From Sipunculus nudus (lineage: Eukaryota > Annelida > Sipuncula > Golfingiida > Sipunculidae): 64,000 bases of DNA. The notes under the pieces were generated by a model. It searched no databases and was not told where the DNA came from. It was given only the letters and a program-made list of their open reading frames with translations. Numbering within the stretch: position 1 is the first letter of the stretch; every line of letters starts with the position of its first letter. Made by a program: the position numbers and the translations under genes. Location: assembly GCA_026874595.1 (NCBI GenBank), contig CM049306.1, forward strand, positions 19,585,019 to 19,649,018, written 5' to 3'. This document shows, in pieces, positions 1-64,000 of the stretch.

Positions 1-666
1 ATTGTACTTCGTTTCCCTTAGATTGACACTTTATCATATGAAAATAGTATAAGAATAGAGATGTGCATATAAATATGAGAAGGCTGTATTACGGAAATTC
101 AGCTCAGGGATTAGCTACCCAGGATATTTCTCATTATTATAATCTGGATATAATACTGCATGCACATTTATATTTTTCTGTGGTCGATCTATCATGTAAA
201 TGCACAGTAGAGGGAGACATTTATTATCTAGTATGCCATGTGTAGTTTTTGTATTTTTATATGGTACCTTGACTCTTAAATATAGATGTAATTAAACAAT
301 AAAATGACAATCATCATATCTCACACTGTTCATTAGCCCTACCTTTATTTAATACCGGTGTATTATTTTTATGTTTTCACAGAGCCATTCCAGCCACGGT
401 GTCGGCCACCTTTAACTTTAATTTTTACTTGGTTTAAAACCTGCACTTTCAACCTTTATACTTAACCTTGACCTTAACCTTGTGCTTCTGCACTTGATGT
501 ACATGATACCAGAAAGTTGTATTCTGCAAGGACTCTAATTATTCATAAACAAGTATGACACTCAACACCACTGTACTTAATCTTTATGTACTACGAACCA
601 CAGTAGCACAGCTACAAGTGGTTTTAATATTAGGCAGTCCTGAGATGTGAGAATAGGTTTTAAATG
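1..666. other. AT-rich DNA without a recognised gene
   Basis: No open frame longer than about 60 codons and no copy of the repeat families seen elsewhere. A good-looking acceptor (T-rich tract then TTTTCACAG) ends near 380 and is followed by about 50 bases richer in C and G, but no frame after it gives convincing protein. It probably represents intron or intergenic sequence. Confidence 0.5.
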
Positions 667-2040
667 AACAAGGCCTACAGGCCTTATGCAAACCTGTGCA
701 AAGTTTGGGAGTATGAATGAAGGTTTAGTTTAAAATTTAATATTGATCCTCTTAAGTCCTGCATATCTACCTTAGTCATCATGATTTCAGCAAAATGAAT
801 GTTTCGGACCTGCAAGTTTCAGACTAGGACATTTTAAAACTAGAATATGGGTAGTCATGCAACAAGCAACTATGTGTATCCGCAGAAATCAGAGTGGGAC
901 GGGTGAAGTGAGGCATGGATTAAGCGGCAAGGGGAATAGAGTGAGGTGTGTTGCATATTAGCATGGATGTCTGCAGCGTAAACGTGAATGTAGGTAGTGC
1001 CACCTGTCATAAAATAGAGAAAATTGTCCAGGATGTATAAACCTGCAAAATTTCTGGTGGATAAGTCAAACCACTGCTGAGATATGAGTGATTTTATCCC
1101 AAGGCAGATGAACAGATGGATGCTGTGCATAAGTGGTTGCAGGTGGCACCACCAGTTTTGCCTATGATGAAGAGCTATGTGAGATCTATACACAAGCAAA
1201 ATGTTGGCCCAATCGGTCAAACGGTTACCAAGATATGAGCTTGGATGTCTGCAGAGTAAACCTGAATGTAGGTGGTGCCACCTGTCAAAAATCGAGAAAG
1301 CTCTTCAGGATGTATTAACCTGCAAAATTTCAGGTGGATAAGTCAAACCACTTCTAAGATATGAGTGATTTTATCCAAAGGCCGATGAACAGATGGACGC
1401 TGTGCAAAAATGGTTGCAGGTAGCACAACCAGTTTTGGGTATGATAAAGAGCTATGGGAGATCTATACACATGCAAAATTTTGGCCCAACTGGTCAAACT
1501 GTTCCCGAGATATGAGCTTGGATGTCTGCAGCTTAAACGTGAATGTAGGTGGCGCCACCAAGAAATCAAGAAAGCTGTCCAGGATGTATACACATGCAAT
1601 ATTTCAGATGGATAAGTCCAACCAATGCAGAGATATGAGTGTTTTTATCCCATGGCAGATGAACAGATGGACGCTGTGCAAAAATGGTTGCAGATGGGGC
1701 CACCATTTTCAGTGTATGTTATAAAGCTTTCCAAGGGCTACATTTGTGCAAAATCTTTAGCCTTATCGGTCAAACAGTTCCCCAGATATGTGGGTTTATG
1801 TGTGGAAACAGACGCACAAATGGACGCTGGGCAGAGAGGAAAGGTCAGAGGTCAACCAAAAATGAGGGCGCAGCAGTTCACATGTGACCAATCATAATTC
1901 TGAATTTAAAAAATTCTGCCCGGTGGTTATGGATGAGTTCTCCAGAAACCTATGCGGTGATGGCGGCAGCGTCGGCGTTTCACTGAAAACATAGTATCGG
2001 CAACACTCTGTTTTGGCGGATACAATATGATTGTAGCTGG
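667..2040 (+). repeat. Family-4 composite element, first copy: head plus tandem array
   Basis: It starts with AACAAGGCCTACAGGCCTTA, whose AGGCCT-AC-AGGCCT is a short self-complementary head; the same head recurs at 15000, 35051 and 47497. From about 960 it is a tandem array of roughly 130-145 bp units, each opening with a variant of GGTGGYGCCACC (about 993, 1141, 1271, 1417, 1548 and 1697). Each unit continues through 'gcaaaatttcagg.ggataagtcaaac' and 'gatatgag', and pairs of units form a period near 275 bp. The tail near 1930-1985 (ccggtggttatgg...ggcggcagcg) matches the tail of the copy at 22230-22290. The short open frames inside are by-products of the periodicity. Confidence 0.75.
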
Positions 2041-2640
2041 CACACCAGTCTTATATACAAAGAAGAGGTATATACATATGCCCAATGTCAGACTGATGTG
2101 TCAAACCCCTCCTGTGAAATAAGCAGGGACATACACTGCAAAAGTCAATGTAGGTGGCACCACCTGTCTTGTAAATGAGAATACCATCAAAGACGCATAG
2201 ACTGGTCAAAATATCAGTCCAATACACCGAGTGACCTGTGACAAACTGCTGCCTCAAGCTACTGCACTGAGTGAACTCTTGACCTGCACCTGGCTAGACT
2301 GAGTGAACTTTTGCCTGTACCTGGCTGCACTGAGTGAACTCTTGACCTGTTGCATCATCTGACACAGCTGGCAGTCTGCCAAAGCTATAAATAGATTCAG
2401 GCTGAACTTTTGTGCCAAATATGACGCAGTGAGCAGTCTGCCAAAGCTATAAATAGAATGCAGCTACTGCACTGATTGAACTCTTGACCTGTACCTGGCT
2501 GCACTTCTTCCAATCCTGGCACTGTGCCAAAACTATTTATAGAGATGACATCATCTTGGCTAATGGCCAACATCAAAGCACTGGCAATCTGCCAATGGTA
2601 AACCAAGTGCTGCCATCTGTACACAAAAGTGGTCCCTACT
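2041..2640 (+). repeat. About 125-bp unit plus 'gagtgaactcttgacctg' array
   Basis: 2041-2230 holds one and a half units of the 125-bp tandem family that is best seen at 47705-48305, with GGTGGCACCACC at 2153-2164. From about 2260 to 2500 the phrase ctgcactgagtgaactcttg recurs about every 50-60 bases, interrupted by ggcagtctgccaaagctat with an A/T-rich end. The same two modules occur in the same order at 48360-48600, and the second module also at 35480-35720. Non-coding. Confidence 0.65.
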
Positions 2641-3049
2641 TGAAATAACTTTGAAATTTATTTTCCCAATACAAAATGCTTTTAAGCTGAATTTCTATAA
2701 AAAAAAGAAATTAGGAATATATGTAAAATTATTACGGATGCATACTGAATGCAAAATTAAAATACAGATATATCTCACTGATGGCAAATTCTTGAATTAA
2801 GTTGAGTAGGGATACCAAAAATTTATAATCCACATACATTTGTGTTTATATAGCCACAGAGAGCTGAATATCCATAATTGTAACATTGCCTGGTATGATG
2901 AATAACTTAAATCATAATCTAAATTTTTTAAAAGCTATTAAAAAAACTTTCTTGTCAATATTAACCAAAGATAACCTGAAATCTAAATGTCTAGTGGCAA
3001 AATGTAATAGATGCTGATAAACTGGTGCCAGGCTAGATGTAACAGCATC

Positions 3050-3652
3050 ACACAGCTAAAATATATGGTAAAATGACTCAATTCAATCTGCATAATTCAG
3101 CCAAAAATCATTCATGTGGAACCATTAATGACAACTATTATAAGAATTATTGTAGGGATTATTCTTGTAAAATATTTAACAAACTGGCTTCAGTGGCATC
3201 AGTTGAAAAACGTTTCGCAGGTTTATAACTCATATAGGAAGATACATCAAACTGGCTAAGTTCAGCTTCCCGTAACTCAGCCAAAAAGCACTGAACCAAA
3301 ACAATTTGAACAAACTTGAATTATCAACATCTGAGGATAATTAATGTGTGAGATTTAGGAATTTGGCCCAGTGGTTTTTGAGAAGAAGATCTTTGTAGCC
3401 ACTGAGCTAAAATGGGCTGTTATGGCATATGACTAAATTCAGCTTCCCATAACTTAGCCAAAAGTCACTGAAAAGAGACGATTTGAACAAACTTCAGAAA
3501 GCACTACCCTAGGATCATTTCTGTGTGATATTAAACATTTTGGCCATATCAGGTTTCAGAGAAGAAGTTTTTTGTAGCCACATCTACAGACGGACGGACG
3601 ACGGACAATGGACCAAGACTATAGCTCAGATGACTACAGTCAGCTAAGCTAA
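3050..3652 (+). mobile_element. Element tail: AGCCAAAAATCACTGAA tandem units, ACGG microsatellite, hairpin end
   Basis: Units of about 170-190 bp beginning near 3096, 3280 and 3458 share cagccaaaaatcac and 'gaacaaactt..gaa'. They are followed by tttgtagccacatctacag, an ACGG-type microsatellite at 3590-3606, and the terminal stem ATAGCTCAGATGACTACAGT / CAGCTAAGCTAA ending at 3652. The same tail closes the elements at 7581, 25450, 37694, 45477 and 51039. Unit relatives lie at about 36112, 48722, 51050 and 51440. The exact left edge is unclear because no palindromic head is seen next to it. Confidence 0.6.
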
Positions 3653-3977
3653 AGAACATAACAATCTTTCCCCTCAGAATGCTGGCTTGCACATATGTAA
3701 CAATATATTTGTACTTGTTCCAAATAAAAAAGAATACAAATGCTACCTTGTATTCTGATTTTCCTACAAAATAAAAATAATCATACATCTACTGAATACT
3801 GAAGAAAACAGCGAGTTCATGTACCAGTAACAAACTTGAAGAGATTAAACAAAAGAAAAAAATACAAACAGAACAAATGACAAATACAGTAACTGCTTAT
3901 TAGACAACTTATGTAACATGTCTAACTATGCTGGTATGTCAAATAGTATACTTTGGAGAAACTGACAGAAAACTTAC

Positions 3978-4136
3978 CTGGACTCAAAGTGGTTGCACTG
4001 CTCCTCTGAGCAGTCATGCTCCTCGATGAATACTTGTAAGTACTCATCCGAATCCGATCCGGAAGCCTCTCCGAGCAGATCCAGCTCATCCTCCCCAAAT
4101 GTACAAAAGCACTGACGAAGCATATTCCTGTCCCCA
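3978..4136 (-). CDS. Candidate internal coding exon of an unidentified gene
   Basis: On the minus strand a 159-base segment lies between an acceptor (CCCTTACTTGATATGTCACAG, exon starting at 4136) and a strong donor (CCAG then GTAAGTTTT, exon ending at 3978). One frame is open throughout and reads as ordinary acidic protein: GDRNMLRQCFCTF followed by GEDELDLLGEASGSDSDEY, then LQVFIEEHDCSEEQCNHFES. It uses GC-richer codons (CTG, GAG, TCC, TCG) than the AT-rich surroundings. The exon opens with one base and closes with two bases of split codons, so both introns are phase 2 and the exon is a multiple of three. The frame continues upstream to an in-frame stop about 60 bases away, so an alternative reading starts at the ATG inside (5' exon). 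Another frame is open longer on the same strand but gives poorer protein. Product not recognised: short, four cysteines, an Asp/Glu/Ser-rich middle. Confidence 0.55.
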
Positions 4137-4886
4137 CTGTGACATATCAAGTAAGGGTGACCATAGCAACAGTGCTTTCATTCCGTTAACTCTTCACGCT
4201 GACACCGCCTGTCTTTGGCGATTCCATTTAGCACAAGTAAAGCACTGATTGATTAAAATCCCTTAACACTGGGTAAGGAAGACAGGATACGAAGACCTGA
4301 TTGTATCCCCCCTAAAACCACTTAATCTTGTTGTTCCCTCTGAGAAGTGTTTCCTTAATTAATTATTCAGCTTTGTGGGCTCAATGAAGCTTAATAACAC
4401 ATTTTAAGCACTTTCCTGGATGAGGATAAAATAAGACAGCTTATTTATACAATGTGAACCGTATCTCCGAAGTCGCGATCCATAAATGTCACAGCACCCA
4501 TGGGAATACGTTATCCTTATTTCAGGCTATATTTCCTGCTTAAAGTGCCTGTATTGGTGGGAACAAGTTATTTTACCTTGTTGTTATGCACTGGGCTGGA
4601 TTGAGAGTTTGGTTTGACACTTTTCCTGCAAAAGGATAAGAGCTCATTCATTTTAGCACTAACTGAAATCCAGATGATATATTACTCGATGAAAATAATA
4701 AAGAGTGAAAACCAACCCTTGCCTTTCTCTGGTCCTTTCAAAACTATCTACATTAACAACCGGTATTTAATACATGCCAAAGAGCCCAATTAGCAAATCT
4801 GTAAAAGACATTTTATATCATACCTATGTTCCTACTTCAAAACTCCTGCTGCTGTGTATGCCATATGCCTCAAAGATTTATTAAAC

Positions 4887-4929
<43 letters not shown>

Positions 4930-5945
4930 ATACATACACTATAGATATATTACAGACACCTTTACATTAAAGGTGCCAGCAACCTTATATGTGCTTCATT
5001 AAAAGTCATTTGCCACCTTTAATGTGTAGTTTATACCATTATTAGTTCATTTTAGCTGAATACAAACTTTCATAGTGAAACCATCTGTTGAAACTCGTCT
5101 CTTTTTTACCTGATTTGAAAATCGTTTGGTTCTGTGTATTGATAAATACAATCCACCTGCATTTGTTTACTATAAAAAGACCAAGTAACCAGGTACAAAA
5201 ATGCACACGTGCAAAATATTGTACTCAAGAAAGGAAGTTTTACTTGCCATGAATTACAATTAAATTACATTTTTACTGTTAGTCTTGATTTATGACAGTA
5301 GTGCAAGACACTATGTTTATGTTTTTATTCATGCCACTGATTACTCCCTGAGAAAGTTTATTTCTTCTTTGTATAGGTGTAAGGAATGTTTTCAGAGTGA
5401 TAATAATCAAGAAGGATATTTTTATGAGTAAATAAGTAAACAGTGTTTGTCATGTATACCTAAATATGCCTAGTAAAATAATGGACACCTTTAATACAAA
5501 CACCTCTCTATTACAGACAAAAATTCAGGTTCTGGCAAACCAATTACTGGTTGGTTTCACTTTCAATATATGTCTTACATTTACTAACTCCACTATGAAT
5601 CTTGAAATAAGCTTTTTATGAGATATGGTTATTATTATGGTATAATTATATAATTATTTCATGATTATGTCTATTTAGTTTCCTTAGGATCAAATTATCC
5701 TTAATTTTGTATTTCTTAAACTGTTATTTTTACTTTCTGTTTATCACAGATAAATATCCATTGAATCTTCTTCTATACTTAAAGTTTAAAATTGTATCAA
5801 AAATCAAATCAGCATAGATCAAATACTGCCATGCTACTAAACCATGAGCTGTAACATGGGTGTTATCTTATTATTTAATCTAAATTCAGTTTGTAATTTG
5901 AGCTTTTCTTCAATATAAATGGTAACAGTTATCCACATTAGAGAA
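4137..5945. other. AT-rich DNA, probable intron
   Basis: Upstream of the exon candidate on the minus strand. It is AT-rich with many short homopolymers, one AT microsatellite and no copy of the repeat families of this window. No second exon could be chosen with confidence; CpG-bearing bases at 4470-4515 have no good splice pair. Confidence 0.5.
4890..4924. repeat. (AT)n microsatellite
   Basis: Uninterrupted AT dinucleotide run of about 17 units, followed by diffuse TATAGATA-type sequence. Confidence 0.95.
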
Positions 5946-7581
5946 AAACAAGGGACCCATGGGTCAAATCGCTCAGCTGAATTTTGGAAAATATTAGTAA
6001 CTGCAAAATATTTTTATTTCTTTTGGTTTTTCATGTTTATTATCATTAGAAAAGCTATGAGAAAACGGCCCTGCTAAAATGAAACTCTGTAAATTATAGA
6101 ATAATGGACATGAGCTAAACCATTTAGTGATGCACCAAGGGAACAAATAGGCCTACGGTAAGTGTTATATAAAAGTAACATTTCATAAACAAATAATGTG
6201 TGAAGGTAATTAAGTTTTTTTTTTAAAAGTTAAATATATGGCAATATGAGTTAATAATTAATCCCACAAAGTTTGACCAATATTCTTAATTTTAATACCA
6301 AGTTAACAGTGTTATTTACACCTAGGCCCCGCCAACTTTAATATATGAATGAAATGCTACAAAGTATTTATATCTTCTTAAATCATGTCATTTAGCACTT
6401 ACAATAGATCCTAATATTTAATCACATTTGAATATTAGGATTAAATTCCTGAAATTTATTTTCTTTAAAAAATTCAAAATTGTCCAAGTCTCATCAAAAA
6501 GAATTTATTTAACATTAAAATTATAAGATTCATCTTGTTTATTAGTCCTGTGTATTGAAGGGGTGGGTGGGGGAGGGGTCTTCGTTGTTACTGCTCATTG
6601 CTGAAAAAAATGTTAATTTTAAGATTCATCCAGTTCATAGTACAGGTCTGTCAACGGAAAGGGGGGGGGGAGAGAAAAAGGCTCCCTGTGGTATGGTATT
6701 AACTGCAGACAGCCTGATCAAGCTCAACTCAGTGGAGAGAGGGCTTGCCCTAGTGATAGGATTGCGTAACATTATGCCAACAGCCTGGGGGGGGGGCATA
6801 GAGAGTTGCACTGAATGACCTACAGTGACCAAAGTGGACTGCTTGACAATGTAAGGGAATACAACAAGAGCCTCCAAAAAAATTCAATAACTAGCCTAAT
6901 TTTGCAGCTTTTATTTTAAATTTCAGATTTTAACAGATTAAATCCTTATGTGCAAATGCTGTGAAAATTAAATCAACAGTACTAACAGGAAAAAAATGTG
7001 CCGTGACCAAAGTTGGGCAAAATTTAAGGTACCAATTTTTTATTTTTGCTAATACTTTAAAAAATTTAAAAGATTTTGATCTGATTTTGGGTATACAATT
7101 TAATTTTGATTAATTAAAGTTATATTACTGGAAAAAATGTCCTTAGTTTTAACATGTTTTGTGTTAAGTGATCAAATATCTTTCATGATTTTTTACAAAA
7201 TGCATTATGTTTGAGCCCATAACTTTTTAAAATTATTTAATACAGACTTAATTTCTTGCATGTACATAGGAACTATATAGAGAAATATATTTTATGGCAA
7301 ATATGAGGAAAAACAGATGAGTGGTTTTGATATTAGGTGGTCCTGAAGTGTGAAAATAGCTTTTCAATAAAAAATTAAGGTTTTTCCTTAATTTCTCAAA
7401 GGTACGAAGTCAGAAGGACCCAGTTTTCGGCTTGGTAGTAGATCTTGGGGACATCTAACATTATGCCGAATTTTGGATTCCTAGGTCTTACGGTTTCAAG
7501 ACGTGCCACATCTACGGACGGACGGACGACGGACAATGGACCACGACTACAGCTCGGATGACTTATAGTCAGCTGAGCTAA
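5946..7581 (+). mobile_element. Family-1 non-autonomous element (Helentron/'pearl'-like), complete copy
   Basis: The head AAACAAGGGACCCATGGGTC contains the 12-bp palindrome GACCCATGGGTC and is followed by GCTCAGCTGA. The tail has an ACGG microsatellite (7513-7533), GGACAATGGACCACGAC, a stem-loop (GCTCGGATGAC-ttata-GTCAGCTGAGC) and a terminal CTAA. The head GCTCAGCTGA is inverted relative to the last bases, giving asymmetric terminal inverted repeats. The interior is non-coding: a G-rich patch with two G10 runs (6661, 6787), then a long AT-rich core containing ggcaaaatttaaggtac and 'cccataactt'. Three further copies are at 22302, 49182 and 54346. A palindromic head, a 3' hairpin and a CTRR-like end are features known for Helitron/Helentron-derived elements; family assignment is inference. 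No Rep/helicase is encoded. Confidence 0.75.
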
Positions 7582-8759
7582 TTATTAAGATATTTTTTTG
7601 CCCTATATAACTGAATGATTCTATAGACTCCATGCTCTTCTAATTCAATATTATACCTGTAAAATGTCCTCATATGAATCTCTCCTGTATTCTTGTATAA
7701 ATTAGCTTAATTATGAACATATAAACATACATATCTAAGTAAATACAAATAAACCTTTATCTTATGAATAATCTATGCATATGCTATATTTCCCTAATGC
7801 TAAAATGTTTTACACTGATTGAAGAAATAAGAACTGATACGTTGGTCCTTTGCCATATTTTTTGTTCCTATAAACTGTAAACCAAAATAACTCACTGGAT
7901 ATAGTTAAAACTGCATGTTACATTTTAAACATAAGCATAACCATGTTGTCTGTGCTTACACAAAATAATAACAATAATAATCAGTTCTCTACCAACAAAT
8001 TGATGAGAGGAAAAATGATAAATAATATGTTAATTATTACATTTTTTGTCAATACAGCCAATAGAGTACTTGGAAACACAAAGGAAGCAGTAAACAGAGC
8101 TCAACATGTGACTGGAATTGGACATAGGTATACAGTCTATAGTGTAGGTGAACATACTGGTTATAGGACCATGTGACATTGAAAATTACTCAGTTCCTCA
8201 AAGGATCATTCACCTGAAACAAAGTTTTTTTGCTGCATCTTCATTTCTGGATGAAGACATCACTCTGATAATAACTTGTAAATGATAAGCTTAATTAGTT
8301 ACTGCATCACAACAATGGCATATTTATATAGAGTGGTTATAGATATGTTATAGGTATAGTTAATGGTATTGTAACAGAAAAAATCCAACTATTATTTTAC
8401 TCACTTCCTTTACAAATACTCTGTTCTATAATCGTTGAGGTCTCAAAAATGTCTCCAAATGTTAGTATATATGAGCAAAATGTCAGTTCTCTAATATTCC
8501 ACAAACTTCTGCTCCAGGATCCTTATATTTATGTTCAGAAAGCTGAAAATATGCTCTACACTAGCTGGAGTATTATTAAACTTTGGATTTTCTATTATTT
8601 TCTGATTTTCCAATTCTGTTTGATATTATTTATACTTTTATACATTTTTAATAAGTTCATGTATATTTCACTAAAGGTTGTTCATTTCAGCATTTCTGCT
8701 ATTTTAAAGATAAGGAATACCTCTACCATGGGTATTCCTAGTTTTCACAGCAACACCAC
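7582..8759. other. AT-rich DNA without a recognised gene
   Basis: Short open frames at 7943-8176 and 8449-8766 translate into Asn/Ile/Phe/Tyr-rich sequence typical of AT-rich non-coding DNA, with no motifs. No family repeats are seen. Confidence 0.5.
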
Positions 8760-9121
8760 AAATTAGACTAGTGATTGCTGACCTCATTATATACTTATGT
8801 GCATGGATTTTGATGCAAGCTGAACTTAGTTGCAGTATTTTATTACATTATTAATATATTTGTCAAGTTTCATCAAAATCCTTCATATTCCAAGTAAGTG
8901 ATCATCATGACACAAAGCCTGATGACCTCTGACCTCATTAAATATGCATGGATTTTGCCTGTAACAAAACTAGTGTGAGATAATCTATAGGAATGTAATT
9001 ATGATTTTTGTGAAAATCCATCAAACCCTGATAAGTTATCATGGTAACACTAAAAGTTAATGGATCCATAGATGGACAGGGACCATACCATATAATACAT
9101 CCTGTCTAAAACAGGCATATT
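8760..9121 (+). repeat. Old interspersed repeat with two diverged half-units and hairpin tail
   Basis: Two diverged copies of 'gacctcatta...tgcatggatttt...tttcatcaaaatcc' lie at about 8775-8890 and 8930-9035. They are followed by gatggacagggaccatacc and CATCCTGTCTAAAACAGGCA, a five-base stem (CCTGT/ACAGG) around a CTAAA loop near the end. The layout parallels the other element tails in this window, but the microsatellite has decayed. Confidence 0.45.
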
Positions 9122-11259
9122 AAAACTTAAAAGTGCATGTTTGTACAAACTCCTGAGACAGTTCTGACACCTTGAGGTGGAATTTGACAGGGATATTGCA
9201 GTAACTATAATTACATAATCAATGGTCATCCAAACACTGTGGCTGTGTTTACAAAGAACTCTTATACTGATACTACTGGTAATATGCCTAGCTGTAATTA
9301 TCCTCCTGTGTCCTAAGGGACAGACAGTTAGGACATAGATATGGCTTGGTGCCCGTCTTAACTGAAGTTTCATGTATTTGGCTCCATATCATTTTCTGTT
9401 CTTAAATATGACCATAAGGGTTTTAAGGCAGTATCTAGATGTCTACCAGTTAACATCTAGAAATAAGTTTGTGTCATTGGCTAATGTTGGCTGAGTTTTA
9501 AGGTAATTATAATAACAAAATAGTGCATGGTCACTATTTGGGCTGAGTCCATTTAGAAATTATAATACTGATTATTAAAAAGGAACTTGGATAGACAACA
9601 AATATTCTTATTAAAAGAAAAGTAAGAATTTCTAAAGAGGCAACATAGGGATTGGATTACACCTGCTTCGAACAAAAATTCCCTGGACCATCTGTTAAAA
9701 TTCCAGGATCTGCCACTGTATTAATGCACAATCCCTGTCTTAAAGCCTGACAGTCCCACAACACTTTTCAGCAAATATTTACAGTGATGTTAGTAAATCA
9801 GAGATCTTTTTTTCAGGAAAACAATCATGTGCCTACACCTATGGGAACATTTTAACGGCACCATACATTTAATCATTATTGCTGTCCCCAAACATTACCA
9901 CGATCGTTATGACTTCGTTGTAGACTTTATTACCCTCTTCTTGTATGCTATGAATTTCCTAAACAGAAGATAAGTTACAGATTTTGAAAATTTGTCACAA
10001 ACATTTTCTTCCTGCCTGAGCTGAGAGCACTAGCCCTGGAAATCCAGAGACATTTACAAAACATTTAAGAATAACTAGCAATGCAATGGACAGGAACACC
10101 TTAAGAATAAGTGAAGAGATGACATGAAAGTGCCTGTTTATACTTGTTTTCCAAGATACAATATAATAATAAACAAATTAAGGTAATTTATATGGGTCTA
10201 TTATAAAAGTGATGAAAGTATTTGCTAAAAATTTTTTATTTTTTAAACAAATATTACAACAGTAAATTTTAAAACTAATCAAAACCTCGAAGCTATCAAA
10301 GCTATTGAAAGCATGACTTTGACTATATTTTTATAAAGTTTAGCAACCAAGTTAGATATCTATGATTAAAAATTCTAGGTATATGTATATTTGAACAAAA
10401 TCAAGACAAGTAAAAGCATATACATTTGATAATATACATGTCAACAGCAGATAAGGCAACAAGTTTGGTTTAACTTACAAAATTATTTGAATGTCACTGC
10501 AAAGTTAGTGGAAATGAAAAATACTCTTTTTGTTTGCTCTATCAGTTAATGGCATACTTCTAATAATATACAATGTTCCTGCATGGTTAATAATTGTTAT
10601 GCTGACTTAAACAAAGTGTTCTGACTCTCTTGTCACGAAAAATATCAATATTTTATAGATAATCACCTAACCCAGGTCAATAATCAATATTAACATTTAT
10701 CCCAATATTCCTAACAAATAAAACAGACCATGAATCAGTTTACAATAGTCTGCACTAGGCCACAAATCCACATCAGTTCAGTTTTCTTTAATCAGCTTGG
10801 AAGATGGTCCACAGTAGTTAGGTTTAGTCTAATCCACAGCAGACTGGTTCCTAGTGTATACAGGCAAATCAGTTTCTTGTCTGGATGAGGCCAGTGTTGC
10901 TACCATTTGACCGATTCCTTCAAACAAAATACTGCTTTTTGTAACACATACAGTAAATCAAATAAAAAAAAAGTGTGACAGCAAACTCATTTTTGTTGAA
11001 TAAACTGATGTAGGCTTTTGTAAAACAAACTACAGAGCAGACACAAAGCATACAACTTCAAGTTTAAAGTCTACTGTTTTACTGTAATCTGATTTAGGTG
11101 CAAAAATAGGGCTGGAGGGTAGACATGGCCAATACAAAGAGTTTATACCAGGGGTACCCATACAAAAAATTTTTGTACTGGAAACGTTCCAGGAAAGTTC
11201 TGGGAACTTGAACGCTCCGACAACACATCTTATGTAGCCACAGCATGTACAAGCTATCC
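9122..11259. other. AT-rich DNA without a recognised gene
   Basis: I see no gene or family repeat here. The few short frames have no recognisable motif. CpG-containing bases around 9895-9920 are not flanked by a convincing pair of splice sites. Confidence 0.45.
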
Positions 11260-11405
11260 GGGACGTTCCCACTAGCTCCTATGCTGTGTTCCCACAATGT
11301 TCCAGAAACGTTTCAACTAGCTGGGACATTCCCACTTGCTGCTACATTGTGTTCTCGCGAGGTTCCGGAAATGTATCAACTAGCTGGGATGTTCCCACTA
11401 GCTGG
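11260..11405. repeat. 63-bp minisatellite, about 2.3 units
   Basis: Units start with GGGACGTTCCCAC at 11260, GGGACATTCCCAC at 11323 and GGGATGTTCCCAC at 11386, exactly 63 bases apart, and each full unit ends with CAACTAGCT. Because 63 is a multiple of three, a plus frame stays open across the array and gives a 21-residue periodic peptide (LAGTFPLA at each unit start). This is more likely a by-product than a gene. Confidence 0.8.
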
Positions 11406-11895
11406 TACAGATGGCTTTGGCATATAATTTTATAGGGTGCCAGCAGCATACTGAATGGCAACTTCTGTCTAGCTGTGCTGTGATTGGCTAAACTGATTTA
11501 GGATGGAAAAGCAGCCATCTTTGCAAAATTGAGAATATGTACTATGTCAGCTCTTGTAAAATTATGGAGAACTGTGCCAAAGAGCTCAAGTAAGAGTAAT
11601 ATTTAACAGATCCAGCATGTTCAGAGGACTCATTGGATTAATTAGAACATACAAACACTTCATAGAAACACAGCTAGGGAGGACCAGTAGAGCTAGACTA
11701 TTTGTTACAGCCATCATGCAGTAAGTTTGAACTACAGAGCTCATAGTTCTATAAGCTGGTATAGATAGAAAATAATTTAATATCATAAACACAGCAATTT
11801 TTTTCAACCATAAATGATATCTCCTTGCTTATTTGGTTTATATCATTAATAAAATCAAGTTGAACAGTTTGCTTTTTCGAAAGCTTCCTCAAAAG

Positions 11896-12827
11896 TACTG
11901 TGGTTGCCTTTATATTGGCGGGGCTGAATTTTTCGCGGTTTTCGTATTTTCAAAAGTTTCATGCAGTTCCAATTTCGCGCTCTCATTAGTCTAGTAGTAT
12001 ATTTTATTATCAAATATGAAACTATGAACTGTAATGACCAAATTATTTCATGACCCGCAGATTTCTCTTTTATCTAGGTCTACTATTTCTCTGTCTGGAT
12101 ATCACATGTTTGAACAGTCACAGACGGCTGAGCTGACAGGTGCGGAAAGCATTGACCCAGCTGGTTGTTATTAGATATGGGTCAAGGCTAATTCTAAAGA
12201 ACTCTTTTTCCACTGTTCTACAGCAATTTGGCCCCATAATGAACTGTGACAATTAAAATATATATTTAAAATTCACGTCATCACTAGCCAATCAAATATC
12301 GTTTTGGCGCATCATGATTTCGGAAGTGACAGAATTAGTCCTTTATACAGTTACAAGGTGGCGCTACCCTAGCGACTACGTTCACTACTTCAGTGGCAAA
12401 TTTTTCATTAACAATAACTTAATACAGCACAATGTGAAAGAATACCTTCTACTAACTATTCTTTTAAGCGGCACTGGATGTCATCTGTCATGTACCAGGG
12501 GTAGGAAAAACTGCCAGGCACACCTACCAGGTCAGCACATCCCTGCAAAGGATCCCGGTTTTTTGCATCTAAGCCAACCGATATAATTTTAAGTAGACCC
12601 TGTTATTCTCCCTGAATCACGTTAAAGTATATGCACCAGGCTCGATGGACATCACTACATAACTAAAAATTAATTTCAACTGTCGCCAACTATCGCAGCT
12701 TCTGAAATTAACGATAATAGCCTGGTATGTATGCATTCAAAACTGCGTGGTTTCAATTTCGCGTTCAGAGAGCGACCGTGAATATTGCAAATTTAAAACC
12801 ACCGCAAATAAGAAGACAACCACAGTA
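11896..12827. mobile_element. TA-flanked inverted-repeat element (MITE-like)
   Basis: The left end reads TACTGTGGTTGCCTTTATAT and the right end, reverse-complemented, reads TACTGTGGTTGTCTTCTTAT. These are inverted ends of about 20-30 bases that continue with weaker similarity (GCGG, TTCGCGG against TTTGCGGTGG). Both sides have a TA dinucleotide, as in Tc1/mariner-type insertions. The element is about 930 bp and has no transposase; the one 90-codon frame inside (12314-12586) shows no motif. Its right end coincides exactly with the breakpoint of the neighbouring tandem duplication. Confidence 0.6.
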
Positions 12828-13784
12828 TATATTGTTATATTTTATATTTATTTAAATAATTTAAAATATTCCACCAGACTGCATTTTCTTTATTTGTTAT
12901 TTAAAAGATTATTTAGTTTTATAACCTTGTTTAGTATTTCACCACACTGGCTCTTTATAATGGCAGGCATTCTGGAAATATTCAAAGTGTATGTAGTCCA
13001 TTATACAAACTATTTTGATGTAAATCATAATATAGGATATGTTCCTGGATTTTAATAACTACAGTTATTTCTGCTATTATAATACTGCAAATATACATTT
13101 CCTATGGAGTTTACACTCAAGATGTGTACAATATTTAGATTTTTATTTGGATCTGGTAAATATTATGTTGATCTGACCAAACCAGTTAAATCTACAAATA
13201 ACATTGTTGTTCTTATTAAATTAAATGTTTGTTTCCAATGATATTGAAAATATATCGACAGAACGAGATATAATTATAATTGTTGTAAACAAAATAAAAG
13301 TCTCTTCACCAATACTTGGTTGGTATCCTCTCGGCAGGAATACGTCTACATGGTCCATATGCACTTGTCTTTGAAAAAGTACAAACAAGTAGCAATACAA
13401 GCAATTTTAAATTTCTCTTGTTAACTCCTTTTTGTTGATTCAATATATGTATGTACTTTGTCAGAAAAAAATTGAAACATTGTATTTAAAATCTTGCAAT
13501 AGTGAAGATGTTCATGTTATAAACACAAGATTTGTAAGTTTTTTTTCTTGTTCCGAGGGATGTCGATGATGAAAAAGAGCGTTATAAATAAATATCTAGT
13601 AATACTGAGACATCCAAAAAAAGAAGAAAAAAAAAAAAGCTCACAGGTTCGATAAAAATATCTTTGCAGCTATTTGATAATAATTTCATTCCCATTTATT
13701 TATTAATATTGTCCTGGGGATTTTGACTTGATCTAGTCAGTTGTATACATAAATCCTGCCATCTCCCAACAACAACAGACAGTA
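12822..13784. repeat. 957-bp tandem duplication, copy 1
   Basis: The segment from acagta (12822) to the next acagta (13779-13784) is repeated directly after it. Its first part (12828-13133) matches 13785-14092 and its second part (13134-13778) matches 17767-18365, with near identity apart from a roughly 50-base extra stretch (about 13588-13640) missing from copy 2. Shared acagta at all three junctions suggests microhomology. AT-rich and non-coding. Confidence 0.85.
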
Positions 13785-14092
13785 TATATTGTTATATTTT
13801 ATATTAAATTAAATAATTTAAAACATTCCACCAGACTGCATTTTCTTTATTTGTTATTTAAAAGATTATTTAGTTTTATAACCTTGTTTAGTATTTCACC
13901 ACACTGGCTCTTTATAATGGCAGGCATTCTGGAAATATTCAAAGTGTATGTAGTCCATTATGCAAACTATTTTGATGTAAATCATAATATAGGATATGTT
14001 CCTGGATTTTAATAACTACAGTTATTTCTGCTATAATATTACTGCAAATATACATTTCCTATGGAGTTTACACTCAAGATGTGTACAATATT
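13779..14092. repeat. 957-bp tandem duplication, copy 2, left part
   Basis: Nearly identical to 12822-13133. The match stops at gtgtacaatatt (14092), where the 3.67-kb insertion begins, and resumes at 17767. Confidence 0.85.
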
Positions 14093-14999
14093 CATTAATG
14101 AATAAAAAAATTTGCACGACCTTTAAACTAATTGTGAAAACTTCAACAGAAATAATTGGTATTTGCCTTCCTGTTTAGAGGGACCCCCTTCATATGAATA
14201 AAAAGCTTGCAGGTACACTGCAGGAACATTCAACATACCAGCAGCCTCTGTCTGGTATCCCACTGACAAATCAAAAAGCTAATATACAGCCTCATGAATA
14301 CTGTCCAAAAGTTCCCGCTACGTACCAGCATTCCTGTTGGGATGCTGCGGGAACTTATCTGCTGTGAAAATTTATGCCATCTCTGTCTCCAAACAATCTG
14401 TGTCCATATATATAACAGTGGAAAACATAAAAAAGTACGCAAAGATTGTTCATTGAACTTGAAAAAATATAATGTTAACAAACACCTTACATTTGAAATG
14501 ATATAGTGTAAACAAACACCATGTAAAAACATTGCATCAAAAATGATAAAAAAAAATCAAACCATACATCTATTCCATCTTTCTCATGTTTACAACTGAT
14601 CTTTTCCTTTTAAAGAAAACAACAAATTTATTCTCTCAGATTCCACACTCTTCTAAACTAACTTCATATACTGCTGAGGTATAGCCAAAGTACATTGTAA
14701 CTGAAATTTAACTGTAAAGGCAATATCTGATGCAAGCATGTTTGGAACCACACAAACTGACATTGCCATGCAAGGACTTTGCAGGCCACATTAATTTACC
14801 TGCAGGCCATAGATTGCCCATCCCTGGTATATACACTTTCCCATTTTCTAAGAATTTCTAGGACTGTCAAGTCATTACCACTATGCCAGTTGTACAGAAT
14901 TACAAATAAATACGAGTCATCAGTTAACAATCTTGATCACAGGTCACAGACTCATTCACTTGCAAAACAGAAACAAGTATTGTATGTCGTTTAATTTTA

Positions 15000-15987
15000 A
15001 ACAAGGCCTACAGGCCTAATGCGATCCTGTGCAAAGTTTAGGAGTATGAACGGAGGTTTATTTTTTAAATTTAATATTGATCCTCTTAAGTCCTGCATAT
15101 CTACCTTAGTCATTATGATTTCAGCAAAATGGACTTTTCCGACCTGCAAGTTTCAGACTAGGACATTTTAAAACCAGAATATGGGTAGTCAACAAGCAAC
15201 CATGTGTATCCGCAGAAACCAGAGTTGGACAGGTGAAGTGAGGCATGGATTAAGTGGCAAGAGGTAGAGTGAGGTGTGTTGCAAATTAGCATGGATGTCT
15301 GCAGCTTAAACGTGAATGTAGGTGGTGCCACCTGTCATGAAATCGAGAAAATTGTCCAGGATGTATAAGCCTGCAAAATTTCAGATGGATAAGTCAAACC
15401 ACTGCTGAGATATGAGTGATTTTATCCAAAGGCAGATGAACAGATGGACGCTGTGCATAAGTGGCTGCAGGTGGCACCACCAGTTTTGCCTATGATGAAG
15501 AGCTATATGAGATCTATACACAAGCAAAACATTGGCCCAATCGGTCAAACGGTTCCCGAGATATGAGCTTTGATGTCTGCAGAGAAAACATGAATGTAGG
15601 TGGCGCCACCTGTCATAAAATCGAGAAAGCTGTCCAGGATGTATAAACCTGCAAAATTTCAGGTGGATAAGTCAAACTACTGCTGAGATATGAGTGATTT
15701 TATCCCAAGGCAGATGAACAGATGGACGCTGTGCATAAATGACAGGTGAAGAAAAAGATTTTTAAAGGTTTTTAAGCTTTTTCTCTATATAATCTAAATT
15801 AATGCAGATACCCAATAACAAGCTCCAGGGCACCAAGTCTCACATATGAATAATTCTTAAATGTAATTTCAAGCTGCTAGCTCCGACGGTTTCTGACATA
15901 CAGCCATGGACGGAGGAATGCCAGCCCTGGAAGGCGGACAGCTGACAGCGGACGGACGACGCTGCGCCATTACATAAGCTCACAGGC
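15000..15987 (+). mobile_element. Family-4/5 composite element, compact copy
   Basis: Head AACAAGGCCTACAGGCCTAA at 15000. Tandem units carry GGTGGTGCCACC (15321), GGTGGCACCACC (15470) and GGTGGCGCCACC (15599). The tail module starts near 15745 (ttttaaggtttttaagctt, then ctgctagctccgacggtttc), includes a CGGACGGACGACG stretch and ends GCGCCATTACATAAGCTCAC. Reading the tail backwards gives GCTTATG and GCGCAGC, resembling GCCTAATGCGATCC of the head, so the ends are weakly inverted. It is nearly identical to 667-1140 in its left part. Non-coding. Confidence 0.75.
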
Positions 15988-16011
15988 AAAGATATTAAGC
16001 AAAACCTCATC

Positions 16012-17440
16012 ATGTATCATGTATTTTTATTTACTGTACTCGAGAAATTTGGGTTTGGAAATGATTTTATTAGATGGATAAAGTTAATGCATAATGGGTT
16101 AGAGAGCTGTGTAATGAATAATGGTTTTACTATGGGTTATTTAAAATGGAAAAGGGCACAAGACAAGGCAACCCCATTGCACCATACTTATTTTTATTGG
16201 TTATTGAAATAATGGCAATAAAGGTGCGACAAACAAATAAAGTGAAAGGAATATTGATAGGTGATACAGAAATAAAACAATGTCTATTTGCAGATGACAC
16301 TACATTCTTTTTAAGAGATGTTGACTCAATGATTGAAGTAAAAAAAATATTAAATAAATTTGCAAAGTTTGGTTTGGACAAAAACCAAAGATTAAATATG
16401 GGGTATTTGTAAGTGAAAAAGAAAATGGTGGTATAAATATGCCAGACATTAATGCCATATTGAAAAGCCAAAGAATTATGTGGATGATCCGAATGAAAAA
16501 GTTATCAAATGCAAAATGTATAGTCATACCTAATATGTATCTAAGAAATATTGGCGGTGTAGAAAAATTTAATGCCAATTTAGATTTTTTTAATATGAAA
16601 AGAAAAATATCTAAATTTTATTCACACTGTTTAAAAATTTGGGATAAAATTGCTACATTTTGGCCTACGAATCCACAACAAATCTTATTACAACCCGTTT
16701 GGAACAACAAATTTGTCAAAATAGCAGGAAAATCAGTATACTCTAGATTTTTTTATAACATTGGAATTAAATGCATCCATGATTTATTCGGAAAAATTTC
16801 ACCTTGAAAATAAACTCTATAAAAAATACCTGATGTTCTGGTATTCAATACAACAAGCGGTACCAAAGGAGTGGAAATTAGTTCTAAAATCAGAGAATAT
16901 GAGTGATATTTACATAAAAGACACTTTATTATTGAATAATAAAGCTCTAGACTAGAAAGTCAATTACCGCAAGGTGTATAATATGGTTATAAATGACCAT
17001 ACAAATGAGCCGGCTAATAGAATTAAACTAGAGGAAAGCTTACCTCAGGTATTTTCCTGGAAAGATGCAATTGATTATATATATAAAACCACTATGGATA
17101 TGTTTCTGAGGCAATTTCAGTTTAGAATTATTCATAATATATTGTCTGTGAATGTAAAGCTATACATATGGAAAATAACTGATACCAATATGTGTTCATA
17201 TTGAGAAACAGAAACAGCAGTGCATTTATTCTGTGACTGTGACACAGCTAAACCATTTTATAGACAAATTAGTCAGTAGGCAGAATACGCTGGAATAAAA
17301 ATGCCTGCACTGACTCCGCTTCTTTTATATACAGGATGTGACAAAGACAATGCCAGTAAACGTATAATAGATTTGTTATTATTGCTACAAAAATATGTAA
17401 TTTTTAAAAATAAAGAATTTTCCATCTTTCACTGTATATA
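16012..17440 (+). pseudogene. LINE reverse transcriptase remnant (L1/Tx1-like), 5'-truncated and broken
   Basis: Pieces of a LINE ORF2 lie in order in shifting frames. LEKFGFGNDFIRWIKLMHNG (from about 16042) precedes the palm block GTRQGNPIAPYLF (16155 on) and the catalytic FADD motif (16287-16298). After KFGLDKNQ the sequence jumps to NGGINMPDINAILKSQRIMW, which in L1/Tx1-type proteins lies far downstream, so the thumb and connection region is deleted. It continues through a C-terminal part ending in a zinc-knuckle-like CSY-stop-ETETAVHLFCDCD (17193-17244), where a TGA replaces the second cysteine. At least three frame changes and several stops make it non-functional. The endonuclease half is absent. 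Clade assignment rests on the GG-(L/I)-x-(L/M)-P block and tail motif and is moderately sure. Confidence 0.8.
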
Positions 17441-17669
17441 TATCACATGTTAAGAAACTGGAAGGATTGGAAAGAAGAGTAGCTGAAAAAAATAACAAAA
17501 TATATCATATTCATAAACAAAAGTGGGGTAACCTGCTTAATGTTTTTAAAGAGTGAAGAATTTTGAGAATTAGCTGTAGATATCATTTTGAAATGTGTAT
17601 AAATATGTAGGTAAGAGTATGTGCATGTGTGTGCATGTATATGTGTGTATATATTTGGGTGTATATATG

Positions 17670-17670
<1 letters not shown>

Positions 17671-17719
<49 letters not shown>
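17671..17719. repeat. (TA)n microsatellite at the insertion's 3' tail
   Basis: About 24 TA units, flanked by TGTG/TATG-rich sequence that runs to the insertion boundary at 17766. Confidence 0.95.
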
Positions 17720-17722
<3 letters not shown>

Positions 17723-17766
17723 GAGAACGCATGATCCTTCATGGATGTATATATATGTATGTATGT

Positions 17767-18371
17767 ATATTTAGATTTTTATTTGGATCTGGTAAATATT
17801 ATGTTGATCTGACCAAACCAGTTAAATCTACAAATAACATTGTTGTTCTTATTAAATTAAATGTTTGTTTCCAATGATATTGAAAATATATCAACAGAAC
17901 GAGATATAATTATAATTGTTGTAAACAAAATAAAAGTCTCTTCACCAATACTTGGTTGGTATCCTCTCGGCAGGAATACGTCTACATGGTCCATATGCAC
18001 TTGTCTTTGAAAAAGTACAAACAAGTAGCAATACAAGCAATTTTAAATTTCTCTTGTTAACTCCTTTTTGTTGATTCAATATATGTATGTACTTTGTCAG
18101 AAAAAAATTGAAACATTGTATTTAAAATCTTGCAATAGTGAAGATGTTCATGTTATAAACACAAGATTTGTAAGTTTTTTTTCTTGTTCCGAGGGATGTC
18201 GATGATGAAAAAGAGCGTTATAAAAGCTCACAGGTTCGATAAAAATATCTTTGCAGCTATTTGATAATAATTTCATTCCCATTTATTTATTAATATTGTC
18301 CTGGGGATTTTGACTTGATCTAGTCAGTTGTATACATAAATCCTGCCATCTCCCAACAACAACAGACAGTA
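17767..18371. repeat. 957-bp tandem duplication, copy 2, right part
   Basis: Matches 13134-13784 nearly base for base (atttttatttggatctgg onward), except that the segment ataaatatctagtaatactg and the A-rich stretch after it (about 13588-13640) are absent. It ends at acagta (18366-18371), after which the sequence is unique. Confidence 0.85.
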
Positions 18372-18539
18372 AACAAATCATATCAGCCTCTTGCTAGCAT
18401 CCATACATGTAAATAATAATGGAAAATTGATAATTTAAGTAACTGTCTTAAGATATATTTAACCATACTACCATGGGTTCTATTTAACTTGTACAATTGC
18501 TGTCATCAGTCAGTCTCAAACAAAGAGAAAATTAAAATG

Positions 18540-18837
18540 TATAAAAATTAGAAAAAATACAGGTAGCACCACGGGTCTCTCAGGCAACTGATGAAAATGT
18601 CCATGATTAACATGTTAAACAAATTTCCAATTTTCAATAATTTCTTGGATGTCAAAACAAGCCTCATACCTGTGATATTGAACATAGGTCACAGTGACCT
18701 AATTTCAGATTTTGATGGAGATTTTTCAAGGACCTCCCTGGATCAGAAGTTAAATGTTTCTAGGTAAAATGGTAACCATTTGTGTCCTACTAATGAACAG
18801 AAAGAGATTTATCACTTGACAAAGTCAGCTGAGCTAA
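18540..18837 (+). mobile_element. Family-2 element, 5'-truncated copy
   Basis: Carries one family-2 monomer: a diverged GGTAGCACCACGGG at about 18564, then 'aactgatga', 'gatttttcaaggacctccctgg' and the terminal GTCAGCTGAGCTAA ending at 18837. The head and other monomers are missing. The ACGG microsatellite and the 5' arm of the terminal stem are largely lost. Confidence 0.6.
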
Positions 18838-21349
18838 AATAGCCGAATTATAAATAGAGCACAACTGGAGTACATTTCACATATAGTTCTATATAGGGAT
18901 AAATAATGGAAAACATTTGCAGAATAGAAGGGTGTCTGTGTAATACCTAATTAGCAGTGCATATAATCAATATCAGTGACAGAACTGCAAATGTTTTTGC
19001 AGCCCACCCCTGGTGCATCCATGGTACCTTGCAATAAATGATAGTGAGAAAGTAATTGACAAAAAAAGTTGTTCTTTATAACCCCTGGCTAGGCCACACA
19101 TGGACAAGAGGTCTATTTACTATAATTCATATGGGCATGTTGTCATAATATGGATCACAAATTCTCCTCTGCATGCAGGGGCAAGCAGACTTGACTAATC
19201 CATTTTGCTTGATGGTTGTGACATCATAGATCTATCTGTAGATGTTCTGCACCCTGAGTCTATGAGCCTGGTTCCTATGATAGCCAAAAATCAATTATCT
19301 GCAATTCTTCTTTCCATGATAGTTTCTTTGAAATATAATTTTTCTTGCATTCCAGAAATGATTTCTAACTGAAATTCTAATCAGCAGACACACAGTCTTT
19401 CATGCAGCTAAATCAATCAGCTCCAAAACCGGTTGGCCACACATGATATATTTTTTTGGTGGAGATAATTATATTTAATGGCTTATATTTCTGTTCAAAA
19501 TGTTTTAAATGGCAGAACATTATAAGCACTCTGGAATTATAAAATGAAACATTTTATTCAAAATACTTTTGTAATTATCAGAAAAGTACTGTGAAAACTT
19601 CATTTTGAAAATAATTCCAATTAACATAGTATTCATTTAATTACCCTTGCTCAAAGGAACCCTTGTATAAGGTTTAAAGGCTAAAGTACTTGTTCTTATT
19701 TACTGACATATTTGAATGAAAAAAGAAAAGACTATTTTGGATCACAGAAAGTGGTGACATATGCAGCTGATACTCATATGTCAGTTATGTGTTAGTGTGT
19801 CTGCAAAATATTGTGAAAATTAAAAAAAAAACATAAAAAGAAGGGGGCAGGATGGACATATGCACATGGACTGTTAGTCTTTTTGAAGGAATTTCTGACT
19901 ACACTGAAGGAAGCACAAAGTTCCATCCATGGCCAACTAGAAATTAGCCTAGTTTTGTTTATTCAATTAATTTAATTTAAAGAACAAAAATAAATTGTTG
20001 TGTTTCTCAGCAGACCATCTGTTTTCAAGGAGTAGGACACATGACTACTTGATTCCAGTGTAGCTCTCCCAGTTTGAAACTGCTAGTACCTCCCAGGAGA
20101 ATGGAGAAATCTGACAGAAACTCCAGACCCCTCGGCATTTAAAACCCCATAATTATCTAGAAGGCCTATTAGAAACATATCATTCCTACCACATGGTCAT
20201 GTTCATCCTGATTCAACAGAGTGCCATGAACAGACTACAGACCTATGCTCTAAATTAAGATGTTTTGAAATATAAAAAGTTAAATTTTCAGGTATTCTCA
20301 ATGAAGATGATATTACTTTCTGCAAGGCCAAGAAGGCCTATAGCTAGCTTGGGTGTGATTCAGTTCTCCATCATGATGTCACAGTGAAGCACAGCACAGG
20401 TAATGGTAAAGGACATTCGACAACTTCTTTTTCCCCCAAGTTTCAGTTCTGGTAGGGTCTGAATTTAAAAATTAAAGATGAGCCACAAGGTTTTAGTGCT
20501 TTTCCCGACAAGATCTGAAATTTTCCGTGACAACCTGCAGAGACTTCAACACCATTTACCACAGCCCACACATCATTCCCCTTCCCAGAAGGCATTTCAC
20601 CAACTACTTAACCTGAATTCCGCTGGAATTATCTATCAATATTTACTAACCAAGGACATGCTAAACAATTTTCGCTGGAGTCTTTGAACAACATACAATA
20701 TCAGTGTTCAACATACTGAGTTGAAAAAAGAAATTCTTCTAACATAAAGCATAGTCTTTCTGTGCTGATTTATTCAAGGTCTATATAAGCCATGTCTGAA
20801 CTTTTGACCCCTAGTAATGGAACTGAAGATGCAGCCATCAAGCCCTCTCTCACCTACAGCTTGATACTTTTATTGCATTCTCAAGAAAAACCTATGCAAG
20901 CTTTACAATGCTGCTTTTTGTCTAAGGAATAGGCTATTTGTATGCTTTGAGCAAGGTGTTGGATATGGCAATGAAATATCTTTACCACTGGAGTGTTGTC
21001 ATAAATTAATGCACACTGGTACCACCTAAATCCATATAGTGTTAGCTGCGTGGATTTATGCATGGAGTCATTCATAATTTGATTCAACTGCATGGATAAA
21101 TATGTTTGTTACACTGGTGCTAATTTTTAGGTTCAATCAAACAACTATTTAAAATATATTAATAAAGATCTCCTGCATCAATTTTCACACCTATGCATCC
21201 TGCACAATGTATTAATTCATACATGTATTCCTAATTAAATTTAATTTGATATCATTATGCTTAATATATATTTTTTTTATCATTATTAATTAAATTCTAA
21301 AAATACAAATTCAAATACAAACAAGGAGATAACGAACAAATTTACTATA
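18838..21349. other. AT-rich DNA, one short interspersed repeat, no gene
   Basis: Apart from the repeat at 19634-19755, no family copies are seen. A 69-codon frame at 20478-20687 follows pyrimidine-rich sequence and translates to His/Gln/Leu-rich peptide, but it lacks a credible donor and shows no motif. Confidence 0.4.
19634..19755 (+). repeat. Interspersed repeat, copy 1 (family 8)
   Basis: Matches 57239-57350 in order and orientation: 'aaggaacccttg', ggtttaaaggctaaagt, gttcttatttactga, then 'aaaagac.att' and cacagaaagt. Diverged, non-coding, boundaries approximate. Confidence 0.6.
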
Positions 21350-22301
21350 AACTAGAATATGGGTAGTCGGCAAGCGACTATTACGTGTATCCACTGAAAT
21401 CAGAGTGAGACGGAAGAAGTGGGGTATATACATTGAATTGAGTTCATGGCGAGGGGAAATAGAGTGAGATGTGTTGCATATTAGCATGGATGTCTGCCAT
21501 GTACACATGATTATAGGTGGCACCATCTGTTATTTGAAAAAGAAAACTATCCAAAATGAATACATATGCAAAATTTCAGGTGGATAAGTCAAACCAGTCC
21601 TGAGATATTGGAATGAATGTCTGCAGGGTAACCATGAATGTAGGTGCCCTACCTGCCGCTAATTTGAGAAAAATATCCAGGATGTGTACACATGCATAAT
21701 TTAGGCAGATAAGTCAAACTACTGCCAAGATATGAGTGATTTTATCCCACAGAAGACAAACAGACAGATGCTGTGCAAAAACGGTTGCAGATGGTGCCAC
21801 CAGTTTTTGCGTATGATGAAGAGCTATGTGAGATCTATGCACATGCAAAATTTCTAGAGGATACGTCAATTAAACCAGTCTTGAGATATTTGTGAGGTAG
21901 TGCCACCTGTCATAAAATCAAGAAAGCTATCCAGGATGTATACACATGCAAAATTTTAGGCAGATAAGTCAAACCACTGCCAAGATATGAGTGGTTTTAT
22001 CACAAGGCAGACATAATATGATATATGTATGATATAAAGCTATCCAAGAGCTACACTCATGCAAAATTTCAGCATGATTGGTCGAACAAATCTGAAGATA
22101 TGTGGGTTAATATGTGAAAACAGACACATAGATGGACGCACTGCAGAAAGGAAAGGTTTGAGGTCGATGCAAAATGGTTAGGTACCAGGCCACATGTGAC
22201 CTGATTATGGGGTCAAGTTTTGGAAAAATAAGTCCAGTGGTCTCAGAGAAGTTCTCCAGAGACGAACACGGCGGTGGCGGAACCCTGTCAAAAACATATA
22301 A
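21350..22301 (+). repeat. Family-4 array, third copy
   Basis: Begins with actagaatatgggtagtcgg, as at 841 and 15175, but lacks the AGGCCT head. Units carry GGTGGCACCATC (21516), a decayed form near 21634, ATGGTGCCACC (21794) and GGTAGTGCCACC (21897). It ends in the 'agttctccagagacgaacacggcggtggcgg' tail, also seen at 1930-1980. It abuts the family-1 head at 22302. Confidence 0.7.
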
Positions 22302-25300
22302 AAACAAGGGACCCATGGGTCACGGCGCTCAGATGATCGTGATTGAACTATAAATGTTTCTCCACTGTGATACTATATCGAGTCGATAAAGCTTATGAAT
22401 ATCATGGACATGTTGGGCTATTATAAAGGAATGTAATGTAATATGTGAGTAAATGATAAATGAAATTACCTGACTGATGGATTAAAGAGTCAAATATAGT
22501 GGTTTATTTTTAATTTATTTAGGAGGGGTTGAAAATTATGATATATTTGAGCAAATATGAATGCAATGACAGCAGTAATAAGCAGTAGTAGAATGATGAT
22601 AAGGCTATTTGTTGAAGGATCTAAAGTGTATGGTAGTCTGCAAGCTTTCAATTTGACAGATATGATGTTATGAATAACAATGCTGATGAAGTGATTTATG
22701 AATTTGTGACTGTATGACACAATATCTCTTTAGTCTTGACAAGGTACATTATTGTGATGCCCACTATGTCTACATATTACACAATATTGACATAATTTCT
22801 GGCATGTACATAGGTACCTATGGACGAATAGTAATACAAAATATTAAATTATGAATATATCTGATTCATCTTGTTCTTGTTTACTGAGGCTGACTTTGGG
22901 ATGGGGTTTGGAGAAGGGAAAAGTGAGGGCAGCACGAAGGTGGATGTAGAAATATTCTATTGTAATGTTTTTCATTTATATAAGAATATGAAAAGCTAAG
23001 AGGAAAGGAGCCCTCCTACTTCGTTATAGTAAAGTTTTAAATATATGATTGCAAACTAATACTCTGACAAGACTGTCATGAAGAAAAACAGTAAAATTTT
23101 GAGATACTGTGATGCATATGAAAATTTACAGATGGACAGGCAAGTGGACAGAATGGACTAATACCTTTATTTCACTTTCAAGGGAATAATGCATTTAAGT
23201 TTATATATAATCCTATTTTCTTAAGCATATCCACTTTTTCCATTAAGAAGTTTTTATCTGAATCATTTTTTTATTTACAGGTTTTATAAATTTTTAATAA
23301 AAAAAACTGAAAATATAAGTTAAAATATTAGAATTGTTGCAAAAGTTGCAATCATCATATATCCAGAGTGTAGCTCATATTGGGTCATATTATGCATACA
23401 CATATATTTTATTATTTTTAAATCATAAATGTTTAAACTGAATTTAAAAGAAATTAATGCCACAACATGGCATCTACAAGAATATTCCTTGAATCACTAT
23501 TAAAGTTTTGCACATTGGAGTTTTCAGTACATGCTTAATTTTATTCACCAAAATAAAATAAAAGTAAATTTGATAAAATAAAACATCTTTTCAAATAAAG
23601 TGTACACACTGTTGGTTGAATGAGGGACAAACAATATCATTGTGCTAATTACTATCCCAGTTTTAATTTATTACTGGAATTAATAGTCAATTTCACACCT
23701 GGTGAAGTTTTCACTCTTCTGAAGTAAGGAATTACTTATCTGATGAACATCCATACTTTCATAACAATACACCACTTTGTGGACACAATTAAATGTACAC
23801 TTTAATCATTGTAACCCTGGTGGTACAATACAAAATCTAAAATGTAGCATAGCCTAGAATAAGAATGAATCAAATACAGAAAATAATAACATTCATCTAG
23901 TTTATGCACCATCTGGGGGGGGGGAGTGCAGGGCAGAGGGGAAGCCTGCAGGTAGTGGCCAGGCTGACCCAAGGCAAGCTGCCTGGGGTGGGTTACATAA
24001 TGCAAGTGAAGGCTGTACTACTAGGTGGGCTAGATGTAAACAACACTTGACATGGTGTATGAGAACATGAATAAAAGCTAATCTTTCCAATCAATTTCTT
24101 TGAAATTTCAGATTTTAAAGACTAAATCCTTATGTATATATGCTGTGAAAATTAAATCAACAGTGCCAAAGTTGGACAAAATTTAAGGTATTGATTTTTT
24201 ATTTATGCTAATAACTTGAAAAATTTGCAAAATTCAGATCTAATTTTGGGTAAACAATTGAATCTTCATTAAATAAAATTATATTCCTGAAAAAAAGTCT
24301 CTAGGTTCAGCAATTCTCATGTTAGGTGAGTAAATATATTTCCTGATTTTTTTAAAAAACTGCATTATGTTTTGGCCCATAACTTCAAAATAATACCCAA
24401 TACTGACCTAATTTTTGGTATGTTCATAGGAAATGTATGAAAGAATGTGAATACTAAATACGATCAAAAACAGATCAGTGGTTTTGATATTAGGCAGCCT
24501 TGAAGTGTAACAATGGCTTTTTTTATGGAAAACAGAGTTTTTTTTCCTTATTATCTCAAAGGAACAAAGTCCTAATGACCCAATTTTCAGTATGGTAGGA
24601 GATTTTGGGGACATCTAAAATTATGCCAACAGCCTGGGGAGCATACAGATGTGCACTGAATGACCTACAGTCATCAAAGTGGACTGCTTGACAATATAAG
24701 GGAATACAACAAGAGCCTCCAAAAAAATTCAATTACTAGCCCAATTTTGAAGCTTTTATTTTCAAATTTCAGATTTTAACAGATTAAATCCTTATGTATA
24801 CATGCTGTGAAAATTAAATCCACAGTACTTACAGGAAAAAAAACGTGCCGTGGCCAAAGTTGGGCAAAATTTAAGGTACAAATTTTATATTTTTGCCAAT
24901 ATTTAAAAAAATTTAACAGATTTTAATCTAATTTTTGGTATACAATTAAATTTTGATTAATTAAAGTTGTATTACTGGAAAAAAGTCCCTACCTTTAACA
25001 CTTTTGGTCTTAAGTGACCAAATATCTTCCTGATTTTTTTACAAAGTCCATTATGTTTTGGCACATAACTTTTTTAAATTATATAATACTGACTTAATAT
25101 CTGGCATGTACATAGGAACATATAGAGGAATATTTATGGTAAATATGAAGAAAACCAGATGAGTGGTTCTGATATTAGACAGTCCTGAGTGTGATAATAG
25201 ATTTCTAATAAAAAATTGAGGTTTTTCCTTAATATCTCAAAGGAACGAAGTCCTATTGACCCAATTTTCGGCATGGTAGGAGATTTTAGGGACATCTAAC

Positions 25301-25450
25301 AGTATGGTGAATTTCAGATTCGTAGGTCCAACGGTGTCGAAACGTGCCAGTCTTATGGACAGACATCCGGACAGACGGACGGACAGACAGACGGACGACG
25401 GACAATGGACCATGACTATAGCTCAGATGACTTATAGTCAGCTGAGCTAA
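22302..25450 (+). mobile_element. Family-1 element, long copy with doubled core
   Basis: Head AAACAAGGGACCCATGGGTC at 22302 and terminal stem plus CTAA ending at 25450. The AT-rich core is present twice: atgctgtgaaaattaaatc near 24140 and again near 24798, about 660 bases apart, each followed by 'ggcaaaatttaaggta', 'cccataactt', 'gatattag' and 'caaaggaac'. A G10 run lies at 23915. The ACGG/ACAG microsatellite is at 25362-25398. At 3.15 kb it is almost twice the 5946 copy. No coding capacity. Confidence 0.75.
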
Positions 25451-28400
25451 CAATAAATGATCTCTAAAAAAAACCAGAATATTTCATTAAAGATAAAGGT
25501 TCAATGTATGTCACTGTAAAAGACTTTTTTTATTATTGTTGTGCTAGTCTTTTGTTTGGGGTAATCTTTTTTTATTAACGTTCCAAATACCATGGCAACC
25601 ATGAAACTCAAAACCATTTTCTTGACATATGGTATAATATTTATCTAGCAACACAGGACATTCATGACACAAAAAAAACCTACCTCTTTAGACAATCTAT
25701 AAACAAGCTACATATCCATAAATGGGAAGGCACAGAAGTGATCTAATTGGGTATCAAATTGAGAGTGCCCTCTTAAAACTAGGGTCAACTGAATGCTTTT
25801 CATGTTGCCTAAGATCCAAAATATTACATGGTCATGCAGTCAAGAATGATGAATCAAAACTAATTATCTGGTCTATACACTTTTCACAGCCCATATCTAC
25901 TTGAGCAGTGATATTTCTAACTTCATGAAACTGGTGCTTGTCAAATTTGTCCAAATAATTGTTATGTAAATAACAATAAAATAAAATTTCATTGCTGTTT
26001 AGTTAATACTGTATAGTCATATCACTATCAATTTGAAATTATAAAAAGATTAATGATGGATTTGACTGCCTTTCAAACTACATATGTCTCTTATAGCAGG
26101 TAATCTAAACTGCTATAGTCTGACTGCTTACAGCCAGTATGTATGGCCGTTTTATTTTCAGGATACATGTGCTGCACTAAAGCCACACTTACTGTGAAAA
26201 ACTTAAAGTAATTATCAATTAAAATTATTACTTAATATAGTAGTACTCATATATTAAACCTGAGAGCTTGAATAAGCTTTAGTAGTACATTAAATAATCC
26301 AAATGTGTTATAAAACTGTTTGAGAGATGCCTTTTGCAACAATTTAAACCTAAAACTTTAGCCATGTAAACTCAGATTTAAGTATTTCAGGGGGCAAGAG
26401 GGTTTCACTGGCCAGGAAGGATTCATTCTATTACTGCAGCAACACACTGATACACTACAGAAAAGAGTCTGTACTGTTATGTTAAAAAAATTTGATCATC
26501 CAATGACAAGGAATATTCAAAATTTAATAATTACAGTAAACAGACTCTAGGTGCCAGAGGCAGATTAAAGGTCAAATATGTGACTGGCAAAAAACAAGTA
26601 GAACAGCAACTGACTGGCTGTAATGACTGTACAGCCATTAAACTAATACGATAGGCTGTGTAAGATGCATCTTTTTTTTTAATTTTTATCCCTGAAGTGT
26701 TAACACTCAAGTAAAATTATGGTTTTGAAACGTATTTCAATTATTAGGGGAAAAATTTGGTTATATTTCTTGAAAGAACATTACCTTGGATTATATAATA
26801 CACCCTACATATATACCATATCATGAGCAAGCAAATCATACCTTATGTTTTGGAAGATTATATATATCCTTGCAGCAAAAATAAGTGAGCTGGTTTATCT
26901 GCTTTCATCTTACTTCAAAGAAAACACAAAATCACACCGAATCCCTCCTAACAAATACTCAGTCATTGAAACTAGAGAAGCCTAACACAGAAAATCATAT
27001 TAAAATCTTTAGTGATTTAAATTTCAATCAGAAGTTTGCTGTTCATATTTACAAAAGGGAAGGAAAGAAGTGATGTCTTTGGTCTACTGTTTACTTAAGG
27101 TTTTTCAGCTGAAACTGCATGGAAAGCTGTGGATGCAAAGTAATTGAAACACATGCTACCATACAAAGCCATTGTTAATGTTACACATGGCCAGCACTGA
27201 ACAAAGCGTTTCACTGATAAATTTTGGACATAAGACCATTCACTTAACAAAGTTATCCTTTTTACTCTGGCTGCAAAATATCAAATAATCAGTCTTCATT
27301 ATTTGCCAGCTTTGTGAAAGGCAGTTCTTGTTATTAGCACTGAGTGGATTATAACTGAAGCTACCTTAAAAAAGTGAACATCATTTATCAAATTTTACAT
27401 TCGCTATGTGAAAACCTGTAGTCCTCTGATTGATAAAGCCCCTGAGGGTTTATAGACTCCCTAGAAAACCTTGCACTTCACAAATGCTAATTTAGAGAAC
27501 AGGGTTTTTCTTGACAGGTGTCAGCATCATTGCCCATTCAATCTCTTCATAACTGATGAGATAATTTTTGCACCCAAGATGCCTGGTGATTTGAACAATA
27601 AGTATTTGTCCCATAGTACTGCTGTTACCAATCACAAAGAGAAGATGCTGGCTGCTCTCACATGATGACCTCACTCTGAGCTACCTTCAATGTTCTATGT
27701 AGAAACGTTTTATTAGATTTATGTGTGATATATGAACTATACTACAATACAAGATCTCTGAAAGTGCAGGAATAATAGATTAAATCTATACCATATAACT
27801 GAAGAAAATCTAGACAAAACTAACTAAAAGTAATACTATATATGCACGTCTTATTCTACAGAATCAGAAAAATGCATGATTACAACTTAACAAACCAATA
27901 TTTTTCATTGTATGCTTGGTCAATGCTGACCTTTATATTTTCAAACAGAAGGTCTCACTTTCAATTACTTCCTGTTTTTTTTAATTCATATTTGTTTAAA
28001 ATGTATATAAAACCCATTGTTTAATTTCCCAACAAGTAAAACCATTTTCTGTTTCTGAATAATGAAAATTTCACAGGTAATTGCAATGCTGCCACAAGTC
28101 ATTCCTGTTGTGGAGTACATACCCTTAATAAACTTTTAACAATCCATAATATACTCAAATTAAAACCAATATTCTGGGAGTGGAACATTTGAACTGGCAC
28201 ACAAATGGACATGATTCTGATGTTTCTAAACAGATTATGACAGATGCATCTGGTTATGTGACCAAAGAAGAATTAATACACCATCCAGGAATGGTGATGA
28301 CTTGTAAATGAGAAATCATTATTCCTTATTGACCTAAGCTGTCCAGACTTGTGCATCAGACTACCCATCCAGCACAGAAGAGAATACTTTTTAGATGATA

Positions 28401-31400
28401 AAACCATGACTGTCAAACTGGTTCGAGACGCCATCATCATAAGATGCTTATTGCATGGTGTGAATTCTGTCCATATCCTGTATAAATGATGAATAACGAA
28501 AAGACAACCGTTTATTCAGGTCTGACAGCCTCCAAGGCACAACGATGGATGCCTGCATGTATCTACCACTGCCAGATGCAATTATATCCATATTCGTATA
28601 TAAACACATAAGCAATCTTTCTCGTCAGATTTTCTACGGATTTCATGCTCTAAAATCCACTATGCAATTATTCCATTATAAACCTAGATAGTTAAGACAG
28701 TCCCTCTTACTTCCATATTCAGTTGCAACTAACATTAATTTCTACAAGACTTAAGATTGCTCTGCTGTGTCACATGATTATTTCCACAGGAACCTACCAG
28801 GAAAACAGAAGTTGCACTTTATCTCTAAAACTGATAGTGATAAAATTACCTGAGTTTAATGTATAAAGTCCATGAAATACACTTCATGCTCGAGGGGTAA
28901 ACTATGAAACTCCAGTTTCAAAGTGCCAAATCTCACAATTAGGAACCACATCACTGTTAAGTCATTACTTTCCTTTCATGTATGACAATCAAAATACAGT
29001 TCTTGTAGCTTACAGTTTTGAAGTCCTCATTGTCATCACCAGGTAACTGTTTTCTCTGTACATGTACTTTCCTTTACTGTATTACAAGATGCATGTCTTG
29101 TCTGAACCTTTTTGAATGTTTGATCCTATTGCTATGAACTTCATATCAATAACTTCTGGTGGGCAGTTATAGGATGTATTAAGTCAGATACCATACTTCA
29201 GGTCACTCCTTTTCACCTCTGTTCAAGAAGAAACTATTTTCTTATCTAAGATACACTCTGTATGTTTCACCATGGTGACTAAGTGAGTGAGTTTCTGATC
29301 AATAACCCAGTTGCTTCTACTATATTATGTATGATGTTATAAAGATTGGTACAAACCTTCAACAAACCAAATTTTGAGGACATTTCCCGGTTCATTGTGC
29401 TCTTCCATGAATTTTCCAAACATTTTCTGATGGATTAAATAGAAAATGTTTGTTCTTTGGATGTGATGGGAAACTTTGTAAAATAAAACCAAGAGATCAA
29501 GACAATGCATATATAATGATGGAGGATAGACGCAGGAGTCACACATATATTCCTCTTTCAGGATTCAAATCTCTGACAAACTAAGCCTGAGGACTCATGG
29601 ACCTCCCTAGTTTTCCTGGGTTGTAACCTTCATTTTCCAATATATTAGACCTGCCCCTGAACCTGGCATCTCTAAAACTGTGATTTTGACACATCTTCCC
29701 TGGCCCTGCTCTATTAAAACTTGTTCTGAGCAGTTTGTCCAATTAGTGTTAATTAATGTCCAAAGAGGAAACACGAAGTTTGTCATCCTGGTTATAAAGC
29801 ATGTCTCAAGTCACCAAATTAGTTTAATGAGATGTCTCTCAAATAAATACATTCTTAATCTGAGTTAAATCCTCAGAGATCTGGCTTTATAATCAAGGAC
29901 GTGACTATTCAAACCTGCAAATGTCCAATTAGTTCTATCTACAATTAAGAAAATTATATAAATATATGCACATTTTACAGTGACATCATCATACCTTTCT
30001 GTCAGCTAATTAGTATTAAAACCTCTAATAATGTATATACTTTTCATGCTTTTGAATGCTATAAATCATATGATGCTTAGGTCATGTACAATTATCAAAT
30101 ACAACATCAACCTTAGGCAACATACCTATAAAAGAAGGAAGACTTTGCCTAGCTCTTTGAAGACTGCATGGTGCCAGCCAACAGGAAATCATGCATTACT
30201 TATACCTGAAACCTTCCAGAAACCCAGCAAAGCCTTGTGACATTTTAAGTAAAAAATTTAAACAAATATAGGTTTTGGGCACTTTTGGTGCCTAAAACCT
30301 GTTTTAGACGGGGCAGTTTTAACCAGGTTATAACCTATGGTTAAAACCTTCATGCCTAAAACTTGCCAACCCTGCCTTTAGTTGATCCCATGCAGTGCTG
30401 TCCTGGTAACATAATTGTGACTGCACGACTTATTAGACAAAACTTGACTTTCTCAATTGGTCAGTCCACTTTCATGGCTGAAATTGGCAAGAGCTCAGCT
30501 GACTTCAAATGGGTTTGAAAGAAATGGCATTTATTTGGTAATGTGTCATATTTTATTCTTACTTTTTACATGTTTTGTCTTTGATTTTTAAAAAGTTGGT
30601 TGTCTATTTTCAGTCAAAATAAATTTTACTGTCAATGAATAGTCCTTATTTATATATTAGTAGAGCTGTTATCTTGGTGGTTTCATACCATCAGCCAAAA
30701 AATTTGCATGATGTACATGGCCCTATTTGTGGATTTTAACAATTGTTCATAAGTTTGACTATGGTAGGTTGTGAAAAGTTAGTCACTTTAGCTCCATGAC
30801 AGTACCACAATAACCAATAAGAAACCAGGCTCAGATTGAACTGAACCGTACTCAGATGGTGATGTGATATGGAGGCAGCATCAGGCTTTATAAACTTAAA
30901 AGCAGACAGTTCCTATAACCCTGTACATTAATTAATCTTGATATGCAGAAAAACCAATGATTATAAATCTTTCCTATCATATGATTCTCTTCATACTAAC
31001 CCGATAAGCAGTGACACCTACTTTGAGCATGGACCTGTATCAATCAACCTCTGCTTTTAAACAAACCCTCCCAAAATTATTATTTATTAATGATGGACAT
31101 ATGAGGATCTGATCTTCATTATATATTGTTAGACTTAAACTATCATACCAATATCATAGGGATATATCATACACATTATATCTTCTGATTTAAAGTAAAT
31201 TATACGGATGTCTATATTCTTGTAATATATCTCTAGCTCTATCTCTTCATAAAACTACTCAAAATGTGAATACATACCCCTGAATTTATTACTGGCTACA
31301 ACAAAGCTAGTATAACTCCTAACAATTGCTTGGTATGAGTGAGTTAGACTGCCTTACATAAGCCTTGTTACTCTGCTTCCTGAGAAGTAGATTCCTTATC

Positions 31401-32160
31401 TTGAGATTCCAATGATTCAACAATCTCTCGGGTGTCTGGGAAGGTCTTTGGAGACAGATCAGTTAAGCTCCTTCCAGCAAGTTCTTATCTTTATTTCTCC
31501 AACTTTTATAAACTCTATCCTGCCTTTCCAGTATTTCATGCTCCAAACATATGTGAAGACAGAACAGACTTGTTTGATAACTTATTCAGGTTATCATCAC
31601 TGATGTAGAATTCCTTTTAAATTCCTCAGTTCCTCATTCCATTCTCCTTATTTTCTCAGTTGTATGCTCTAAAATAAATCTATATTGAGAAAAGAACATA
31701 CTCCTCAGTATGGCTCAATGTTCATTTTAAATGATTTTTTATTCCCTTGTACACAGATTCATCATAAACTTTCCTCCTTTTTGGGTTTATCCACCAAAAA
31801 ATGTATGGTCAGTAGATTCCTTGACTATGATTACATAATCATGTTAGCTTTTGTATCTACAAGTATTTTATCAAAAGTATAATCTTTGCTCAAAGATATC
31901 CGAGACACTGATCTTATTTTTTATTTTGTAGTAAAACTTTTTCCCTCCATATTCTATATACTGCACCAATATACTCTATGGTTGGTAATGATTTTCCAGG
32001 TCATATTACAAAATTCATAATATCACCTTATGATCTACTGTTTAGTAATGAGCACAAAACATGTCGATTCACTCTCCATAATTACACATTCATCTTATCC
32101 CGAAATAATTCAAAGACATTGATTTTCCTTATAATGCAATAAAACATCTATTCTTTTGGA
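25451..32160. other. Repeat-poor AT-rich DNA without a recognised gene
   Basis: The longest part of the window free of the families described here. Short frames (for example 26885-27073, 27471-27665, 28-29 kb, 31412-31882) have no motifs and no convincing splice-site pairs. It could be a large intron or intergenic DNA. A palindrome pair lies at 30270-30347. Confidence 0.45.
30270..30347. repeat. Two adjacent palindromes
   Basis: AGGTTTTGGGCAC (30270-30282) pairs with GTGCCTAAAACCT (30288-30300) across a five-base loop, with one mismatch that is a G/T pair. Then GTTTTAACCAGGTTATAACC (30316-30335) pairs with itself and with TGGTTAAAAC up to 30347, apart from a two-base bulge. Confidence 0.7.
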
Positions 32161-32960
32161 CATTTAATGCCAACAGGATGTGACCTTGATATCCATCGTG
32201 CTAGGGCTTTAATTTTCTGCTCACAATGGGTGAGATATTGCTCGAGTGCACTGCAGCTTCCAAACTGCAAAATTCCTAAGCACTACCAATCAGGACTCGA
32301 TGTAATTTCGATGCCACTTGGGTACACTCTCTGGCTGTGCTTTTACCTAACCTGGTGCAGCCAAAGCTCGCAACTGTCAATACAGCTTGTAGAATACATC
32401 AATCATCGCAGAACATGCCCAGGCTTGAACTTACACCTGTGTTTAATCTGACATACTCTACAGCATCTTGAAGTGCTGAGAGTTTGCTGGTACAGCGCTG
32501 TCCAGAGCTGGTCCCTAAACCTTTAGAAGTAATCTGCTAGCTGTACCCTGCTGATGGAGACACATGCAGCCTCCCAGTTCTCCTTGTTCCTCTCCCATGG
32601 GAGCCACAAGATGCTGTTTTGAGTTCTTTGAGCCCCTACCAAGTTGGCGTGTTGCTGGGCTCCATACCGTTGCAGAATCTATTGCTGAAGTTGGCATGTA
32701 TGCACCGGTCCCTTGCTGGTGGGTGATTGAAGATTAAATCAGTCATGCAAAAATACCCTCCGTCCTCATTCTATCTGACTGCTGACCTACAGCCAGTATG
32801 GATGTGAATTTGCCACAAGTGATTTTATCAGTTTGATACATTTGGCATGTCTTTCTTTCAGCCTAATGAACAAACCTGGCACTCCAGCCTAAATCAATGT
32901 CACGACAGAGGGTTACCATGCATATCAGCCAGTTCCTGGGTCCTTTCCTCAAACTGGCCA
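32161..32960. other. Moderately GC-richer segment, function unknown
   Basis: Less AT-rich than its surroundings, with a 94-codon plus frame (32167-32451) and a 60-codon minus frame (32515-32697). The plus peptide is Cys/Leu/Ser-rich with no motif. No strong acceptor/donor pair frames it. It may be a decayed repeat or an untranslated region. Confidence 0.3.
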
Positions 32961-32964
32961 TGCA

Positions 32965-33720
32965 TCGCTGAGATCACCAGCCAGCCTTCCAAGCTGAGAA
33001 GTACGGGCCATGCTAGCCAACCAACCAAAAACCACAAATATCTCAGGCATTATATCACTGGTATAGCCTGCTCCAAAGTAATTTCTACAATACCGCTTGG
33101 TAATATTTGGCTTAAGAACGGATGATAAATGGTAAATCAATAACAATTGACCTCGCAGTTTCCTCCTTCATGATAACAACAGGGTGCAGGCACCAAGAGA
33201 AGTTAATTATACAGAAAAGTTTATTTATGGCAGGTTCTTTCTATTAGCTCTGTCATGTCATATATACATCCAAGAATCATATACACAAGGTCTATAGCAT
33301 GACTTACAAACATCTATTGAAATTAGCTCTTCTATTATTGAACTCTATTTTTTTTGCTTTGTGTCCACTATAAAGCAGTCCTGGAAATAAAATGACTTTT
33401 TTTCTGGGAAAAGCTGGGTTTCTGGCCATAAAGCACTGATTAATGTATGATTAACAATGGTTAATGTATACATTTTGCCAGTACCTCAGAAAAATTATAG
33501 ACCAAGAAAATGAGCACCCTAAATGGGTTGTTTGTGGCAACAGAATAATGCAGACTTATTAACATTTTAAAACTTTTCATTATCTGATGAAAGCTAACAA
33601 ACACTCAAACAGATAACATGCGTATGTTGGGCAAACATGGTAATAAAAGTCCCAGTGAAGGCTGGGATATGTATATGTCCCCATCCTGAGTTACAGTGAA
33701 TCCTTAAGTCTGGAAATATG
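32965..33720. repeat. Diverged tandem duplication of about 1.16 kb spacing, copy 1
   Basis: Matches 34126-34935 in the same orientation. Shared stretches include 'ccaaccaaccaa', tttctacaataccgcttggt, tcatatatacatcc, 'gcatgacttacaaaca', 'gaaaatgagcac.ctaaat', 'ggttgtttgtgg' and 'tgttgggc'. Divergence is visible throughout, so the event is old. Non-coding. Confidence 0.8.
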
Positions 33721-34125
33721 GGTTAAAGTTTACTTATATTTCCTAAAGTTTTCTTTTTTAGAGTATGTGTAATTCATATTCATTATTCCATTCATGTTGA
33801 AATTATTGCATATTTCATACTTTCATTATTTAAACTTGCAAAAAAAGTATAGTATTACTTTAGTTCATCTTTTTGGGTAATTTACATTTATCAACTTGTG
33901 CCATTTCTGCTTGTAAGAGTCTGTTCCAGGTGTAAATATTGTTATATATGTATCACACTGCAAATTATTGGACCAGCGTAAAGGTCTGCTCAGATTTGTC
34001 CAAGGACCTACGTTCATTATCCCACAGACAAAACCCTCACATCATTTGGTACAGTTTAAAAAAGTCCCTCACAAGAATTTTTACTTGAACAAGAATTTTA
34101 ACAAGTTCTCTCCGTAAATTGGCAT

Positions 34126-34935
34126 TGCTGAGATCATTACAATAGCCAACCTTCCGAGCTGAGAAGTATGGGCCATGTAGCCAACCAACCAAGAACCACA
34201 CACATCCCAGGCATAGTTATATCACTGGTATAGCCTGCTCTAAAGTAATTTCTACAATACCGCTTGGTAATGTTTGGCTTAAGAATGGCTGATAAATGAT
34301 TAATGAATACCAATTGACCTTATAGTGTTCTCCTTAATGGTAACCACAGAGTGTGGGCTCTAAAAGAAGTTAATTACACACAGATAAGTTAATTTATAGT
34401 ATGTTCTTTCTATTACCTCTGTAATGTCATATATACATCCCAGAATCTAATACACAAGGTCCATAAAGCATGACTTACAAACACCTATTGAAACTAGCTT
34501 TTTTATTTTTGAAGTCTACCCCTGTTTCCATACTTTGAGTTCATATAGAAGCAGTCCTGGGATTTTTTAATGGAAAAAAACTAGATTTCTGACCATTAAG
34601 GCATCGATTAATGTAGGCATCAATGAACTACTGGTTACTTAATGTTCCTTGGTCATGCCTGAGAAGTACATAAAATGAATAAACAACCATTAACTCATAC
34701 AATTTACCAGTTCATCAGACAAAGTATGGATTGAGAAAATGAGCACTCTAAATGGTTGTTTGTGGGGACTGATATAGATATATGGACATTTTCCAGATTT
34801 TTTAAATGTTCATTCCCTGATGAAAGCTCAAGAATGAAACGCATATGTTGGGCCAACATGGGACACCAGGTCCCATGGAAAGCTGGGATATCAATGTCCC
34901 CTAGCTTCCTCATTAGTGAACTGGATGCATCCAAC
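34126..34935. repeat. Diverged tandem duplication, copy 2
   Basis: Second copy of the 32965-33720 segment, with extra bases around 34520-34545 and 34620-34680. The 76-codon minus and 86-codon plus frames overlapping here are not preserved in copy 1, which argues against coding. Confidence 0.8.
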
Positions 34936-35050
34936 AGTTGGCAAGTGTTGGTTTACTTTTTTTTCAATCTAATAGGTTCTCTTTATTTGTGTATAAAATT
35001 TATATCCTCCTGGTGATATTACTGTATATACATGTATTTTTTTATCATGA

Positions 35051-36430
35051 AACAAGACCTACAGGCCTAATGCAAACCTGTGCAAAGTTTAGGAGTATGG
35101 ATGTTCATTTATTAAAATTTAATATTGATCCTCTCATGTCCTGCATATCTACCTTACTCATTATGGTTTCAGCCAAATGGACATTTTGGACCTGCACTTT
35201 CGGACTAGGACATTATAAAACTAGGATGTATCAGTCAGGATATTTTGGATATGTTCTTTTTTCCCTATAAAATCTAAGAACAAGTCCCTATTTTAGCCTT
35301 GGTATTGAGTCACACCTATTAATGCATCCTGGCAATGGAGGCTCAGCTTTCCCCTGGTCAAGGGTAACTAATGTGCCACATGTAACCCCACCACTGGCTC
35401 TTACAGATTGAAACTTACAACTGGCTCTTACAGATTGAAACTTACGACTGGCTCTTACAGACTGAAACTTGACATGACCTGTTGGCAAATCTGAAATGGT
35501 TGGCAGTCTGCCAAAGTTATTTATAGATACAGAGCATAACTTGACCTATTGTAAAATCTGACACAGTTGGCAGGTTATAGACGTCTAGGCGATGTGTCTA
35601 GATACATCGTCTAGATGTCTAGACTGTATCTGGACACCAGGCAGAGCCAAGTCAAGTGCCATGGTGATGTCTGGACTGCACCTGGGTGCACTGATTGACC
35701 TCTTTACTTAATTGACAAGTTGAAACTTGCCATGCTGTCAAATCTGTTTTCAAACACTGAAAGCCTTTTTCAATTGGCCACACTGCTTTTTTAAAACTGC
35801 ATTTACCCAATCTATTCTTATAAAACTGACAGAACAATACCATAGAACAATTCTTGTAATGTTTAAACCAATCAGCTTAACAGTTTCTTAAAAAAACAGT
35901 GTATAAGCTAGAAGAGTCTAAACTTACATTTTTGCTTGTAAAAAACAGATCAATGTAGGTAGCACCACTAACAACTCAATTTCAGATATGACTCATGTGA
36001 CAAACATTGGCATAAAATTTGGTGATGACAGCTCCAGCTGTTTCTGAGATTTTAAGTTTAGTATGCTTATTTGCACAGATGACTAAGTTAAACCTCCTCT
36101 AACTCAGCCAAAAATCACCAAACTGGAGCTATGTAAACAAATTTGCAAGAGATTGTTCTAGGGATCATGTACGGTGAAATATTGGACAATTTGGCTTGAC
36201 AGTTCAGATAAGATCTTTAAAGGTTTTTAAGCTTTTTCTCTATAAAATCTAAATTAATGCAGATACCCAATAATAAGCTCTAGGGCCCCAAGTTTCAAAT
36301 GTGACTAATTCTTACATGTAATTTAGAGCTGCTAGCTCCGACGGTTTCTGACTTTCAGCCATGCATGGCGGATGGCCAGCCATGGACAGCGGACGACAGA
36401 AGGACAATGCCAAGCAATCGCATAAGGGAC
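35051..36430 (+). mobile_element. Family-4/5 composite element, long copy
   Basis: Head AACAAGACCTACAGGCCTAA, then cctgtgcaaagtttaggag. Modules follow in the same order as at 47497: a 27-bp minisatellite (35393-35473), 'ggcagtctgccaaagttat', a palindrome (35579-35620), a GTAGGTAGCACCACT unit (35953) and the AGCCAAAAATCACC unit (36112). The closing module ttaaaggtttttaagctttt (36213 on) runs through ctgctagctccgacggtttc and a CGGA-rich stretch to 'caatcgcataag'. Non-coding. Confidence 0.65.
35393..35473. repeat. 27-bp minisatellite, three units
   Basis: ACTGGCTCTTACAGATTGAA starts at 35393, 35420 and 35447, exactly 27 bases apart. The minus frame gives a nine-residue periodic peptide (KFQSVRASx), a by-product of the period. 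Confidence 0.9.
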
Positions 36431-36684
36431 CTAAAATTTTACACCAAACTGTGAATAACTTTTTTGACCTTTGACCTCCGGACCCCAAAATCGATAGGGA
36501 TCTTCCATAATTGATGGTTAATACATATTTCAGGTTTGAACTCAATCCTTCAAATCTAACTGGAGTTATCATCCGGAAAAGAATTTGTGGACGGACGGAT
36601 GGACAGACAGACAGACGGCAGGACAGCTAGACAGACGGACAGGTCTATTACTATAGGGCACCCGCTTTTTAAGTGGGGCCCTAA
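36431..36684 (+). mobile_element. Family-3 element, 5'-truncated copy
   Basis: Contains ttgacctttgacctccgg at 36468 and the 'actggagttatcatccggaaa' phrase of family-3 type-A monomers. A GGAC/ACAG-rich microsatellite (36590-36645) and the terminal hairpin GGGCACCCGCTTTTTAAGTG / GGGCCCTAA (36656-36684) follow. The same tail closes 47410. It directly follows a family-4 tail. Confidence 0.65.
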
Positions 36685-36754
36685 TTAGTTGAACGGAAAC
36701 AAGGTGCAGTGCATGTTTCATTTGGAGAGACCATAAACAGAAGGTGACAATCAG

Positions 36755-37694
36755 AACAAGTGACCCATGGGTCATGATGCTCAGCCGACTGACATGTCGA
36801 TAATATGTCCTTGCACAGGCATCTAATTAAGATAGGTGGCAAAATTGTTCATGTATATTAGCTTAAGTTCATCAAGACCCATAAGCACAACAAGTTTGAT
36901 GAAAATCCAACCAGCCTTTCATGAGGATTCTGGCAGTTTGTATTTTGCATTATTTCTGGGGTGCTCAAACATACCCCAAAACTCTGAGAATATAGGTCAA
37001 TGTGACCCAATTTCAGGTTTCTGGGGAGAACTTTTGAGGAACTCTCAGGATGTCAAGGTAGAAGATTCTGGGCCCCATGGTTATGATTTGTGCCCTACTT
37101 TGGTATCAAATTTTCAATTAAACTGGGGAGTACTTCTGAGCCCCATATAGCTCAAACAATATGGGTAACAGAGACCTAATTTCAGGTTTCCAAGGAGACT
37201 TTTCATAGGCCTCCCAGCATGTTAAGAAAAAAGATTCTATGTCTAGTTGTTACAATTTTGTTCCCTGTTAAAAGATGACCGCATCTTTAAATCTCAAAAA
37301 TAGATTAAAAAAAGGAAAAAATCGAAAAAATACAGGTGGCACCACCAGTCTGCAGAAACTGATGAAACACTCCATGAAAAATATCCATGCAAAGAATAAT
37401 GGTGACCAATGCAGTAGTTGTTCAGATACTTTCTGGGGGGAGGTGGGGGGGGGGGGGGTACTTGGAAGCCCCATAGCTCACAGGTTTTGGTTAACAGAGA
37501 TGTAATTCAAAGTTTCCAAAGAGACTTTTCATGGACCTCTCTGGATGTACAGTGAGAAGATTCCAGGTCCAGCAGTTACCATTTGTTCCTTGTTAACAGA
37601 CAGCAGCCAGATGGCTGGATGGCAGGACGGCTGGACGGACAATGGAAAAAGAGTGATCGCTATAGCTCAGATGACTAACAGTCAGCTGAGCTAA
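36755..37694 (+). mobile_element. Family-2 element, complete copy with about 2.5 monomers
   Basis: Head AACAAGTGACCCATGGGTCA (14-bp palindrome TGACCCATGGGTCA) followed by 'gctcagccgactgac'. Monomers of about 335 bp contain 'gggtaacagagacctaatttcagg' near 37160, GGTGGCACCACCAG at 37336 and a G14 run at 37445-37458. The tail has the ggacggctggacggacaatg microsatellite and the stem GCTCAGATGACTAACAGTCAGCTGAGC, ending CTAA at 37694. Non-coding. Confidence 0.75.
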
Positions 37695-39809
37695 AAATGT
37701 AAGCAGGAGTAATGAGGCAAAAAGCCATGGTTTATACTGTAGAGCCATTAAATACTAGCTACTCAAAGAATGTTGAGACTGAAATGTTGGATCTAGGTCA
37801 ACGAAGGAGGGCCTAGGTCATTTTTGCAATCTGTAGGATAAAAGACAAATGGGATATATTAAGGGTAAAATGAGGCTAGAATATGTGAGAACATTTAAAG
37901 ACTGACACCACAAGGGCTAAGTGTGGGTTACTGGTAAATGATGCAGGGAACTTTGCAACCTTCCTGGTTCAAGTGACCACTAGCTAGTTAGACAGCAATT
38001 GTATGATTTGATTACAACATTTTAATATTGACAAATCTATATTCATTATACATATATATATATATATATGTATATATAAATCTCTTTATACTGAAATTAA
38101 CAACTGCTAATGCGTTCTATCATTAGACAGTGCTACGTGATGATTGCAACAACATGCCACAAAATTTGATTGCTCTTTATTTGTAAAACTGTGTGTATAT
38201 ATATATATGTTTATGTGTGTGTGTGTGTGTTACCACCATAATGATTACAGTAACGAAAAATATTTGTGGTACCTCATACACGTTTAATATTCTTGTGTGG
38301 AGCTGTCTGAAGCACAATATGTTTTACATATAGAACAAAGTTAGATTTTTGATTGCTTAATTTAAACTCATTTTAGGAAAACAAAAGTTCTTATTGGAGT
38401 CTTTGACAAAGTTGCTTGGTTCGGCTGACTGGAAATATTATCTACAAGTCATCATTTATCACCACAGAACTGCTGCAGATCATATCAAGCCAGCAAGTCA
38501 GCCATGAATAAGCTGTTTAAGAACTCTTTCAGATGCTGAACAGATGCCTCAAATGGGACCAACAAGGTATAAGACTGAATCCTTTTTAATCATCTGCTTT
38601 GGAATCTGCCTCTTCAATTCAATCACCTCATCTGTGTTCATACAAAGCACCAAATGAGTTGTGTTTTTTATCCGTAAGGGACTTATTTCTCTAACAATAT
38701 AGGCTTCAATCTCTACTTCCAATAAACTTTCACTTTAACACATGCAGTCAGCCTCTAGTCAAATGCTCCAACAACAGAGTGTAATTTCTGTAAAATTCCC
38801 AATATATTATTTTAATGTAAACAAAAAGTATGACTCTGATTGTTATTATTTCAACTCTATATTAACTTTTATCCCACTGGGGTCCAAAGGATTAAACTGA
38901 CAGATAGCTCTATAGATATTCATGATTGGATAGGTATTTACTTGGCATTAGGTACCAGGTAAACACAAATGACACATTTAATATTGGACTTATTCAACAT
39001 GTTATACAATAAATGTAAACTTAAGTTAATTTTTTTCCACCAAAAAAAAAATCTCACAGCACACACTAGTTCATAAATCAAAATCAGAATTACACATACA
39101 CCTATCCAACTTTATTTATTTAGAATATACAAACTGAGATAGCACCACACTGTGACAAAGTTTTATGGATCAACCCTGAAGATTTATATTTACTGCATAA
39201 TCAAAATGCTATAAATGGAAAATGTTGTCCCTTACATTGACCTTGTCAGGCAAACTTCAAAATAACACAAAGCAGACCAATATAATAAATAGTGACTGTA
39301 ACCTTGACCCTAACAAGGTCACCCCGCACTACATGTGATTCAGCCATTAGGAACCACAAATCTACCAGGATGCATCACACAGTCGGAGAATGCTGAAAAT
39401 ATTATATGGCTTAACATAACAAGTCCCAGAGCCTCTGCAGCCCTTAATTCATAAGGTCCTCCAAAGCAGTGGCCCATTTATAGGGACTTATTGATTTTAT
39501 GACTATTCTATTCCTCTCCTAGTGGTTTTATTCAGAGCCTGGGCAAGCCATCCATAAAATGTGACAGGAACATGCAACCTTTTAACCAGTAGTTTTTTAC
39601 ATGGAATTATTAGTGGCTGAATAAGGCACTATGGCACCTTTCAATTTTTCACTCCTGTTTATATTAGCAATACATGGCAAAAAATTATTCTTCTAATACT
39701 CTATATTTTATAAATAAATCAAATAAATTATACAAGGTGATTGTGAGAAGTCACTATTTTTTAAGTAATAAAATAATCGCTGATGATTATTAAAAAAAAG
39801 GTTCAACTT
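37695..39809. other. AT-rich DNA with AT/GT microsatellites, no gene recognised
   Basis: Microsatellites lie at about 38050-38078 (AT) and 38195-38230 (AT then GT). No family repeats and no credible exon. Confidence 0.45.
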
Positions 39810-40452
39810 AAACAAGTGACCCAGGGGTCATGACGCACAGCTATCTAGGAAGACATTCACAAAATGAATTTTATCATCTGAATGCCAAATATTGTAGGTG
39901 GTATCCTAAATCAACTGAACCATAGCTCACAGGTTATGGGTAACAGAGACCTAAGTTCAAGTTTCCAAGGAGATTTTTCATGGACCTCCCTGGATGTCAA
40001 GTATGAAGATTCTAGGTGCAATGGTTACAATCTGTACCCTGTAAAACCGACAACCACATCTTTGAAGGTCTCAAAAATAGAGAAAAAATGCATAAAAATT
40101 CGAAAAAATCAAGGTGACTTCACCAGTCTGCAGGAACTGATGAAACACTCCATGATGAATATGCATGCAAAGAATCATGGTGATTAATGCATTAGCTGTT
40201 CAGATACTGGAGCTTTTGTGTCCTAAATTAATTATTCTGGGGGGTACATCTGAGCCCAATATCTCAAAGAAAATAGGTTACAGAGACCTTATTTCAGGTT
40301 TCCATGGAGATTTTTCATGGACCTCTCTGGATTTCATGTTAGAAGATTCCAGGTCAAGCAGTTACAATTTGTGCCTGATTAATGGTCAGACGGACGGACA
40401 ACGGACAAAGACTGATCATTATAGCTCAGATGACATACAGTCAGCTGAGCAA
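39810..40452 (+). mobile_element. Family-2 element, short copy with two monomers
   Basis: Head AAACAAGTGACCCAGGGGTC, one base off the perfect palindrome. Monomer marks 'taacagagaccta' occur near 39940 and 40273, with 'ctgcaggaactgatgaaacac' between them. Tail: gacggacggacaacggacaa, GCTCAGATGACATACAGTCAGCTGAGC. The last bases are CAAA instead of CTAA, a single-base change at the end. Non-coding. Confidence 0.75.
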
Positions 40453-41225
40453 ATAATGAGGTAAAAATTAATGCAACTTAAAATATGACATGTGTGACAA
40501 AGATCAAGGAGCGAATGACACTATTTTCCAAAATCTGATTCCTGCAAAAACTGTTCAGAACTTCTGATTTAACAGAACTCCATAATGATGAACATGAATG
40601 CACTCAAAGTGTGCAGACCTGGCCTATTGTCCAACCTTCTGCAAAGTTTGTGGATATTGGTTCAGTAGTATTTGCTTACCTAATCCTGTTAAAAGATCAA
40701 CAAACAAATGAATGGGGTTGAAAATATAACCTCCTTTGTGGAGATAATGAGGTTATGTAGGGTAACAGAGGGAGTGAAAAGAAAGCTCTCAATGAATAAA
40801 GAATTGATTCTTGAAGAATGAAGATCAACCACAAGGAAGAACAAGTGCATGGGATGATCACTGAATGGGGGATGAAGTGTCCAACCTTGTATTTTCTTTT
40901 GTAGTATTCTGTAGAATTCTCTGACTAGGTTGATTAATAAGCTACTTAAGTGAGGGTGCTGAACCCTTTTAAACACAGCAGAGTCTGTCTAATTGGACCA
41001 ATAAAATACCATTGTCACGACTAATTAATCATCAAACTCTTTTTCTTCCATAATTACCAAAAAAGAAACTCTGATACCAGATCTGATGAGCTGACAAAAT
41101 AAGGATTGTACCTATAGTTGAGGTGATACATCCTGCAATATATATCACAAATATACCGCTGCATTCTAATGATATTTTATATATCCCAATATTTAAATAT
41201 TGGATGAAGGAACAATTATATCATC
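40453..41225. other. Unassigned AT-rich DNA
   Basis: No family repeat and no convincing exon. A 95-codon minus frame (40689-40976) is Phe/Ile/Leu/Ser-rich and shows no motif. Confidence 0.4.
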
Positions 41226-42062
41226 CTTATATGCTGGTTAAAAATGCATCACATTGATAATGGTTGATGTGAGGAACACTACCTTCAATTAAATGTAAAG
41301 AAGACTAAAGAAGTAGTCTTTGATTTAAGGAGATTAAACTCTGTAATTACCCCAATTGTTAACAAAAATGAAGATGTAGATATTGTAGATAATTATGAAT
41401 ACTGAGGATGTATTACTGACAAAATCTGAATTGGAAAGAACATGTGTTGAATCAACTCAAGGAAGCAAACAAAAGATTATATTACCTATATTATCTAAGA
41501 AAGCTAAATACTGAAGAAAAAAAACATAATTACCATGTTTTATAATTCAGAAATTTTCCAGTGTCCTAACTTATGCCCTGGAGGATGGTTTACAAATATA
41601 TATAAGTTAAAGATACATTTAAATAATACCCGGAAGAGAAGTTGTAAAATAACTAGTACTTCTCTTGCCACAAACCAGGAAATCTGTGAAACAAAATCAA
41701 TGGCCTTCATATCAGAGGTCGTGAACCAACCAACACATCCCATACATTCAGAGTTCAGTATTTTACCTTCAGGTAAACGCTTAGACGCAACATTCTGCAG
41801 AAAAACTTGTTTTAAAAATCTCTTGAGTCATTCAGTATTCAACTTTTTAATTCACAACCCTCTAGATATCTAATGTTTTGATTTATGTGTTTTACCTGCA
41901 GAATTATCTGTTTTATCATTTTTACATGCTTATTTTTATATGCAAAGTCAATACGTTATGTGTTATTTTTATGTATTTTTATGTATTATTTTTAAGTATT
42001 TATTAATTTTCATGTAATGATTTGCTACTGGAACCGAAAGCTAATAAATGTTATCTTATCTT
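41226..42062 (+). pseudogene. LINE 3' end (CR1/L2/Rex-like), 5'-truncated and broken
   Basis: Translating in shifting frames gives the C-terminal end of a LINE reverse transcriptase. LQLNVKKTKEVVFDLRR (about 41283) is followed by 'VDNYEY-stop-G', which stands where active proteins have a Tyr-Leu-Gly block. NWKEHVLNQLKEANKRLYYL and, after further damage, HPIHSEFSILPSGKRL come next; the last resembles the usual 'HPL-x-S-x-F-x-x-LPSGRR' end. The final frame stops at 41873. The 3' untranslated part ends ctaataaatgttatcttatc, an ATCTT-type tail common in CR1/L2-like elements. The catalytic palm is missing, so this is a dead copy. Confidence 0.75.
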
Positions 42063-43652
42063 ATAATTTTTCTCCGCCATGAGGGCATGCATTCATTACT
42101 GACCATGTGTGTGGTTGTGTGTGTGTTCACAACATAGTTCTCAGGCAATCATGAGCAGAATCTCATGAAATTTTCAGGGAATTTCTGGAACGGGCCAAGG
42201 AAGAACCCAAAATATTTTGGTGTGGATCTGGAAGATGATCCAGATTCAGTAATGCCGTCAAGGAATATTCACAAACGTACAGTCACTTTTGTACTAATGA
42301 ACCTGAGAATACAAACACGGGTTGATGAGCATCCTACAATATGAAGGCTTGCATTAATTCCTTTGAATGTAGATTTCTGGTCCTATAAATATTATTAAAC
42401 TATCTATATTATGCCATGAAACCTCAGCTACTGCAATTATGCCATCTGAGCAAACCCACTGACCTACTTCAGCATGGGTGAGCAATTATTTTTCTAATGT
42501 GGCATCATCTACAATTACAGAAACATGGTTAAAACAGCTTGAGACTGGTGAACTGTAAAAGGAAAATTACTAAAATACCAGGATTCCAGGTTCTGTCTAG
42601 ATAATTAAAGTTCAAGCAAATAAAAATACAGCTGCTTCAAAACAGCTTATCTTCAAATAGTGAAGTTCAGCTAGTGTTGATTAGCTCATATCTGACAAAC
42701 CCTTGGTTTCTCTGTCAAGGTTTTTAAGACGTCCTATAGTTTGATTGTTCATAAATGAGCATTTCAGTGTTCTATGACAACCTATACAATCCATCCTGCA
42801 AATTAAAAGGCCACTGCAAAGAAATGCAGGTTGTATACATGTGAAGTATCATTTTCTCATTACCCAAAGATTACTTCGTGAGCAACTGAGTACTCATGTT
42901 CATTTACCTAATACAATAAGAATTCATATTACTAATATGTGGGAATCTGTTCTGATATTACAAATTAGATATCTATGCTGCAATTTAGATATCTGACCCC
43001 TAATCAACCAGATTTGGCAGGATATTGGAAACTGAGAAACTCCAGTGAAAACACTCTGTTCCAATTTACAATTAGAAAGAAGACCCTTGTGGAAAATTCA
43101 TTCATTCATTCACCCATGTGTGAACCTTAAAGCTCATGTAGAAGTGACCTTGTGTTGTAAACGTTTAGTCATACTTGCATAAACCTTTTTCAATTTTTAA
43201 AATGTTAAAATTATGTTTAGTTAATTAAATAATTTAATTATTTCAGCCTAACACAACAAAACTTCCTCACTGATCTGCCTGTCCTCTCCACACTACTCCT
43301 TTATACAGTTTTCTAAAAGTAAGCACTATGGCGAATGACCAATAGAATTACAGCTTACAAAGTATGACCAAGACAATCAAGTATAACATAACATTAAGAG
43401 TGAACCTTAACTGCCAATAGTATTTCACACATCATGATGTGCTTGATTGCCCATGCCTTTTAAAGTAACCACTTCTGGCAGACGGGGTTAATTAAGAGGT
43501 CATCAGAGATTCAGTTAATGCAAAGCCAGATGAACACACTAATTATCACAGCAAACTATAGAGGCTATTCATGAGGTCTGGAGGAGTTAAGAAACATGCT
43601 TGTATTTGCTTGAGAATTCAACTTTAGTTTGTAACATGTTGGCATCTGATGA
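42063..43652. other. AT-rich DNA without a recognised gene
   Basis: No family repeat, no open frame of note and no good exon. It has scattered short CpG-poor stretches and a small ttcattcattcat run near 43100. Confidence 0.45.
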
Positions 43653-45477
43653 AAACAAGTGACCCATGGGTCATGACGCTCAGCTGACTGGGAAGAGATT
43701 TGCCAAAGGAAATTTTATCATCTGAATGGTAGTTTATACCCATTCAACTGAAGCATCAAACAGATTAACCAACAGGCCAAGATTGTGACTGTATTTATAT
43801 ATCTCAAAAATTGAGAAAAAATGCATAAACTTTAAAAAAAATACCAGTTTGCAGAAACTAATAAAAACACTTAATCGTCAATATCCATGCAAAGAATGAT
43901 GGTGAATTCTGCATTAGTTGTTCAGATACTTCAGCTTTTGTATCAAATTTTCAATTATTCTGAGGGATACTTTGGAGTCCTATAGCTTGAAGGATATGGG
44001 TAACAGAGACCTAATTTCAGGTTTCCACAGATACTTTTCATGGGCCTCCTTGCATGACAAGAATGAAGATTCTAAGTCCTGTTGTTACAATTTGTGCCAC
44101 GGTAACAGATGACAGCATCCTTAAAGGTCTCAAAAATAGAGAAAAAATTTGTCAAACAACCTGAACAAATACAGGTGGTGCCACCAGTTTGCAGAAACTG
44201 ATGAAACACTCCATGATCAATATCGATACAAACAATTATGGTGATCGCTGCATTAGTTGTTCAGATACTTCAGCTTTTGTATCAAATTGTCCATTATTCT
44301 GAGGAATACTTCGGAGACCTTTAGCTCAAAGGATATGGGTAACAGAGACCTAATTTCAGGTTTCCATGTAGACTTTTCATGGGTCTCCCTGTGTATCAAG
44401 AATGAAGATTCTAGGTCCAGTCGTAACAATTTGTACCCTGTTGACATAACTACATCCTTAAAGGTCTCAAAAATAGAGAAAAAAAATTGTAATTCATGAT
44501 CAATATGTATGCAAAAAATAATGACCATCAGTGATGTAGTTAATGAGATATTCAAGTTTTTGTATGAAATTTTTGACTATTCTGGGGGGGGGGGGTAATT
44601 TGGGGCCCCATAGCTTGAAAGATATTGGTAACAGAGACCTTATTTCTGGTTTCCATGGAGACTTTTCATAGGTCTCTCAGTGTGTCAAGAATTAAGATTC
44701 TAGGTCCAGTCTTTACGATTTGTGCCCTGTTAACAGATGTTCACATTTTTATAGGTCTCAAAAATAGAGAAAAAAATTCGTAAAAAATCGAAAAATACAG
44801 GTGGCGCCACCAGTCTGCAGACACTGATGAAACATCTCATGATAAATATGTTTGCAAAAAATAATGACCATCAGTGATGTTGTTAATGAGATATTGAAGT
44901 TTTTGTATGAAATTTTTGACTATTCTGGGGGGGGGGGTACTTTGGGGCCCCATAGCTTGAAGGATATGGGTAACAGAGACCTAATTTCTGGTTTCCATGG
45001 AGACTTTACATAGGTCTCTCAGTGTGTCAAGAATTAAGATTCTAGATCCAGACTTTATGATTTGTGCCCTGTTAACAGATGTTCACATTTTTAAAGATCT
45101 CAAAAATAGAAAAAAAATTGTAAAAAATAAAAAAATACAGGTGGCGCCACCAGTCTGCAAGAAGTGATGCAACTTCTCATCACTAATATGTATGCAAAAA
45201 ATCATGACCATTGATGATGTAGTTAATGAGATATTGAAGTTTTTGTATGAAATTTTTAAATATTCTGGGGGGTACTTTGAGGCCCCATAGCTCAAAGGAT
45301 ATGGGTAACAGAGATCTAATTTCTGGTTTCCAAGGAGATTTTTCATGGACCTCTCAGAATGTAAAGTTACAAGATTATAGTTCCAGCGGTTACGATTTGT
45401 GCCAGGTTAACGGACAGACGGACGACGGACAAAGAGTGATCGCTATAGCTCAGATGACTTACAGTCAGCTGAGCTAA
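43653..45477 (+). mobile_element. Family-2 element, long copy with five monomers
   Basis: Head AAACAAGTGACCCATGGGTC followed by GCTCAGCTGACTG, which is inverted at the tail (13 bases). The monomer mark 'taacagaga' occurs at 44001, 44340, 44629, 44971 and 45306, spacings of 339, 289, 342 and 335; the short one reflects an internal deletion that removed the GGTGGCGCCACC block. That block survives at 44174 (GGTGGTGCCACC), 44801 and 45140 (perfect palindromes). G12 and G11 runs begin at 44584 and 44927. Tail: ACGG microsatellite (45412-45430) and stem GCTCAGATGAC-ttaca-GTCAGCTGAGC, ending CTAA at 45477. Non-coding. Confidence 0.8.
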
Positions 45478-45822
45478 AAAAATTATAAAAAGTTCCCTTT
45501 TTGTACTTAGACTTGATCGACTACCAGTATAATACATGGTGCAGACATAAATAATAATTACAATTAGATATTACTTTCAACTAAACTTATGTCACCAGTT
45601 TCACTTGGTGATATTTTAAACTGAAGGTTTAACCCATTCTATTACCTTTTATGAATAAAAGGTTTATATTTTAATTTTTTCTGTGACAGGATTAAGAAAA
45701 GAGCACCAATTAGCAATATTACCATACACCTGGTGTTCATTTACTTTTAAATATTGATTAATGAAAAACAGGAGAAGCAGCTACATTTTTTCCCCTTTGT
45801 GTGGCCTCATGAAGGTTTTCAG

Positions 45823-45915
45823 TGAAGAAAAATTATTTACTTTATGATGACTTATCCTGCTTGTCGGCTGGGCACAGACACTCCGATATTTCAATATTGG
45901 CTGCACAAGTTCCAA
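45823..45915 (+). CDS. Weak candidate internal exon, unidentified
   Basis: Between an acceptor (T/C-rich tract from 45785, then AAGGTTTTCAG) and a donor (TTCCAA then GTAAGAATG), 93 bases have one open frame: KKNYLLYDDLSCLSAG then HRHSDISILAAQVP. The exon opens with two and closes with one base of split codons, so both introns would be phase 1. The segment is locally GC-richer (TCG GCT GGG CAC) than its flanks and lies outside the repeat families. No motif is recognised and chance is a real alternative at this length. Confidence 0.25.
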
Positions 45916-46534
45916 GTAAGAATGTTTGAGCCTGACTATCCTCCATTTTTTAAGACAACATGACTTTTTTATTCATTTTTGCAAAGCCAAATTGGATGTG
46001 TATTTTGTAGATATTGGTTCTTCCCCTGAACTGCTTTGACAAACAAAAAGCAGCTGACTCTGAAGACTTTTATCAGATGGCCTGGCCAAACTTTTTCAAA
46101 GCCTTGGTTTTTTCCTAATTGATATTTCTGCCTTTCTGTAGAAAATATGTCCTATGTTATCTTTTTCATAGCTCTTGTTCTTGATTTTCTGATTGCCATT
46201 TTCTGTCTTTCTGTATATTGCATTTCAAATCTTTCTGTTGGAAATAAATGTCATCTGCTTTCCATTCTAAATACTTCTCTTCTTTTAGACCCTTCTTTTC
46301 TGAAGCTGAATACTGGTGTGCACCATAACAGCTTTATCTTTCTTTCTGTATAATCAGGACATGTTCTACGGTCCTGTCATTCTTCAGACTTCAAGGGTGG
46401 AAACACATGGTTACAATTACCATAAAATCTAACACTTTTCAAATAACAGAGCAATTTCACTTAATTTTGCTTAAGACTACTTACAAATGTATGAAGCACA
46501 ACTCTTTACCATAAAACAGTGTGGAAACAGTATA

Positions 46535-47410
46535 ACTAGGGACCCATGGATCTCAACGCTCCGCTTAATTTGTCTATAAGGGTGTTAATGAGCTTTTTCA
46601 ACATGGGTCCTGTGATCAGTTTGAAGCCAATCTGTCTAACCAAACTGGAGTTAATTCTCATCCATAAACTAATTTGTGAATGGATGGGCCCTGTGACCTT
46701 AACCTTTGACCTACAGTGACCCCAAAATCAAAAGGATATACTTCCCCTATTGGCAGGTGCGCCACATGTGGAAGATGGAAGGTTTGCGATGAAAAGTTTG
46801 GCTTAAAATGCATCCACAATCATTCTCAAGTAGATGGTCCTGTGACCTTGACCTTTGATCTCATGACCCATGAATCAACAGTTCTTACTTTGGTGGTGGG
46901 CCATATATAAGTCAAATTTGAATCCAATTTTCAGTCCAAACTGGTGTTTAATCATCTGGAAACTAATATTTGTAAAGATGGCCCTGTGACCTTGATCTTT
47001 GACCTTGTGACCCAAAATCCATAAATGTCTTCCAATATTGGCAGGTGAGCAATATCTGGAAGATGAAAGGTTTGGGATGAAAAGTTTGACTTGAAATACA
47101 TCCACAATCATTCTCAAGTAGAGGTCCTGTGACCTTGACCTTAGACCTCAAAATCAAAAGGGTTCTTACATTATTGGTGGGTCATATATACAAGTCAAGA
47201 TTGAAACCAATATGTCAATCCAAACTAGAATTATCATCTGGAAACATATATGTGGACAAATGGCCCACATGACCTTGACCTTTGACCTTGTGACCCCAAA
47301 ACCCAAAAGTTATTATTAGGAAACAATTTTGATGAACATATAGAAAGACGAACAGATGGACAGATAGGGTGATTAATATTGGGCATCCGCTTATTTAAGC
47401 GGGGTCCTAA
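46535..47410 (+). mobile_element. Family-3 element with alternating monomers and nuclear-receptor-like half-sites
   Basis: Head ACTAGGGACCCATGGATCTC followed by ACGCTCCGCTTAA. The tail hairpin CCGCTTATTTAAGCGG is followed by GGTCCTAA (end 47410); head CCGCTTAA and tail TTAAGCGG are inverted. Between them, gtgaccttgacctttgacc-type blocks begin near 46692, 46841, 46985, 47128 and 47268, spaced 140-149 bases. The sequence between blocks alternates between two types: A ('ccaaactggagtt..tcatctggaaac') and B ('ggaagatgaaaggttt..gatgaaaagttt'). Two further copies are at 36431 and 57942. Non-coding. Confidence 0.75.
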
Positions 47411-47496
47411 TTAAACATCCTGGGTTTTAGGACACAGTTGAAACCACAGTTGCAAATCTGATAGTATCAATATGATTTGGCAATCTCAAAATAAAG

Positions 47497-49181
47497 AACA
47501 AGCCTACAGGCCTAATGCAAACCTGTGCAATAGGATATACATCAGGTATTATGCTTCCATGCTAGACCGTTACTTTTAAAGTACAGGTGTAACATGTATA
47601 TGTGCAATGTAAGCACTGCACATTTTGAACCCAAGCACATGCACCAATTACACAAATATCACTGCTGAAATACTGGCATTGGTGCATATAACACAAAAAT
47701 GACTGTATGTGGCACCACCAGTCATGTTTACGACCAAGCCATCAAAAATGTATGGACATGCAAAATTTCAGGCATATACTTCAAACTGATCTTCAGCTAT
47801 GTGCACATGCAGAGCCATGAAACAATTGTAGGTGGCACCACAAGTCTTGTATATAACAAAACTATCCAAGATGTATCAACAAGTATAATTTGAAGCTGAT
47901 ATGTCAAATCACTCCCAAAGAATAAGCAGGAGCATACACTGCAAAAATTATTGTTGGTGGCGCCTCCTGTCTTCCATATGACAAAGCTATCTGATATGAA
48001 TAAATATGCCCAATTTCTGGCTGAAATATCAAATCCCTCCTGATAAATAAGCAGGGACATACACTGTGCAAAAATTACTGTATGTGGCGCCACCAGTCTT
48101 GTATACGGCAAATCTATCCGACATGTATACATATGCATAATTTCAGGCTGATTTATCACATCCCTCCTGAGAATTAAGCAGGTATATACACTGTAAGTCA
48201 TTGTAGGTGTCAACACCAGTTTTGTGTACGAGAAAAGTTGCATCAAAGCTGCATGGACAGGTCAAAATATCAGGCCATTACATCAAACTACTCTTGATTG
48301 AGTCAGGTGCACTGGGCTGACCAGGCATAGGTGGGAAAGGCAGTTGCCCTAATGAAGCAGAACAAATTGCTAGCTTCAGCTACTCCACTGAGTGAACTCT
48401 TGACCTGCACCTGGCTGGACTGAGTGAACTCTTGACCTGTACCCGGCTTGACTGAGTGAACTCTTGACTTGTTGCCTAATCTGATACAGCTGGCAGTCTG
48501 ATCCAGACTGACCTTTGGCCTGTTGCCATATCTAAAATAGCTGGCTGTCTGCCAAGCTATTTATAGATACAGAAACATCCTTGGCCTGTTGGTGAATCTG
48601 TTAACACATACTGAAAGACTTTGGCTACGATGCCTTTTTTCCCAAGACACATTCATAAGATTTTTTTATCAAAATATTAAGAATAATAAAAAAAGCAGTC
48701 ATTTCGCTGTTAAAGGTCAAATAATCCTGCCAAAAATCATTTAAGTAAACTTGAACAAAGGCCTCCTAAGAATCATTTTTGTGCAATGTTACAGAAGTTG
48801 AAACAACAGTTTTGCAGAAGAAGAATACTGCAGCCCTCAGTTTGTAATAAATTTTTTGAAAAAAATCAACGAACCAAAGTTATTCTTATACAACTGAAAG
48901 AACCCTACCCTAGGATAATACCTGTAAAAAAAAATAAACATTTTTAAGCTGATAGAGGCTAAAATTATGAGGTTTTTGCCTGAAAAAAAAACAGCTCAAT
49001 GTAGATTGCCCCACAAAAACTGCAATTTCAAATATGAGTCATGAGCCCAACATAGCACAAAACTTGATGATGCTAGCTCCTGTTGTTTCTGAGATTATGT
49101 TAGTATGCCTACTTGGCCAAATGACTAATTTAAAATACTGTAACTAGATCCATCAAAATTCATCAAACCCAAACCATTGAA
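47497..49181 (+). repeat. Family-4/5 composite with 125-bp tandem array
   Basis: Head AACAAGCCTACAGGCCTAAT, then five units of about 125 bp starting at 47705, 47828, 47953, 48080 and 48203. Each opens with a form of GTAGGTGGCGCCACCAG (GTATGTGGCGCCACCAG at 48080 is among the best preserved). Next come the 'gagtgaactcttgacctg' units (48395-48480), ggcagtctg with 'ccaagctatttatagatac', an AGCCAAAAATCAT-like unit (48722) and a 'gctagctcctgttgtttctgag' module (49073). The element then runs into the family-1 head at 49182. The 149-codon minus frame (47797-48246) is a by-product. Confidence 0.7.
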
Positions 49182-51039
49182 AAACAAGGGACCCATGGGT
49201 CACTGTGCTCAGCTGAAGTTGACCTTGAAGGTAAAAATCTAAAATATCAAATGAAGATAAAGTGTAAGAGGAAGAGGTAATAAAGGCTATGGTTGGTTTA
49301 TATGATTGGTTTGTATTGATGAGCAAGAAATTGTTGCAAATAATATTTTTGTGACCTGACCATGTGTTTCCTAATGTTAAAACTGAAGCATTTGAGCAGT
49401 TTGTGAACAAATGATCTGTACTATTACCATGATCATTAATTGGCTTTTTTATAAACTGTTACACATTTGTTCAACTGAATCTATTTTTTGTATAATATAT
49501 ATTATTAAATATATATGTATTTTTTTAATGTATACAGTTGAAATATAACTAATTAACAACATAAAACTGGGCAAACAAAGCCTGATCTCAAATTTTGCTG
49601 AGGCAGGAAAATAATGAACAAATGTTTGTATTAAATCCTCATTTTTTTATCACATCAATTTTTTTTAAATTTAAGTTTATATTTCTATACATTTCCAATA
49701 TAACATATATATCTGAATATAAAAGTTGATTCATAATTCTCAACTGCATCATCATTAATCTCAATCTTGTCAGATAGCACCACATCACGCATACAAATGT
49801 TTATTTATTTTTTACCACAAAAATTATCTTTTAAATCTGCAAAACAATAAATATCTAAAAATAATACTTGATTTAGATTTCACAATTTTTAATTGTGTCT
49901 TTATTTATCCATAATGTGCTTCATATTTTATAAATTTAAGCATACTGATGGGTTCAATTATATTTGTTAAAATCATTTAAAAGAAAACTGATTTCTTTAA
50001 AAATGCTACATTACACAACATTGCATCTTCTGGATTACACCTTGAATTACTTTTTCAAGGGGAGTTTTTGCATATCAGAGTGGAAACAGCATTACAATTA
50101 AGGAGATACAGTGAAAACAATAACAATTACTGCATAACGCTTGGTGGGTTGGGTTTGCCGGGAGGGGGGGGGGTGATTGGGGTGGTGATATGAGAATAAC
50201 TGTACACCTGTCACAGCAGGGGATCTCCCCCAGTGACTGTAACAAATCAGAAACCCTGGCATAGCTGACTTCCAGTGACCTGGAGAGGGACCCTGCATCT
50301 GTAATCTGTAATCAAAGCAAATGACTACAAAAGAGCCTCAAGAAAAAATTCAATAACTAACCTACTTTTCAAGCTTTTATTTTAAGATTTAAACAAATTA
50401 AATATTTATGTTTACATGCTGTGAAAATTAAATCAATGGTACTAACAGAAAAAAAACGTGCCATGGTCAAAGTTTGGCAAAATTTAAGGTAGTGATTTTA
50501 TTTTTATGCTAATGACTTAAAAAATTTACAAAATTCAGATATAATTTTGGGTAAACAATTGAATCTTAATTTAGTTATATACTTGGGGAAATAGACTCTA
50601 TTTTTTAAATTTTCCATGTTAAGTGAGTGAATATTTTTCCTGATTTTTTACAAAGTCCATTATGTTTGGGCCCATAACTTAAAGAATTTATACTTAACAG
50701 ACTTAATTTCTGGGATGAACATAGGAACTATATAGAGGAATATTTATGGTAAATATGAGGAAAAACAGATGAGCAGTCCTGAAGTGTGAAAATAGGATTT
50801 TAATAAAAAAAATTGAGGTTTTTTCTTAATTTCTTAAAGGAACAAAGTCACAAAGACCCAGTTTTCGGCTTGGTAGGAGTTCTTGGGGACATCTAACATT
50901 ATGCCAAATTTTGGATTCCTAGGTCTCACGGTTTCAAAATGTACCACATCTACGGACGGACGGACGAACAGACAGACAGACAGACGACGGACAATGGACC
51001 ACGACTATAGCTCAGATGACTTATAGTCAGCTGAGCTAA
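49182..51039 (+). mobile_element. Family-1 element, complete copy
   Basis: Head AAACAAGGGACCCATGGGTC, then 'actgtgctcagctgaa'. A G10 run lies at 50164-50173 and the AT-rich core at about 50330-50940. Tail: microsatellite tacggacggacggacgaaca with ACAG repeats, ggacaatggaccacgactat, stem GCTCAGATGAC-ttata-GTCAGCTGAGC, CTAA ending at 51039. Non-coding. Confidence 0.75.
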
Positions 51040-51736
51040 AACCTAAAGAGAGCTGGTCTCTGGGATAATTTCTGTAAAATATTGAACAATTTGGCTGAAT
51101 GTTTTGCAAAGGATTTTTAGCTTTTTCTCCATAAAATGTAAGTTATTGCAGGTGGCACCACAAAAAGCTCAAAACCACAACATTTGATATGTGACAAATT
51201 TTTGCATAAAATTTGGGGATGCTAGCTCTTGCTATTCCTTAGAAATTATGGATTATTGTACTCATGACCAATGACCCCCATACAAAAAATATTGATGAAG
51301 GTGGTGCCACCAATACCTAAATTTTAATTATGAGTCATGTGACCAACATTTGCATAAAATTTGGTGATGATAGCTCCAGCCATTTCTCATACTGTAATTT
51401 TTGTATCCTTTTTTGGCCGAGAGACAAAGTTTAGCTTCCTGTAACTCAGCCAAAATTCACGGAACTGAAATCATTCAAACAAACTTGAGAAAGAATGTTT
51501 CTGGGGTTATATTTGTAAATTATTTGACTAGATGGTTTCTGTGAAGTAGATTTTTAAAGTTTATTTAAGCTTTTTCCCTTCACAAAAAAACAGCAAAATC
51601 CAATAGAATTGTTTAGATAAATGATTAATTACATAATTGATGCTAGCTCCTGCCATTTTTGAGATAGCATGGGTTAACTTAAGGACAATGGATGACAGCG
51701 GATGGAGGACGCTGCGCCATCGCACAAGCTTACAGG
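51040..51736 (+). repeat. Family-5 module run (composite element tail)
   Basis: Contains GGTGGCACCACA (51144), GGTGGTGCCACC (51301), aactcagccaaaattcac (51443) and two 'gctagctc..gc.att' modules. It closes with ggatgacagcggatggagga and CGCTGCGCCATCGCACAAGC, ending near 51736, the same closing sequence as at 15987. It abuts the family-1 terminus without spacer. Non-coding. Confidence 0.6.
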
Positions 51737-51933
51737 TTTGCTCAAAATACTGTCTCCTGCGATATTTATTTGAATGAATTACTAAAATATTTGACAAAGT
51801 ATGGTTTTGGTTTCATTCTAGTTAATTAGGTCTATGCCTCATTCTTCTACCGTTTACTTCCTGAATCTGACTTGTGAGTTTAAGCAAAGGTTAAAAATTA
51901 ACAGTGGCACCCCACTGTGGAACAGGCTACAGT

Positions 51934-52340
51934 AACAAGTGACCCAGGGGTCATGACACTCAGCTGACTGGGAAGACATTCACAAAAGAAATTTTACCAT
52001 CTGAATGCCAAATTTTTTTAGGTTGTATCCCCATCAACTGAAGAATTACTTGGAGGATATGGGTAACAGAGACCTAATTTCAGGTTTCCATGGAGATTTT
52101 TCATTTTTCAAGTACAAAGATTCTAGGTGCAATGGTTAAGATTTGTGCCCTGTAAACAGACGAACTCATCTTTGAAAGTGGCGCCACCAGACTGCATGAA
52201 CTGATTAATCACTCCATGATTAATGTGCATGCAAAGAATCATGGTGACAAATGCATTAGTTGTTCAGAAAGTGGAGGTTTTGTATCAAATTTTTAATTAT
52301 ACTGAGAGGTATTTACAAGCCCTATAGCTCAAAGAATACT
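51934..52340 (+). mobile_element. Family-2 element, 3'-truncated copy
   Basis: Head AACAAGTGACCCAGGGGTCA, then 'gctgactgggaagacattcac', 'gggtaacagagacctaatttcaggtttcc' and AGTGGCGCCACCAGACTGCA (52177). The second monomer stops after 'tagctcaaagaata'. No microsatellite, stem or CTAA end. Non-coding. Confidence 0.7.
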
Positions 52341-53458
52341 TTTTGAGAGTTGAGTGCTTGCCACATTATACAATGATGTAAATATATGGTCCTAGAATAA
52401 AGGTTGTGGTATATAGACTTCATAGAACAAGTCCATCAATTAGAAATACCAGAACCTACCCATTTAAAATGATCCAAACTATGAATAACTGTGAGCTAAG
52501 CATGTTCATTGTACAACCCCTTATCTTTTGAATAATGATAAAGTGATATAACAGCAGCCAGGTGGCATGAACAGTATGATACTAAAACTGGTCACAACTT
52601 TTCTAAAGGAAGCAATGCCACTTTGCTTACTCTTGTGGGAACATCAGTGGCACATTATACCATAAACTCTACCACAAAAAGAAACTTCAAAGCGTTGCAG
52701 GGCTTTCAGTGGATTATGTGTTACAAGGATGGGTTAATAGTTCATTTCACACTGGGTTGATTCCAGCCTTTTACACCAACAGATGCTGGCATGGAAGGGA
52801 TGTAATACGGTACAGTAATAAATACAGCACTTAATGATACACAATACCTTCCTTATTGGTGTACCTTACTTCATGTGCCCCGGGAGGATACGCCAATGAT
52901 TACTTCAAATAAATATAACACCACAGTGAATGAGCTATCAGCCCACCTTAATACTGGTATGGGTGATCAGGATTTTTTTTCTTTGAAGTAAAACTCTTTA
53001 TTTGGCCCAGACAGATGTGCCATTGATTACTTCAGGTATGTTACATATAACTATGACTGCACAAGATTCCACTTCTCTGGGTTTTTTTTATTTCTGAAGT
53101 ATCAAGAGAGGGTCATAAATAGTCCAAAAGGATATCCATTCCTGGAATATCACTCCTCAGAGATTCATTTATGAAATATGTAAGACTAATATAAAAACAC
53201 ATAAAAGTGCTTGTCTGAGGTCTAATCATAACTTTCATGCAGATCACACAACAAATTGTAATCTTGCAGTTGAATATTATAGACCTAAACAAGGGCCTAG
53301 AGACACAAATAGCCATCCCCAGCCAACAAGTGTTTAACTAGGAAAGTATATGCATCAGTGATACCCAAATATCCCAAAACCTTGGCATGAAAGAACCCCT
53401 TTTAAACTCAAAATACATGCCAAATACAAACATGATTTTAAAACAGAAAATGTATGAT

Positions 53459-53461
<3 letters not shown>
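52341..53461. other. Unassigned DNA with a short diverged direct repeat
   Basis: 'gccaatgattacttcaaata' (52890) and 'gccattgattacttcaggta' (53020) are a diverged pair. Otherwise no repeat family and no convincing exon. Confidence 0.4.

Positions 53462-53515
<54 letters not shown>
53462..53515. repeat. (AT)n microsatellite
   Basis: About 27 uninterrupted AT units, the longest in the window. Confidence 0.95.
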
Positions 53516-53518
<3 letters not shown>

Positions 53519-53939
53519 ATATTTAGTTTTCCTGATGACCCTTTTTAAACTGGGAACATTCAGGGATGCCACTTGTAAACTATAAACAGATTTGAACAAG
53601 AGATACCAAGGACAGGTTATCAAAACTAGATGACTAGCTGTCATGGTTGTGGCCATGAAATATGCCTGCAACATTTTATATGTTAACAGCTCAATCTTGC
53701 TGTTGTTGGGATATCTGGTACTAGATTTAACATCATGTATGCAAACACCTAAATCTTATAAATTTTGTGATTGGTAGCATTATGAGACTAGATATTTCTT
53801 GGCACTGCAGGTGCCATAGTATCCCCAGACAATTAACCCCCAGCCTCAAAGAATAGGATGCCATCTTGAATTCAGATGCAGAGACTGAAACTTTGCAAGC
53901 CACCATGGTTTCTTATAAGTATGGGCATATTTAAGGTAA

Positions 53940-54345
53940 AGGTCACTCTCATAGGAGAGGTCATGATCCAAATATGAATCAAACTTGTGGGTTTGGTGGC
54001 TGTACCTCAAATTCTTACAAAGTTATTCCGTTTAAAAATCATTTTAGCAAGAAAACAACATAAAGTGGCGCCACCTGTCTTCTGCAGAAAACAATGCTAT
54101 CAAAGATCTTATGTCAATTTGATTTTTGGACCAATCCATCCATCCCTAAGTGAGATATTAAAGTTAACATCATTTCAGCATTATCGCCTCTGTGACCTCG
54201 AAAAATGCATCAAGGTCATCCATATTCGAACTTGGCCTAGCCCTTGATAAGATGCATCTAAACTGTAGGTTTGGTGACTGTACCACAAATTCTTTTTGAG
54301 TTTTAGACTTTATATCATTTTAGCATAATCGCTGATGTGACCTTG
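53940..54345 (+). repeat. Family-6 repeat, about 300-bp tandem units, partial
   Basis: 'gtgggtttggtggctgtacctcaaattctt' (53976) and 'gtaggtttggtgactgtaccacaaattctt' (54267) mark two units; both continue into 'atcattttagca'. The first also carries AGTGGCGCCACCTG (54064). It ends at the family-1 head at 54346. Non-coding. Confidence 0.55.
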
Positions 54346-56704
54346 AAACAAGGGACCTATGGGTCACGGCGCTCAGCTGTTATATATGATAAAAAAATAT
54401 GATTTAGAAATGAGGCACATGCTGGTTTTGTGTGGTAATTAGTATAAGCTGTTTTATGAGTTGTTGTTGTTAAGCTTATGTATGATTTTGATAGTACCTT
54501 TGGAGACAGAGAAGAGAATTGATTTCATTTATTTTATTAACAAATGGAGTACTATTGTCACACAGATTTTGACTTGGCCATATAACATATAAGCAGAACA
54601 TATAATATAAGAGTTTAACTATTTATTAAAAAAAATTACAAATATTGTCCCAGATATAATTTTTATTAAAAATAATAAGAGGATATCGTATGATGTTTAA
54701 AATGAAATATAACTGAAATGATTATTAAAATAATATTAAAGAATATATTCATGAATGCATTCATGAATACATTTGGAAAGTATTTGCACTGGTATTAATA
54801 TACTTTCATTTTTACCTGAATTCCCATTCTTTATGCAAGAAATTTTATAATGGAGTACATATTCATATAAGTATTTAAATACAATTGGAAAGTATTCCCA
54901 CCATGTCTGGTATTTATTCAGTTTTCACCAAACAATGGTGTTGAGAATCCAGAATGTACAAAATTCACACATTTAAATAATGATCATAAGTACCTGGTTT
55001 TATGGCTTTTATTTATATTAAAAAAAATAAATGTGAAATATTTATTTTGGACTAATTTCACATCAATGTACACACTAGACACAGTAGGAATCTAGATTAA
55101 TAGTATCAACTGCATCTTTGTCTATCATTAATTTCCTTCATATGATCCCTAATGATTAGTAATGAATAATATGATTTACTTTTTTATTATTAAAATTGAA
55201 CTGAAAAATGCCATAGGTGACTGCCTGGTGTTATTTGGACTACGTGACATTCTATCCATCGATACAAGATTCTTTTATCGTCAGTAACTGCAAGTTAATT
55301 CCCTATTATTATAAACTAACAAATTCCTTTTCTATTTTTCTTTAATTTGTTATTAAAAACCAATAAAAATTGATTAATTTATTGTTTATTGTTATGTTGT
55401 TGGTTAAAACTACTAGATGAATTGGGTTGGACACCTGGATCAACTGTGGCTGGCCATAAGCTGCCTTGCTGCCCCAGTATATGCCTAGCTTCAATTGTGC
55501 ATAATTTGCTGAAAGTTCAACAAGGTCAACATACAGGTGACTCAAGAGTGGCTGACTAGAGAGCCAAGGTCTGACATGGTCTCATAAAAACATTAATAAA
55601 AGCTACAATTTTTGGCCAATTTCTTTCAGCTTTCTAAACTAAAAAGCTGAAATCCTTCTGTGTGCATGATATGAAAATTATATAAACAGAGCTCACATGA
55701 AACAAAAGTGAAATGGTCAAAGTTGGGCAAAATTTAAGGTACTAATTTTATATTTATTCTAATAACTTATAAAATTTAAAAAATTCAGAACTAATTTTGG
55801 GTATTCAATTGAATCTTGATTAAAAAATGTTACATCCCTGACAAAAATCTCTAGCTTCAGCAAGCCCCTTGTTAAGGGAGTAAATATATTTCTTGATTTT
55901 TTACAAAGTGCATTATGTTTGGGCCCATAACTTAAAACAATTACGCAATACTGACATCATTTCTGGCATGTGTACAGAGAATGTATAGAAAAACATGTAT
56001 ATTATATATGGTTAAAGTCAGATCATTGGTTTTGATATTAGGCAGTATTGAAGTGTAACAATGGGTTTTTAATTGAAAAATAAGTATTTCATAAATATCT
56101 CAAAGGTATTAAGTCCTAGTGACCAAATTCTGGGCATGGTAGGGAATTTTGGAGACATCTAATTGTATGCCAAATTTTAGGAACTGAGAGCTTAAGCTGG
56201 GGAGCTGAGCTCTTGTAAACTGCATAACACTAGCCTAATGTAAACAATGTTACATGGTGCTTGAAAACTTGAAAAAAATCTACAGTTTTTGATCAACTGG
56301 TTTCAAATTTTTGGTGTTAACAGACAAAATGCTAACAAAAACATGCTGAGAAAATGAAATCCACAGTACTTACAGGAAAAAAACGTGCCATGGTCAAAGT
56401 TAGGCAAAATTTAAGGTACCAATTTTACATTTTTGCCAATATTTAAAAAATTTAACAGATTTTGATCTAATTTTTGGTATACAATTTAATTTTGATTAAT
56501 TTAAGTTATATTACTTGAAAAAAAGTCCATAGCTTTAACAAGTTTTGTGTTAAGTGATCAAATATCTTTCCTGATTTTTTACAAAATGCATTATGTTCTG
56601 GCCCATAACTTTCTTAAATTATACAATACAGACATAATTTCAGGCATGTACATAGGAACTATGTGAAATCAGAATATTTTCTTATTATAAAAAATTCTAA
56701 GTCC
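54346..56704 (+). mobile_element. Family-1 element, 3'-truncated copy with doubled core
   Basis: Head AAACAAGGGACCTATGGGTC (one base off the palindrome), then 'acggcgctcagctg'. The AT-rich core occurs twice: ggcaaaatttaaggtac near 55726 and again near 56404. The copy stops after 'catgtacataggaactatgt' without microsatellite, stem or CTAA, next to the hAT-like insertion at 56713. Non-coding. Confidence 0.7.
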
Positions 56705-56712
56705 TGTGGAAA

Positions 56713-57220
56713 TAGAGCCCAGTGCCACTGTGATTTTGCGTGGCCACCAGTCAAGTTACGATAAAGCCGAGCCTATCGAGTTTATCAGGAGGCGCCGCCA
56801 GTGTTTCATAGCCTTAATGAGCCGATTTTGTGCAGCTCAGTAGGGCTTGAGAAAAAATTATAATACAAAAAGATAAAATCTTTTACAATAAAAAATTCAT
56901 GGAACAAATGTTCAAGTATTGTTTTTTTTCTTTGTTTCTTGTCACTGAACGGAACAGGTGTTGGATTATGAAACTGCCAGGATAAACTATACTTGATATT
57001 AAATCCCAAACAATATGTAAAATGGATGCAATATGTCACACATAATAAAGATAACCTGTTATGATAAAATGGATTCTTTAATTGTAACATTGTCAAATGA
57101 ATAGGCTTTCAGGTCAGTTTAAGCCTGCAAATATTTTGCAAGCCGAGTCATGCCACGAAACTTGGCTTACTACTAAAGTCAGCCAGCTTGTTTGTGTGTC
57201 TCATTCGGCTCTGGGCTCTA
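56713..57220. mobile_element. 508-bp hAT-like non-autonomous element
   Basis: TGTGGAAA is present directly before (56705-56712) and after (57221-57228) the element, an exact 8-base direct repeat as made by hAT transposases. The ends are inverted: TAGAGCCCAGTGCC at the left and TAGAGCCCAGAGCC (reverse complement) at the right, 13 of 14 bases, and begin TAGAG, which fits the YARNG hAT end pattern. No transposase inside; the 96-codon minus frame has no motif. Confidence 0.65.
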
Positions 57221-57238
57221 TGTGGAAACATCAGTCAT

Positions 57239-57480
57239 GCATTGAATTGCCCTAGCTCCAAGGAATCCTTGCATATGTTTTAAAGGCTAAAGTGTTCTTA
57301 TTTACTGAATTATCTGAAAGAAAGTAAAAAAGACCATTCTGAACCGCAGAAAGTCTGTCAAATTTTGTGAAGAAAGCAGGGATTTTGGAGATATTTGATA
57401 AAAGAATATGGTGGGACAGACAGATAGAAGTACAGACTGAAGGACAGGCAGATGTGGGCCATTTTATTATTCCTCCTTCC
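57239..57480 (+). repeat. Interspersed repeat, copy 2 (family 8)
   Basis: 57239-57350 matches 19634-19755. It continues through 'gacagacagatagaagtacagac' and 'ggacaggcag', a decayed microsatellite like those ending other elements here, to about 57480. Confidence 0.5.
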
Positions 57481-57673
57481 TTACAGCAGTGCCCTGGTGA
57501 GGTCACTCGATCCCATCGGAACAAGCAGTCACAGCATGAAAACCTTCACTTACCAAAAGTGTAGTAGAGACTGTCATAGCAGAGTGGAACAACTCAGTTA
57601 CCTCAGATGCTGCTTAGAGAATGACTAGACTAACCAGGGTTCTACCATTGACTCTTAGTACACAAGGATGCTA

Positions 57674-57811
57674 CTACTCATGGCTATAGTGGTGCTCTAA
57701 AACCTTCAAATCCTCAATGAACTCGCACTGCGGCTTTAGATAGATGATTCTCTTGAAGTCATCATCGTGGTATGGACGTATGTAGGTTATAATGGGGAGC
57801 TGATGGTCATC
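57674..57811 (-). CDS. Candidate terminal coding exon of an unidentified gene
   Basis: On the minus strand an acceptor-like TATATTTCCTTTCAAG (ending at 57812) is followed by 45 codons and TAG at 57674. The peptide starts DDHQLPIITYIRPYHDDD, continues FKRIIYLKPQCEFIEDLK and ends VLEHHYSHE. Codons such as GAC TTC AAG, CCG CAG TGC GAG TTC look like real coding sequence in AT-rich surroundings. The same frame runs on upstream to about 57958, where the protein becomes less convincing, so an earlier acceptor is possible. An AATAAA lies on the minus strand at 57464-57469, about 205 bases after the stop. The product is not recognised. It lies between a family-8 repeat and a family-3 element but overlaps neither. 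Confidence 0.45.
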   Translation of the reverse strand, partial: DDHQLPIITYIRPYHDDDFKRIIYLKPQCEFIEDLKVLEHHYSHE

Positions 57812-57941
57812 CTTGAAAGGAAATATACCAAAAGACCAATTCGTTTTAACTACATGTACTCTGTAACACATCAAGACAGTATGACTGTAACCCATTGCGA
57901 GTCCATGATAGCTATGCATTCTAAATACTTTTACAAGGCTA

Positions 57942-58720
57942 AAACAAGGGCACCGCAAAGTGGAGCTTCCCCTTACACTAGGCCATAATTAGACTGGGTG
58001 TATTACAGTGTGAAAATGAGGAGGGCAGCTCTGTGGCCTTGACCTTTGACCCTGTGACCTCATACTTAATAGGATTCTTCATCCATGGGTGCAGAATGAG
58101 CCATATGAGCAAGATGAAAGGTTTTGTTCAAACTCTTTGGCCTAAAATGGGTCCACCAGGTTTTTCAAGAAGTGGGTCCTGTGGCTTTGACCTTTGACCC
58201 TGATGACCTCAATATAGATAGGGTTCTTCATCCATGGATGGGTGAGCCATATGTGCAAGATGGAAGGTTTTGGTCAAATGGTTTGGCTTAAAATGGTTCC
58301 ACAAGATTTTCATGAAGTGGTCCTGTGGCTGTGACCTTTGACCCCATATTACCTCAAAACTGATAGGGTTCTTCATCCTTGGGATGGGTGAGCCATATGT
58401 GCAAATTAAAACAGTTTGGCTTAATATGGGTCCATAAGCTTTTTCAAGAAGGCAGTCCAGTGTCCTTGACCTTTGACCTCAAAATTGAAAGGGTCTTTAT
58501 CTATTGGTGGGTGAGCCGTATGTCCTAGATGAAAGGTTTTGGGGAAACAGTTTGGCTTAAAATGGGTCCACAAGCTTTTTCAAGAAGGCGGTCCCGTGGC
58601 CTTGACCTTTGACCCCGTAACCTCAGAATTGAGAGGGTTCTTCATTCTGGAGAGGGTTCTTCCACAAGCCAATACTGGATGGACAGATGGACGAACGAAC
58701 AGATAATGACAATAATAATA
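57942..58720 (+). mobile_element. Family-3 related element with five 135-148-bp monomers
   Basis: A head-like AAACAAGGGCACCGCAAAGT is followed by units whose ggccttgacctttgacc-type blocks begin near 58033, 58180, 58324, 58460 and 58596 (spacings 148, 144, 135, 136). Shared text between them: 'gggttcttcatcc', gtgagccatatgtgcaa, 'gtttggcttaaaatggg' and 'ccacaagctttttcaagaag'. The tail is 'ggatggacagatggacgaacgaac', then 'aataataata' with no clear hairpin. It is diverged from 46535-47410 but of the same plan. Non-coding. Confidence 0.7.
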
Positions 58721-60489
58721 TTCAGGTGGTAAAGATTAAGGTAAATTAATTCAGCAATCAGTCTCTGTATTAATTATTTAAAATATGCAAAATTCATTTT
58801 TTTATTACATGTGTTTTTTTATAGTGTAACTATATACCAAAACATTAATTTATAAACACAAAATTAAATGTTAAAAAATAAAATTCACATTTTTTTTTAA
58901 ATATGCTATGTGGAGTCTCACAACTGTAAACAACTACTTGCAATCAAGCAATACATTCCACATAATTCATATATTTTCCAAGAAGTTTGGAATAAATTTA
59001 AGTTTCACTATTAAACAATAGAATGGAGATAGAGAAATTACCTTTTAAAACATCACAAAATGCTATATCCTCTGCATTTCCCAAACTTTAAAATTCTTTA
59101 CACTATATGGAGACATAAGGATATTGCAAATTAGCTTTTATTTCAAACTACATTTGAATCTATATACTTAACCATATGACAAGTGTTTACAAATCTATCA
59201 TTTTACAAGGAGAAACAGAAGGCAGGCCACCTTAAAGGACTTTATTCTAGTGCCTTTATGGACTACACCGGGATAAGGACCATGATAGATTTATATTCCT
59301 CCACTAATCAGCCATTTAGGGCCCCAGCAGACCCTAAGGACAAATCCATGTGGACATTGATTTAAGCTTCCAACTAGACCTGGTAGTCTCACAGAGCTAT
59401 CCCACAGAGGATATTCCCTAAATGGCAGTTGTCAGGTCTGAGCACATTTTACACTAACTGCTATAGAAAAATGCCACTTCTTTTCTGATTCCTGTTATAT
59501 CTCTATGTCTGTCTTTGTGTTTCAGAATTAGAATAAGGAATCTCCATTATCTTAAAACTGATCTTTAACAGTGGTGTGGATTTATGTTATTGGGTGGGGA
59601 GATGACTGCACAGACACGCAGGAGGCAAATCAAAGGTGGAGACACTGTCACCAAACATCAGACTGGGGAATTAACGCCAAGTGAGGATAACACTCCTGGT
59701 ATTAGTTGAATTTAATTCTACTCTGATTGCAATATCTACATCAAATAATAAAACACAGTACAAACAAATGTCTGTAATGCTGAATCTTAACCACAGACAG
59801 CTGCTACAAAGGTATTGATGACTAAAGCTCCAGCACCAGAAACCATCTTGCTTTCACTTACAAAGATATAAACTTACATGTTACCATAATATGTACAAAC
59901 TGTGACTCCCTGGAAACTATAAAATATAAATTATTGGTATGTTTGGTCCTGCCTGATGAACACATAATAGGTAAACTCTGATCAAGTGTGGCAGGCATTC
60001 AAACACAGCTTTGTTACTAATTCCCATTTATAGTACCTGACATTTATAACTAACTAATTCAGAGTGAACTTAGAAATTTAGAAAAAAATATGAATAAATT
60101 TAATATCAATACACCCTGCACCCTGTCACAATACAATATTTTAAATATACAAATTGAGAGAAGAGAGAGAATTGGGGACTACATGCAGAATCTTCCCTGG
60201 ACAAATGAGAATAATATGTTAGTATGAGAGAAAGAGATAATTTAGTAATGCATTCAGAAATATATATTTAACATATTTTTTAAGTCAGGAGACTGGTGTT
60301 AAGGACGTTAAACTGCTGACACAACACTGAGCCACCTGTGACACATGGAGAAATCATACATAGTATGGATGTTAAAGAGTTCTACATTACGTAAGTTTTG
60401 AGATAATGACTTGTTGAGCATATTGGTAAGAATCTGAGTAAATTAATATACTTGTGTTACTGGAATAACAGCTTTTTATCTATGTTAAG
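58721..60489. other. AT-rich DNA without a recognised gene
   Basis: A 109-base GC-richer stretch at 59572-59680 and a 39-base minus stretch at 59878-59916 look exon-like but are too weak to call. Otherwise nothing is seen. Confidence 0.4.
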
Positions 60490-60531
60490 TTTTTTTTTTT
60501 TTTTTTTTTTTTTTTGGGGGGGGGGGGGGGG
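60490..60531. repeat. T26-G16 homopolymer junction
   Basis: Twenty-six T (60490-60515) directly followed by sixteen G (60516-60531). Confidence 0.95.
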
Positions 60532-61788
60532 AGTGTTAGACTTTATTATGTTACAGATGTAACAGTTAATCTGAAGGCATTTATGTATTTATTAAATTTT
60601 TTTTGTTTATAAACTGATTAATTTTTCCACTTCCTGGTAAAATCAAATATTCCTATTTTCCCCCAGATTAATGAGAACTAGAAATGACAGGGATTGTTTT
60701 TGCAGTCACAAAAACAGAAGTCTCATGGGTTCCATCTCCAAAGTTGAGGGAAAATATGTACAACATGTACTTGAAAGTTCATGTATTTACAGTTATCAAT
60801 ATTTCTACAGATCTGACCTTGAAGATTAAAATCTAAGTCAGTAGTTTTTAAATCCTCTGTGCACTTGGTCAAAACAATTAGTACATCATACTGGAGGGGA
60901 AAAAATATGCCATACTTTAATAGTTATGGGGTTCACCAAAATTTGAGATGTCTGCAAATTTTTTCTGAGATTAACATCAAAGTTATCAGTCTTTAATGAA
61001 CTCATACAAGTGCTGTAATAAGGCAGACTCAAAAATAAAAGTGAAAAAAAATGAAGAAATCTTGCTCTATTGTTTAAATTACAAGAACAATAAGTATACT
61101 AAGTTTCAGGAGTCAACTGCTGAGAAATTAACACAAATTGCTATAATCTGTCAGTATTCAACATTTTTTTTTTAAACTGGATGAATAAAAAAGTAGTGCC
61201 ACTTGTGTAATATCAGCAATAATGCTTTCCAAGATGAAAATACAAGCACAGAACATTTCATATAAATCAATAAATTACTAAGATATTGAAGATTTTAGCT
61301 CATCCATCTGATATCATGATAAATTGAATTCTAAACAATTATATAAGCACATGCATGTATTCCTGTTTTGCATGTGCTGTTCTGTCTTTGTTCAGCATAG
61401 TTTCTCACACTGCCACCAGATGTCACATCATGCACAGGGATGTGGCATTCTGGCCACATACACATCTCTGTTCTCTTGCTCAAAACTGTAATTTATAATT
61501 CCTTAAACCCTTGGATGAATTGCTATATTTTATAAGCGGTAAAGCTAAATAATAAATTTTCCCCCTTTGTTTGTCTGTTTACCTGAACTGTATGCAAATA
61601 TTTTTTAACAGAGTTTGATGACATTTTGATTTTTTTTTATCATATTTGAATATTTTAATTTTTTAAATAAATGTATCAGAAAAAAATCAAAGTAATCTCA
61701 GCTATGAAATCATTATATGTGTAAAAAAATAACCCAAGGATAAGAACATCCTATTGTATTCAAAGAGCAAACTTGAGATCAGACATGG
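60532..61788. other. AT-rich DNA without a recognised gene
   Basis: No family repeat, exon or RNA gene seen. Confidence 0.45.
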
Positions 61789-61950
61789 GGTAATAGTAAT
61801 AAGTAATAGTAATAGTAATAGACTATTACAGCTTTTTCTATGTAATAGTAATAGTAATAGTAATAGACTCAAAAATTTGAGCTGTAATAGTAATAGTAAT
61901 AGAAACAGAAGGCAAAGTAATAGAGTAATACATATTACTTTCTATTACTT
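61789..61950. repeat. (TAATAG)n hexanucleotide blocks with inverted ends
   Basis: Three blocks of taatag repeats are separated by two short spacers, one containing the palindrome CTCAAAAATTTGAG. The final stretch (tattactttctattacttcc) is the same motif in opposite orientation, so the whole can fold back. The Ser-Asn repeat in a plus frame is a by-product. Confidence 0.85.
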
Positions 61951-62946
61951 CCTGTGAGCCCCTTGATCATGAAGCGTATCAGCAAATAATGCTGAACAGA
62001 CTGTTCTTATCCAGTAATTGCCCAGGATGTGCCTATTGTTGAGGCAAGCATGGGCCAGCTTCCACATGCTGGTGACCACTGGTGCTAATTACATAAGAGT
62101 ACTGGACAAAGTAGGTCACAGCCAAATGAGTTACCTGGCATAATCTGACCTTTGATTAATAAATCATGGATAAACAGAGGCATGTTTGATGTTAAGAGAC
62201 AGATTAGTGTATTATTATTGTGACATGTGCATCTTATCTCACATCCATCAATCCATAGGCATATTTTGAAATGAACCAAGCCATTTTGCATTTTAATCAT
62301 ACAGATTGCAATACCACACATTTAAATAAAATATGATATGGAACCAGATACAGTGCAGACCCAAAATGTTCATGATAAGCTTATGGTGTTTTCATTACTT
62401 AAGCATAATGTATTGAAGCCTACAATGCTATAAACTTACACAAGTACTACAGTCACTTGGATAAAGTCATACTGCAGACACATGTATTATCTAGTTAATT
62501 TATATACATATTCTTTTAAAACTATTCTTTTAATACATGACTGTTATTTCATAGTACCAATTTTACAGACCATTCAGTATGTAAAATTATGTTAATTTAT
62601 ATTTTGAAAATTAAATGAACCATTTTTATCTCGATTTTAATTTATTTGATTATAAAATATGAGAATATAAGTAACTGTAAATTTTTTATTATTTAATATC
62701 TGAAATTTTGATATCAAATAATTAGATCCCGTTATATACAAAATTTAAAGTACAAGATTGTTTAATGCCAAGTTTATTGTGAAAGTGCTTTAAAATCATA
62801 TGGTATTTGTTTTGTAAAACTGATGTAAGTTTAAATCACTCTCCATATTCCTAAATTATCCTATGCTGGTTTTGCTGCAATGAAGAAGGGCATGCCTGAA
62901 GAATAAAAGCCATGCATGCTACCATTTTTGTAAAGGATTACGCATT

Positions 62947-63222
62947 AGTTGGATGGGTGCCAGTTGCACGGGTTCCATTTAGACAGTCCCATTTGGATGG
63001 GTCCGAGTTAGACGGGTCCCAGATGGATGGGTTCCGTTGAGAAGCTATGTTATATTTACGTGACTTTATTACACACAAAAATAGCCAGGGATTGAAGCCT
63101 TCAATATTTCTGAAACCCATTCGTTATTGTCAGGGACCCGTCCAACTGGGACCTGTCAGGCTGGGACCCATCCAGATGGGATCGAAAATATCCAACCTGT
63201 CTATCAGAAACCCATCCATTTG
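62947..63222. repeat. 15-bp minisatellite arrays in inverted orientation
   Basis: Left array 62947-63036: six units near AGTTGGACGGGTCCC. Right array from 63133: GGGACCCGTCCAACT, GGGACCTGTCAGGCT and GGGACCCATCCAGAT, then degenerate units to about 63222. The first right unit is the exact reverse complement of the left consensus. The spacer is about 95 bases of AT-rich sequence. Confidence 0.85.
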
Positions 63223-63233
63223 GGATGACACCT

Positions 63234-64000
63234 TGTAAAGTTTACCACCTCTGTTCACTCTCAAGATGTACTATGTGGTGGTATAAAACATGGCATCACA
63301 TCCAAATGAACATATATACCAGAGAAGAGGGTACTTTTGTCTCCAGTTTGGTTCTGTCCAGAATCTTGAAGTAAACAGTATATTTATTGGATATATTTAT
63401 AACAATGGAAACATGACACAGGCCTACATAAATTCCTCTCCTGATACATACATAAAGGACTAAATTTTCAGCTTTGATACTAAATAATAATATGCAATAA
63501 TCATGAATAATTCCTCTGGAGACAATTTTTAGTTACATTGAAAATCTTTATTTATTAACCATGAGAAATAAAGAAAAAATCTAAACGGAACTATGTACTA
63601 TAAAATAAACTTATGTGAAATATAAATGAAAATAATATAAAATGTACAAGTATGCATATAATTATACATCAATATTTTACATGTGCTAGGGCTTTTACAA
63701 TAGGTTGATTTTAAATTACATCTATTCAAGAGTTCATACAATTATCTTATAATTTTAACTTGAAAGCCTCAATAATGATCATTAAGGTTTAAAGATATAA
63801 AAAAAAACAGAATTAAAGAAGCTGAAATAATTAAGGTCTCCAGTATCTTTAGGCTTCTTGTGAATGACAGACACAGTATAATATAATTGTGTAGGTAACT
63901 GAATGATATAGGTGCTTGTTATATTATTTAAACATGTGATTGTGGTGCTAGTTTATAGCACTCATGGCTGTGCAATGTCTAGAATCATCCCATCAGTTTA
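63234..64000. other. AT-rich DNA without a recognised gene
   Basis: No family repeat, exon or RNA gene seen up to the end of the window. Confidence 0.45.

Follow-up and report, generated by a model that had tools for sequence, protein, structure and literature searches.

The window, the whole stretch of 64,000 nt of Sipunculus nudus DNA that was analysed (CM049306.1, 19,585,019-19,649,018), to whose positions all coordinates below refer, holds 18 recognised element copies, E1 to E18, or 17 if E1 and E2 are one element. They occupy 23,802 of the 64,000 bases (37%), counted as 16 intervals after merging E1 with E2 and E14 with E15. All are given on the minus strand. An end is missing or decayed in E4, E5, E6, E8, E9, E14 (5' end), E16, E17 and E18, whose borders are therefore approximate. 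Copies mostly differ by 10-30%, and E1 and E4 by about 8%.

Families F1a and F1b have common ends and different cores. F1a consists of the two-ended, probable HINEs E3 (5946-7581), E7 (22302-25450, about two core units) and E15 (5' end 51039, 3' end 49182, within E14), together with E17 (54346-56690), in which no 5' end was found; the F1a core is made of one or two long units. To F1b belong E10 (36755-37694), E11 (39810-40453) and E12 (43653-45477, tandem core of about 340 bp), again two-ended and probable HINEs, as well as the fragment E5 (18490-18837), which keeps a 5' subterminal inverted repeat (subTIR) without its complementary inverted repeat (IR), and E16 (51934-52345), a 3' part alone. 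The order of the F1 parts on the minus strand is TTA, GCTCAGCTGAC, 4-5 nt, GTCATCTGAGC, GTCC repeats, core, GTCAGCTGAGC, about 5 nt, GACCCATGGGTC and CTTGTTT. Both termini are exemplified by E15, with TTA, the 5' subTIR GCTCAGCTGAC, 5 nt and the complementary IR GTCATCTGAGC at 51010-51039 (hairpin z -5.6), and the 3' subTIR, the palindrome GACCCATGGGTC and CTTGTTT at 49182-49217.

F3 comprises the two-ended E13 (46535-47415), E9 (36440-36690), a 5' part with hairpin and microsatellite, and E18 (57943-58725), an F3-related tandem core of 146-bp units with indistinct ends, whose polarity was taken from homology to E13. The F3 subTIR, CCGCTTAA, differs from that of F1; the palindromes are akin, with 2 mismatches over ACAAGNGACCCATGGGTC. 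F4 groups E1, E4 (15000-15985, F4A, 5' end decayed or indistinct), E6 (21320-22300, an F4A fragment with indistinct ends), E8 (35051-36432, F4B, in which an empty site matching E15 lies near 36140) and E14 (47496-51748, F4B, split by E15, with 127-bp and 32-bp tandem cores and an approximate 5' end). The F4 3' end AGGCCTACAGGCCT was found with 0-1 mismatch at 671, 15004, 35055 and 47500; the family has a 3' palindrome where this is kept, a GTCC-type microsatellite and tandem cores, and a 10-bp subTIR match is present in E14 only. Central tandem arrays occur in F1, F3 and F4, with units of 127, 146, 277 and about 340 bp. The stretch 667-3652, E1 and E2, joins an F4-type 3' end (667), an F4A core of 277-bp units, an F4B core and an F1a-type 5' end at 3652.

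The repeat ends are genuine and far above chance. With at most one mismatch, the 12-bp palindrome GACCCATGGGTC has 9 matches against 0.06 expected, a number reached by none of 100 shuffled sequences, and the subTIR GCTCAGCTGAC has 21 matches in the 64-kb window against 0.42 expected. The eight palindromic heads listed by a first-pass annotation are all present, each within 1-2 bases of the position it gave, and the ninth palindrome match is the family-3 head at 46541. The sequence that it placed behind the palindrome was recovered at five of the eight heads as GCTCAGCTGAC with at most one mismatch, those at 22302, 39810 and 54346 being more decayed. Its five tails (7581, 25450, 37694, 45477 and 51039) carry CTAA at the very base named, the stem at 7581 with one mismatch. 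The analysis adds 5' ends of F1 type at 3652, at 40453 and, as a subTIR alone, at 18837; a plain mismatch scan overlooks the indel-bearing tail at 3652.

In F1, GCTCAGCTGAC sits three nt from the 5' end, where a subTIR of 11-15 bp is expected. At seven of the eight F1-type 5' ends it is followed by 4-5 nt and the complementary IR, behind which come the microsatellite and then the core; the exception is E5, without the IR. The 3' subTIR partner has 0-2 mismatches in five of the six two-ended F1 copies and 3 in E11. Calculated with DNA parameters, the F1 5' hairpins have z values of -5.3 to -6.4 in five of seven cases and of -2.2 and -3.2 in the other two, and the F3 5' ends (n=2) of -2.6 and -3.8, which makes nine F1/F3 5' hairpins in all (z -2.2 to -6.4). 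A palindrome lies near the 3' end of 13 of the 18 copies, some of them imperfect, and none was recognised in E2, E5, E6, E9 and E18; this count of 3' modules is partly circular because the palindrome was itself the search query. As hairpins the 3' palindromes are weak, with z below -2 in 2 of 13.

The microsatellite and the subTIR/IR hairpin are grouped at what the first-pass annotation had called the tail, whose stem and terminal CTAA it had set beside the hairpin and CTRR that close Helitron/Helentron derivatives. Published HINEs have a left (5') module made up of the 5' subTIR, its complementary IR and the microsatellite; their right module holds the 3' subTIR and then a palindrome marking the 3' end (passages of PMC7492417 and PMC4067079). 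Since the microsatellite adjoins the annotated tail, this tail must be the 5' end of an element on the minus strand, and since the order of parts on that strand is the HINE order, the element had been read in reverse. Its CTAA is the complement of 5'-TTAG and not a Helitron CTRR. It is very improbable that the elements are canonical Helitrons in the annotated polarity, ending in a hairpin plus CTAA and inserted between A and T. CTAA does agree with CTRR, and in six of the seven hairpin-bearing F1 tails it comes after the hairpin (E11 has CAAA), but no gap separates it from the stem, and the published hairpin is placed about 11 bp before the end (PMC4067079, in part); moreover, the opposite end lacks an initial TC, the microsatellite stands on the wrong side, and the junction is A^A on the plus strand, not A^T. 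Where canonical Helitrons (Helitron1) have 5' TC, 3' CTRR and A^T, the elements here have 5' TTAG, 3' CTTGTTT and T^T.

Bivalve pearl elements carry an ACGG microsatellite, according to the first-pass annotation. These elements, reportedly described by Gaffney et al. in 2003, have repeats, as the elements here do, a likeness by description and not by sequence, and have been re-categorised as non-autonomous Helentrons (PMC7492417, in part). The same source describes in Cg_HINE of Crassostrea gigas a 5' subTIR (11-12 bp there) with the complementary IR 1-12 bp away, a GTCY/GTCC microsatellite, a satellite-like tandem core with one or two arrays in a row, a 3' subTIR and a palindrome, insertion into TT or T-rich sites without target duplication, and related as well as unrelated end-families within one genome, all as in our window; this likeness too is one of description, not of sequence, and Cg_HINEs differ in integrating in both orientations, against one for all recognised copies here in 64 kb. 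The passages of PMC4067079 on DINE-1, HINE-Mo and Helentrons likewise describe a subTIR 2-4 nt from the 5' end and a palindrome close to the 3' end, with T-rich sites that are left unmodified and variable terminal T's. In HINE-Mo, the 3' subTIR lies 38-60 bp and the palindrome 8-35 bp from the 3' end, and both are closer here. The order found here, GTCC microsatellite and then core, is the one on record for Cg_HINE and DINE-1 in these two sources.

Assignment to Helitron2-type elements has to be weighed as well, as F1 and F3 present ATIRs and palindromes at both ends, which are on record for Helitron2 (passages including PMC4067079). We consider it unlikely, given that the microsatellite, the tandem core and the T^T site agree with HINEs. 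An autonomous Helitron2 partner would encode a Rep/helicase lacking an endonuclease domain, and an autonomous HINE partner a Rep/helicase/endonuclease. The Helitron2-like FoHeli of Fusarium also has ATIR-type termini, and composites proposed to arise from it by self-insertion are comparable to the chimera E2; it differs in its site preference, TNAT then A or T, on which the passages of PMC5148889 vary, and it was compared by description rather than at sequence level.

The nesting of E15 in E14, observed directly, provides one insertion junction, with the uninterrupted site present in four sister units (E8, unit 2 of E14 and two E2 units) that are 69-76% identical to the E15 flanks or to one another. 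When the E14 flanks of E15 are joined, there is no duplication and 2-3 nt fewer than in the sisters. Cut at the element ends, which are the borders adopted here, the joined element strand reads TTTAGGTT^TTCAATGG, a T^T site whose T's allow more than one division between the two sides. When the cut was left free, the search preferred 49168/51032, with a score of 367 against 348 at the element borders 49181/51040; this moves the left border 13 nt leftwards and sets the right one 8 nt within E15. Because this cut outscores the stated borders, the site is fixed approximately, not to the base; neither cut implies a target duplication. For F1 and F3, insertion into a T-rich T^T target with no duplication is seen at this one nested, base-inexact site. 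In seven two-ended elements, direct repeats at the borders averaged 3.9 nt (2-5), against 4.0 nt (up to 6) in 42 mismatched pairs, in a coarse test with a play of +-4 nt. Target duplications of fixed length, the finding that the first-pass annotation had named as refuting it, left no sign in the seven elements or at the nested E15 site; lack of duplication was what it had named as support.

These junctions also bear on cut-and-paste MITEs with short terminal inverted repeats, a reading that an 11-bp inverted pair at the ends might suggest but that we regard as extremely improbable. The pair is asymmetric, lying near the tip at one end and internal to the palindrome at the other, no target duplication exceeds the control, and E15 is nested without one. 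Apart from 13 matches that fall in overlaps, at element ends or in the bodies of transposons, the 250-nt flanks have no homology to one another, so that the insertions look separate.

Whether the ends of the several families were inherited or convergent, a question left undecided in the first-pass annotation, can be answered in part. By visible homology, F1a, F1b and F3 share common ends; families 3 (46535-47415) and 4 (the AGGCCTACAGGCCT sites) are both present, but the F3 ends, with their 2 mismatches over ACAAGNGACCCATGGGTC, are not wholly unrelated to those of F1. F4 has in common with the others only a portion of the layout and the terminal CTTGTT. Its supposed identity of layout did not hold, as none of the three 5' ends tested (E4, E8 and E14) has a significant hairpin (z -1.1 to +1.9). 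These 5' ends may be decayed or misplaced. Because the 5' subTIR/IR hairpin failed in these three copies, F4 at most works like a HINE; most probably it represents a lineage akin in type to F1 and F3 that has decayed or varied.

A switch of ends between families is seen directly in E2, where F4B homology continues in pieces to about 3501 and is followed by an F1a 5' module at 3577-3652 with 91-93% identity. E1 and E2 may form one chimera, or E1 may abut a chimeric E2; the chimera is of the type expected from end bypass or composite transposition.

We therefore hold it to be very probable that F1 and F3, whose layout was observed directly, are old HINEs, that is, non-autonomous Helentrons of the rolling-circle, HUH type, with F4 most likely as the decayed or variant lineage mentioned above and with the mechanism outlined here. 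The proposal of Helentron-derived non-autonomous lineages in the first-pass annotation thereby stands for F1 and F3, on their ATIR/subTIR architecture, their tandem cores and the lack of visible target duplication. By analogy with known Helitrons and Helentrons, the Rep/helicase of an autonomous Helentron elsewhere would nick the element strand at the 5' TTA/subTIR hairpin, and the nicked strand would be peeled away during re-copying. We infer that the peeling would halt at the 3' palindrome and CTTGTTT, and that the freed strand would be joined between two T's of a T-rich site without target duplication. With a double-stranded donor, a single one of its strands has been described as being used (PMC5876387), and cleavage has been described for single-stranded DNA only (PMC4778049); as possible origins of the single strand, the latter source gives supercoiling or replication of the lagging strand, the case of IS608. 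To this known kind of element the window contributes HINE families, a chimera and one case of nesting.

Among 15 of 81 open frames scanned with Pfam (at least 65 aa, mostly outside the elements), RVT_1, a reverse transcriptase, alone passed the cut-off, and no autonomous Rep/helicase was seen. Two matches fell below it, one of them to 7 residues of the PriA helicase zinc ribbon. The F1 tail pattern had 0 matches in viral_contigs and 0 in genome_contigs, and the F4 head pattern had 0 among the viral contigs. The F1 head pattern gave one viral and two Rhizobium matches, which have a GC content of 0.62-0.70 and lack the subTIR word, and these were dismissed as chance.

Across three end-families and varied divergence, all 18 recognised copies have one polarity, assigned by layout in F1 and F3, by the side of palindrome and microsatellite in F4 and by homology in fragments. 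If the copies are independent, the probability of this is 8e-6 for 18/18 and 1.5e-5 for 17/17; with neighbours up to 200 bp apart counted as one, 11 clusters remain and p = 1e-3. The pattern, which the first-pass annotation does not mention, was spotted post hoc in a single 64-kb window. Self-BLAST at 1e-8 returned 129 plus-strand pairs and 0 minus, and a loose self-BLAST 454 plus rows (self match included) and 9 minus rows, the latter being palindromes, an inverted repeat near 63 kb and one 44-bp match between E12 and E14, the sole dissent from the shared polarity. GGAC-type words, picked after viewing the tails, number 46 on the plus strand against 1 on the minus, and ends with ACAAG plus palindrome 9 against 2 unrelated ones, with a null mean of 0.28 per strand in 50 simulated sequences.

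Very probably no targeting bias underlies the shared orientation, which would instead stem from chance, from local duplication or from selection, as might act within a gene or a unistrand piRNA cluster. This is what a single window inspected post hoc suggests, as does the presence of several elements within 200 bp of each other, which leaves 11 clusters and only p = 1e-3; against it stand the flanks, without homology indicating duplicated blocks, the divergence between copies (mostly 10-30%, E1/E4 about 8%) and the lack of a recognised gene in the 15 of 81 open frames scanned. It is unlikely that Helentron orientation is set by the local direction of replication, through capture of lagging-strand single-stranded DNA as in bacterial IS200/IS605, or by the direction of transcription, in which case HINE polarity would record this direction over tens of kb in an animal genome. 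The passages of PMC5371812 describe orientation directed by replication for bacterial IS200/IS605 and do not so describe Helitrons, and among the papers listed on Helitron or Helentron orientation, lagging strand and replication fork, no title or opening of an abstract dealt with local orientation coherence of Helitrons. Were such a coupling true genome-wide, eukaryotic rolling-circle transposons would mark the direction of replication or transcription, like some bacterial HUH transposons, and assemblies would by themselves suffice to test whether or not Helentrons target single-stranded DNA at forks.

Three particular causes of the orientation were tried and rejected. Segmental duplication was set aside as the 250-nt flanks lack homology marking duplicated blocks, and a host gene setting the direction of transcription as none was recognised among the 15 of 81 open frames scanned. 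T-richness of the target strand was discarded with AA/(AA+TT) outside the elements at 0.516 and the corresponding AAAA value at 0.498; in addition, T-runs of 5 or 6 bases are commoner on the plus strand, contrary to the polarity. Base skew outside the elements is slight (C 7048 vs G 6482, A 13536 vs T 13129), and the GC skew of the whole window switches sign, with its extremes at 28-32 kb (-0.12) and at 16-20 kb (+0.10).

The palindromic box GGTGGCGCCACC was found 27 times between positions 993 and 56799 of the window when up to two mismatches were allowed, against 0.36 matches expected. These sites lie chiefly in the tandem cores of the families F1b, F4A and F4B, with a few of them outside cores, and the cores of these three families are unrelated to each other apart from the box, possibly a binding site that they have in common or a feature of replication.

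Two pairs of elements from different families were observed to adjoin head to tail, one at 22300-22302 (F4A and F1a, with a gap of 1 base) and the other at 36432-36440 (F4B and F3, with a gap of 7 bases). Some of these borders are approximate; the placement looks as though element ends had been favoured targets. All 18 recognised copies resembling HINEs (non-autonomous Helentrons), which span three end-families and positions 667-58725, share a single polarity, a feature absent from the first-pass annotation.

On the plus strand at 16122-16409, about 150 bp past the 5' side of the F4A element E4, lies a LINE-like fragment in which the Pfam scan identified a reverse transcriptase domain (RVT_1, E 3e-8). 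The frames that follow it, up to about 17200, are seemingly related but gave no match in the Pfam scan. At 12822-14092, direct repeats of 314 bp, 98% identical, surround an inner part of about 640 bp, of which a 92% copy is present at 17767-18371; this structure is LTR/TRIM-like. A local direct duplication outside the elements joins 32962-33682 and 34122-34901 with 70-80% identity, and at 62947-63181 arrays of GGATGGGTCCC-like units are separated by about 100 bp from an inverted version of themselves.
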